A stretch of 64,000 bases of DNA. Source: Hippasteria phrygiana. Lineage: Eukaryota > Echinodermata > Asteroidea > Valvatida > Goniasteridae. The notes under the pieces were generated by a model. The model did not search any database. It was not told where the DNA came from and saw only the letters and a list, made by a program, of their open reading frames with translations. Each line of letters opens with the position of its first letter. Position 1 is the stretch's first letter. The position numbers and the translations under genes are program-made. The stretch covers positions 868,001 through 932,000 of the forward strand of contig JAZGUH010000001.1 of the NCBI GenBank assembly GCA_037893225.1, given 5' to 3'. This document shows, piece by piece, positions 1 to 64,000 of this stretch.

Positions 1-500
1 GCTCCGGATCACTGATCGCGCTCCGGATCTGCGTGAAACAAACACGCCCAGTACTGGCGCGGGCATTAGCGCACTAAGCTGTTAAATGCCACTATGTTAA
101 AAGCAACATTATCCTGAAATTCCCCAAAATTCCATCTCTTTGGTTAGTTACCTAATTATTTCTGGTCTGAGTTCCACAAATTCTACCATAATGTGTAATA
201 ATTACGGAGAAATGAGGGGAAAAAAGGAGCATTGACATCTTTATATTTAGACTGGCGCCGCATAGGCCTACAGTGCAGCCTGGTGCAACCAAAGCACCAA
301 GGGCGCCACTCTGAATTCCATACGGTCCGAGTTTTCCGAACCAAATTAAACTATATTTTCGTGACCAAATGAAATTATTTTCAGACAAACGGCGCGTATT
401 CAAGGGATGTTCAAGGGAATGATCTTTCCAACCCTATAGCAATTTTGATACAAACGCTTTTTGTAGCCCAATTTTGTGCACCTCCAAGACATTGTGTCCT
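1..500. other. non-coding, nothing recognised
   Basis: No open frame with recognisable protein similarity and no clear repeat structure is visible here. The sequence is ordinary AT-rich intergenic-looking DNA. Confidence 0.5.
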
Positions 501-724
501 TTAACCCCTTGACCCCGGGTTTTAGATGGGAGGCGCTGGGGCACCAGGTCGGGTTATGCAGCCAAGCAAAACGGAAACAAGAGGCTTGTGCAGCCAAGTA
601 TAACGTACACAATACCCCAATAATGGATTGAAAGTGCAGAGATTGACACAAATAGAAGTCAACGGGCCTGGTGACAATTTTCAATCTGCACGTATTTGTG
701 TCAACCGTACGCAAGGGGTTTTAA
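501..724 (+). repeat. TTAACCCCTTG-ended foldback element, copy 1
   Basis: The left end TTAACCCCTTG is matched by the inverted right end CAAGGGGTTTTAA, giving a roughly 224-bp unit. Inside it are GGCTTGTGCAGCCAAG and a second TGCAGCCAAGC-like block. The same inner blocks and ends recur at 7656, 9183, 12091, 15869 and 27183, in both orientations, which defines a dispersed family. No protein is encoded, so it is best called a MITE-like non-autonomous DNA element; the superfamily is not determined. Confidence 0.6.
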
Positions 725-3307
725 CATAACTTTCTGCTAATCGTTAAACGCTAAGCTTAAATCAGCGCCATGAAATGTTGGCCCGAGCATTGTAAATCAT
801 GCATTGTTTTAAAAGTGTGTATAACATGAAGCGCTGGCTACAGCGAGTGCCACGGATAGAACTGAGGTTTCAGAAATTTTTTTGACAGGAGGTCACTTTG
901 ACAGGAGGTCACTTCTTAGGGCGCCCAATTTCATGGTGCTGTTTAGCAAACAATTTTCTGCCTCCGTCCACTATACTTCCATGGTAGAAGCATGTAGTGC
1001 CAACTGAGCGCTCAAACAAATGCAAGACATTTTCCGGAAATGGGCGTAATCCGCGGTAAGATGGGAGAGGGGTATCGCCACCCACTTTTTGACCAGGGGG
1101 ATGGTCCATATAGGATAATCCACCCGAAATGTCACTTCCGTTAAAAATCCAATAATCACAGAGCAGAGTGAATAATTACCGTATGCCAGTTTTGAACAGC
1201 GCCCTCAATTTTGTACATACGCTCTCCCTACTCTTCTAATTCTACGGGCGGGATAAACCTTTTGCATGTGATTTTTTCATAGTTTGAACTTTTGTGGCTC
1301 TGCAAGATACTTCCTTCCCCAGGATCGATCCCTTCCCTCTTGTCCTCTCATGGTGGTCTCAACTGGAACAAAGCTCCCCTCACCATTTCTGAGAAGGATC
1401 AGTGCAGTGACATCTTCCCCGGCCTTGTGAGATTAAAGTGTGAGGGCTTTCGAAAAGTCGGCGGTGTCTGCGTTTGGTTTAAAAATGTCGTGAAAGGATG
1501 TTGACTTATTTTTGTGGTGTTGTAACCTGAAGGTCTTTATAACACGTCAATGGAGCGGTTGTCATTGGGGCTCTATTCAGGCAAATGCCTATACCGACGC
1601 GTACGTCCTACAATGGTGCACTCACTTGCGGCAACTTGAGGCAACGTGGACAGGAAGAACTATAGGCCTACACCGTAAACATAAACCACATCTTTGCTAT
1701 TTCTAGTTCGAAAGGAAGTTTGGGAGACCAACTACGTATATTGGCAAATTTTGGAAGCAATAATTTTTTTGATACGCCGACGACCGCGGATACCTCATGA
1801 GACTGATGCCATACACATTGTATTGTCTTTGTGGTCAATGTCAATGACCCCGGCTCTGACTTCACACGGAGTACATTTTCATCTAGTGAACTTGGAGAGC
1901 ATCGACAAATGCGGAACTTAAGAGATTCCTGATTTTCACCAAGGTAGGAAATCATCAGCTGAAATGGCCTCGACTGCATGTACTACTGGTTATATGGATG
2001 TATTTAATGCCTATACCATCCACACTCAGAAAGTTAGGCAAACAGATTACCCAACGTTGGTAAAATAGTCAACTTGTTCAACCTTTGGGTAATTTTTCAC
2101 GTAATTTACCAACTGTTGTATAACCACAGATGTGCACAAACCAATTGTTGGTTAAAGTTGGGTTAAAGTGGTACTGCCCAACATTTTTTACATGAAAATT
2201 GTCTTTTTGTTTTGCGTAACCTCTCAGTAATGTATATTATAAATGGTCGTACTAGAATCATCCCTCCCAGATAACTCACTAACAATGTTTGTAAGAAATG
2301 GATTCCAACTGAGCTATTAAATGTCGAAATCAACTTAAACACGCAAGAAACCTTCACTAAGAACAGGTAGGAAATGTTTGACAATTGCATTAGCATAAAG
2401 CAAACGAAACTCAATTATAATATGCTACAAAGGGCCCTGAACAATTTATATTAACATGGAATTATGGAAATAACGCTGTCTCAGATTGCATGACCGCTTT
2501 AAAAGAGGGAATAGAGTGGGCATGATATGGCATGGCAAACAACCAACATTATCTCACCATAATAAAACAAGCAAAATGACGACATGTTATTAATCTATTT
2601 TACGAATCGTAGAGCAAAGAATGTTTGGTTGAGAGAAGTCAACATTAAAATGTTACACTTGTCTCCTCGCGCAATGTTCGATCAAAGTTTTCAGTGTAAT
2701 GGTGAACGTCTAATAGTAATGATGGGTCAGTATTCAATATTTCCTGTTTTATAGACCAACATTAGAAGCATTTACTGCGGTAGCACCACGCTCGCGTGCG
2801 TATTTTACGCACGCGCTCGATGCAGCTTCGGCCAACAGGGTGTTTACAACTTGCCAAAATGCGCACGCGACAGAAATTAAAGAACGGGGGCAACCTGCAC
2901 GTGGCACCAGAGCAAAAATGGCTTCTAATTTTGTTCCGCGAATTCCCGTACACAAAGTGGCCTTATCAATTTCAAACTGCTTCCATGCGGGCCCATTACG
3001 GGCACATAAAGTGTCATTAACAAAACAAAAATTAGAATACAAAACAAACAAGATTGAAATGTATATAGTATTCATTACATTCCTGTTGTTAGTCAATTGC
3101 TGACATCAATGAAGATAATCTTTGAGATCGGCGCATTTTAAACTACTCTTGTGACGTCACTCTATTCAGAAAAGTGTCGATTCTTTTTCAAGAATGTACA
3201 GTTAACTTAATTCATTTATCTCATACCTCAAAGCATTAGTAAGAATGGACACGTTTTGTTACCCTGGAATTCTTGACAATGGGTGTGAAAGGGACGTAGT
3301 TTAAGTC
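725..3307. other. non-coding, only short repeats seen
   Basis: A 17-bp direct duplication (GACAGGAGGTCACTT) lies at about 881-915, followed by CCCAATTTCATGGTGCTG, which resembles the end of the MITE at 9161. Several short CCAACxxTTGG palindromes occur at 2045-2165. The open frames here have no recognisable similarity and no coding signature I can defend. Confidence 0.4.
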
Positions 3308-3413
3308 GGAGAAACGACTCAAAAGGTGGACATTCTTTGATTCGAATGGGCTTGGACGCTTCGCGTCCTCGCCCATTCCAATCAAAGAATGTCCACTTTA
3401 TCGTCGTTTCTCC
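3308..3413. repeat. long near-perfect foldback hairpin
   Basis: GGAGAAACGAC at 3308 pairs with GTCGTTTCTCC ending at 3413. The inner arms GGTGGACATTCTTTGATT and AATCAAAGAATGTCCAC, then GAATGGGC/GCCCATTC and GGACGC/GCGTCC, close down to a 3-base loop. The whole 106-bp segment can fold on itself with only small internal mismatches. It could be a very small foldback transposon or a transcribed hairpin; nothing in the sequence decides between these. Confidence 0.7.
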
Positions 3414-4785
3414 TCAACGTATGTATGCATTTGTTCACCTTTTGGGGTTCAGATCGTTCTACCTTTCTTTTTCGTTTCCACGTAATATTATACAAATTAT
3501 GTTTTACCGGACTAACAAATTATGAATGTTTGTGAGTATAATGGTAAGTTTATAATTTTCTGAGATGACAGATGCAATGATCCATTACACGAACGTGAAA
3601 CATTCATTATTTGTTTTATACAACTCCTGAATTAAACCCTTGTCATCTGATTGGTCAGAGCGCGACCGATGGACCGTGCCCTGGAAGTTCTCCGTTGAAC
3701 AGAACTTGTATTTTTGCGGTGCGTGATCAACGATCCACTTTGAGGCGTTGTATAAAAACGAAAATTTCAGAATCTGGTAAAGCCAGAGGAGGTGGCGCAG
3801 CGTTCTTTACAGGTGGATTAGGGGCTGTGTCTTTAAAGACAACACAAAATGAGGTTTCGGTGTTTTACCGGACTAACAATGCCACTTTCAGAAAAAAATT
3901 CAATTACTTTTTAAGTGTAGGCTACCATTCACCCATCTGACTGGGACAAAAGTATGATGAAGGCACTCTCACTGGCACAATAGGGAGATAATCGGTTTAA
4001 GGATTTACCGAATCTGAATAATCCCACACATTGATACCTCTTGCTCTGATAGTGTTATATGGTGAAGGAGCTGTCAAGCTCTTGGTGGCTGACTTTACAG
4101 TGGATGCGGCCCCTCACAAACAACGGGTCAAATTGTCAATTGTGTGATTTTTAGGGCTTTTGACATGGCTATTGTCGTTCACAATTCGTTCGTTTGATTG
4201 TCGAGCGCATTCTTGTATACGTACTTGGAACTGACACAATGACTGACAAAACAGGCGCTGTTTTAGATCTAGGCCTGAAACTACGGTAAGCACAGTTTCG
4301 CGCTGAGGACATTCAAGGGCCTTTGAGGACCGTGTCCGCATGGTACGTACATTACATTGGGCAACTTAAAATCCTTAAAATGTTTTCATCTGAAATGCTG
4401 TCATTATCGAGAAAATTATATCTGAAGACCTCCAAAAAACGCCGCCGTGGCTAATTTCGTTTAAAATAATCGAAACAAACGTAGGCCTATATACACAAAA
4501 CCACAGATTTGTTCTTTCACGTAAAAATATATGTTTTGAATCACGCAAAGTATTCAAACAACAGTTTTTATCAGCTCCACTACCTCCATGATCATACCTT
4601 TAATAAGTCTGATTCCCTGACCTGAAGATTCCCTGACTACTCTTGATAAATCTTAGGTCAGGTAGTCACCACGGTTCAGATTCAGAATGGATCATGACGT
4701 ATATCATGTAAATCCGAGAGACGTCAGCGGCAGCATTAACACAATACACTCGAATAATCCAATCAGTAAAAATACGTAAAAAGAC
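3414..4785. other. non-coding, nothing recognised
   Basis: The phrase TTTACCGGACTAACAA occurs at about 3502 and again at about 3862, hinting at a diverged repeat. No gene is recognised. Confidence 0.35.
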
Positions 4786-4930
4786 TTTTGAGACGCTGGT
4801 GGCAGTAGACACACCGGTCCTTTTTGCTAGTTTTGCTGATCATATGCGCGTAGTTGTTCTGAGCATGCGCACGACTGGTGAGAACAATTGAAAAGGGACC
4901 GCTAAGTCTGCTGCCACCAGCCTCTCAAAC
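4786..4930. repeat. 145-bp foldback (MITE-like)
   Basis: The left arm TTTTGAGACGCTGGTGGCAG is matched by the right arm CTGCCACCAGCCTCTCAAA. The arms continue inward through AGAC/GTCT and CCGGTCC/GGGACCG, with a loop of about 65 bp. It encodes nothing. Confidence 0.65.
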
Positions 4931-5547
4931 TCACATTGAGAATTCAAAATTGTCAGGATTGACAACGGGCCTGGCGGGTATTTTGTTGTTCAATGTCATG
5001 GCAAACATCAACGATAACATCCGAACGTTTGCCGAAAATAGGTTCGGAAAACTACGACCGTTTTGGTCACGTGGACATTGTCGGCTACCGGACCTATGAA
5101 TCGTAGAGAATACATGTAGTCACATTCAACAGGTCTGGTAACAAGACTACTTTTAACATGAGCGCAAACTGATTCTATCGATGCATATAGTATGTTGATG
5201 TATATTGGCCATGGCTTATGGTTATCAAAAGCGGATACTAATACTAATAGACAATGACCGGAAACTTTGCATTAAACCCGCCATTAGGCCATAGTTATTT
5301 TAGGCGAATTAGAAAACTTGCTCTGGATCTGCCAGTGATGGTACATGTATGACAATAACTAAATCACCCAAACGAAACGATATTTGAATCTATTCAGTGC
5401 AACAATAACTAAATCACCCAGATGAAACTATATTTGCACCTATTTAGTGCAATGTACACGTACGTTGTCTCGCTCTGGTTAAAGGAAACATGCTTCTCAA
5501 ACTGGCCGGATCACATTTTATTTCATAAATAAATTCATTTATATGTA
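4931..5547. other. non-coding; one short tandem duplication
   Basis: Two diverged copies of a segment of about 55 bp (ACAATAACTAAATCACCC, then ATTTAGTGCAA) lie side by side at 5351-5458. Nothing else is recognised. Confidence 0.4.
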
Positions 5548-6111
5548 TTAAATGTAAATTAAAAGCCAAACTGGTTCAAGTGAAGTTTTAGTGTGATTAT
5601 TTGCCGCCCAAAAAATTGCCGCCCTTTTTAGAATTTGTTGAGACTCAAATTGAGGACGCTGTTCGTGACGTAGACCGAGGCGCCGAAATTCATGGATCGA
5701 CTCGATAGTCTGGACCCGTAAATGACGCATGTACATCGTATACACACTAGGTCTAGTTGCAACAACTAACATCGAACTTACCCCGATTTTCTTCTTATTA
5801 GCGAAGGCTCCTCGGGGAATGGGCCGTTTAACTGCTTTCGCCTGTACCTTACTCACATCTGGGAACTTTGTTGGGATGGCAGTGGACTTGAGCATATTTT
5901 TAATGGTCATCCCATGATTTGGAAATACCAGTATCGAAACACGACGGCTCAAAGTGGTCGCTACATAACGCTGAGAAGCCCTTGGGCCGGACCACTTCGC
6001 TCTTGTCACCTTCACTTTAGCCGTCCAAATTCTCCGATATTTCGCATCAGTTGGAAATACTCCATCCTTTGTTGTTTTGCTGCACCCAGCAGCCACACAC
6101 CTTGTCGGCAT
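5548..6111 (-). pseudogene. THAP-domain gene remnant, frameshifted
   Basis: Reading leftwards from 6111, the open frame starts MPTRCVAAGC, the classic THAP zinc-finger start with the first two zinc ligands (C5, C10). It continues with FPTDAKYRRIW and SQRY, and later has AIPTKFP (residues 79-84), the AVPTIF-type box that ends a THAP domain (about 5860-6111). Between them the frame is wrong: residues 50-67 read as non-THAP, but the neighbouring frame over 5965-5911 reads CSDHFEPSCFDTG, which supplies the missing Cys and His ligands. Two compensating frameshifts therefore interrupt the domain. About four residues are also missing before FPTD compared with typical THAP domains. THAP domains are DNA-binding C2CH fingers shared by P-element-type transposases and cellular regulators. 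The C-terminal part (KKK-rich, then no known domain) is not recognised. It is probably a decayed gene or decayed transposon fragment; sequencing error is the alternative. Confidence 0.65.
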
Positions 6112-6263
6112 GGCCGAAAAACACTATATTTTGCTTAGATTTTGGACGAAGAATTTTCGCCTTTCTGCACACACACACGTACGTACATGTACACTCAATG
6201 CATACGCGTGATGAATGGGGCCGGCTCGCGCAGCAGAATCTGTAATGTGCCTCGGTCTACGTC

Positions 6264-7655
6264 GCACACTTATGTTATAGAGCGTCCCATCCACTCAGGG
6301 GCGGAGTAGCTTGGACAAACATTTTCAAAAATGTTTTTCTCATATGTAATCTGGGAAATAATTGTCTCTGGACACAAAATATCATTGTCAAGATAATACT
6401 TTGTTTCAAGCAGCAATAATGCAATATAAATCCTAAATCATGTTTCCTTTAAAGTTACGAGGTATTTTGTTTCTATTCCTGTCAGGTATTTGTACTTGCT
6501 AACTCCACGGAAGCAGCACTTGCAGTCGGAAATTAATCTGTAATGAAACTGTTATCTTTTTACAACCTACCGGTACTTTGGCGGAAGCCACATAATTCGT
6601 CTCTGATGTACATGAATGCGCATGCCCGAAGTGCTGTTTTATGGTAATTTAATGGAGGTGTACATATTAAAACGTGCCTTTTTAGGCGCCTGCTTGGCTG
6701 ACAACAGGAAAGTACGAAAATAATCGTCTGTAGATATCTTGTAGTAAACTTGTAGTAAACTTTTATGAAAGGAATGTTCCCATTGGCCATCCAGCAAGGT
6801 AGAACACGCCCCTTGTGGACTTACTTAGTTGTGATTGGTTGAACTTGTACGGAGAACTTGATGATGGTACGCATCATGCATTATTCATATCAACATAATG
6901 TGCTTCCGTTCTGTCCAGCGCATGCAGGCCATGCATATGCAAGCTGCTGGCCTTTGCACCTGCATGTACTGCATGCACTGCACTGCTCGTACATGTACAT
7001 CGCGTACGTACATTTTTGTACAGTTCACGTTATATACTCTGAATTTTCGACTCGTCTATTTGGGATCTTGTTTTTTTCTGGACGTGCGTGCAAAATTTTG
7101 TCCCATTTACTAAGCCAAATTGTGACGAACTGTAAGCTCCTTTGTGATGGTGTGTAGTTTAACAAATTTTCATGGACCGTGGCGTACAGGAACAGGGGTA
7201 AGTTAAAATGTAATGTATTCAACCTGTCTCACACTCAACCATGGAAACCATGGTTCAATGTGAGTTTCAACTTTGACTTTGAGCTTGTCGTCTGCTCATG
7301 CTTGTGTTTGGAGTTTAAAACAGACTCGGAGTTCAGTTGCGATGTGACTTGCAGAACTACAGAACGGAACTTGAGCATGTTGAGTTTGTTGTTTTTTACA
7401 GACAACAGAGGACAGGTAAAGTTTTGGCTGATGTCACTTGTTAGTTTTGCAGTGTAAAAGGAAGTTTATGGCCGAATTTTGCACAGATTGATCGATTGTA
7501 GTCCTATACTGTCCGTGCTTTTTTCGACATGTTTCGAGTTTCACCCCAGGGCCTGCATGTAAACCATATTAAAATTGGAGATTTGGACTGTTAGGGTTAG
7601 GGTTAGCTTAAAAAAACATTGATAATAGCAAATAAATAGGTCAGGGACTTTAAAT
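6264..7655. other. non-coding, short palindromes only
   Basis: A small palindrome (TCAACCATGG / CCATGGTTCAA) sits at 7228-7266, a TGCATG/TACATG-rich palindromic stretch at 6915-7025, and a short telomere-like TTAGGGTTAGGGTTAG at 7591-7606. No gene is recognised. Confidence 0.4.
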
Positions 7656-8015
7656 TTAACCCCTTGCGTACGGATAACGCCATAGACCATATCGCAAATA
7701 CCGCCTGGTCGAGATGTCACAATGGTCACAAGGGATTGTGGGAAGGAAATGGGAGCGATTTTGGTGCGCGTTTCTTTCCCACGTCCCTAGTATTAACCAT
7801 TGTGACGTCTCATCCAGGCAATATTTGCGATACGGTCTATGGTGCAAAAAAACAGTGTCACCAGGCCGGATGACGCCATTGGACGGTTGTGCAGTTTCAA
7901 TCCATTGTTTGATTAATGTGTATGTCATGCTTGACTGCACAAACACATTGTAGCGGTTCGATCTGGCTGCCAGAACACCCCGACGTCTCCCGTAAAATAC
8001 CGTGCTCAAGGTTTT
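7656..8015 (-). repeat. TTAACCCCTTG element, copy 2, interrupted
   Basis: The left end TTAACCCCTTGCGTACGG matches the copy at 15869. The two copies then share CAGGCCGGATGACGCCATT, TTGTGCAnTTTCAAT and CTTGACTGCACAA. In this copy the shared sequence is broken at 7681 by a 161-bp foldback that is absent at 15895. The right boundary near 8015 is approximate. Confidence 0.55.
7681..7841. mobile_element. 161-bp MITE nested in copy 2
   Basis: Terminal inverted repeats CATAGACCATATCGCAAATA and TATTTGCGATACGGTCTATG bound this unit. Inside them GTCACAATGGT and ACCATTGTGAC form a second pair. The uninterrupted relative at 15869-15930 lacks it, so insertion into the older element is the simplest reading. 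No clean target-site duplication is visible. No protein is encoded. Confidence 0.7.
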
Positions 8016-9160
8016 GTTTACTTCGCCTAATGGTGCAATTATTGAATTAACCCATCTTTGCAATCCCTTACACCTTTGGCACTTATCCCGGATGACCCGC
8101 GTGACCTAACGCACCTGTGTGAACGCAAAAGGTGGTCGCACAATGCACGTGTTAAATTCAATCAGAATGGGCCTTCGCGTAACATGGCGTGACACAGAGT
8201 ACCGAAGTCTGACGTCAGTTGGCACGACAACTGGCTCCAAACAAATGGAGATTTCGACTGTTCCTTTGTTAACAGCCCGTCATGCAAACACATTGACACA
8301 AAATACCAAAAGTATTCTGGTTCCAAACATTGCATTGACGTCATCACTTCGTTACTCTATTACGTCAGCAATTTCATCCCGAAAAACCTTTGACCTTTGG
8401 GATACCAAACTGGCTTATTATCATGTACATGTATGTATGTATACTATGCAAACACTTGTGGTTGTTTTATTGCATTTCATGGCAGCTTTTTGATGGTAGG
8501 CAATTTTAATTTAAAAAAAAAAAAATGTAGAAAATAGAAAAACCAAATTTAGAACAATTTTAAAGAACTGTTTATTATGATGTTTTCATAGATTGCTTAA
8601 ACACTGAACTATTTTGTAAAAAGTAATCTGAAGTTTATCATTGGTTTTCTAACTCAGAAGGGGGTGACGTGGTGGTTGAATAGTGACTTAAAATTCCGGT
8701 TCCCACAAAAAAATAGAATAATGGATTGTTTTAAGTGTTTTGCCTTTGTTTTCAGTGAATGTTTTGAGGTATGTCAAAAGGGGAGAGAGAGAGGTTGAAA
8801 AACTGCTCAGCAGGCATTGTTTTTGAGTGCTGCTGTGCTTGGTATTATTGTAGGGCCCAGCCAGTGCATTTATTCCCAGAGACTTATCAGTGTCATCGGT
8901 TCTGTAAACATTTCTGTTTGTGCAAATGTAGTTTATCAGTGTGGTGATACAAAATGGCCCACGGCTGTTTCCATAGTGATTGTCAATGATGGTATTGCAG
9001 CCTGTGGTACCAGATAGCCCTAAAACCATTTCAAGTGTCCCTGAAGTTTTGTTTGGTGTATAAATATTTATTTTGAAAGCAAAGTTTCATGGCGCCTGTG
9101 AAAATTTGAAAACATCTTTGTGTTGATTGTGCTCACCTGACATTTAAACATTTGTGACCA
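8016..9160. other. non-coding, nothing recognised
   Basis: AT-rich sequence with an A-run at about 8512 and a GA-rich run at about 8781. No supported gene. Confidence 0.4.
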
Positions 9161-9451
9161 GGGGCCAATTTCATAGAGCTGCTTAACCCCTTGACTTCGG
9201 GTTTTAGATGGGGAAGCTGGGGCGCCAGGTTGGGTTGTGCAGCCAAGCGAAACGGAAACAAGAGGCTTGTGCAGCCAAGCATAACGTGCACAATACCCCA
9301 GTAATGAGAGATTGGCTAAGCAAACAGCAGCTAAATACCAGTCTCAAGCAACATCACATGGAGTTTTGGCTGGTAAGCTGGTTTTACTAAGCAATATTTT
9401 GTTGTGCTTAAGCGAGGTTTTGTGCTTAAGCAGCTCTATGAAATTGGCCCC
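9161..9451. mobile_element. 291-bp MITE with perfect 26-bp ends
   Basis: The left end GGGGCCAATTTCATAGAGC at 9161 is exactly inverted at 9425-9451 (GCTCTATGAAATTGGCCCC); the match runs on through TGCTTAA/TTAAGCA. The interior holds part of a second family (9183-9306). It encodes no protein and looks like a foldback/MITE. Confidence 0.75.
9183..9306 (+). repeat. TTAACCCCTTG element, partial copy 3
   Basis: It begins TTAACCCCTTGACTTCGGG and contains GGCTTGTGCAGCCAAGC, closely matching 501-724 for about 120 bp before the match is lost. It starts at the inner edge of the left terminal repeat of the MITE at 9161, so the two are nested or fused. Confidence 0.55.
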
Positions 9452-10075
9452 TCTGAAAAAATGGATATTATGTTGCAAAAATGAGTTATACGTGTTTATA
9501 GTTGAATTTGTCTTGAGCTTTAATTTGGTGTAGGTGTAACTCCTGAGGCATTTTGTTCTCGAGATATCTTGACATACGCAATTTTGCCCAATTTAACAGA
9601 AGTGTGTTTAGAGGCCATTATAGTAAGGTAAAATAAATGAGACGGACATAATTTTTACCAACACCTGTTTTTTTCATCTTTATTCATCAGTATTAACATT
9701 TCTATAAATAAATTAGAAACAAAAAAATCACTTAAATTTGAATGTTTTTTGCCGTAGCAGCCCTGTGCGTGACATAATACCCTTTTTTGTAGAGCATTTG
9801 GTAAGGTTGTGGGGCTTGCTCAGTTGTGACAACTTTCAAGTGTTGGCAAGTACAATGTACATGTACATGTATGTACATGTATGTGTAGACTTAATAATAA
9901 CTGTCATGAATGACTTACAAATATTGTAGGGGGGGGGGGGCTATAATGCACTGTGTGCTTACAATAGAAAGTGGGAATGATGCAATATATGTCGCTAATT
10001 AATCAATGTAGTGTGCACATTATAAATTTTGTATCATTTCCTGGCTTGAAATCCTTAAACAGTCAGTGAGTGACC
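9452..10075. other. non-coding with microsatellites
   Basis: An ACATGT-type microsatellite lies at about 9852-9882 and a run of ten G at about 9930. No gene is recognised. Confidence 0.4.
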
Positions 10076-10170
10076 TAGGGCTGTCTCAAATACACCGAAT
10101 ATTCAAATGTCAACCGAATATTCGAATACCTTTTTGCCGGTTTGAGTATTTAAAAATATATGCACATACA
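10076..10170. mobile_element. hAT-like end with GAATATTC palindromes
   Basis: It starts TAGGGCTGTC and is followed by iterated CCGAATATTC and GAATATTCGAATA motifs. The same start with a different iterated palindrome is seen at 14607 and 15058, and inverted at 24641 and 25272. A TAGGGCTG-like start with subterminal palindromes is typical of non-autonomous hAT elements; this assignment is by resemblance only, and the other end was not located. Confidence 0.4.
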
Positions 10171-10266
10171 CATAGTCGTACTTTCCCAATACCTCCGAGG
10201 ACAATGCTTTGTGTTTCCTATTGTTCCTTTAATATAACCCAGCCCCATAGACTAAGCACATATTTT

Positions 10267-10356
10267 TACGTCCAAGGACCTATTTCACTACAAAAGATTG
10301 ACTTGCGAGGACAAGAACGGTTCCTTTGTATTTTCTTTCTCTTGTCCTTGGACGTA
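10267..10356. repeat. short stem-loop
   Basis: TACGTCCAAGGAC at 10267 is exactly inverted at 10344-10356, separated by 64 bp. It may be a small foldback element. Confidence 0.45.
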
Positions 10357-10693
10357 TAGAACCTGTACAGATACGAGATATGACTCTGGTGCTATTTTAA
10401 TAGAAAAGGTATGGTGCTTAGCATGTGTCAAATGTGGCATTTTTGTGGACGGAGGTTTATTGTAAAACCCTTGACACTTATAAAATAATTACTGCAAAAA
10501 CACAGGCTAGAGTTTGGTTTCTTGTTATCAGATACAACAGGTGCATGCAAAATATGGCGATCTATCAGTCCATAATATTGATCATCGCACAGAAAACACT
10601 GGCGTGCTTTGCATTCAACTTTTTACCGCTGAGGCATGCATGCAGTTGCTGCTGACACGTGAAAATTTTTATCGGCGAGTATCAAATATTTTG

Positions 10694-10758
10694 TCTGGGA
10701 GGAACCTTTTGTCGGGAGGAACCTTTTGTCGGGTGGAACCTTTTGTCGGGAGGAACAC
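10694..10758 (+). repeat. 17-bp minisatellite, about 4 copies
   Basis: GGGAGGAACCTTTTGTC is repeated in tandem, with one copy reading GGGTGGAACC. It is not part of a supported gene. Confidence 0.7.
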
Positions 10759-11130
10759 CTTTGCTGATATACAATGTACCTTTGAAAACATGGAAAAGGA
10801 CCCCTTTAAGGCCTTAGTAACATTGAGGAAGTACAGTGTAATAAAATCACTGCATTCAGAAGGGGAAAATATGGGATCTTTCCCTCCTAGAATTGATTAA
10901 AGTGTTATTTGGCAACATCAGGAATATTTTGCTTCGGAAGATTTGTATCATACAAGTCTAGTCATTTCAAACTAGGGCCAATAGAAATATGAAGTTTGAT
11001 TTTGAAACATTGTTCGTCACACATTTATTTACTACAAAAAACACACTCTTGCGTCTTCAACATACATGTATGATTCCTTCAGATAATATATTTTGTAATT
11101 TTTACAAAAATCTCTTTATACATGTACCTT

Positions 11131-11139
11131 GTTTTCAGG
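11131..11139 (+). other. candidate splice acceptor, 5' UTR exon
   Basis: TTGTTTTCAG ends at 11138, 78 bases before the predicted start codon, with pyrimidine-rich sequence just upstream. It would make 11139-11989 an internal exon with an upstream non-coding first exon. No promoter was identified next to the gene, which fits this idea, but only transcript data would show it. Confidence 0.3.
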
Positions 11140-11216
11140 ACCAATTTGCATAGAGCCACATGGTGCCTCTGGTTAAGATCTACATGTACATGTAACTCCA
11201 TCCTCTGTTTACAATT

Positions 11217-11989
11217 ATGTTATCCAAGATGCTTGCGTTTCGTCTGCGGAGGAGAATGATTCTCTTCCTGGGACTTCTTCTGTGCTTAGTGGTCGGTATA
11301 CAGTTCTTCAGCCTCAGCCTCGGGTCGTATGAGCGAACAGCTAAAGACTTCCAGAACCATGGGCTGCCGACTTCTCAAGACCCGTGGAAATTTGAAACAA
11401 AACAACAAGGTCAACCGAAGATGGACAGTAATGCTGCCAGGGATCTTTCGTTAAATGACCTCGGAGTGGAGATACTCCAGCATGCCCCTAAAAAAGACTT
11501 AAGGAATGGACAAGGTACAGATAAAGGTCATGAACAAACCAGAACTAAAGGGCACTCTTTAGAAACGGTCAAGGATGAAGCATCAAGAGTAAGAATGCTG
11601 CCTTTGAGACGCTTCTCAAAAGTTTCTCCAGCTGTCCTTCAGGAAGAAAAATGCCCAGGGTGTTACGGCACGTCTCTCTGCGACAAGTTTTATGCTGGCA
11701 ACATCACTCTAGACATGGAAACTCCTGGATATGCCAAGGACAAAGGAGTCTTCTTCGGCCACATGGAGGGACGCAGGGTTGTTGGAAAGCACTTAGCCAA
11801 TCCGAGCGAGTTCAAGCGCTTGGACCACTTCGTCTGCCAGAATAGCAGCCGCCGGATCCGGCCCAATCAGTCTTGTGATGTGAGCTGGGACATTCTGCAC
11901 TCGCACCTGGCGAGCAGGATGGCATTGGATGTCGAGTACATTCGGAAGGATGCACACAAAGTGGTGCAGAAGGCTGCATCTTCTTTAAG
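11217..11989 (+). CDS. DIPK2-family protein, first coding exon
   Basis: This exon gives 257 codons plus two bases of the next. The N-terminus has RLRRR followed by a hydrophobic stretch (about residues 14-33), a signal anchor or signal peptide for secretory-pathway entry. A low-complexity linker of about 100 residues follows, longer than in the human proteins as I recall them. From residue 146 the chain reads CPGCYGTSLC, then RRVVGKHL (about 186-193) and a Cys at 207. These align with CPACFGTSWC and RRVVLKRL of human DIPK2A (C3orf58), so K191 is the likely equivalent of the kinase-fold lysine. N162, N209 and N217 are possible N-glycosylation sites. The family comprises divergent kinase-fold proteins of the Golgi/secretory route. 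The donor AAG|GTGAGC at 11990 ends the exon, and the continuing frame meets a stop four bases later, so splicing is required. A second in-frame ATG at codon 5 could also start translation. DIPK1 (FAM69) is the less likely alternative. Confidence 0.85.
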
Positions 11990-12090
11990 GTGAGCATTAA
12001 GAGATTTGTATCTGGTCAACTTATTTTTTGTTGCTCTTTTGGTTTAAAAAGTGTTCTTGACCATTGTTTTTCCTTCTGATGAATTGCCAT

Positions 12091-12292
12091 TTAACCTCTT
12101 GAATACAGATGATGGCCATGGCCGCAGTTTGAAAAAAAAGACCACCTGGCCGGTTATCATCTATACATGCATTTTTGCACATGTACATTGTACTAAATCC
12201 ATTGTTTGCCTATTGTTTGCATTACGCTTGGCTGCACAAACCCGTATTGGCATACCAGCACCCCATTTATAACAGCCAGTCAGAGGGGGTTA
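12091..12292 (-). repeat. TTAACCCCTTG-type element, diverged copy 4
   Basis: It starts TTAACCTCTTGAAT and ends GAGGGGGTTAG, with CATTACGCTTGGCTGCACAA inside, the reverse of the block seen at 501-724. It is an older, diverged member of the family. Confidence 0.5.
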
Positions 12293-13122
12293 GAAACCAG
12301 AGGTCTTCTTTTAAATATTTGTGACTTTAATAAAATAAAAAATAAGCTTAGAATTTAAAGCCAAATAAGATGTTTAGACCCCATCCCTAGAGGCTGCATG
12401 CCTTTTTCCCTTTTCTCCAAAAGAATTTTAACAAGTTCGAAAAAGAGAAGGGAAATTCCTCTTAGTAGAACTATTTGGTGTATTTAAAGTGTAACTTGAA
12501 TTTGTGACTCGGATAAAATACAAAATCGGGCAAAGAATTTAAGAAGTGTTATTTCTCGCATATATATTGAATAGATTGCTGTTGACCTTTTTTGGGGTCA
12601 GTATCAATAAAGGAACTGACCATTGACAGAAAAGTGGGGCAATAATTCCATACACCATATCACAAAGTACACAGAGAAGTTTCTCCTATGTAGGAACAAA
12701 AAAGCAAGCAAACTAACCATGACTAATACAAACTTGAACTTTTAAGGGCAATTTGTTTTTGATCTCATGAGGTAGAATTTGTTTATTGTAAGTTGGGAAC
12801 AACATCCTTGGAATAACATAACCATACTTCCTCTCAAAGATCGTTACCGCATCTAATGGTTGGGTGTTTTCTGCCAAACAGGAAATAAACCTAAACTGAA
12901 ACGCGACAATGTTTTCCTGTAATTTTCACAGATCAGTGCTGTCAAAGCACAAGTACAATTCAAATTCTGCATTCCGTGCCATCATCTGTTTAGCAATGGC
13001 TGTTTTCTTTTTGTTCAGGAAAAAGAATAGAAATCTCATAAAATTCGGGCAACACTAAATCACCCTTTTCATCTCATAGAATTTTGAAATAGCCTGCTGA
13101 ACAAATAGGCTTTGCTGTTTTT

Positions 13123-14004
13123 GTCTCGCCTGAACGAAGTTCAGAAAGAGACTATGCAATCACTATTTCTGTACGTAGTCAGTCCGTCCGTATGTAGTCC
13201 GTCAGTACATTGTATACATGTGTCATTTTGGTTAAAGTTTCGACAAATTGGTCATATGCAAAGTTGAAGTCCAATTGCAATCAAACTTGGGTCATGCATT
13301 CAATAGTGCGACCTTTATATGATGGTCATGTCAAAGGTCAAGTACTGATGTCAAAGGTCAAGTACTGATGTCAAAGGTCAAGTACTGAGGTCAAAGGTCA
13401 AGTACTGAGGTCAAATGACATCTGAGATCAAATGTCATCTGAGGTCAAATGTCATCTGAGGTCAAATGTCATCTAAGGTCAAATGTCATCTAAGGGTCAA
13501 GTTGCAAAATGGGCTGGAATTGCAAAATTTGTCTTATATTCAAAGTTGAAGTCTGATTGCAATCAAACTTGGGTCATGCATTCAATAGTGCGACCTTTAT
13601 ATGATGGTCATGTCAAAGGTCAAGTACTGATGTCAAAGGTCATTTGAGGTCAAGTTGTAAAATAGGCTGGAATTGTCCAACTTGTCTCATTTGAAAACTC
13701 AAAGTCCAATTGGAATCAAACTTGGGTCATGCATGCACTATAACCTTTATATGATTGTCATGTCAGTAATCTCCATGCTTTCATCCTCTCTCGTCTCACA
13801 CCCCACTCAAACTTCCATAACTTTGGACAACATTTTCCTTCCACATTGCTTTTGTCACCTACCATTGTTTTAGGCATGCTCATTGGGTCTTGCTCGTGAT
13901 AACTTACCATTTCATTCTCTTTTTACACTAACCCTTGCTCCTTCAACCGTTATCAGTGCCCCTGCATTCTTCCCGGGTAATCACAAAACTAAAGCAGGCG
14001 AGAC
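13123..14004. repeat. GTCTCGCCTG-bounded dispersed element
   Basis: GTCTCGCCTG at 13123 is inverted as CAGGCGAGAC at 13995-14004. The body has two copies of a segment reading CAAAGTTGAAGTCC/TCTGATTGC, AATCAAACTTGGGTCATGCAT and GCGACCTTTATATGATGG (about 13258 and 13540), with a tandem array between them. The phrase 'CAAACTTGG' after a GATTG core also occurs in the satellite modules further right, so the two repeat classes may be distantly related. No protein is encoded. Confidence 0.5.
13329..13498 (+). repeat. tandem array of GGTCA-rich units
   Basis: Four units of about 20 bp (TCAAAGGTCAAGTACTGATG) are followed by about six units of about 17 bp (AGGTCAAATGTCATCTG). One copy reads AGGTCAAAGGTCA (13388-13400), a perfect DR1 nuclear-receptor half-site pair; the others are near matches. 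Confidence 0.8.
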
Positions 14005-14140
14005 GCGTGGTTTGAGAACACCTTGTTTACAAAGTAGTCCATTTTTTGAAACTTTAAATTAGCATACCGGTACGTGTACATGGCAGAGTGTAAAATCGGA
14101 CACACAAAAAAGGTCCACCTTATGGGGCCCGCTCTATAAT

Positions 14141-14606
14141 CCCCCGTCTCATTGGTCCCCCGTCTCATTGGTCCCCCCCCCGTCTCCCGTTTTATTGGGC
14201 CCCCGTCTCATTGGTCCCCCGTCTCATTGGTCCCCCGTCTCATTGGTCCCCCGTCTCATTGGTCCCCCGTCTCATTGGTCCCCCGTCTTATTGGTCCCCC
14301 GTCTTATTGGTCTCCCGTCTCATTGGGCCCCCGTCTCATTGGTCCCCCGTCTCATTGGTCCCCCGTCTCATTGGTCCCCCGTCTCATTGGTCCCCCGTCT
14401 CATTGGTCCCCCGTCTCATTGGTCCCCCGTCCCATTGGTCTCCCGTCTCATTGGGCCCCCGTCTCATATGTCTCCCGTCTCATTGGTCCCCCGTCTCATT
14501 GGTCCCCCATCTCATTGGTCCCCCGTCTCATTGGTCCCCCGTCTCATTGGTCCCCCGTCCCATTGGTCTCCCGTCTCATTGGGCCCCCGTCCCATTGGGC
14601 CCCCGT
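14141..14606 (+). repeat. 16-bp minisatellite array 1
   Basis: CCCCCGTCTCATTGGT is repeated about 29 times with scattered variants (CCCATTGGT, TTATTGGT, CATTGGGCC). A variant pair recurs exactly 128 bp apart (14431 and 14559), i.e. eight units, which points to block duplication within the array. Since 16 is not a multiple of 3, all three frames are open and read the same peptide, so the long proline-rich frames here are artefacts. Confidence 0.95.
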
Positions 14607-14745
14607 TAAGCCTGTTCGATATGACGATATTTCCCGATATTTCGATATTTTTTTCATATCGAAAATCGTATCGGCCCCTTTAAAAATAACCGGAATATCG
14701 GGGAATTCGATATACCGAAGAATATCGCGATATATTTCTTTTGTG
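14607..14745 (+). mobile_element. hAT-like end with CGATAT palindromes
   Basis: TAAGCCTGTTCGATATGACG is followed by iterated CGATATTT, ATATCGAAAATCG and ATATCGCGATAT motifs. It abuts minisatellite array 1 directly. The inverted equivalent lies at 25190-25272 beside array 2. The superfamily is inferred from the start motif only. Confidence 0.45.
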
Positions 14746-15057
14746 GATTTGTCCAGTTTACTTTGCTCGAAATTCCAGTTATTTCCAATTATTGGACGGT
14801 AGAATAGTATATAATGTATCATGATGTACCATGGAGGAATACAAAAATACATACATGCACTAAATGTGTCTTTCTTTGACCGTTTTCTAAACCCCGACAT
14901 GACATCTCCGCTCCGCGCGATTTACCTTCCGAACGATTTACCCTCCGCGCCGTACGTTGTCAAGTGCAAACAACGTCTTATTCCCAGTGTACAATGTACG
15001 TACCTACACGCTTGCGAACTCATCTTGAGATCGAGGGGTATGGCAATTGTTTGCAAC
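14746..15057. other. non-coding spacer between two hAT-like ends
   Basis: Its right part (about 14955-15040) shares ordered blocks with 24700-24800 (AAGTGCAA, CCCAGTGTACAA, GCGAACT, TCTTGAGA). No gene is recognised. Confidence 0.35.
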
Positions 15058-15140
15058 TAGGCCTGTTCCGGGTATCCGGGTACCCGAATGCCGGCGTCAA
15101 TATCCGGTTCCATTTTTCCGGTTCGGGTACCCGAAACTTA
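15058..15140 (+). mobile_element. hAT-like end with GGGTACCCG palindromes
   Basis: TAGGCCTGTTCCGGGTATCC is followed by GGGTACCCGAAT and CGGTTCGGGTACCCGAAAC. Related palindromes occur at 24560-24641 (inverted, ending GCACAGCCCTA) and 33290-33350. Confidence 0.4.
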
Positions 15141-15548
15141 CGGTGAAAAATTCAATGTAAGGTTTCATACCAAAAATAAATAAATAAATACAGAGAATTC
15201 GATCTATTTCAAACTCCGTTTCGACTCGAAAGACCCGAACCGTCCGGCGGTGTTTTGAAAACAATGCGTCAACAAAAATGCAGTGAATGGAAAGTATCAA
15301 TAATGTGGTCGGCCAACGCTGTTTGTATCTTATTTATAGCTATCTTGTTGCTTATTGTAGTCTGTCAATGGAAGCTAGTGAACTGCGGTTTACGCTGGGG
15401 CTAAACTAGCTCCGCGGTATGATCAAAGAGCGGGCGGGAGTAATATTGATCTTGAGAGAGTAAACGTTGCTCAGACACTGGGGCAGCGGGAATGGGAAGC
15501 GCTCTCCGTATTAGGCCTACGGGTATACGTTAAAACAAAAACAATAAA

Positions 15549-15707
15549 AGGCTTTGCTTGGAGGAGGCTTTGCTTGGAGGAGGCTTTGCTTGGAGGAGGC
15601 TTTGCTTGGAGGAGGCTTTGCTTGGAGGAGGCTTTGCTTGGAGGAGGCTTTGCTTGGAGGAGGCTTTGCTTGGAGGAGGCTTTGCTTGGAGGAGGCTTTG
15701 CTTGGAG
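15549..15707 (+). repeat. 16-bp minisatellite, about 10 copies
   Basis: AGGCTTTGCTTGGAGG is repeated without visible variation, so the array is young or homogenised. It is unrelated in sequence to the array at 14141 but has the same period. Confidence 0.95.
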
Positions 15708-15750
15708 TATTAAATTTGTTTTATGGTGTGTGATTATTTTGGTGTCCGAC

Positions 15751-15849
15751 TACATGTACATGTACATGTACATGTGCCCTGTCAACTCGTACCCGAGTCA
15801 ACTCGTACCCAGGTTAACTCGTACCCAGGCATGCCAGGTTAACTCGTAC
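15751..15849 (+). repeat. TACATG microsatellite plus 16-bp minisatellite
   Basis: Four ACATGT steps (15751-15774) are followed by four units of GTCAACTCGTACCCAG, the last separated by a GCATGCCAG insertion. Confidence 0.8.
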
Positions 15850-15868
15850 TCTGTTGATGATTTAATAT

Positions 15869-16060
15869 TTAACCCCTTGCGTACGGAAGACGCCAAAATG
15901 GCGCAAAAAACAAAAAACAGTACCACCAGGCCGGATGACGCCATTTGCCGCTATTTGTGCAATTTCAATTCATTGTTGGATTATTGTGTATGTTACGCTT
16001 GACTGCACAAGCAAAGGCCGGCGCGACACCCCGGCGCCTCCTGTAAATAACCGTACTCGA
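15869..16060 (-). repeat. TTAACCCCTTG element, copy 5, uninterrupted
   Basis: It begins TTAACCCCTTGCGTACGG and runs through GGCCGGATGACGCCATTT and CTTGACTGCACAAGC. It is the intact relative that reveals the nested insertion at 7681. The right end is approximate. Confidence 0.55.
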
Positions 16061-16430
16061 GGTCTTTATAAATATCTGAACCTTCTAAACGATATTTTTA
16101 TAGAGACTGGACGACAGGTAATGACTGCAGATGTGAAAACGTCTTCAATGGAGAATGTCTTATATAATAGGTCAAATTTAACATAATTAATGTTCAACTT
16201 CAAAGGTCCTGGTGTCCCTGAAATAATTGAAATCAGTAATAAACACAAAGCCAAGATCGTAACTTTGCCTTAATAAGGCGGTTACACTACATGACCCCCC
16301 ATTTTTGTTCTTGTGCTGGATATTTTTCGCCGTCCCTGCGACAGAAGAACCGCCCCAGTATAAAATCGCTTTGGACAAGGCTTTACCTCTTTTTTTACCA
16401 AGAAGATAGTGGCACGCTTCGTGCAGTCGC

Positions 16431-16700
16431 CCAATCACAGGCTATTACGAACGTTGTGATATCTGGCCGGCGCCGAACAACCAATAAGTCCATATGAAGA
16501 GCCATAGTAGACCAATCACGCAGTTCAGTGAGTCCACCTCGCACACGTGCCGTCCAATCAGCACACGGCACTCGCTCCCCGGCCCCTGTGTGCAGTGCAC
16601 GTGCGGCATGCAGTGCATGCATAGACTGGTTGCCGCATTTCCATCATGCCTTCTTTGGCACTTAGTGGGCGGCGCGGCGGGAACCAGTACAGCATTGCTG
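16431..16700. promoter_or_regulatory. CCAAT-box cluster in a GC-rich segment
   Basis: Four same-strand CCAAT boxes lie at 16431, 16481, 16512 and 16554, in contexts such as GACCAATCACG and GTCCAATCAGC that fit the NF-Y consensus. A GC-rich, CpG-containing segment with GGGCGGCGCGGCGGG follows (about 16668-16682). This resembles a compact promoter, yet no coding exon is recognised nearby and it lies inside the intron of the DIPK2-like gene. An alternative or non-coding promoter, or chance, are all possible. Confidence 0.35.
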
Positions 16701-18159
16701 CATTGAGCATGACACACGTGTTTTCATCACGGTGATAGGAAATCACGCACCGAAAGGAACTTGTAATCGCGAAGGGAACTTGTAAAAACAACGGAGGTTT
16801 CTTTAAAAAAAATAGCGAATGTAAGTAGGCAAACAAATTACAAGCGTTTTTGACGGAAATATGTTATTGAGAGGCGTTTTGTGAAGACGGAAAATACAAC
16901 AGGATTATTTTTGGCTGTTTTGGAAACTTTTCCAAAACAGCCCTTGTTTTCGTTAAGATTTTTTTTTTTTTCTTTTTTTTTTTTGGCTTTTCCGAAATTT
17001 TTCGGAAAAGCCATTGTTTTTGTTCTGATTGTTTTTTTTTTTCTTCTTCTCCTTCTTGTTCTTCTATCAAAAATGCCATAGACAAAGCACACGTTTTATT
17101 CTCACCGCCACTTTTGCCATTAAACAGACTTCAATCTTAATGAAAGTTTGCATAGACTAAGACCCTATACCGAACTCGTGCATATTACTCTGACGTCATG
17201 ATGACGTCATCACGTGGCACGTGACGTCATCTCAAAAGTGCATTTTTGAAGGGCCTATATCTAGAGAACCCTAAGTCCGATTGAGCTCAAACTTGGTTTG
17301 TTGGTGGACCGGCTTGTGTTATAGATAAAAATCGACGTGACGTCATGATGACGTCATCATACGATTTTGCAGTAATTTTTAAAGTTTTGAACCCTTAAGC
17401 CATATCTCATCAACTGAACATGCTAATTTCGAAATTCTTTTTGTAATAGGTTTGTTAGATCATAGATACTTACATATAATTGTGAAAAATGTATGACGTC
17501 ATCATGACGTCATCAAAAATGTGCTTTTTTGAAACACATATAAGGGTAGGTCCGATCGTCACAAAACTTGGTGGGTAGGCAGATATTGTCACTAGCATGC
17601 AAAATCCGAAGTGACGTCATGATGACGTCATTGGCTGATTTTCTATGATTTTTTAAATGTTTCAAATTTCATTATACACTCAAAAACTTACACTGTCATT
17701 GATCGGATTGACTACAAACTCGATCCAGGCCAAGACGACGTTGCAAATGTTTGCTTCGACGAGTACAGTTGTGATGACGTCATCGTGGGTCACGTGACGT
17801 CATCTTAAAGGTGCACACTTTCAGGTCCTATATCTAGAGAACCGTAAGTCCGATTGGGTGCAGTCTTAATGCTGATGTGCCAGGATTTGTTACAGATAAA
17901 AAATTGATGTGACGTCATGATGACGTCATCATGACGTCATCTAGAGGTAATTAAATTCAAGTCAAAATTTGGTATATTTAGCAATCTCTTATGACAAAAA
18001 CCTTCAGAAGTTTTATACACTGTATTTTTGTGTACCTAATTCCAAGTTCCTATGATCATAGCTCTCTTCAGCGTCAAAATATACCCATTTCAATATTTAG
18101 CCCCAAAACAATATGATAACAAAGGAATTCTGGGAAGGCAGTGTAACCATGGGTGTCAC

Positions 18160-19930
18160 GTTGCACGTTCTTAATTTATCCTACAATCCAACGTAAACTT
18201 GTGTGTGGAGTTGCGCTGTACGAGCGAAATCATATAGCAGTGCATGTTTGGCGTAAACCTGTGTGTTGTTGCGGTGCTTTTTGGAACTGTGCTTTGTATA
18301 CGGAGCTTTGAGCGCCAAGGGATACCATTTCCTTGCACTATGATTATACAATGGCGTACGGACTGCATGGATTTTCCTCGATGTGCCTCTCGGAATTGAA
18401 CGGTAAATTTCACTTTTTATCCGGATGGTAGGTGAACCTAATAGTACCTCAATCTTAATCATGGAACTCCACTTGTTCCTCAAGTGGCGTATCTAGTATT
18501 TTGGTGGTCGTTTTAATGGTGAAATCCGATGTTTTGTTGGGTCTTCGGACGTACTTAATTAATGAATAGGAAAACGCCGCACACGTACTTGGACACTACT
18601 ATTGCTAGATCATGTATACAAACCAATGCTGAGGGCAGCAGGCCTGGCAACCTGTTTCAAAACCGCGGTTCAAAAACCTCCTCAACTCCAACACTTCGTA
18701 CACTTTTTCTACACAGGGCTTTTGGTGCAAGTGTCCAAATTTGCGCTCGAGTGACCATAACGTGCTTTAAGATTGCGGAAATACTGTACACATTTGTTAA
18801 TATTACACGTGAATGTTGTTATCATCACTTCCTTTGCTGTGAACGCGAGATAAAGAACATTTTAGCACGGAGTTTCAGCGAAGTCACGCATAGAAAACCA
18901 CATTCAGCTCAGGTAAGCATGTAGAAAAAATAATATTTCAGTTATAAGACCACAATCTCAAAAAGGTTTTCTCACTGTGCATATAACGTCGCATCATTTG
19001 AACTCACACGTTGTCAGCATATTTTATTTCTTTGTGCGTGTACAATACACATTGTACGTAAAGAGTTTGATGTTTGAAATAGAAACTTGGAAATAATTTA
19101 CCACAATACCCCCATTAAAATCAGTCAGGAATAGCAAAATCTTGGAAAATAACAACAACCCCCCCCCCCCCTCGATAAAGGTGTCTAAACATACAACCTG
19201 TTATTTCAAGAGTCATGTCAGCAAAATTTGTGAAAACTAATGAGGCAGAAATAAACAATGCCAAGAGCAACTAATTTCACAGAAAACAAAAGCCTTCTTC
19301 CCTTGTATTGCACAAACAATTCCCAATTAGTCTCAAAATTAAAGGTTGTGCCAAGTTTTTACACAAATGGAGAAATACTTAAGAGAGGGCGCTAGACTGA
19401 CCTAACGGTATTAAACTGCACGAGTGCAGTTCGGGACCGTTAGGTTAGTCGAGCGCCCTCTTTTGAGTATTTTTGAGGCTGTTGAGGACAGCACATGGAA
19501 TGAGACGTGATGCGATAATAAGAAAATTAATTTACTGATCGGGTAGCAAGCCGTACATTATATATATATTGCTGATCTTCATCTCGGGCTCCGCAAGTGT
19601 CGATAATAGCCTCATCATATTGTGGAATTAAACATTATTGAGAATTTCATTCAATCATTTGTATTTTGTTGCTATGTTGGACTACATGTTCCCCTTGCCA
19701 AACAAATCTAACAAAAGTTGATGTATTTTTCTGTTGAAACAAATATGTAACATTGTTGTTCTTCTCTCAAATGGTGTCTAAAGCCCTGATGATAAATATT
19801 GTGATAAATGTCAGACTTTCATAAAAGTAAAGATGATGGTCATAACCAATAACGAAATTGAATCAATTCAGTAAGCAAAATAAAATATTTACCCAACATC
19901 ATTCACTCAGTTAAGATATTTGGAGAAGGG
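18160..19930. other. unrelated insert inside the nested element
   Basis: Satellite similarity stops near 18150 and resumes near 19950. The intervening DNA has an open frame at 18562-18924 ending in a donor-like CAGGTAAGC, a run of C at 19160, and the foldback at 19385. No protein family is recognised. It may be captured host DNA or another element. Confidence 0.35.
19385..19462. repeat. 78-bp foldback hairpin
   Basis: GAGGGCGCTAGACTGACC pairs with GTTAGTCGAGCGCCCTC. The arms continue through TAACGG/CCGTTA and AACTGCAC/GTGCAGTT to a very short loop. It may be a miniature foldback element or a transcribed hairpin. Confidence 0.75.
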
Positions 19931-21499
19931 AAGCATACCTTTGTGTCTATTTGTGCCTATTGTGAAACTTGCGGTCTGAATCAATTCCTTTTGCAATAGC
20001 TTTAGTATGGCGTATTATGTGCACAAAGTCGGGCAAAATATGTGACGTCCCGATGACCTCATCAAAAAAGTGCATTTTGAAGGTCCTATATATACACACC
20101 GTACGTGTGATTGTGTTCAATTGTGACATGCAGATGAGCCGGCATGTATTTTAGATAAAAACGTATGTGACGTCATGTTGACATAACGACATGAAAATTG
20201 GTGGGTAGGTAGATATTGTCACTAGCATACATAATCCAAAGTGACGTCATGATGACGTCATCAACTGATTTTTCAAATGTTTTTAAATATATTTCTACTC
20301 CCAAAATTTGACAGTCATTGATCAGACTGCAATCTGGACACATGACAAGACCACATTCCGAATGTTTGCTTTCACAAGTGCCCTAGTGATGACGTCATCA
20401 CGTGTCACATGACATAATCTTAAATGTGCATTTTTGAATGGCCTATATTTAGAGAACCGTAGGTCTGATTAGATCAAACGTGGTAGGCTGGTAGGTGAAC
20501 ATGTTATAGATGAAAATTGATGTGACGTCATGATGACGTCATCATATGATTTTATAGTATTGTTTAAGTTTTTGGACCTTAAAGCCATATATCATCAACA
20601 GAACATGCTAATTTAGAAATTCTTTTTGTAATAGGTTTGTTAGATCATACATAATTGTATATAAATGTGAAAAATGTGTGTTGTCATGAGGACGTCATCA
20701 CAAAATGTGCTTTTTTTGAAACACGTATAAGGGTACATCCGATCGTCACGAAAATTGGTGGGTATACAGATATTGTCACAAGAATGCAAACTCCGAAGTG
20801 ACGTCATTATGTGTCACGTGACGTCACCTTAAAGGTGCGTTTTTAAAAGGGGCCATATCTAGACAGTTGTTGGACCGATTAGGGTGAAACCTGGTATGTT
20901 GAAAGGCCGGTAATTGAATATGATGTTAACATGGTTACGTTTTTGAATCTGTAAGCCATATCCCGTCAACAGAACAAACTACTTTCGAAATTCTTTTTGA
21001 AATAAGTTTGTTAGGTCATAAATAATATGTAAAAAATAGAGGCGATTGATGTGGAACATCATAATGACGTTATTAAAGGCGTAATTTATAGACACATATA
21101 AATTGGTAGATCCGTCGGATTGTCACGAAACTTGGTGGGTAGTCGAATTTCTCATTAGTAGGCAATATTCTAAGTGACATTATAGTATAGGCCTACGAAA
21201 CTCAATACTGTTTTTATTCTGTAAAACAACGTACTTTAGTATTATAGAAAAACTGCATCTCACGCAGCAAAACAATCTTTCACCAAACAAAAAACAAAAA
21301 CGGAAAAGCCATGTGTTCTGTTAAAACAGACACACTATATCTAGTTTTTTTTTTTTTTTGTGCTTCCTTTTCAGACTTTTTTCCCATAGCATTTGTACAC
21401 GTTTTCTTTCTTACCGGCACTTTGGCTACTTTGGTGCACCCGATTGACTTTAAACTTGGCAGATACTTAGACAAACTGCTCAGAATGTGTCCCGAACTT

Positions 21500-22550
21500 T
21501 TTGGTCATGATGACGTCATCACGTGATTTTTTATGAATTTTTGAAATTTGAAAATCGTAAAATTCTTTTCAATATATCTAGCAAACAAAACAAGATATTT
21601 TCAAAATTCTTTTTGTTATAGCTTTGGTATGTCTCAAAGATATGCCCTAAAACGGAGAAAATGTGTGACGTCATGATGACATCATCAAAAATGTGCTTTT
21701 TTATAACACATATAAGGATAGGTCCGATCGTCATGAAAATTGGTGGGTAGGTAGATACTGGCAATAGGATGCAAAATCCAAAGTGACGTCATGATGACGT
21801 CATCACGTGATTTGTTATGAATTTTTGAAATTTTGAAAATCGTAACATTCTTTTAAATATATCTGGCAAACAAAACAAGATATTTTCAAAATTCTTTTTG
21901 TTATAGCTTTGGTAGGTCTCAAAGATATGCCCTAAAAAGGAAAAAAATGTGTGACGTCATGATGACATCATCAAAAATGTGCTTTTTTAAAACACATATA
22001 AGGATAGGTCCGATCGTCATGAAAATTGGTGGGTAGGTAGATACTGGCACTAGGATGCAAAATCCAAAGTGACGTCATGATGACGTCATCACGTGATTTG
22101 TTATGAATTTTTGAAATTTTGAAAATCGTAACATTCTTTTAAATATATCTGGCAAACAAAACAAGATATTTTCAAAATTCTTTTTGTTATAGCTTTGGTA
22201 GGTCTCAAAGATATGCCCTAAAAAGGAAAAAAATGTGTGACGTCATGATGACATCATCAAAAATGTGCTTTTTTAAAACACATATAAGGATAGGTCCGAT
22301 CGTCATGAAAATTGGTGGGTAGGTAGATACTGGCACTAGGATGCAAAATCCAAAGTGACGTCATGATGATGTCATCACGTGATTTGTTATGAATTTTTGA
22401 AATTTTGAAATCGTAACATTCTTTTAAATATATCTCGCAAACAAAACAAGATATTTTCAAAATTCTTTTTGATACAGCTTTTGGTATGTCTCAAAGATAT
22501 GCCCTAAAAGGCGAAAATTGTGTGACGTCATAATGACATCATCAATTTTT
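21500..22550 (+). repeat. 286-bp satellite monomers, left group
   Basis: The phrase AAGTGACGTCATGATGACG recurs at 21781, 22067 and 22353, exactly 286 bp apart. Each monomer has two CRE-like pairs, a CACGTG E-box and the phrase TCATGAAAATTGGTGGGTAG. The 60-100-residue open frames running through the monomers are by-products of repetition. Confidence 0.9.
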
Positions 22551-22559
22551 TTCTTTTTA

Positions 22560-22800
22560 CGCATGTAAGGGTCGGTCCGATTAAAAAAATGTATACATTG
22601 AATTTTTCTCTACCTAATTCAACAATTTCGTGATCGTGGCTCACTCAAGTATTAAGAAATAACAGGCATCTGAAAATTGTGACCAAATTCAATATAACAC
22701 AAAGGAATTCTGGGAAGGACAGAAACCATGGCTTTCATGTGGCATGCTGTCTATAAAGAGTTGATCTCTAGTCTTTTTTTCAAGTCGTTAGACAAGTCGT
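22560..22800 (+). repeat. D module of the mobile family
   Basis: A block of about 240 bp contains GTGATCGTGGCTCACTCAAG, AATATAACACAAAGG and GGAATTCTGGGAAGG, then CCATGGC and CTCTAGTC. It recurs near 18010 (diverged), 39060, 43215, 45130, 47030, 51230, 55990, 61260, 61650, 62050 and 62450, always between monomers and the 3' part. It separates two satellite blocks inside longer copies. Confidence 0.75.
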
Positions 22801-23123
22801 AGGCAGACACTTACACCAACTGCTCAGAATGTGCGCCGAACTTTTACGTCATGATGACGTCATCACATGTCACGTGACGTCATCTTAAAGGGGCATTTTT
22901 GGAAACCATATATCTACAAAAGTACAAGTCAGATTAAGTTTAAACGTGGTATTTAGTTATGCCAGCATGTGTTAGATTAAAATTTATGTGACGTCATGAT
23001 GACGTCATCGGCTAATTTTCTATAATTTTTTTCATTTTTGAAAGTTTATTTAAATCACATAATTTTACACAAAAAAACAAAACAGCCCTGTGTTTGTCCA
23101 CAAACACTGCACCATACATCTAG

Positions 23124-23323
23124 TTTGTATTGATTTTTTAATGTTTTTTTTTTACTTGCCGATACAAATTTTAGGGTCGCAGCCGTAAAATTAGGGTAGA
23201 TCGGGTAACCGGAAGCAAAACTATTTTTGCGGGGGCCTTTTAGCGGCTGGACGGTGCACACAAGGACATTACAAACCTTGCTCTATGATTAGACAGTGTT
23301 TGTTTGTTTGTTGTTGTTGTTTG
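23124..23323. other. spacer between two elements
   Basis: Ordinary DNA with TTTG repeats just before the next element. It shows that the copies at 16911 and 23324 are separate insertions. Confidence 0.5.
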
Positions 23324-23372
23324 TTGGCTGTTTTGGACACTTTTCCAAAACAGCCCTTGTTTTCGTTAAGAT

Positions 23373-23404
<32 letters not shown>

Positions 23405-24537
23405 TTTGTGCTTCCTTTTCAGACTTTTTTGCCCATAGCATTTGTACACGTTTTCTTTCTTACTGGCACTTTGGCTACTTTGGTGCACCCGATTGCCTTT
23501 AAACTTGGCAGACACTTAGACCAACTGCTCAGAATGTGTCCCGAACTTTTTGGTCATGATGACGTCATCACGTGATTTTTTATGAATTTTTGAATTTTGA
23601 AAATCGTAACATTCTTTTCAATATATCTAGCGAACAAAACAAGATATTTTCAAAATTCTTTTTGTTATAGCTTTGGTATGTCTCAAAGATATGCCCTAAA
23701 AGGGAGAAAATGTGTGACGTCATGATGACATCATCAAAAATGTGCTTTTTTAAAACACATATAAGGATAGGTCCGATCGTCATGAAAATTGGTGGGTAGG
23801 TAGATACTGGCACTAGAATGCAAAATCCAAAGTGACGTCATGATGACGTCATCACGTGATTTGTTATGAATTTTTGAAATTTTGAAAATCGTAACATTCT
23901 TTTAAATATATCTGGCAAACAAAACAAGATATTTTCAAAATTCTTTTTGTTATAGCTTTGGTAGGTCTCAAAGATATGCCCTAAAAAGGAAAAAAATGTG
24001 TGACGTCATGATGACATCATCAAAAATGTGCTTTTTTAAAACACATATAAGGATAGGTCCGATCGTCATGAAAATTGGTGGGTAGGTAGATACTGCCACC
24101 AGCATGCCAAATCTGAAATGACGTCATGATGACGTCATCACGTGATTTGTTATGAATTTGTGAAATTTTGAAATCGTAACATTCTTTTAAATATATCTGG
24201 CAAACAAAACAAGATATTTTCAAAATTCTTTTTGTTATAGCTTTGGTAGGTCTCAAAGATATGCCCTAAAAAGGAAAAAAATGTGTGACGTCATGATGAC
24301 ATCATCAAAAATGTGCTTTTTAAAAACACATATAAGGATAGGTCCGATCGTCATGAAAAGTAGTGGGTAGGTAGATACTGTCACTAGCATGCAAAATCTG
24401 AAATGATGTCATGATGACGTCATTGTCAATTTTTTTGATGATTTTTGAAATTTTAGAAATTTCATTTTAATCACAGTTTTACACAAAAAAACAAAACAGC
24501 CCTGTGTTTGTCCACAAACACTGTACCAGATGTCTAG
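23324..24537 (+). mobile_element. complete solitary 1.2-kb element
   Basis: This is the cleanest single copy (1214 bp). It has TTGGCTGTTTTGGACAC with TTTTCCAAAACAGCC, a poly-T tract, the head CCCATAGCATTTGTACACG to TTGGCAGACACTTAGACC, three to four 286-bp monomers, then CAAAACAGCCC, hairpin GTGTTTGT/ACAAACAC, twelve bases, and CTAG. The left flank ends GTTGTTTG and the right flank starts TTTGTTTTTG. No target duplication longer than T's is seen. Confidence 0.7.
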
Positions 24538-24559
24538 TTTGTTTTTGTTTTTTTAACGG

Positions 24560-24641
24560 TCCACTTCCGGGTACCCGAGAACCGAACCAGTGTGGCGTTC
24601 GGGTATCCGGATCCAAAATTACCCGTGAACGCACAGCCCTA
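24560..24641 (-). mobile_element. hAT-like end, GGGTACCC type, inverted
   Basis: GGGTACCCGAGAACCG and GGGTATCCGGATCC palindromes precede GCACAGCCCTA, the reverse of a TAGGGCTGTGC start. Confidence 0.4.
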
Positions 24642-25189
24642 TTTGCAACAACCCCTGTAGCGCATCTGCGCGTGCGCGTTGCTTTGTTGCTAGCCTTCGT
24701 AAGTGCAAGCAACCGCACTGAATGCCACCGTCTTTCCCCAGTGTACAAGGCACACGCAGTTAGGTGTAGTTACGTGTAGCGAACTGCGCCGCGTCTTGAG
24801 AAAAGATTAATACACGTGCCGCGCATCCATTGTACATTGTGCAATGTCATGTCGTCTTCACAAAAAATACGACACGATCGTTTGTTGACAGCTCGCATGT
24901 GATCGTCCATGGTATTATCATCTGTGTTTACTGTTACTAATCAACAATGCTGAAATAGAAACAAACGCTAGTCTTTCTGGAGTGCCATAAAGTAGCCAAC
25001 TGAAGGTAAATGTCGTAAAACTCCAAATACTCAACGAGCGAAGGGAAGCTTTGTCAAACCGGTCCCCCGTTCCTGCCGTTAAATCCCGGCGGGCCCGATC
25101 CCGGCGGTGGCCCCGATCTCATGATGCCGTGGTGACTTCCGTCATGTATTTGCTATTCCTCGATCCGTTCTTCCGGTAATGAAAAAGTG
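24642..25189. other. non-coding spacer
   Basis: Blocks at 24700-24800 resemble 14955-15040. The rest is unrecognised. Confidence 0.35.
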
Positions 25190-25272
25190 ACGTCATCACG
25201 ATAATATCGAATATCGCGATATTTTTCTGCCGATATTTCGGTATCAAAATAAATGGATATCGAACAGCCTTA
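25190..25272 (-). mobile_element. hAT-like end, CGATAT type, inverted
   Basis: ATATCGAATATCGCGATAT and CGATATTTCGGTATC lead to ATATCGAACAGCCTTA, the inverse of the end at 14607. Minisatellite array 2 starts immediately after it. Confidence 0.45.
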
Positions 25273-25681
25273 GCCCCCCCGTCCCATTGGTCCCCCGTCC
25301 CATTGGTCCCCCGTCCCATTGGTCCCCCGTCCCATTGGTCCCCCGTCCCATTGGTCCCCCGTCCCATTGGTCCCCCGTCCCATTGGTCCCCCGTCCCATT
25401 GGTCCCCCGTCCCATTGGTCCCCCGTCCCATTGGTCCCCCGTCCCATTGGTCCCCCGTCCCATTGGTCCCCCGTCCCATTGGTCCCCCGTCCCATTGGTC
25501 CCCCGTCCCATTGGTCCCCCGTCCCATTGGTCCCCCGTCCCATTGGTCCCCCGTCCCATTGGTCCCCCGTCCCATTGGTCCCCCGTCCCATTGGTCCCCC
25601 GTCCCATTGGTCCCCCGTCCCATTGGTCCCCCGTCCCATTGGTCCCCCGTCTCATTGGTCCCCCGTCTCATTGGTCCCCCT
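25273..25681 (+). repeat. 16-bp minisatellite array 2
   Basis: CCCCCGTCCCATTGGT is repeated about 25 times, nearly all identical; only the last two units read GTCTCATTGGT as in array 1. This is the same family as 14141-14606. All six frames are open for hundreds of bases, so the predicted peptides are not genes. Confidence 0.95.
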
Positions 25682-25813
25682 TTTGTAGTTCCTTCTTCTC
25701 AATAGCCCATCTAGAAACTAATTAATTAATTAATTAATCACTAAATAATAATTAAATAATTGATTACCAAACTAGTGCATGAACTGCATGAACTGAAAGA
25801 GAAATCATACAAA

Positions 25814-26116
25814 GACGGGGGACCCATGAGACGGGGGACCCATGAGACGGGGGACCCATGAGACGGGGGACCCATGAGACGGGGGACCCATGAGACGGGG
25901 GACCCATGAGACGGGGGACCCATGAGACGGGGGACCCATGAGACGGGGGACCCATGAGACGGGGGACCCATGAGACGGGGGACCCATGAGACGGGGGACC
26001 CATGAGACGGGGGACCCATGAGACGGGGGACCCATGAGACGGGGGACCCATGAGACGGGGGACCCATGAGACGGGGGACCCATGAGACGGGGGACCCATG
26101 AGACGGGGGACCCATG
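25814..26116 (-). repeat. 16-bp minisatellite array 3, inverted
   Basis: GACGGGGGACCCATGA is repeated about 19 times without visible change. On the minus strand it reads TCATGGGTCCCCCGTC, one or two bases from the array 1 unit. It faces array 2 across about 130 bp that contain a TTAA microsatellite. Confidence 0.95.
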
Positions 26117-26405
26117 GACAGTATTATCCCCACCTTATCAGCTTTAGTTTGGTTTGTCATGGCCATAGCCATAACACACAACAAGCCATATTTTGTTCCT
26201 GCAGTACTGCAAATGGTAAGAAATGCTGATGCCCAATTGTAATTTCACTCTCTGAGTGACACAATGTTCATAATATGTTGGTACATGTACATGTACCTGG
26301 TAGCAAGTGTCAACCATTTTTACCCATGGCTGAATTTTGCCAATTCGAAAAACTTCATTGCCGCATCCCCAAATCTGGACATCCTGGCAAGACGTATGCA
26401 CCTGC

Positions 26406-26558
26406 TTAAAACCCTAACCCTGCCAGACGCAGCACAGTGCATCTGTGCTGACAGCTCCACTTTGCTGGACTCTCCACACAAGTCAATGTGACAAAGTATG
26501 CAATCTGATGCGTCTGGCAGGGTTCTAGCAAACATGCCCTGGAGGGTTAGGGTTTTAA
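26406..26558. repeat. imperfect foldback with telomere-like arms
   Basis: TTAAAACCCTAACCC followed by TGCCAGACGCA (26406-26431) is inverted as TGCGTCTGGCAGGGTT and GGGTTAGGGTTTTAA. The right arm has about 20 extra bases between the two blocks. Confidence 0.6.
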
Positions 26559-27182
26559 TCTGTGCAGGTGGGTCAGTGCACACATATTTCAAGGCATTTG
26601 CCCAAATTGTAGGCTTTTACAAGGTTTTCACACATTGATTGGCAGTGTCATTTTGCTTATTTTACACCTGATTTCACAGCAACCAAACTGACACCAGGGA
26701 AAACTGTTCTAGAATAAACATGTAAAGAAATCCCTTCTTTTCAACTGATATCATTCACAGACCTGTTGGGTCTCCAGATGTCAGGTGAAGCAAACACACT
26801 TTTTTGTATAGAAAAAGCCCTTATGTTGCACTAAACACATAATGCATTCTGCAGAGCCTCACCTACATGTAGCGTAGCATGATAAACAACTTATTGCAAG
26901 CTATGGCCCAGTCTGGTTTTGTTCAGTGAGGGCACACAACTTTGCATCAACTCCAAATGTTTAAGGTTTCAATACGATTGTTCCCAAGAGAGGCGGGAGA
27001 ATCAATTTTTTTTTCTTATTTCCATCACTATGGAGGTATCCTGAATCTGCCGCAATCCTCTAAAACAGGGGTATGGATTTTGATGGATTCAGGGTTTTAA
27101 GCAGGTACAATGTAACTGACAAAAGGGGTAAGAGTATATTTTATGAGTCCAAGCATAGACAGACTCGGGTTAATTATCATTC

Positions 27183-27393
27183 TTAACCCAATGAGCCCGG
27201 ATGACGTCTGTAGGCACGGCTATAACTGCATTCTCTGCATTCTCTGCATTTTCTGCATTGTTGGGTTATTGTCAGGCTGGTTATTGTGTACATTACGCTT
27301 GGCTGCATAAGCCCTTTGTGTCCGTTTTACTTGGCTGCACAAGCCGGTCTGGCATCCCGGCGCCCCATTATAACACCCGGACTCAATGGGTTA
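27183..27393 (-). repeat. TTAACCC-type foldback element, copy 6
   Basis: Ends TTAACCCAATGAGCCCGG and CCGGACTCAATGGGTTA are inverted repeats. The interior has CTTGGCTGCACAAGCC and GGCGCCCCATTATAA, matching 501-724 in reverse. Three CATTCTCTG-type short repeats lie near 27230-27255. Confidence 0.65.
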
Positions 27394-28604
27394 CCTTCCC
27401 TATTGCAAAGTTGCAATATGGGAAGAAAGAATCTTGCATTGTACAAATGTATAAATTCATCCTGATTTTCTTTGTTACATGTATTTGCTGGGATGGCCAC
27501 ATGTACATGTACATGTATGTCCATTGTCCAACCACCAGTTCTTAAAACCTGAACAGTCCTGAATCCTCCAATTTCAATACGATTTTTCACACCACCTAGG
27601 GAGTTAGGGTTGCCAGCGGGCATTAGTGGACAAGAACCTAATGGATATTTTGCAAACAAGCCAGGGTATGGCTTAAAGGAAATCTATCAGACTACTGAAC
27701 AAGAATCCAGACTAAACAATGTATAAAATTTGCACTTGTTTTTGGATGGAGGGACCATGAAGAAAGAATGAACTTCCTCAGGTGATCAGTCTTGCCTGTT
27801 ATCCATCACTTCACTTTCAGCAAGCCTGGCTGCCAAAAGATAATTGACAAGTGATTAAGGTAACTTCACCCAGACTAGGCAGGGCAATCCACTCACTGAA
27901 ATTGACAGGCACTTTGTAGGGAAACAAGGGGGGGGGGGGGGGGAGAGAGTGGGGGAGGGACAGTGGATGAAAGAAGGGAAATATCTGTCATCTTCTGTCT
28001 GGAGCAATTACAGGAATAACAAACACAATGCTGTTGTGTGGGGGTTTATATGTCCCTGCTGAAATTACATGTAACCGAAAGGTTGCAAAAGTAAGGCTTC
28101 CTTTCTTGATGGTTGGGGACAGGGATTGATAGAATTGTCTTCTTGTTTTCCACACTCCCCCCAAGGGCGTGCCCTGAAGGAGGAGGCTATCTGGCAGCCT
28201 GTCTCTGATATGGGACTGCTGGAATTAGGATATTGCAGACAGTATATTTCCATGCCTACAGGTGTGTTGCTTCTGAGTCACCTTTCTCTCCCATTATTTT
28301 GTAGAACTTGACTAATGTGTACCAGGCTACCAGCCTTTAAAATGGGTTTTGGGATCACCCATTCCCGTTTCCCTCATTTAGGTTTTTGAAGTAAATGAGG
28401 TTGAGCCTGAAGTTTTGCAGTATACATGTTGCCTAGGGCCTATTGGTTCTCAGGTTACTTTGTGCCCCTCCCCCACTCCCTGCCTCTCAGTGAATAGTCT
28501 TATCCATCATGCCCTGCTCCTTGACGTATTGACCAATCAAAGCTGCATGTATCACACATAGACACATGCATGTCAAACTTTTGTGAGACCATGGTCACTT
28601 GCGA

Positions 28605-28972
28605 GATAAATTTGATAACATCTGGTACTACACTGACTTGCTCAAAAATGCTTGGCACATTTTAACTTTGAATTCTCCAGACCAAAGACATTGTTGCTAT
28701 ACACGTATATTGTATCACATGGTTCGGGGCAAGCTCATGCATAGTTACGTAATAGACACTCAGCAGTCAGCACCAATACATTGTTCACAATGGGTGAGAT
28801 TGCCACAATTAAACAGCCACCAGACCATTCCAGAGCTGGGGTTTGCTAGCATAAGGCTTGCCCCGAATCATGTGATACAGTACTAACAGTGTCTTTGGTC
28901 TGGAGAATTCAAAGTTAAAATGTGCAAAGCTTTCTGAGCAAGTCAGTGTACCAGATGTTATTCAAATTTAAT
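28605..28972. mobile_element. long foldback element, arms about 120 bp
   Basis: TAACATCTGGTAC, CACTGACTTGCTCA, CTTTGAATTCTCCAGACC and GGGGCAAGC on the left arm are matched in reverse order on the right arm (GCTTGCCCC, GGTCTGGAGAATTC, TGAGCAAGTCAGTG, CCAGATGTTA). The loop is about 110 bp. No protein is encoded. Confidence 0.75.
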
Positions 28973-31136
28973 TCGTAAATGGCTTATTGGTAAATGCACT
29001 ACTACATGTACTGTCTAGTAGTGCACCTCTTCTCCACTGCAAGTCCAACTACAATGTAGTTGAAGTAGGAGGTCCTTAGTATTCACTAAAAGTCTGCTTG
29101 GATATCACATAGTGTTCTTTTCGTCATTTCAAAGGTACATGTATGATAATGATATAGCTTTGCATGGTAATGATAAAAAACAAAATTGCTTACTTTAAAT
29201 CTGAAAGCTTATTCGGACATGAAGATGGTACATGTACCAGTACAATCCTCCTGAGAAATATTTCCATCTTGCTGCCATCTTCGAGAAAATTGTATCTGAA
29301 GACCTCAACAAATGCTGTGGCTTAAATTTCAATTTCAATAATCAAACTAAGCCCACATGAATTGCACAAAATCACTTTTAAAACAGAATGGTTTGTCACT
29401 GTTTTCTTGTGACTTGGCGATGGATTGAGTTCGATTTTTCACAGGCTTGTTTTATTTCGTGTGTATGTGTGAACACTGCCTGCAACTATGTTGTCAGATG
29501 ACTAATGCTACAGTGTCACACCTTTTAAAAATCGCTCTAAGCTGACTTTACCTTTACTAATAAAATACCTCATTCCTGAAAACGAAATAAGGATTTAGAG
29601 AATCACAGAAAATGCACGTTGGAACGTTTTATGAAGATTGTGAAAAAAAATGGTGATTTGCATTAAAAAAAGGCATCATGAGTGTGTTGCTGTTCTACAT
29701 GTGCATGTGTACATGTTTACTGGTAAATGTTTTACAACTTGAAAGTTTACGTTGAATGTTTGCACACCTTCATCACCCATACCCCTGGCTCCGTGTTAAG
29801 TTGCAGAGGCAGTTTTTTTTAATGGAAGTTGTAAAATGACAACATTGAAAACATTAGCACAGGTGTTCAGCGTATCAGTTTTCCTAACCTTGAAAGGTGG
29901 ACTTGGGTCCTTCAATGGTTACCTTGACAACTTTTGAACTCTACTGTTTTTTTTGGTTTTTGTTCAACCTGTCCTGGGAGAGAACTGCCTTTTGTTGTAA
30001 TATCTCCAGGGAATCTGGTTGTTTGTTTGTGCTTGAAAAATAAGTAATACTGTAACAATATGGCAGTTGAAGCTTGTGCAAAATCCATTAAAGTGAACCA
30101 TTGTGCTCCTAAAACCAACTAGGGTTGGCAACAGTAGTTTCTCTTCATTGGATTGTGTTGTTGTACAACTGTGCAAATACAATAGCTAAAGCATGTGAAC
30201 TCTCTCTCTCTAAGGAAAGGTGGGGTGGTAGACTGTTTTTGTGTATGTCTGATTAGGAAGCTGCATGAATGTGTATTAATGAACAACTGCAGGATTTGGG
30301 TTTTTTGGCCAGAGATGAGGGTTTAACCCTCCCCCTCTCGGTGCCAAAATGGAGCCAATTGCCCTATATATCAAAACCTATCGAGTGATAGGTTGTAACA
30401 CACAAGCTATGAGAGAGGATGGGGTTGGTTTTTTGATAGGTTGTGATACTTACATACACATGTACATGTAGAATAGTGGGAGGGTTAATTATATTTTAAG
30501 CTGTAACTTTGCATTAGATTTCAAGCCTGGGACACAACATCTTCAAATGTGACTTGGCAGCACAAAACTGTATTTGAAACACCCTATTCTATCAAATCCC
30601 AAAGTTTTTAAACTAAATCCAGTCTCGAAATAGTTTTTGGGGATGATTTATTTTTCACACTCGGGTTATAGTGTGCAGACTGCAGAGATCACAAACTTTG
30701 AGCTTCATTTTTTCCAAACAAGCGGTCAAGACTCAAAAAGGTTGTTGGGGGGGGGGGGGGGGGCTAGGAATGAGGTACCACAAAACACAATATATCAAAT
30801 TAAGGCTTATAACCTGTACTTGCAGGAAGTACCATAATCTTGATTTTAAAATTCCACCCATTTTGTGGGAACAGGTCACAAATGTTATAAGAAAATGTTT
30901 CTGAAGTTCATGCTGAGAAGAATTTCCAGCATCAAAACTTTGACCCTTTAGAATGTTTTTTGCCTTTTGTCTGTTCAGTTATGGTTCATCGCTTATGCAG
31001 GAATAGAGTTAAAGAGGGATCCAGTGAGGATCGATGAATTGTAAAATGATGCAATACTGGAATACTGAGTTTATTTGGCATTTGGCTAGGATAGCTTACA
31101 AAAATGTTCTGATCTACTTGACATAGAGAATTATGG

Positions 31137-31290
31137 TTTCACAGGGTGGGAGGAAAAAACCCAGAGAACACATCTGGAGTAACCCTCAGAATCAAGTAGG
31201 GACAATTAAAAGCCCAATCCAGATGTAGCCTTGAGCAGGATTTGAACTGGGGTCACAGTGATTGAAGCCTTCAATTTGAAGGCAAGGAAG
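31137..31290 (-). repeat. SINE-like segment with tRNA-type B box
   Basis: On the minus strand ACCCCAGTTCAAATCCTGC contains GTTCAAATC, which fits the pol III B-box consensus. It is followed downstream by CTCTGGGTTTTTTCCTCCC, a phrase found in many animal dispersed repeats. No clear A box or terminal tail was found, so this is tentative. Confidence 0.3.
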
Positions 31291-33042
31291 GGAAGGTAAT
31301 GTTAATGCCAACATGATTTCCCTGCTATGCTATTCTGATTAGTTGTGCTCAATAGCTGTTTGTGTACAAGCTTCTGTACTTTCCACCATGTAAATCTTCG
31401 AATCGGGATGTATGTACGTGCTTTCAGAAAATTTATGAAATCCATAATAATTTTACAAGGAAATCAAAGCTAATTTAATACATTGTACATATATGCACTC
31501 ATGCAGAACAGTGGTTAATAGTGTACTACATGTATCAATTTGAAATTCTCAATGGGAAAATGCTGTACAGTGATTTCACACCATCAGTCAATTCCTCACC
31601 GAGCCTTCGGTTTGCAACGTGAATGGATCAAGTGACCTGCATGTATACATGTGTACATAAAGCACCTGCTAAGTCTGTTTTACAATTGGATTATAAATTG
31701 AATTTTTTTTCATAAGGCTGTGAAAAAAAATTATTTGGAGGTCACTAGTTTCACATGCTTTGCTTCCATTGAAGTCTTTGGCCTGTTGACATAATTTTGA
31801 AATAATAAATCTGAAGAAGACCAAAGCCCTCTTTTTTGGTATTGTCCTGTTGTTGTGGAGATCACACAGGCCATGAAAGGAGATGGGACAATTGGCTTTT
31901 ATTTGGTTTTGGAAAGTACATGTACCACTTGCAACTCCTCAGTCTGGGAACTTTTTTAATTGTTCAATCCTAGGATTCACATAATGCAAAAATGACTGAG
32001 GTTTTGGAAAAACTGCAGTTGAGGACAGAAATAGAATTTAGCACACACTGAAACGAGCAGGTATTGAAGAATTTCTAAGATAAATATTTCTCAGTTTAGT
32101 TTATAACACAAACTGAAAAAGCAAGTAACTCGGGATGAACCTCTGTGCTCAGATATTGAAAACTGAAAGATGATTTTTATAAATATGTGATTTTTGAAAC
32201 TTAAGTGTCCTTTTAACCTGCAGGGGGCTCCAACATGTGGTAAAATTGGCAGGATTGTTTAGGGAGATGGAGGAATTGGGATAATGTTTTTTTACATGCA
32301 TGTATGTACTTATTTTAAATGAACAAAATCTAAAACATGTAAAAGTTAGTGTTTTTCCATCACTTCTTTGTTATCACTGAGTAGAGCAGGGATGGATCCC
32401 TAATTTTTGAAAGGAAGGTCAGGCACACTGTTTTTCTAATTTTTACCATCAAAGTAAAAAGAAAAACACGAATGGTCAGTTGCAAGTGCCAGGTGTGAGA
32501 TTCTTATGCTTAAAAAAGGGGAGGGGGTTGACCCCTATTCCCCTCCTCTGGATCTTCCCCTACTTAATGTTGAATAATAGTTGGTTCATAAGAAATGAAC
32601 AAATTCAAGAGAGTTTTAGTGTGTCAGGCATTCTTGAGTAGATGGGAGGATGTATATTCTCCTGGGAATAAACCCAAACTGAATTATTTTAACCCCCTCT
32701 CCCCAACAAGTCCCTAAAGACTGTTTTGGAATTCATACATCTGGAGCATTCAGGATGTGGTATTCTGTTATTGGATCCATGGAGACAATTTGGCAGAATT
32801 GTAGATAGTAGACCATGCGAAAGTAATTTCAAACCGAGTGGGAAGTAATAAATTTGACTGGTTCTGTCATAATGCTAGTTCTGTGAAACTACTGGTAAAG
32901 ATGAAAAAGTTGGCAATTGCTACGACCAGCTGTGGGAAGCTATTAAAGTAGGCATGTATTTCCCCATGGATGCATTTTTCCTGACGTGCATAAATCACAG
33001 TAAAATATAATGTGGATTCTTTTTCTGTGTCTTTGCCATCAG

Positions 33043-33184
33043 CCTAGCGTTATGTGCCAGTGACCGGTTTGTAGACCAGCTGAAGGACCTCTATGGTCTC
33101 AACAGGTGGACCAGGGACTGCTCGCCTGAGATTGCTACTCTCATGACATCTCTGATTCTCAATCCAGAGGGGCTCTTGCTTAAG
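33043..33184 (+). CDS. DIPK2-family protein, second coding exon
   Basis: The acceptor CTTTGCCATCAG ends at 33042 and the donor AAG|GTACGT starts at 33185. The 142-base exon completes the split codon AG|C and then reads 47 codons without a stop, ending in phase 0. The product includes DRFVDQLKDLYGLNRW and LMTSLILNPEGLLLK. These align with DRLVRRY and LLLTLAFNPEPLVLQ of human DIPK2A, directly after the region covered by the first exon, so the two exons belong to one gene. The remaining catalytic-like C-terminal half is not found before 64000 and must lie further right. Confidence 0.85.
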
Positions 33185-35006
33185 GTACGTTATTAGGCTT
33201 CTTGCTGGTTGTAAATGTTGGAGAGTGGGTCATAGATGCAGTGGGGTAAAAACATGTGGCAAAAATAGTGGTGTGCATTTACGGGTGGTACGGAAATCGG
33301 GTACCCGATTGAAAAAAGCACGGGTACCCGCATACCCATTAAAGAAAGCGAATCCCAAAAATTTAATCTCGGAAATTGATGTTCATATTATTCGTAAAGG
33401 TCCGCATGTTAATACTACCACATCGGTGCATCAATGCAGGAAGATGCAAAAGTGTACAGTGTGCTCTATAGCTCTACAGTGTCAATTGCATTTTCGCAGA
33501 CGTCATAAACGTTAATCTGTTCTGTTTTTCCGTGTACCCTGGTTTCTATTTTGAAAATTCCCCACAAATGACATTCAAAACTTTCTTTCTTTCTTTCTAG
33601 CCAAAAGGATTGTTGTGGGGAATGATCAAAATTGTTTTAAAATTCGCCTTCAAAAGTGATCTTGAAAAATGAAATTCTGGATGAAAACATTTTGAGATAG
33701 GTGGAGGGGGTGTTTGTTGCTGGGTGGTATAGTCAACAGGTGTACAATGTACATGTATGTGTGCAGTCTCTGTAAACAGTTCACACAATTTACACAAGAC
33801 TGATCATTTATTTTAATGTAAGTTTTATTTGCAACTGTGCTTACAAAATGTAAGCACAAATGTACAAATCAGTGGGGAAAATATAGGGGAGGGGAAGGGG
33901 GCAGGGGAATCTGATCCTTTGGACCAACTCTATTCCTCACAGCCAGTATGTGGGTGAATAAATAAATATCTCCTTCCCACCACAAATTTATATTTAATCA
34001 TACATGATGTTAAACCCACAATGTCCTGTTTACTGCTAATACCAGTGCAGACAACTTACACCCTGTTTGAATTGACCCCATCCCAACCCAAATCTCATCA
34101 TTGGAAAAACAAAAAACTAAAATCAATTTATCAGCATTTGATTTCTGATGCACGATTTTGAGCGAAATCTTAAAACTGATCATAGATATGATGTATCGGC
34201 ATGAAAATTCCATCACAACCTTGTTGCATGTCCTGGCAAACTTCTGTTTGTTGAATGTTGAACTTGGCTAGAGGATCAACAACAGTATCTGTGCTATGGA
34301 TAATATCATTCAAACCATTAACTGGCCTATAAATACCAGAGTGTCCAGAGCCCAATTAAGGTCATTCGAGGTCATTAACCAGGTGGGAACTGATGCTGTT
34401 AGAGGCCCCTGGGACTAGGCAGGGTGACAGACCTAATTTATGGTCAGCAAGAGGTAATAGAGTGAATAATATAGCCCTGGGGACATGCTCTGGAAATTTG
34501 AAACTTCCCCCACTACATGTAGATTGCTGTGGTTACTGAGATTTACCTGTTCCTCTAGGCCCACCCCCTCCCCCCTTTACGTGTTATGTTCTCTTCTGAT
34601 TTCCACTTTCAGCCTTGGACTCAAGTCATGCTGATAAATTAATACCAAAGTTAGATCCCCCAGGCAATGGTGAATGAGTTTAGAGTCTGGAAAGAGAACA
34701 ACACAGTTGCAAAAGTAAATAAGCTTATCCAAAGTGAAATGAGTGGGACATTTGTGACTTTCCCTGGGAGTCAGAATCTCATTGTAGTGTCCTTGCTTTG
34801 CTGGTTGACATCCCTGATCCCTTTATCAAACGCTGACAGATAGGCTGTCAGGGAAATCACTTAAACCATGCTTAAACCCAATCTGGAACAGAGACAATAT
34901 TGTGATGCTAATGTGCTTTGAGAAGTGGATTATTCTTTGCCCTTAAGGCCAAGTAAAAAACATGTTAGTGTCCCGGTTTTTATAAAAAGGAAGGAGGAGT
35001 TGCTTT
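33185..35006 (+). other. start of intron 2, mostly unrecognised
   Basis: GGGTACCCG motifs at 33290-33350 resemble the hAT-like ends elsewhere, and a CTTT microsatellite lies at 33580. No third exon of the DIPK2-like gene could be found here. Confidence 0.5.
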
Positions 35007-35105
35007 TTGGCTGTTTCGAAAGTTTTTCGAAACAGCCCTTGTTTTCGTTAAGATTTTTTTGGCTGTTTCGAAAGAGTTCGAAACAGCCCTTGTTTTCGTT
35101 AAGAT

Positions 35106-35137
<32 letters not shown>

Positions 35138-35257
35138 TTTTTGGCTGTTTCGGAACTTTTCCGAAACAGCCCTTGTTTTCGTTAAGATTTTTTTTTTTTT
35201 CTTTTTTGGCTGTTTTGGAAACTTTTCCAAAACAGCCCTTGTTTTCGTTAAGATTTT

Positions 35258-36490
35258 TTGGCTGTTTTGGAAACTTTTCCAAAACAGCCCTTGTTTTCGT
35301 TAAGATTTTTTTTTTTTTCTTTTTTTTTTTTTTTTCTTTTTTTTGTTCTTCTTTTTCAGCCAAAATGCCCATAGCATTTGTACACGTTTTCTTTCTTACT
35401 GGCACTTTGGCTACTTTTATGCTGCCGATTGGCTTTAAACTTGGCAGACACTTAGACTAACTGCTCAGAATGTATGCCGAACATTTACGTCATGATGACG
35501 TCATCACGTGATTTTTTATGAATTTTTGAAATTTTGAAATCGTAAAATTCTTTTCAATATATCTAGCGAACAAAACAAGATATTTTCAAAATTCTTTTTG
35601 TTATAGCTTCGGTATGTCTCAAAGATATGCACTAAAAGGGACAAAAATGTGTGATGTCATGATGACGTCATCAAAAATGTGCTTTTTTAAAACACATATA
35701 AGGATAGGTCCGATCGTCATGCAAATTGGTGGGTAGGTAGATACTGTCACTGGGATGCTGAATCCAAAGTGACGTCATGATGACGTCATCACGTGATTTT
35801 TTATGAATTTTTCAAAATTTGAAAATCGTAACATTCTTTTCAATATATCTAGCGAACAAAACAAGATATTTTCAAAATTCTTTTTGTTATAGCTTTGGTA
35901 TGTCTCAAAGATATGCCCTAAAAAGGAAAAAAATGTGTGACGTCATGATGACGTCATCAAAAATGTGCTTTTTAAAAACACATATAAGGATAGGCCCGAT
36001 CGTCATGAAAATTGGTGGGTAGGTAGATACTGCCACCAGCATGCCAAATCTGAAATGACGTCATGATGACGTCATCATGTGATTTGTTATGAATTTTTGA
36101 AATTTTGAAATCGTAAAATTCTTTTAAATATATCTGGCAAACAAAACAAGATATTTTTAAAATTCTTTTTGTTATAGCTTTGGTAGGTCTCAAAGATATG
36201 CCCTAAAAAGGAAAAAAATGTGTGACGTCATGATGACATCATCAAAAATGTGCTTTTTAAAAACACATATAAGGATAGGTCCAATCGTCATGAAAATTGG
36301 TGGGTAGGTAGATACTGTCACTAGCATGCAAAATCTGAAATGATGTCATGATGACGATGTCATGATGACGTAATCGGCATTTTTTTTAATGATTTTTGAA
36401 ATTTTTGAAATTTCATTTTAATCACAAAATTTTACACCAAAAAACAAAACAGCCCTGTGTTTGTCCACAAACACTGTACCAGATGTCTAG
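35258..36490 (+). mobile_element. 1233-bp element, copy A
   Basis: From TTGGCTGTTTTGG to CTAG. The interior has a head and three to four monomers, then a GATGTCATGATGACGATG variant and the 3' hairpin. Copies of the same length lie at 40453, 47781 and 56742. Confidence 0.7.
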
Positions 36491-36516
36491 TTTTTTTTTC
36501 TTTTTTTTTTTTCTTT

Positions 36517-38132
36517 TTGGCTGTTTCGGAAACTTTTCCGAAACAGCCCTTGTTTTCGTTAAGATTTTTTTTTTTGGCTTTTTTTTTTCTTTTTTTTTTT
36601 CTTCTTTTTCAGCCAAATGCCCATTGCATTTGTACACGTTTTCTTTCTTACTGGCACTTTGGCTACTTTTATGGTGCCGATTGGCTTTAAACTTGGCAGG
36701 CACTTAGACCAACTGCTCAGAATGTATGCCGAACATTTACGTCATGATGACGTCATCACGTGATTTTTTATGAATTTTTGAAATTTCAAAATCGTAAAAT
36801 TCTGTTCAATATATCTAGCGAACAAAACAAGATATTTTCAAAATTCTTTTTGTTATAGCTTTGGTATGTCTCAAAGATATGCCCTGAAAGGGAGAAAATG
36901 TGTGACGTCATGATGACATCATCAAAAATGTGCTTTTTTAAAACACATATAAGGATAGGTCCGATCGTCATGAAAATTGGTGGGTAGGTAGATACTGTCA
37001 CTAGGATGCTGAATCCAAAGTGACGTCATGATGACGTCATCACATGATTTTTTATGAATTTTTCAAAATTTTAAAATCGTAACATTCTTTTCAATATATC
37101 TAGCAAACAGAAGAAGATATTTTCAAAATTATTTTTGTTATAGCTTTGGTATGTCTCAAAGATATGCCCTGAAAGGGAGAAAATGTGTGACGTCATGATG
37201 ACATCATCAAAAATGTGCTTTTTTAAAACACATATAAGGATATGTCCGATCGTCATGAAAATTGGTGGGTAGGTAGATAGTGCCACTAGCATGTAAAATC
37301 CAAAGTGACGTCATGATGACGTCATCAGCTGATTTTCTATGACTTTTTAGTTTTATCCCAAATCCCATAGACTTTGTACACGAATTTTGTAAGAGCCACT
37401 TTGGTCACTAAACAACCTCAGATCTTAATCAGGTTTAACTCAAACAGAGACCCTAAGCTAAGAATGTATGCCGAAGAGTGACGTCATGATGACGTCATCA
37501 CTTGTCATGTGACGTCATCTTAAAGGTGCATTTTTCAAGGGCACATATCTAGAGAACCGTAGGTCCGATTGCATTCAAACCTGCTATGGTGGTAGACAAG
37601 TACGTGTTATAGATGAAAATTGAGGTGACGTCATCATGACGTCATCATGACGTCATCATACGATTTTATAGTAATTTTTAAGTTTTTTAACCTTAAAGTT
37701 TCTTAAACCCATATCTCATCACCAGAACATGCTAAATTCAAAATTCTTTTTGTAATAGCTTTGTTAGCTTCTATATTCTTTCACATAAATGAGAAAATGT
37801 GTGACGTCATCATGACGACATCAAAAATATATTTAAAAAAAAACACATATAAGGGTAGGTCCAATCGTCATAAAAATTGGTGGGTATGTAGATAGTGTGC
37901 CACAAGCATGCGGCAGCCGAAGTGACGTCATGATGACGTCATCGGCAAATTTTCTATGATTTTTTTTATTTTGTAAATTTTATGTTCCTCCCAACAACAA
38001 CATCCTAACCCCTCCGTCTTTAACTAACAAACACCTTTTACTATTATAAGCATATTACACATCCAAAATAACAAAACAACCCCGAAACAGCCCTGTGTTT
38101 GTCATAACGTGACAAACACATAGCATGTCTAG
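36517..38132 (+). mobile_element. 1616-bp element, copy A
   Basis: The 5' GGCTGTTTCGG is matched by 3' CCGAAACAGCC and an extended hairpin GTGTTTGTCA/TGACAAACAC, then CTAG. The interior includes a distinct block with TTAATCAGGTTTAACTC and CTCCCAACAACAACATCC. A same-length copy lies at 57980-59595, and most of a third, without a recognisable 5' hairpin, at about 53520-55057. Confidence 0.65.
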
Positions 38133-40452
38133 TTTTTTTTTTTTTTCTTTTTCAGCCAAATGCCCATAGCATTTGTACACGTTTTCTTTCTTACTGGCAC
38201 TTTGGCTACTTTTATGCTGCCGATTGACTTCAAACTTGGCAGACACTTAGACTAACTGCTCAGAATGTATGCCGTACATTTACGTCATGATGACGTCATC
38301 ACGTGATTTTTTATGAATTTTTGAAATTTTAAAATCGTAATATTCTTTTCAATATATCTAGCGAACAAAACAAGATATTTTCAAAATTCTTTTTGTTATA
38401 GCTTTGGTATGTCTCAAAGATATGCACTAAAAGAAAAAAAAATGTGTGATGTCATGATGACGTCATCAAAAATGTGCTTTTTTAAAACACATATAAGGAT
38501 AGGTCCGATCGTCATGAAAATTGGTGGGTAGGTAGATACTGGCACTAGGATGCAAAATCCAAAATGATGTCATGATGACGTCATCACGTGATTTGTTATG
38601 AATTTTTGAAATTTTGAAAATCGTAACATTCTTTTAAATATATCTGGCAAACAAAACAAGATATTTTCAAAATTCTTTTTGTTATAGCTTTGGTAGGTCT
38701 CAAAGATATGCCCTAAAAAGGAAAAAAATGTGTGACGTCATGATGACATCATCAAAAATGTGCTTTTTTAAAACACATATAAGGATAGGTCCGATCGTCA
38801 TGAAAATTGGTGGGTAGGTAGATACTGGCACTAGGATGCAAAATCCAAAGTGACGTCATGATGACGTCATCACGTGATTTGTTATGAATTTTTGAAATTT
38901 TGAAATCGTAACATTCTTTTAAATATATCTCGCAAACAAAACAAGATATTTTCAAAATTCTGTTTGATACAGCTTTTGGTATGTCTCAAAGATATGCCCT
39001 AAAAGGCGAAAATTGTGTGACGTCATAATGACGTCATCAATTGTTTTTCTTTTTACGCATGTAAGGGTCGGTCCGATTAAAAGAATTTATACATTGAATT
39101 TTTCTCCACCTAATTCAACAATTTCGTGATCGTGGCTCACTCAAGTATTAAGAAATAACAGGCATCTGAAAATTGTGACCAAATTCAATATAACACAAAG
39201 GAATTCTGGGAAGGACAGAAACCATGGCTTTCATGTGGCATGCTGTCTATAAAGAGTTGATCTCTAGTCTTTTTTTCAAGTCGTTAGACAAGTCGTAGGC
39301 AGACACTTACACCAACTGCTCAGAATGTGCGCCGAACTTTTACGTCATGATGACGTCATCACATGTCATGTGACGTCATCTTAAAGGTGCATTTTTTGAA
39401 GCCATATATCTACAAAAGTACAAGTCAGATTAAGTTAAAACGTGGTATTTAGTTATGCCAGCATGTGTTAGATGAAACTTTATGTGACGTCATGATGACG
39501 TCATCGGCTAATTTTCTAAAAAAAATTTCATTTTTGAAATTTCATTTAAATCACATAATTTTACACAAAAAAACAAAACAGCCCTGTGTTTGTCCACAAA
39601 CACTGCACCATACATCTAGTTTTTCTTTTTTTTTTTTCTTTTTCAGCCAAATGCCTATACATTTGTACACGTTTTCTTTCTTACCGGCACTTTGGCTACT
39701 TTTATGCTGCCGATTGGCTTTAAACTTGGCAGACACTTAGACTAACTGCTCAGAATGTATGCCGAACATTTACGTCATGATGACGTCATCACGTGATTTT
39801 TTATGAATTTTTGAAATTTGAAAATCGTAAAATTCTTTTCAATATATCTAGCGAACAAAACAAGATATTTTCAAAATTCTTTTTGTTATAGCTTTGGTAT
39901 GTCTCAAAGATATGCCCTAAAAGGGAGAAAATGTGTGACGTCATGATGACATCATCAAAAATGTGCTTTTTTAAAACACATATAAGGATAGGTCCGATCG
40001 TCATGAAAATTGGTGGGTACGTAGATACTGGCACTAGGATGCAAATTCCAAAGTGACGTTATGATGACGTCATCACGTGATTTGTTATGATTTTTTGAAA
40101 TTTTGAAAATCGTAACATTCTTTTAAATATATCTGGCAAACAAAACAAGATATTTTCAAAATTCTTTTTGTTATAGCTTTGGTAGGTCTCAAAGATATGC
40201 CCTAAAAAGGAAAAAAATGTGTGACGTCATGATGACATCATCAAAAATGTGCTTTTTTAAAACACATATAAGGATAGGTCCGATCGTCATGAAAATTGGT
40301 GGGTAGGTAGATAATGGCACTAGGATGCAAAATCCGAAGTGACGTCATGATGACGTCATCACGTGATTTGTTATGAATTTTTGAAATTTTGAAATCGTAA
40401 CATTCTTTTAAATATATCTCGCAAACAAAACAAGATAGTTTCAAAATTCTTT

Positions 40453-41685
40453 TTGGCTGTTTTGGAAACTTTTCCAAAACAGCCCTTGTTTTCGTTAAGA
40501 TTTTTTTTTTTTTCTTTTTTTTTTTTTTTTCTTTTTTTTGTTCTTCTTTTTCAGCCAAAATGCCCATAGCATTTGTACACGTTTTCTTTCTTACTGGCAC
40601 TTTGGCTACTTTTATGCTGCCGATTGGCTTTAAACTTGGCAGACACTTAGACTAACTGCTCAGAATGTATGCCGAACATTTACGTCATGATGACGTCATC
40701 ACGTGATTTTTTATGAATTTTTGAAATTTTGAAATCGTAAAATTCTTTTCAATATATCTAGCGAACAAAACAAGATATTTTCAAAATTCTTTTTGTTATA
40801 GCTTCGGTATGTCTCAAAGATATGCACTAAAAGGGACAAAAATGTGTGATGTCATGATGACGTCATCAAAAATGTGCTTTTTTAAAACACATATAAGGAT
40901 AGGTCCGATCGTCATGCAAATTGGTGGGTAGGTAGATACTGTCACTGGGATGCTGAATCCAAAGTGACGTCATGATGACGTCATCACGTGATTTTTTATG
41001 AATTTTTCAAAATTTGAAAATCGTAACATTCTTTTCAATATATCTAGCGAACAAAACAAGATATTTTCAAAATTCTTTTTGTTATAGCTTTGGTATGTCT
41101 CAAAGATATGCCCTAAAAAGGAAAAAAATGTGTGACGTCATGATGACGTCATCAAAAATGTGCTTTTTAAAAACACATATAAGGATAGGCCCGATCGTCA
41201 TGAAAATTGGTGGGTAGGTAGATACTGCCACCAGCATGCCAAATCTGAAATGACGTCATGATGACGTCATCATGTGATTTGTTATGAATTTTTGAAATTT
41301 TGAAATCGTAAAATTCTTTTAAATATATCTGGCAAACAAAACAAGATATTTTTAAAATTCTTTTTGTTATAGCTTTGGTAGGTCTCAAAGATATGCCCTA
41401 AAAAGGAAAAAAATGTGTGACGTCATGATGACATCATCAAAAATGTGCTTTTTAAAAACACATATAAGGATAGGTCCGATCGTCATGAAAATTGGTGGGT
41501 AGGTAGATACTGTCACTAGCATGCAAAATCTGAAATGATGTCATGATGACGATGTCATGATGACGTAATCGGCATTTTTTTTAATGATTTTTGAAATTTT
41601 TGAAATTTCATTTTAATCACAAAATTTTACACCAAAAAACAAAACAGCCCTGTGTTTGTCCACAAACACTGTACCAGATGTCTAG
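40453..41685 (+). mobile_element. 1233-bp element, copy B
   Basis: Same end points and length as 35258-36490, with a few base differences (for example GGTCCGATCG here against GGTCCAATCG). After its CTAG the sequence continues as a poly-T tract with CCTTTTCAGAC, the inside of another copy. Confidence 0.65.
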
Positions 41686-41819
41686 TTTTTTTTTTTTTTC
41701 CTTTTCAGACTTTTTGCCCATAGCATTTGTGCACGTTTTCTTTCTTACCGGCACTTTGGCTACTTTGGTACACCCGATTGCCTCTAAACTTGGCAGACAC
41801 TTAGACCAACTGCTCAGAA

Positions 41820-43200
41820 TGTATGCCGAACATTTACGTCATGATGACGTCATCACGTGATTTTTTATGAATTTTTGAAATTTGAAAATCGTAATATTCT
41901 ATTTAATATATCTAGCGAACAAAACAAGATATTTTCAAAATTCCTTTTGTTATAGCTTTGGTATGTCTCAAAGATATGCACTAAAAGAAAAAAAAATGTG
42001 TGATGTCATGATGACGTCATCAAAAATGTGCTTTTTTAAAACACATATAAGGATAGGTCCGATCGTCATGAAAATTGGTGGGTAGGTAGATACTGGCACT
42101 AGGATGCAAAATCCAAAATGACGTCATGATGACGTCATCACGTGATTTGTTATGAATTTTTGAAATTTTGAAAATCGTAACATTCTTTTAAATATATCTG
42201 GCAAACAAAACAAGATATTTTCAAAATTCTTTTTGTTATAGCTTTGGTAGGTCTCAAAGATATGCCCTAAAAAGGAAAAAAATGTGTGACGTCATGATGA
42301 CATCATCAAAAATGTCCTTTTTTAAAACACATATAAGGATAGGTCCGATCGTCATGAAAATTGGTGGGTAGGTAGATACTGCCACCAGCATGCAGAAGCC
42401 GAAGTGACGTCATGATGACGTCATCACGTGATTTGTTATGAATTTTTGAAATTTTGAAAATCGTAACATTCTTTTAAATATATCTCGCAAACAAAACAAG
42501 ATATTTTCAAAATTCTTTTTGATACAGCTTTTGGTATGTCTCAAAGATATGCCCTTATAGCTTTGGTATGTCTCAAAGATATGCACTAAAAGAAAAAAAA
42601 ATGTGTGATGTCATGATGACGTCATCAAAAATGTGCTTTTTTAAAACACATATAAGGATAGGTCCGATCGTCATGAAAATTGGTGGGTAGGTAGATACTG
42701 GCACTAGGATTCAAAATCCAAAATGACGTCATGATGACGTCATCACGTGATTTGTTATGAATTTTTGAAATTTTGAAAATCGTAACATTCTTTTAAATAT
42801 ATCTGGCAAACAAAACAAGATATTTTCAAAATTCTTTTTGTTATAGCTTTGGTAGGTCTCAAAGATATGCCCTAAAAAGGAAAAAAATGTGTGACGTCAT
42901 GATGACATCATCAAAAATGTCCTTTTTTAAAACACATATAAGGATAGGTCCGATCGTCATGAAAATTGGTGGGTAGGTAGATACTGCCACCAGCATGCAG
43001 AAGCCGAAGTGACGTCATGATGACGTCATCACGTGATTTGTTATGAATTTTTGAAATTTTGAAAATCGTAACATTCTTTTAAATATATCTCGCAAACAAA
43101 ACAAGATATTTTCAAAATTCTTTTTGATACAGCTTTTGGTATGTCTCAAAGATATGCCCTAAAAGGCGAAAATTGTGTGACGTCATAATGACGTCATCAA
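41820..43200 (+). repeat. 286-bp monomer array with a 602-bp duplication
   Basis: Consecutive monomers share the CRE pair, E-box and CGATCGTCATGAAAATTGG. A segment of about two monomers is repeated at an offset of roughly 600 bp, with a junction at 42555 where GATATGCCC runs straight into TTATAGCTTTGG. Confidence 0.8.
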
Positions 43201-43673
43201 TTTTTTTTGTTAACGCATGTAAGGGTCGGTCTGATTAAAAAAATTTATACATTGAATTTTTCTCCACCTAATTCAACAATTTCGTGATCGTGGCTCACTC
43301 AAGTATTAAGAAATAACAGGCATCTGAAAATTGTGACCAAATTCAATATAACACAAAGGAATTCTGGGAAGGACAGAAACCATGGCTTTCATGTGGCATG
43401 CTGTCTATAAAGAGTTGATCTCTAGTCTTTTTTTCAAGTCGTTAGACAAGTCGTAGGCAGATACTTACACCAACTGCTCAGAATGTGCGCCGAACTTTTA
43501 GGTCATGATGACGTCATCACATGTCACGTGACGTCATCTTAAAGGGGCATTTTTGGAAACCATATATCTACAAAAGTACAAGTCACATCAAGTTAAAACG
43601 TGGTATTTAGTTATGCCAGCATATGAAAATGTATGTGACGTCATGGTGACGTCATGATGACGTCATCGGCTAA

Positions 43674-43722
43674 TTGGCTGTTTTGGAAACTTTTCCAAAA
43701 CAGCCCTTGTTTTCGTTAAGAT

Positions 43723-43771
<49 letters not shown>

Positions 43772-45698
43772 CCTTTTCAGACTTTTTGCCCATAGCATTT
43801 GTGCACGTTTTCTTTCTTACCGGCACTTTGGCTACTTTGGTACACCCGATTGCCTCTAAACTTGGCAGACACTTAGACCAACTGCTCAGAATGTATGCCG
43901 AACATTTACGTCATGATGACGTCATCACGTGATTTTTTATGAATTTTTGAAATTTGAAAATCGTAAAATTCTTTTCAATATATCTAGCGAACAAAACAAG
44001 ATATTTTCAAAATTCTTTTTGTTATAGCTTTGGTAGGTCTCAAAGATATGCCCTAAAAAGGAAAAAAGTGTGTGACGTCATGATGACATCATCAAAAATG
44101 TGCTTTTTTAAAACACATATAAGAATAGGTCCGATCGTCATGAAAATTGGTGGGTAGGTAGATACTGGCACTAGGATGCAAAATCCAAAGTGACGTTTTT
44201 TTTTTTTTTTTTTTCCTTTTCAGACTTTTTGCCCATAGCATTTGTGCACGTTTTCTTTCTTACCGGCACTTTGGCTACTTTGGTACACCCGATTGCCTCT
44301 AAACTTGGCAGACACTTAGACCAACTGCTCAGAATGTATGCCGAACATTTACGTCATGATGACGTCATCACGTGATTTTTTATGAATTTTTGAAATTTGA
44401 AAATCGTAAAATTCTTTTCAATATATCTAGCGAACAAAACAAGATATTTTCAAAATTCTTTTTGTTATAGCTTTGGTAGGTCTCAAAGATATGCCCTAAA
44501 AAGGAAAAAAGTGTGTGACGTCATGATGACATCATCAAAAATGTGCTTTTTTAAAACACATATAAGAATAGGTCCGATCGTCATGAAAATTGGTGGGTAG
44601 GTAGATACTGGCACTAGGATGCAAAATCCAAAGTGACGTCATGATGACGTCATCACGTGATTTGTTATGAATTTGTGAAATTTTGAAAATCGTAACATTC
44701 TTTTCAATATATCTGGCAAACAAAACAAGATATTTTCAAAATTCTTTTTGTTATAGCTTTGGTAGGTCTCAAAGATATGCCGTAAAAAGGAAAAAAATGT
44801 GTGACGTCATGATGACATCATCAAAAATGTGCTTTTTTAAAACACATATAAGGATAGGTCCGATCGTCATGAAAATTGGTGGGTAGGTAGATACTGGCAC
44901 TAGGATGCAAAATCCAAAGTGACGTCATGATGACGTCATCACGTGATTTGTTATGAATTTTTGAAATTTTGAAATCGTAACATTCTTTTAAATATATCTC
45001 GCAAACAAAACAAGAGATTTTCAAAATTCTTTTTGATACAGCTTTTGGTATGTCTCAAAGATATGCCCTAAAAGGCGAAAATTGTGTGACGTCATAATGA
45101 CATCATCAATTTTTTTCTTTTTACGCATGTAAGGGTCGGTCCGATTAAAAAAATGTATACATTGAATTTTTCTCTACCTAATTCAACAATTTCGTGATCG
45201 TGGCTCACTCAAGTATTAAGAAATAACAGGCATCTGAAAATTGTGACCAAATTCAATATAACACAAAGGAATTCTGGGAAGGACAGAAACCATGGCTTTC
45301 ATGTGGCATGCTGTCTATAAAGAGTTGATCTCTAGTCTTTTTTTCAAGTCGTTAGACAAGTCGAAGGCAGACACTTACACCAACTGCTCAGAATGTGCGC
45401 CGAACTTTTACGTCATGATGACGTCATCACATGTCACGTGACGTCATCTTAAAGGGGCATTTTTGGAAACCATATATCTACAAAAGTACAAGTCACATTA
45501 AGTTAAAACGTGGTATTTAGTTATGCCAGCATGTGTTAGATGAAAATGTATGTGACGTCATGGTGACGTCATGATGACGTCATCGGCTAATTTTCTATGA
45601 TTTTTTTCATTTTTGAAATTTCATTTAAATCACATAATTTTACACAAAAAAACAAAACAGCCCTGTGTTTGTCCACAAACACTGCACCAGATGTCTAG
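43674..45698 (+). mobile_element. element inserted in a sister's 3' region
   Basis: The left flank ATCGGCTAA and the right flank TTTTCTATGATTTTTTTC join into the 3' segment present in other copies (for example 45587-45620). The insertion starts TTGGCTG and ends CTAG. It contains a 443-bp internal duplication (about 43750-44190 and 44195-44640). Confidence 0.65.
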
Positions 45699-46499
45699 TT
45701 TTCTATGATTTTTTTCATTTTTGAAATTTCATTTAAATCACATAATTTTACACACAAAAACAAAACAGCCCTGTGTTTGTCCACAAACACTGCACCATAC
45801 ATCTAGTTTTTTTTTTTTTTCCTTTTCAGACTTTTTGCCCATAGCATTTGTGCACGTTTTCTTTCTTACCGGCACTTTGGCTACTTTGGTACACCCGATT
45901 GCCTCTAAACTTGGCAGACACTTAGACCAACTGCTCAGAATGTATGCCGAACATTTACGTCATGATGACATCATCACGTGATTTTTTATGAATTTTTGAA
46001 ATTTCAAAATCGTAAAATTCTTTTCAATATATCTAGCGAACAAAACAAGATATTTTCAAAATTCTTTTTGTTATAGCTTTGGTATGTCTCAAAGATATGC
46101 CTTAAAAGGGAGAACATGTGTGACGTCATGATGACATCATCAAAAATGTGCTTTTTTAAAACACATATAAGGATATGTCCGATCGTCATGAAAATTGGTG
46201 GGTAGGTAGATACTGGCACTAGGATGCAAATTCCAAAGTGACGTCATGATGACGTCATCACGTGATTTTTTATGAATTTTTGAAATTTTGAAAATCGTAA
46301 ATTCTTTTAAATATATCTGGCAAACAAAACAAGATATTTTCAAAATTCTTTTTGTTATAGCTTTGGTAGGTCTCAAAGATATGCCCTAAAAAGGAGTAAA
46401 AATGTGTGACGTCATGATGACATCATCAAAAATGTGCTTTTTTAAAACACATATAAGGATAGGTCCGATCGTCGTGAAAATTGGTGGGTAGGTTGATAC

Positions 46500-49070
46500 T
46501 GGCACTAGGATGCAAAATCCAAAGTGACGTCATGATGACGTCATCACGTAATTTGTTATGAATTTTTGAAATTTTGAAAATCGTAACATTCTTTTAAATA
46601 TATCTGGCAAACAAAACAAGATATTTTCAAAATTCTTTTTGTTATAGCTTTGGTAGGTCTCAAAGATATGCCCTAAAAAGGAAAAAAATGTGTGACGTCA
46701 TGATGACATCATCAAAAATGTGCTTTTTTAAAACACATATAAGGATAGGTCCGATCGTCATGAAAATTGGTGGGTAGGTAGATACTGGTACTAGGATGCA
46801 AAATCCAAAGTGACGTTATAATGACGTCATCATGTGATTTGTTATGAATTTTTGAAATTTTGAAATCGTAACATTCTTTTAAATATATCTCGCAAACAAA
46901 ACAAGAGATTTTCAAAATTCTTTTTGATACAGCTTTTGGTATGTCTCAAAGATATGCCCTAAAAGGCGAAAATTGTGTGACGTCATAATGACGTCATCAA
47001 ATTTTTTTTTTTTACGCATGTAAGGGTCGTTCCGATTAAAAATTTATACATTGAATTTTTCTCTACCTAATTCAACAATTTCGTGATCGTGGCTCACTCA
47101 AGTATTAAGAAATAACAGGCATCTAAAAAATTGTGACCAAATTCAATATAACACAAAGGAATTCTGGGAAGGACAGAAACCATGGCTTTCATGTGGCATG
47201 CTGTCTATAAAGAGTTGATCTCTAGTCTTTTTTTCAAGTCGTTAGACAAGTCGTAGGCAGATACTTACACCAACTGCTCAGAATGTGCGCCGAACTTTTA
47301 GGTCATGATGACGTCATCACATGTCACGTGACGTCATCTTAAAGGGGCATTTTTGGAAACCATATATCTATAAAAGTACAAGTCACATTAAGTTAAAACG
47401 TGGTATTTAGTTATGCCAGCATGTGTTAGATGAAAATGTATGTGACGTCATGATGACGTCATCGGCTAATTTTCTATGATTTTTTTCATTTTTGAAATTT
47501 CATTTAAATCACATAATTTTACACAAAAAAACAAAACAGCCCTGTGTTTGTCCACAAACACTGCACCAGATGTCTAGTTGTTATAGCTTGGGTAGGTCTC
47601 AAAGATATGCCCTAAAAGGGAAACAAATGTGTGACGTCATGATGACGTCATCCAAAATGTGCTTTTTAAAAACACATAAGGATAGGTCCGATCGTCATGA
47701 AAAGCAGTGGGTAGGTAGATACTGTCACTAGCATGCAAAATCTGAAATGATGTCATGATGACGTCATCGTCAATTTTTTTTTGGCTGTTTTGGAAACTTT
47801 TCCAAAACAGCCCTTGTTTTCGTTAAGATTTTTTTTTTTTTCTTTTTTTTTTTTTTTTCTTTTTTTTGTTCTTCTTTTTCAGCCAAAATGCCCATAGCAT
47901 TTGTACACGTTTTCTTTCTTACTGGCACTTTGGCTACTTTTATGGTGCCGATTGGCTTTAAACTTGGCAGACACTTAGACTAACTGCTCAGAATGTATGC
48001 CGAACATTTACGTCATGATGACGTCATCACGTGATTTTTTATGAATTTTTGAAATTTTGAAATCGTAAAATTCTTTTCAATATATCTAGCGAACAAAACA
48101 AGATATTTTCAAAATTCTTTTTGTTATAGCTTTGGTATGTCTCAAAGATATGCACTAAAAGGGACAAAAATGTGTGATGTCATGATGACGTCATCAAAAA
48201 TGTGCTTTTTTAAAACACATATAAGGATAGGTCCGATCGTCATGCAAATTGGTGGGTAGGTAGATACTGTCACTGGGATGCTGAATCCAAAGTGACGTCA
48301 TGATGACGTCATCACGTGATTTTTTATGAATTTTTCAAAATTTGAAAATCGTAACATTCTTTTCAATATATCTAGCGAACAAAACAAGATATTTTCAAAA
48401 TTCTTTTTGTTATAGCTTTGGTATGTCTCAAAGATATGCCCTAAAAAGGAAAAAAATGTGTGACGTCATGATGACGTCATCAAAAATGTGCTTTTTAAAA
48501 ACACATATAAGGATAGGCCCGATCGTCATGAAAATTGGTGGGTAGGTAGATACTGCCACCAGCATGCCAAATCTGAAATGACGTCATGATGACGTCATCA
48601 TGTGATTTGTTATGAATTTTTGAAATTTTGAAATCGTAAAATTCTTTTAAATATATCTGGCAAACAAAACAAGATATTTTTAAAATTCTTTTTGTTATAG
48701 CTTTGGTAGGTCTCAAAGATATGCCCTAAAAAGGAAAAAAATGTGTGACGTCATGATGACATCATCAAAAATGTGCTTTTTAAAAACACATATAAGGATA
48801 GGTCCGATCGTCATGAAAATTGGTGGGTAGGTAGATACTGTCACTAGCATGCAAAATCTGAAATGATGTCATGATGACGATGTCATGATGACGTAATCGG
48901 CATTTTTTTTAATGATTTTTGAAATTTTTGAAATTTCATTTTAATCACAAAATTTTACACCAAAAAACAAAACAGCCCTGTGTTTGTCCACAAACACTGT
49001 ACCAGATGTCTAGTTTTTTTGGCTGTTTCGGAAACTTTTCCGAAACAGCCCTTGTTTTCGTTAAGATTTT
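46500..49070 (+). repeat. 2.57-kb segment duplicated at 55461-58031
   Basis: Distinctive features recur at a constant 8961-bp offset: the ACGTAATTTG variant (46547/55508), the CTAGTTGTTATAG junction (47574/56535), and the 1233-bp copy (47781/56742). Copies look nearly identical. Confidence 0.8.
47781..49013 (+). mobile_element. 1233-bp element, copy C
   Basis: Same ends and length as the other copies. The left flank is ATCGTCAATTTTTTT; a comparable uninterrupted region at 53385 reads CGTCAATTTTTTTTATG. Another 5' hairpin (TTTCGG type) follows five T's after its CTAG. Confidence 0.65.
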
Positions 49071-49549
49071 TTTTTTTGGCTGTTTCGGAAACTTTTCCGA
49101 AACAGCCCTTGTTTTCGTTAAGATTTTTTTTTTTTTCTTTTTTTTTTTTTTTTCTTTTTTTTGTTCTTCTTTTTCAGCCAAAATGCCCATAGCATTTGTA
49201 CACGTTTTCTTTCTTACTGGCACTTTGGCTACTTTTATGGTGCCGATTGGCTTTAAACTTGGCAGACACTTAGACTAACTGCTCAGAATGTATGCCGAAC
49301 ATTTACGTCATGATGACGTCATCACGTGATTTTTTATGAATTTTTGAAATTTCAAAATCATAAAATTCTTTTCAATATATCTAGCGAACAAAACAAGATA
49401 TTTTCAAAATTCTTTTTGTTATAGCTTTGGTATGTCTCAAAGATATGCCCTAAAAGGGAGACAATGTGTGACGTCATGATGACATCATCAAAAATGTGCT
49501 TTTTTAAAACACATATAAGGATAGGTCCGATCGTCATGAAAATTGGTGG

Positions 49550-50700
49550 GTAGGTAGATACTGGCACTAGGATGCAAAATCCAAAATGACGTCATGATGA
49601 CGTCATCACGTGATTTGTTATGAATTTTTGAAATTTTGAAAATCGTAACATTCTTTTAAATATATCTGGCAAACAAAACAAGATATTTTCAAAATTCTTT
49701 TTGTTATAGCTTTGGTAGGTCTCAAAGATATGCCCTAAAAAGGAAAAAAATGTGTGACGTCATGATGACATCATCAAAAATGTCCTTTTTTAAAACACAT
49801 ATAAGGATAGGTCCGATCGTCATGAAAATTGGTGGGTAGGTAGATACTGCCACCAGCATGCAGAAGCCGAAGTGACGTCATGATGACGTCATCACGTGAT
49901 TTTTTATGAATTTTTGAAATTTTGAAATCGTAAAAGTCTTTTAAATATATCTGGCAAACAAAACAAGATATTTTCAAAATTATTTTTGTTATAGCTTTGG
50001 TAGGTCTCAAAGATATGCCCTAAAAAGGAAAAAAATGTGTGACGTCATGATGACATCATCAAAAATGTGCTTTTTTAAAACACATATAAGGATAGGTCCG
50101 ATCGTCATGAAAATTGGTGGGTAGGTAGATACTGGCACTAGGATGCAAAATCCAAAATGACGTCATGATGACGTCATCACGTGATTTGTTATGAATTTTT
50201 GAAATTTTGAAAATCGTAACATTCTTTTAAATATATCTGGCAAACAAAACAAGATATTTTCAAAATTCTTTTTGTTATAGCTTTGGTAGGTCTCAAAGAT
50301 ATGCCCTAAAAAGGAAAAAAATGTGTGACGTCATGATGACATCATCAAAAATGTCCTTTTTTAAAACACATATAAGGATAGGTCCGATCGTCATGAAAAT
50401 TGGTGGGTAGGTAGATACTGCCACCAGCATGCAGAAGCCGAAGTGACGTCATGATGACGTCATCACGTGATTTTTTATGAATTTTTGAAATTTTGAAATC
50501 GTAAAAGTCTTTTAAATATATCTGGCAAACAAAACAAGATATTTTCAAAATTATTTTTGTTATAGCTTTGGTAGGTCTCAAAGATATGCCCTAAAAAGGA
50601 AAAAAATGTGTGACGTCATGATGACATCATCAAAAATGTGCTTTTTTTAAACACATATAAGGATAGGTCCAATCGTCATGAAAATTGGTGGGTAGGTAGA
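49550..50700 (+). repeat. 571-bp tandem duplication of two monomers
   Basis: The segment from GGCACTAGGATGC at 49563 recurs at 50134 without visible change over two monomers. This is a recent unequal-exchange product. Confidence 0.8.
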
Positions 50701-53519
50701 TACTGTCACTAGCATGCAAAATCTGAAATGATGTCATGATGACGTCATCGGGAATTTTTTTTATGATTTTTGAAATTTTTGAAATTTCATTTTAATCACA
50801 ATTTTACACAAAAAAACAAAACAGCCCTGTGTTTGTCCACAAACACTGTACCAGATGTCTAGTTTCTTTTTTTTTTTCTTTTTCAGCCAAATGCCCATAG
50901 CATTTGTACACGTTTTCTTTCTTACCGGCACTTTGGCTACTTTTATGCTGCCGATTGGCTTTAAACTTGGCAGACACTTCGACTAACTGCTCAGAATGTA
51001 TGCCGAACATTTACGTCATGATGACGTCATCACGTGATTTTTTATGAATTTTTGAAATTTCAAAATCGTAAAATTCTTTTCAATATATCTAGCGAACAAA
51101 ACAAGATATTTTCGAAATTCTTTTTGTTATAGCTTTGGTATGTCTCAAAGATATGCCCTAAAAAGCGAAAATTGTGTGACGTCATGATGACGTCATCAAA
51201 AATGTTTTTTTTTTTAACGCATGTAAGGGTCAATCCGATTACAAAAATGTATATATTGAATTTTCCTCTCCCTAATTCCAAAATTTCATGATCGTGGCTC
51301 ACTCAAGTAAGAAATAACAGCCATTTCAAAATTTAGACCAAATTCAATATAACACAAAGGAATTCTGGGAAGGGCAGATAACCATGGCTTAAATGTGCAT
51401 GCTGTTTATAAAAAGGTTGATTTGTAGTCTTTGTTCAAGTCGCTGAATTTTAAAATTGTGTAAATCGTAACATTCTTTTCAATATATCTAGCGAACAAAA
51501 CAAGAAATTTTCTAAATTCTTTTTGTTATAGCTTTGGTATGTCTCAAAGATATGCCCTAAAAAGCGAAAATTGTGTGACGTCATGATGACGTCATGAAAA
51601 AATTCTTTTTTTCAAGTCGCTAGAATATTGCCCATAGCATTTGTAAACGTTTTCTTTCTTACCGGCCACTTTACCTAATTTTAAACTTGGCAGACACTTA
51701 CCCCAACTGCTCACAATGTGTGCCGAACTTTTACGTCATAATGACGTCATCACATGTCACGTGACGTCATCTTAAAGGGGCATTTTTCTAAGCCATATAT
51801 CTACAAAAGTACAAGTTCGATTAAGTTAAAATGTAATATCTAGGTATTCCAGTAGTTTTATAAATGAAAATTGACATGACGTTATGATGACGTCATCACA
51901 TGTGACGTCATCTTAAAGGGGCAGTTTTTGAAGGCGCATATCTACAGAAGTACATGTCCGATTAAGTTTAAAAGTAATATCTAGGTAGCCCAGTAGGTTT
52001 ATAGATGAAAATTGACATGACATGATGATGACGTCATTACATGTCACGTGACGTCATCTTAAAGGGGCAGTTTTTGAAGCCATATAATATAAACAAAAGT
52101 ACAAGTCCGATTAAGTTGAAAAGTTATATCTAGGTAGGTCAGCAAGTTTATAGATGAAAATTTATGTGACGTTATGATGACGTCATCACATGTTACTACT
52201 ACAAACAACTTTAATTAATTTCAAAATTAACATAGAAAACTGGCAGCAGCGCGATTGGTTGACAAACTTAAATTATTGTATTCACATTTCACATCCAAAC
52301 TAAAAAAACAAAAACGAAACAGCCCTGTGTTTGTCCACAAACACCAACCTCATGCCTCTAGTTTTTTTTTTGTGCTTCTTTTTCAGTCAAATGCCCATAG
52401 CATTTGTACACGTTTTCTTTCTTACTGGCACTTTGGCTACTTTTATGCTGCCGATTGGCTTTAAACTTGGCAGACACTTAGACTAACTGCTCAGAATGTA
52501 TGCCGCACATTTACGTCATGATGACATCATCACGTGATTTTTTATGAATTTTTGAAATTTGAAAATCGTAAAATTCTTTTCAATATATCTAGCGAACAAA
52601 ACAAGATATTTTCAAAATTCTTTTTGTTACAGCTTTGGTAGGTCTCAAAGATATGCCCTAAAAAAGAAAAAAATGTGTGACGTCATGATGACATCATCAA
52701 AAATGTGCTTTTTTAAAACACATATAAGAATAGGTCCGATCGTCATGAAAATTGGTGGGTAGGTAGATACTGGCACTAGGATGCAAAATCCAAAGTGACG
52801 TCATGATGACGTCATCACGTGATTTGTTATGAATTTTTGACATTTTGAAAATCGTAACATTCTTTTAAATATATCTGGCAAACAAAACAAGATATTTTCA
52901 AAATTCTTTTTGTTATAGCTTTGGTAGGTCTCAAAGATATGCCCTAAAAAGGAAACAAATGTGTGACGTCATGATGACATCATCAAAAATGTGCTTTTTT
53001 AAAACACATATAAGGATAGGTCCGATCGTCATGAAAATTGGTGGGTAGGTAGATACTGGCACTAGGATGCAAAATCCAAAGTGACGTCATGATGACGTCA
53101 TCACGTGATTTGTTATGAATTTTTGAAATTTTGAAATCGTAACATTCTTTTAAATATATCTCGCAAACAAAACAAGATAGTTTCAAAATTCTTTTTGTTA
53201 TAGCTTGGGTAGGTCTCAAAGATATGCCCTAAAAGGGAAACAAATGTGTGACGTCATGATGACGTCATCCAAAATGTGCTTTTTAAAAACACATAAGGAT
53301 AGGTCCGATCGTCATGAAAAGCAGTGGGTAGGTAGATACTGTCACTAGCATGCAAAATCTGAAATGATGTCATGATGACGTCATCGTCAATTTTTTTTAT
53401 GATTTTTGAAATTTTTGAAAGTTCATTTTAATCACAATTTTACACAAAAAAACAAAACAGCCCTGTGTTTGTCCACAAACACTGCACCATACATCTAGTT
53501 TTCTTTTTTTTTTCTTTTT

Positions 53520-55507
53520 TTTTTTCTTCTTTTTCAGCCAAATGCCCATTGCATTTGTACACGTTTTCTTTCTTACTGGCACTTTGGCTACTTTTATGGT
53601 GCCGATTGGCTTTAAACTTGGCAGGCACTTAGACCAACTGCTCAGAATGTATGCCGAACATTTACGTCATGATGACGTCATCACGTGATTTTTTATGAAT
53701 TTTTGAAATTTCAAAATCGTAAAATTCTGTTCAATATATCTAGCGAACAAAACAAGATATTTTCAAAATTCTTTTTGTTATAGCTTTGGTATGTCTCAAA
53801 GATATGCCCTGAAAGGGAGAAAATGTGTGACGTCATGATGACATCATCAAAAATGTGCTTTTTTAAAACACATATAAGGATAGGTCCGATCGTCATGAAA
53901 ATTGGTGGGTAGGTAGATACTGTCACTAGGATGCTGAATCCAAAGTGACGTCATGATGACGTCATCACATGATTTTTTATGAATTTTTCAAAATTTTAAA
54001 ATCGTAACATTCTTTTCAATATATCTAGCAAACAGAAGAAGATATTTTCAAAATTATTTTTGTTATAGCTTTGGTATGTCTCAAAGATATGCCCTGAAAG
54101 GGAGAAAATGTGTGACGTCATGATGACATCATCAAAAATGTGCTTTTTTAAAACACATATAAGGATATGTCCGATCGTCATGAAAATTGGTGGGTAGGTA
54201 GATAGTGCCACTAGCATGTAAAATCCAAAGTGACGTCATGATGACGTCATCAGCTGATTTTCTATGACTTTTTAGTTTTATCCCAAATCCCATAGACTTT
54301 GTACACGAATTTTGTAAGAGCCACTTTGGTCACTAAACAACCTCAGATCTTAATCAGGTTTAACTCAAACAGAGACCCTAAGCTAAGAATGTATGCCGAA
54401 GAGTGACGTCATGATGACGTCATCACTTGTCATGTGACGTCATCTTAAAGGTGCATTTTTCAAGGGCACATATCTAGAGAACCGTAGGTCCGATTGCATT
54501 CAAACCTGCTATGGTGGTAGACAAGTACGTGTTATAGATGAAAATTGAGGTGACGTCATCATGACGTCATCATGACGTCATCATACGATTTTATAGTAAT
54601 TTTTAAGTTTTTTAACCTTAAAGTTTCTTAAACCCATATCTCATCACCAGAACATGCTAAATTCAAAATTCTTTTTGTAATAGCTTTGTTAGCTTCTATA
54701 TTCTTTCACATAAATGAGAAAATGTGTGACGTCATCATGACGACATCAAAAATATATTTAAAAAAAAACACATATAAGGGTAGGTCCAATCGTCATAAAA
54801 ATTGGTGGGTATGTAGATAGTGTGCCACAAGCATGCGGCAGCCGAAGTGACGTCATGATGACGTCATCGGCAAATTTTCTATGATTTTTTTTATTTTGTA
54901 AATTTTATGTTCCTCCCAACAACAACATCCTAACCCCTCCGTCTTTAACTAACAAACACCTTTTACTATTATAAGCATATTACACATCCAAAATAACAAA
55001 ACAACCCCGAAACAGCCCTGTGTTTGTCATAACGTGACAAACACATAGCATGTCTAGTTTTTTTTTCTTCTTTTTCAGCCAAATGCCCATAGCATTTGTA
55101 CACGTTTCTTTCTTACTGGCACTTTGGCTACTTTTATGGTGCCGATTGGCTTTAAACTTGGCAGACACTTAGACCAACTGCTCAGAATGTATGCCGAACA
55201 TTTTCGTCATGATGACGTCATCACGTGATTTTTTATGAATTTTTGAAATTTCAAAATCGTAAAATTCTTTTCAATATTTCTGGCGAACAAAACAAGATAT
55301 TTTCAAAATTCTTTTTGTTATAGCTTTGGTATGTCTCAAAGATATCCCCTAAAAAGGAAAAAATGTGTGACGTCATGATGACATCATCAAAAATGTGCTT
55401 TTTTAAAACACATATAAGGATAGGTCCGATCGTCATGAAAATTGGTGGGTAGGTAGATACTGGCACTAGGATGCAAAATCCAAAGTGACGTCATGATGAC
55501 GTCATCA
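53520..55507 (+). repeat. 1.99-kb segment duplicated at 58058-60045
   Basis: The offset is 4538 bp. Both copies carry the 1616-bp element body, the CTCCCAACAACAACATCC block and the following monomer. The duplication stops where ACGTAATTTG (55508) becomes ACGTGATTTG (60046). Confidence 0.8.
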
Positions 55508-56741
55508 CGTAATTTGTTATGAATTTTTGAAATTTTGAAAATCGTAACATTCTTTTAAATATATCTGGCAAACAAAACAAGATATTTTCAAAATTCTTTT
55601 TGTTATAGCTTTGGTAGGTCTCAAAGATATGCCCTAAAAAGGAAAAAAATGTGTGACGTCATGATGACATCATCAAAAATGTGCTTTTTTAAAACACATA
55701 TAAGGATAGGTCCGATCGTCATGAAAATTGGTGGGTAGGTAGATACTGGTACTAGGATGCAAAATCCAAAGTGACGTTATAATGACGTCATCATGTGATT
55801 TGTTATGAATTTTTGAAATTTTGAAATCGTAACATTCTTTTAAATATATCTCGCAAACAAAACAAGAGATTTTCAAAATTCTTTTTGATACAGCTTTTGG
55901 TATGTCTCAAAGATATGCCCTAAAAGGCGAAAATTGTGTGACGTCATAATGACGTCATCAAATTTTTTTTTTTTACGCATGTAAGGGTCGTTCCGATTAA
56001 AAATTTATACATTGAATTTTTCTCTACCTAATTCAACAATTTCGTGATCGTGGCTCACTCAAGTATTAAGAAATAACAGGCATCTAAAAAATTGTGACCA
56101 AATTCAATATAACACAAAGGAATTCTGGGAAGGACAGAAACCATGGCTTTCATGTGGCATGCTGTCTATAAAGAGTTGATCTCTAGTCTTTTTTTCAAGT
56201 CGTTAGACAAGTCGTAGGCAGATACTTACACCAACTGCTCAGAATGTGCGCCGAACTTTTAGGTCATGATGACGTCATCACATGTCACGTGACGTCATCT
56301 TAAAGGGGCATTTTTGGAAACCATATATCTATAAAAGTACAAGTCACATTAAGTTAAAACGTGGTATTTAGTTATGCCAGCATGTGTTAGATGAAAATGT
56401 ATGTGACGTCATGATGACGTCATCGGCTAATTTTCTATGATTTTTTTCATTTTTGAAATTTCATTTAAATCACATAATTTTACACAAAAAAACAAAACAG
56501 CCCTGTGTTTGTCCACAAACACTGCACCAGATGTCTAGTTGTTATAGCTTGGGTAGGTCTCAAAGATATGCCCTAAAAGGGAAACAAATGTGTGACGTCA
56601 TGATGACGTCATCCAAAATGTGCTTTTTAAAAACACATAAGGATAGGTCCGATCGTCATGAAAAGCAGTGGGTAGGTAGATACTGTCACTAGCATGCAAA
56701 ATCTGAAATGATGTCATGATGACGTCATCGTCAATTTTTTT

Positions 56742-57974
56742 TTGGCTGTTTTGGAAACTTTTCCAAAACAGCCCTTGTTTTCGTTAAGATTTTTTTTTTT
56801 TTCTTTTTTTTTTTTTTTTCTTTTTTTTGTTCTTCTTTTTCAGCCAAAATGCCCATAGCATTTGTACACGTTTTCTTTCTTACTGGCACTTTGGCTACTT
56901 TTATGGTGCCGATTGGCTTTAAACTTGGCAGACACTTAGACTAACTGCTCAGAATGTATGCCGAACATTTACGTCATGATGACGTCATCACGTGATTTTT
57001 TATGAATTTTTGAAATTTTGAAATCGTAAAATTCTTTTCAATATATCTAGCGAACAAAACAAGATATTTTCAAAATTCTTTTTGTTATAGCTTTGGTATG
57101 TCTCAAAGATATGCACTAAAAGGGACAAAAATGTGTGATGTCATGATGACGTCATCAAAAATGTGCTTTTTTAAAACACATATAAGGATAGGTCCGATCG
57201 TCATGCAAATTGGTGGGTAGGTAGATACTGTCACTGGGATGCTGAATCCAAAGTGACGTCATGATGACGTCATCACGTGATTTTTTATGAATTTTTCAAA
57301 ATTTGAAAATCGTAACATTCTTTTCAATATATCTAGCGAACAAAACAAGATATTTTCAAAATTCTTTTTGTTATAGCTTTGGTATGTCTCAAAGATATGC
57401 CCTAAAAAGGAAAAAAATGTGTGACGTCATGATGACGTCATCAAAAATGTGCTTTTTAAAAACACATATAAGGATAGGCCCGATCGTCATGAAAATTGGT
57501 GGGTAGGTAGATACTGCCACCAGCATGCCAAATCTGAAATGACGTCATGATGACGTCATCATGTGATTTGTTATGAATTTTTGAAATTTTGAAATCGTAA
57601 AATTCTTTTAAATATATCTGGCAAACAAAACAAGATATTTTTAAAATTCTTTTTGTTATAGCTTTGGTAGGTCTCAAAGATATGCCCTAAAAAGGAAAAA
57701 AATGTGTGACGTCATGATGACATCATCAAAAATGTGCTTTTTAAAAACACATATAAGGATAGGTCCGATCGTCATGAAAATTGGTGGGTAGGTAGATACT
57801 GTCACTAGCATGCAAAATCTGAAATGATGTCATGATGACGATGTCATGATGACGTAATCGGCATTTTTTTTAATGATTTTTGAAATTTTTGAAATTTCAT
57901 TTTAATCACAAAATTTTACACCAAAAAACAAAACAGCCCTGTGTTTGTCCACAAACACTGTACCAGATGTCTAG
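56742..57974 (+). mobile_element. 1233-bp element, copy D
   Basis: It belongs to the 8961-bp-offset duplication of 47781-49013, so it is not an independent insertion. Confidence 0.65.
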
Positions 57975-57979
57975 TTTTT

Positions 57980-59595
57980 TTGGCTGTTTCGGAAACTTTT
58001 CCGAAACAGCCCTTGTTTTCGTTAAGATTTTTTTTTTTTTCTTTTTTTTTTCTTTTTTTTTTTCTTCTTTTTCAGCCAAATGCCCATTGCATTTGTACAC
58101 GTTTTCTTTCTTACTGGCACTTTGGCTACTTTTATGGTGCCGATTGGCTTTAAACTTGGCAGGCACTTAGACCAACTGCTCAGAATGTATGCCGAACATT
58201 TACGTCATGATGACGTCATCACGTGATTTTTTATGAATTTTTGAAATTTCAAAATCGTAAAATTCTGTTCAATATATCTAGCGAACAAAACAAGATATTT
58301 TCAAAATTCTTTTTGTTATAGCTTTGGTATGTCTCAAAGATATGCCCTGAAAGGGAGAAAATGTGTGACGTCATGATGACATCATCAAAAATGTGCTTTT
58401 TTAAAACACATATAAGGATAGGTCCGATCGTCATGAAAATTGGTGGGTAGGTAGATACTGTCACTAGGATGCTGAATCCAAAGTGACGTCATGATGACGT
58501 CATCACATGATTTTTTATGAATTTTTCAAAATTTTAAAATCGTAACATTCTTTTCAATATATCTAGCAAACAGAAGAAGATATTTTCAAAATTATTTTTG
58601 TTATAGCTTTGGTATGTCTCAAAGATATGCCCTGAAAGGGAGAAAATGTGTGACGTCATGATGACATCATCAAAAATGTGCTTTTTTAAAACACATATAA
58701 GGATATGTCCGATCGTCATGAAAATTGGTGGGTAGGTAGATAGTGCCACTAGCATGTAAAATCCAAAGTGACGTCATGATGACGTCATCAGCTGATTTTC
58801 TATGACTTTTTAGTTTTATCCCAAATCCCATAGACTTTGTACACGAATTTTGTAAGAGCCACTTTGGTCACTAAACAACCTCAGATCTTAATCAGGTTTA
58901 ACTCAAACAGAGACCCTAAGCTAAGAATGTATGCCGAAGAGTGACGTCATGATGACGTCATCACTTGTCATGTGACGTCATCTTAAAGGTGCATTTTTCA
59001 AGGGCACATATCTAGAGAACCGTAGGTCCGATTGCATTCAAACCTGCTATGGTGGTAGACAAGTACGTGTTATAGATGAAAATTGAGGTGACGTCATCAT
59101 GACGTCATCATGACGTCATCATACGATTTTATAGTAATTTTTAAGTTTTTTAACCTTAAAGTTTCTTAAACCCATATCTCATCACCAGAACATGCTAAAT
59201 TCAAAATTCTTTTTGTAATAGCTTTGTTAGCTTCTATATTCTTTCACATAAATGAGAAAATGTGTGACGTCATCATGACGACATCAAAAATATATTTAAA
59301 AAAAAACACATATAAGGGTAGGTCCAATCGTCATAAAAATTGGTGGGTATGTAGATAGTGTGCCACAAGCATGCGGCAGCCGAAGTGACGTCATGATGAC
59401 GTCATCGGCAAATTTTCTATGATTTTTTTTATTTTGTAAATTTTATGTTCCTCCCAACAACAACATCCTAACCCCTCCGTCTTTAACTAACAAACACCTT
59501 TTACTATTATAAGCATATTACACATCCAAAATAACAAAACAACCCCGAAACAGCCCTGTGTTTGTCATAACGTGACAAACACATAGCATGTCTAG
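57980..59595 (+). mobile_element. 1616-bp element, copy B
   Basis: GGCTGTTTCGG at the 5' end and CCGAAACAGCC with CTAG at the 3' end. Same length as 36517-38132. It follows five T's after the CTAG of the previous element. Confidence 0.65.
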
Positions 59596-60804
59596 TTTTT
59601 TTTTCTTCTTTTTCAGCCAAATGCCCATAGCATTTGTACACGTTTCTTTCTTACTGGCACTTTGGCTACTTTTATGGTGCCGATTGGCTTTAAACTTGGC
59701 AGACACTTAGACCAACTGCTCAGAATGTATGCCGAACATTTTCGTCATGATGACGTCATCACGTGATTTTTTATGAATTTTTGAAATTTCAAAATCGTAA
59801 AATTCTTTTCAATATTTCTGGCGAACAAAACAAGATATTTTCAAAATTCTTTTTGTTATAGCTTTGGTATGTCTCAAAGATATCCCCTAAAAAGGAAAAA
59901 ATGTGTGACGTCATGATGACATCATCAAAAATGTGCTTTTTTAAAACACATATAAGGATAGGTCCGATCGTCATGAAAATTGGTGGGTAGGTAGATACTG
60001 GCACTAGGATGCAAAATCCAAAGTGACGTCATGATGACGTCATCACGTGATTTGTTATGAATTTTTGAAATTTTGAAAATCGTAACATTCTTTTAAATAT
60101 ATCTGGCAAACAAAACAAGATATTTTCAAAATTCTTTTTGTTATAGCTTTGGTAGGTCTCAAAGATATGCCCTAAAAAGGAAAAAAATGTGTGACGTCAT
60201 GATGACATCATCAAAAATGTGCTTTTTTAAAACACATATAAGGATAGGTCCGATCGTCATGAAAATTGGTGGGTAGGTAGATACTGGCACTAGGATGCAA
60301 AATCCAAAGTTACGTCATGACGACGTCATCACGTGATTTGTTATGAATTTTTGAAATTTTGAAATCGTAACATTCTTTTAAATATATCTCGCAAACAAAA
60401 CAAGATAGTTTCAAAATTCTTTTTGTTATAGCTTTGGTAGGTCTCAAAGATATGCCCTAAAAGGGAAACAAATATGTGACGTCATGATGACGTCATCCAA
60501 AATGTGCTTTTTTAAACACATATAAGGATAGGTCCGATCGTCATGAAACGTAGTGGGTAGGTAGATACTGTCACTAGCATGCAAAATCTGAAATGATGTC
60601 ATGATGACGTCATCGTCAATTTTTTTTATGATTTTTGAAATTTTTGAAATTTCATTTTAATCACAATTTTACACAAAAAAACAAAACAGCCCTGTGTTTG
60701 TCCACAAACACTGTACCAGATGTCTAGTTTTTTTTTTTTTGGCTGTTTCGAAATTTTTTCGAAACAGCCCTTGTTTTCGTTAAGATTTTTTTTTTTTTTT
60801 TTTT

Positions 60805-60852
60805 TTGGCTGTTTCGAAAGTTTTTCGAAACAGCCCTTGTTTTCGTTAAGAT

Positions 60853-60898
<46 letters not shown>

Positions 60899-63646
60899 TC
60901 TTTTTCAGACTTTTTGCCCATAGCATTTGTACACGTTTTCTTTCTACCAGGCACTTTTGCTACTTTGATGCAGCCGATTGCCTTTAAACTTAACAGACAC
61001 TTAGACCAACTGCTCAGAATGCATGCCGAACTTTTACGTCATGATGACGTCATCACGTGATTTTTTATGAATTTTTGAAATTTGAAAATCGTAACATTCA
61101 TTAAATTATATCTAGCGAACAAAACAAGATATTTTCAAAATTCTTTTTGTTATAGCTTTGGTATGTCTCAAAGATATGCCCTAAAAAGCGAAAATTGTTT
61201 GACGTCATGATGACGTCATCAAAAATATGTTTTTTTGTAAACGCATGTAAGGGTCAATTCGATTACAAAAATGTATACATTGAATTTTCCTGTACCCAAT
61301 TCCAAAATTTCATGATCGTGGCTCACTCAAGTAAGAAATGACAGCCATTTCAAAATTTAGACCAAATTCAATATAACACAAAGGAATTCTGGGACGGGCA
61401 GATAACCATGGCTATTATGTGCTTGCTGTTTATAAAAGGGGTTGATTTCTAGTCTTTTTTCAAGTCGCTGAATTTTTGAAGTATTAAAATCGTAACATTC
61501 TTTTCAATATATCTAGCGAACAAAACAAGATATTTTAAAAATTATTTTTGTTATAGCTTTGGTATGTCTCAAAGATATGCCCTAAAAGGCGAAAATTGTG
61601 TGACGTCATGATGACGTCATCAACAATTCTTTTTTTTTTTTTACGCATGTAAGGGTCAATCCGATTACAAAAATAAATACATTGAATTTTTCTGTACGTA
61701 ATTCCAAAATTTCGTGATCGTGGCTCACTCAAGTAAGAAATAGGAGCCATTTCAAAATTTAGACCAAATTCAATATAACACAAAGGAATTCTGGGACGGG
61801 CAGATAACCATGGCTATTATGTGCTTGCTGTTTATAAAAGGGGTTGATTTCTAGTCTTTTTTCAAGTCGCTGAATTTTTGAAGTATTAAAATCGTAACAT
61901 TCTTTTCAATATATCTAGCGAACAAAACAAGATATTTTAAAAATTATTTTTGTTATAGCTTTGGTATGTCTCAAAGATATGCCCTAAAAGGCGAAAATTG
62001 TGTGACGTCATGATGACGTCATCAACAATTCTTTTTTTTTTTTTACGCATGTAAGGGTCAATCCGATTACAAAAATAAATACATTGAATTTTTCTGTACG
62101 TAATTCCAAAATTTCGTGATCGTGGCTCACTCAAGTAAGAAATAGGAGCCATTTCAAAATTTAGACCAAATTCAATATAACACAAAGGAATTCTGGGACG
62201 GGCAGATAACCATGGCTATTATGTGCTTGATGTTTATAAAAGGGGTTGATTTCTAGTCTTTTTTCAAGTCGCTGAATTTTTGAAGTATTAAAATCGTAAC
62301 ATTCTTTTCAATATATCTAGCGAACAAAACAAGATATTTTCAAAATTCTTTTTGTTATAGCTTTGGTATGTCTCAAAGATATGCCCTAAAAGGCGAAAAT
62401 TGTGTGACGTCATGATGACGTCATCAACAATTCTTTTTTTTTAAACGCATGTAAGGGTCAATCCGATTACAAAAATGTATACATTGAATTTTTCTGTACG
62501 TAATTCCAAAATTTCATGGTCGTGGCTCACTCAAGTAAGAAATAGGAACCATTTCAAAATTTAGACCAAATTCAATATAACACAAAGGAATTCTGGGAAG
62601 GGCAGATAACCATGGCTTAAATGAGCAAGCTGTTTATAAAAAGGGTTGATTTGTAGTCTTTTTTCAAGTCGCTGAATTTTAAATTTTTGGAATCGTAACA
62701 TTCTTTTCAATATATCTAGCGAACAAAACAAGATATTTTCAAAATTCTTTTTGTTATAGCTTTGGTATGTCTCAAAGATATGCCCTAAAAAGCGAAAATT
62801 GTGTGACGTCATGATGACGTCATAAAAAAAAATCTTTTTTCAAGTCGCTAGAATATTGCCCATAGCATTTGTAAACTTTTTCTTTCTTACCGGCCACTTT
62901 GGATACTTTTAAACTTAGCAGACACTTACTCCAACTGCTCACAATGTGTGCCGAACATTTACGTCATGATGACATCATCACATGTCACGTGACGTAAAGG
63001 GGCATTTTTCGAAACCATATATCTACAAAAGTACAAGTCCGATTAAGTTGGAACGTAATATCTAGGTATGCCACCGGGTGTTATAGATGAACATTGACAT
63101 GACGTTATGACCAAGTCATAACATGTCACGTGGTGTCATCTTAAAGGGGCACTCGCTAGATTATTGCCCATAGCATTTGTAAACATTTTCTTTCCTCCCG
63201 GCCAGTTTGGCTACTTTTAAACTTGGCAGACACTTACCCCAACTGCTCAGAATGTGTGCCTAACTTTTACGTCATGATGACGTCATCACATGTCACGTGA
63301 CGTCATCTTAAAGGGGCATTTTTCGAAGCCATATATCTACAAATGTACAAGTCCGATTCAGTTGAAACACACCATTTAGGTATGCCACCCGGTGTCATAG
63401 ATGAAAATTGACATGACGTTATGTGATGTCATCTTAAAGGGGCATTCGCTAGGCTATTTCCCATAGCATTTGTACACGATTCCTTTTTTTAAACCAATCC
63501 TTCACACATCCAATAACAACATCTTCATCCCTCCGTCATTGTTAACTAACAAACAACTTTAAATATTGCATACACATTTGACATCCAAACTAACAATAAA
63601 AAAATTCGAAACAGCCCTGTGTTTGTCCACAAACACTTGCCTCTAG
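60805..63646 (+). mobile_element. element of the TTTCGAAA subfamily
   Basis: The 5' hairpin GGCTGTTTCGAAAG is matched at the 3' side by TTCGAAACAGCCC, a GTGTTTGT/ACAAACAC hairpin and CTAG at 63643. A further hairpin of the same type lies just left at 60739. After 63646 a poly-T tract and TTTTTCAGAC resume, so this copy is itself nested in another that runs off the window. Confidence 0.6.
61434..62237 (+). repeat. 402-bp tandem duplication around D modules
   Basis: Two neighbouring blocks at an offset of 402 bp look almost identical (GGTTGATTTCTAGTC to TTTATAAAAGG). A third, more diverged block follows at 62240-62640. Confidence 0.8.
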
Positions 63647-64000
63647 TTTTTTTTTTTTTTTCTTCTTTTTCAGACTTTTGACCATAGCATTTGTACACGT
63701 TTTCTTTCTGCCAGGCACTTTGGCTACTTTTATGCAGCCGATTGCTTTTAAACTTAACAGACACTTAGACCAACTGCTCAGGATGCATGCCGATCTTTTA
63801 CGTCATGATGACGTCATCACGTGATTTTTTATGAATTTTTGAATTTTGAAAATCGTAACATTCATTAAATTATATCTAGCGAACAAAACAAGATATTTTC
63901 AAAATTCTTTTTCTTATAGCTTTGGTATGTCTCAAAGATATGCCCTAAATTGCAAAAATTGTGTGACGTCATGATGACGTCATCAAAAATGTGTTTTTTT

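Follow-up and report, generated by a model that had tools for sequence, protein, structure and literature searches.

HINEs (non-autonomous Helentrons) of Hippasteria phrygiana very probably insert into the T tracts of resident copies of their own family. The elements are of a known kind. Copies lie nested within copies in a single orientation with matching end types, one tract exists both filled and empty between identical flanks, and the pattern is found on a genome-wide scale. Segmental duplication and insertion into element bodies are also at work.

Structure of the elements

From 5′ to 3′, the element is composed of a palindromic 5′ hairpin, a T tract, a tandem-repeat core, a 3′ repeat, and a stem-loop with terminal CTAG. 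The hairpins start with GGCTG and, when folded as DNA, typical A- and G-type hairpins have 13-bp stems (z about −5.8). The T-rich tract, about 30–60 nt per element, is positioned directly behind the element's own hairpin and corresponds to the left-module microsatellite of HINEs and Helentrons. The 5′ palindromic subterminal repeat recurs in inverted form near the 3′ end, as in HINEs and Helentrons; the arms CAAAACAGCC, CGAAACAGCC, and CGGAAAAGCC are found again in 3′ ends of matching type. Both 3′ ends folded as DNA give the stem-loop of this class, the common type weakly (z −1.9) and the CATAACG type strongly (z −5.9). Central tandem repeats of 285–286 bp, another HINE feature, lie at 21504–22545 and 23553–24423. 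As for HINEs and Helentrons, the target is T-rich and T's flank the element on both sides, with no further target duplication. The filled tract with an empty twin and the two body inserts described below each equal the empty form plus two T's, which are assignable to element or target alike; loci L019 and L022 have a single T on the right side.

Canonical Helitrons target A-T. The T-rich target here, together with a 5′ end that reads TTGGCTG in place of a TC start, sets the elements apart from them; the 5′ TC start is given in the parts of the FoHeli paper compared (PMC5148889).

The end types are named A, G, and S. Among 27 uninterrupted elements, 26 carry the same type at both ends, and the single discordant pair is the hairpin and first 3′ end of 49078–53498.

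A pile of nested HINEs in the window

The window, the whole analysed stretch of 64,000 nucleotides, contains a large pile of HINEs; all features described here are on the forward strand. Five 5′ hairpins, separated by T tracts, form a stack at 35009–35305; they are of types G, G, G, A, and A, with GGCTG starts at 35009, 35061, 35143, 35208, and 35260. The earlier note had reported five hairpins in a row, with coordinates that include the two T's preceding GGCTG. Its bracket of 35206–39619 holding 35258–36490 and 36517–38132 is also present, with types A[A][G]A. The outer A-type element (35208–39619) has its T tract in three pieces from two inserts, a complete A-type HINE (35260–36490; 99.76–99.92% identity to three other pile copies) and a complete G-type HINE (36519–38132). 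The junction that the earlier note had described, in which CTAG leads through T's into a body head, is present 10 times in the window block and 14 times in the whole pile, plus one at 21344.

Two inserts of the pile sit in bodies, outside tracts, each with two T's above the body copies. A composite insert (40455–47577), in which a single hairpin is joined by three bodies, each with its 3′ end, and by a further insert, interrupts an older body at CAAAATTCTTTTT / GTTATAGC. The further insert is of A type (43676–45698), interrupts a body at GGCTAATT / TTCTATGA, and has a second body head near 44219.

The next complete A-type HINE (47783–49013) has a 100% identical twin at 56744–57974, within a segmental duplication. 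The tract of a G-type element (49021–55057) is filled: T11 precedes and T4 C T10 C T11 follows an insert (49078–53498) that carries one hairpin and three 3′ ends. The twin of this G-type element (57982–59595) has an empty tract, T13 C T10 C T11. This duplicated element thus exists filled and empty, and its flanks are 100% identical over 1290 bp to the left and over 1519 bp to the right of the insert. At the right edge of the window (60741–64000), the pile contains two hairpins of type G along with G elements that have long bodies; it extends past the window end to 81,278 (window numbering), a total span of about 46 kb. Separate from the pile are a nested pair (16913–23123), in which an A-type HINE holds in its tract a 4.4-kb element of a different end type, S (16985–21344), and a single A-type HINE (23326–24537).

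A pure bracket parse of the pile does not close. The pile has 16 five-prime and 24 three-prime ends, with depth down to −8 (15 and 17 in the window block alone), indicating that other processes contributed to it as well: duplication, and either the loss of hairpins from stacks or the movement of composites, one of which is required. Duplications within the pile span 2.5–3.8 kb at 98.0–99.6% identity, plus one of 3.7 kb at 95%. Self-targeting, to which the earlier note had ascribed the growth of a 29-kb block, therefore accounts for nested insertion in what is a pile of about 46 kb, but with duplications, body inserts, and too few hairpins it is insufficient for the full size.

End types pair as brackets

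The bracket parse that the earlier note had proposed was made on 16 sampled regions with 78 hairpins and 79 3′ ends, and in these regions the end types pair as brackets. Typed non-crossing pairs number 58, against an untyped maximum of 61. With shuffled 3′ types, 49.6 pairs form (sd 2.1), and 58 is reached in 0 of 300 shuffles. Typed pairing falls below untyped pairing in two rows, L027 (2 of 3) and L028_30 (6 of 8), which counts against self-nesting.

A second comparison of empty and filled forms, L012 with L013, is weaker. The upstream flank is 100% identical over 1328 bp, but the paired bodies are just 93.7% alike, and we do not count it as a second clean pair; the right flank of L012 was not found in 10 kb of L013.

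Junctions across the genome

Extraction of ends from the whole genome, also proposed in the earlier note, yields 5236 hairpins and 5853 3′ ends. Hairpin-T-hairpin junctions, the left side of an insertion, number 2345 (0 in a reversed-pattern control), and CTAG-T-body junctions, the right side, number 2389 (7 in the control). The near-equality of the two counts supports insertion in resident tracts. Uninterrupted hairpin-body tracts number 1347. No inverted insertion was found genome-wide in a search for the pattern and its reverse complement, a count made without an equally strict forward control; both halves of the pattern are each frequent on their own. Typed pairing, the empty and filled twins, the junction counts, and the lack of inverted insertions together support the central claim of the earlier note, that new copies insert in the T tract behind a resident 5′ hairpin. 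S-type heads lie in A/G tracts in 272 cases, indicating that insertion does not depend on an identical hairpin and that tracts accept more than one end type.

Target choice and alternative explanations

The sampled hairpins with at least 10 T's directly upstream (n = 29) follow a hairpin tail in 25 cases and CTAG in 4. All 29 thus lie in family tracts, in favour of self-targeting, but some inserts hit bodies instead. These counts bear on the possibility that any long T run is favoured and that family tracts are hit as long T runs where insertions survive. A T-rich target is known for HINEs, as the parts of PMC4067079 compared describe, and S-type elements use A/G tracts, both in keeping with such a preference. 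However, none of the 29 lies in a non-family run, though 77 kb of neighbouring non-element DNA contains 8 T or A runs of at least 10, or an estimated ~100 per Mb from this small sample near piles. We regard a general preference for T runs as unlikely.

Stacks could also arise mainly from rolling-circle errors, in which 3′ read-through or concatemers of circular intermediates are inserted as ready-made composites. Units of one hairpin and three 3′ ends occur at 40455–47577, at 49078–53498, and in an island at L021, the last of which counts against self-nesting; the Fusarium paper, in the parts compared, proposes that several 5′ ends arise by such movement (PMC5148889), and 704 CTAG-T-hairpin junctions are present genome-wide. 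Concatemers, however, predict CTAG-hairpin junctions, yet CTAG-body junctions are commoner (2389 vs 704), end types nest, an empty twin exists, and 31 distinct stack signatures are found among 37 hairpin pairs. An origin mainly by such errors is improbable.

Growth of the piles mainly by slippage and recombination, acting between core repeats, hairpins, and T tracts, has about as small a chance of being right. Consistent with it are the duplications within the pile and an even junction spacing, about 11.07 kb on contig C33 and 10.7–10.8 kb on contig C60. In addition, stems are identical in 15 of 37 hairpin pairs, for which slippage or duplication could account and which count against self-nesting. 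In contrast, stems differ in 22 of the 37, for which, and only for which, slippage is ruled out as the source of the stack, and non-family sequence flanks L014 and L023, two small islands with the pattern A[G]A. An assembly artefact is hardly credible. The DNA is highly repetitive and contains identical blocks, but the pattern appears thousands of times across many contigs and obeys rules of orientation and type.

A model for self-nesting

In the self-nesting model, the insertion target would be a T-T step, and the newcomer would join into the T strand of the resident tract, presumably through a single-stranded intermediate. The resident would be split, with its hairpin and T's on the left and T's and body on the right. 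With a tract behind its hairpin, every new copy would bring a landing pad of fixed orientation, and its own tract would be the next target. Repeated rounds would stack hairpins on the left and runs of CTAG-T-body on the right, on one strand, with types matching as brackets. Insertions appear to be drawn by nearness to the hairpin rather than by T's alone. We tentatively suggest that hairpin and T tract may form a self-carried landing pad, in which a transposition protein held by the hairpin guides newcomers, always in the same orientation, into the T strand next to it, and that piles may grow by preferential attachment.

If this landing-pad proposal holds, every insertion makes the next target. 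The piles document how Helentrons choose their targets, through many insertions, ordered and oriented, in a single defined tract. The nesting suggests a way for a high-copy element to exploit its own copies as targets and to build up satellite-like blocks, and it allows a test of whether hairpins draw the transposition protein.

Comparison with known systems

In the parts of PMC4067079 compared, HINE and DINE-1-like elements have palindromic subterminal repeats, a 3′ stem-loop, tandem repeats, a microsatellite, a T-rich target, and T's of varying number at their ends, all of which are shared by the elements here. Those parts suggest that piles of neighbouring elements are possible for Helentrons too, but report neither insertion into the element's own microsatellite nor bracket-like piles, both of which are present here. 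Cg_HINE of the Pacific oyster, as described in the parts of PMC7492417 compared, shares the left module, with its subterminal repeat, inverted repeat, and microsatellite, as well as a satellite-like core, T-rich sites, and no target duplication; its microsatellite consists mostly of 4-nt units, whereas a T tract is found here.

FoHeli Helitrons of Fusarium share terminal hairpins, self-insertion, and copies in which several 5′ ends accompany a single 3′ end, but the cases are few, the target is another, and the parts of PMC5148889 compared describe no carried landing tract. Likewise, the parts compared of a review (PMC12628747) describe shuffled Helitron loci in oyster and truncated Helitron arrays in plants, and ascribe TE dimers to target preference. 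Rolling-circle elements pile up there as here, but those parts describe no nesting of matched end types within a single carried tract.

Self-targeting of a carried T tract was not recognised in the open-licence literature, as far as the parts compared extend, which is weak evidence of absence. Helitron-like elements reportedly disrupt (GAAA)n microsatellites in Lepidoptera, a microsatellite target like that here, a likeness drawn from the title alone of the 2010 report by Coates. Zepp of Chlorella has copies inserted in copies as well, but it is a retrotransposon with another mechanism.

Candidate mobilising proteins

The HINEs are probably moved by Rep-helicase-endonuclease proteins encoded in the same 944-Mb genome, in which 150 scored Rep matches are found. 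On contig C2, a Rep match (1913277) lies in a 24.7-kb interval that runs from a body head (1899293) to the G-type 3′ end that follows (1923926); of the A/G hairpins and 3′ ends listed, none falls inside this interval, which was read in part. On C44, the 3′ end that the C2 spacing predicts for the coding copy was not found in L041. One coding copy was followed from Rep to stop, and it also encodes a PIF1 helicase and an endonuclease. L036 contains Helitron_like_N (Rep) and DUF6570 without a stop, and the reading frame stays open for 727 residues of the adjoining L040, which contains PIF1 and Exo_endo_phos. This one copy thus has the Rep-helicase fused to an endonuclease that characterises autonomous Helentrons.

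Element anatomy

Each element of the family starts with a 5' hairpin (GGCTGTTTYG...CRAAACAGCC) and CTTGTTTTCGTTAAGA, followed by a T tract interrupted by single C's or other bases. The body head after the tract reads CAGCC/CAGAC..., the core contains tandem repeats with a 285–286-bp unit, and the hairpin arm recurs in the 3' part, ahead of a stem-loop and CTAG. This is the anatomy of HINEs (non-autonomous Helentrons), as given in PMC4067079 and PMC7492417. The ends fall into three types: A (CAAAACAGCC), G (CGAAACAGCC), and S (CGGAAAAGCC). Hairpin and 3' end are of the same type in 26 of 27 uninterrupted A or G elements in the sampled regions. The elements belong to a known kind; what is new, as far as our literature searches reach, is how extensive and how ordered their nesting in a carried target is.

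Insertion into the carried T tract

The G element at 57982–59595 is uninterrupted, with the tract T13 C T10 C T11. Its twin at 49021–55057 carries a 4.4-kb insert, with T11 before it and T4 C T10 C T11 after it; the two copies are 100% identical for 1290 bp to the left and for 1519 bp to the right. The filled tracts of L012 and L013, two fetched stretches sharing an upstream flank (100% over 1328 bp), have the same two-T surplus relative to an empty T13 C T10 C T5. However, their paired bodies are only 93.7% alike and the right flank of L012 is absent from the 10 kb of L013, so this further empty/filled pair is suggestive only. Two body inserts in the window's pile of stacked copies also show a two-T surplus, here relative to paralogous bodies.

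Junctions were counted across the genome (944 Mb, 1285 contigs; the window is C1:868001–932000) by exact matches, which miss diverged copies; duplicated copies enter the tract counts more than once. There are 2345 left junctions (hairpin-T-hairpin) and 2389 right junctions (CTAG-T-body, missing heads with CCTTTTCAG), similar numbers as nesting requires, although the patterns are unequal in strictness and the closeness should not be pressed. With 1347 uninterrupted tracts, filled tracts make up 64% (2345/3692) of those classed by the left-junction and uninterrupted-tract patterns, or 45% when set against all 5236 hairpins. The 3' ends number 5853, 704 hairpins lie behind CTAG and T's, and 272 S-type heads lie inside A or G tracts. 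Inverted insertion gave no match genome-wide, by an exact pattern without a forward control of equal strictness.

Besides the window block, the regions studied comprise the 29 kb that follow it on the right and 20 stretches, 10 kb each, around the hairpins that come first in the genome-wide listing, on C1–C8. Hairpins and CTAG ends were parsed as brackets, as the earlier note had proposed, in 16 regions (17 strand rows; 78 hairpins and 79 3' ends). Typed non-crossing pairing yields 58 pairs at best, against an untyped maximum of 61, falling short in rows L027 (2/3) and L028_30 (6/8). Shuffling the 3' types inside each row gives 49.6 pairs on average (sd 2.1, maximum 56), and none of 300 shuffles reaches 58. 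The regions include small islands of a G element inside an A element (L014 and L023), lone single elements (L019, L020, L022, and L026), and one stretch with three 3' ends and one hairpin (L021). An S element is nested inside an A element at 16913–23123 of the window. Self-nesting of the family in its carried T tract is well supported: junctions, typed brackets, and empty and filled tracts bear out the earlier proposal that new copies insert behind the 5' hairpin of older ones.

Preference for family tracts

Among 76 sampled hairpins, 38 lie behind a hairpin tail, 17 behind CTAG, and 21 behind neither; two of the last certainly lie in family bodies, and two more probably do. The 21 follow runs of 2–9 T's, mostly 2, and include none of the 29 hairpins with at least 10 T's directly upstream, though nearby DNA outside elements contains eight T or A runs of at least 10 in 77 kb. 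This favours a preference for family tracts beyond T content, against a small background sample. Outside tracts lie 15 of 24 A-type hairpins versus 6 of 52 G-type. Neighbours among the 100 hairpins that head the listing are at most 110 bases apart in 46 of 99 cases, versus 0.06 expected if scattered. Guidance of insertion by the hairpin would be a further step beyond self-nesting, plausible rather than shown.

Imbalance and duplication

Three-prime ends outnumber five-prime ends in the window's pile, 24 to 16. Self-targeting alone does not account for the full size of the block, which the earlier note had taken it to explain; duplications are needed, plus hairpin loss or movement of composites. 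Four A copies of 1.23 kb in the pile are 99.76–100% identical, two of them through duplication. This fits recent activity; identity alone does not give the order of insertions. At 44150–44270, one A-type element contains a second body head, which a T run connects to GTGACG; this may be a nested copy that has collapsed or the product of an internal duplication. Family junctions are evenly spaced on contigs C33 (65845, 76916, and 87987; 11,071 bases) and C60 (3581242, 3591985, 3602710, and 3613543; ~10.7–10.8 kb), probably by tandem duplication of larger units.

Helentron genes

The Helitron_like_N profile gave 164 candidates in the genome, 150 of them scored matches. Most Rep matches sit in frames of thousands of residues, many Helentron frames being ~3,000–3,600 residues from stop to stop. 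On contig C44 of this assembly (G000), a domain scan of a very long frame (L036 1–3594 and L040 1–2181) found Helitron_like_N and DUF6570 in L036, as in L035 (each scanned as a 1.2-kaa piece); in the adjoining L040, the frame stays open for 727 residues and includes PIF1 and Exo_endo_phos. This Rep-PIF1-Exo_endo_phos array is the fusion that defines Helentrons. Short peptide repeats lie upstream of Rep in the frame, which also has the DUF6570 domain.

On contigs as far as C237, 64 Rep matches were compared in orientation with the family hairpins listed. At least 13 have a listed hairpin no more than 30 kb away, and every one of these 13 lies antisense to its nearest hairpin. When the distance is extended to 60 kb, the count is 22 antisense and two not; for 40 of 64, no listed hairpin falls inside that distance. 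On C2, 24.7 kb separate a family body head from the next family 3' end; this interval contains a Rep match and, among the ends listed, none of type A or G.

Other sequence in the window

Related 16-bp minisatellite units form arrays at 14140–14606, 25276–25680, and 25813–26116 (19 to 29.5 copies, 89–100% matches). Open frames run through them, on both strands at 25119–25725. A perfect 16-bp repeat array occupies 15549–15707 (9.9 copies, 100% matches). An open frame at 11196–11993 encodes 265 aa and may resemble a secretory kinase-like gene.
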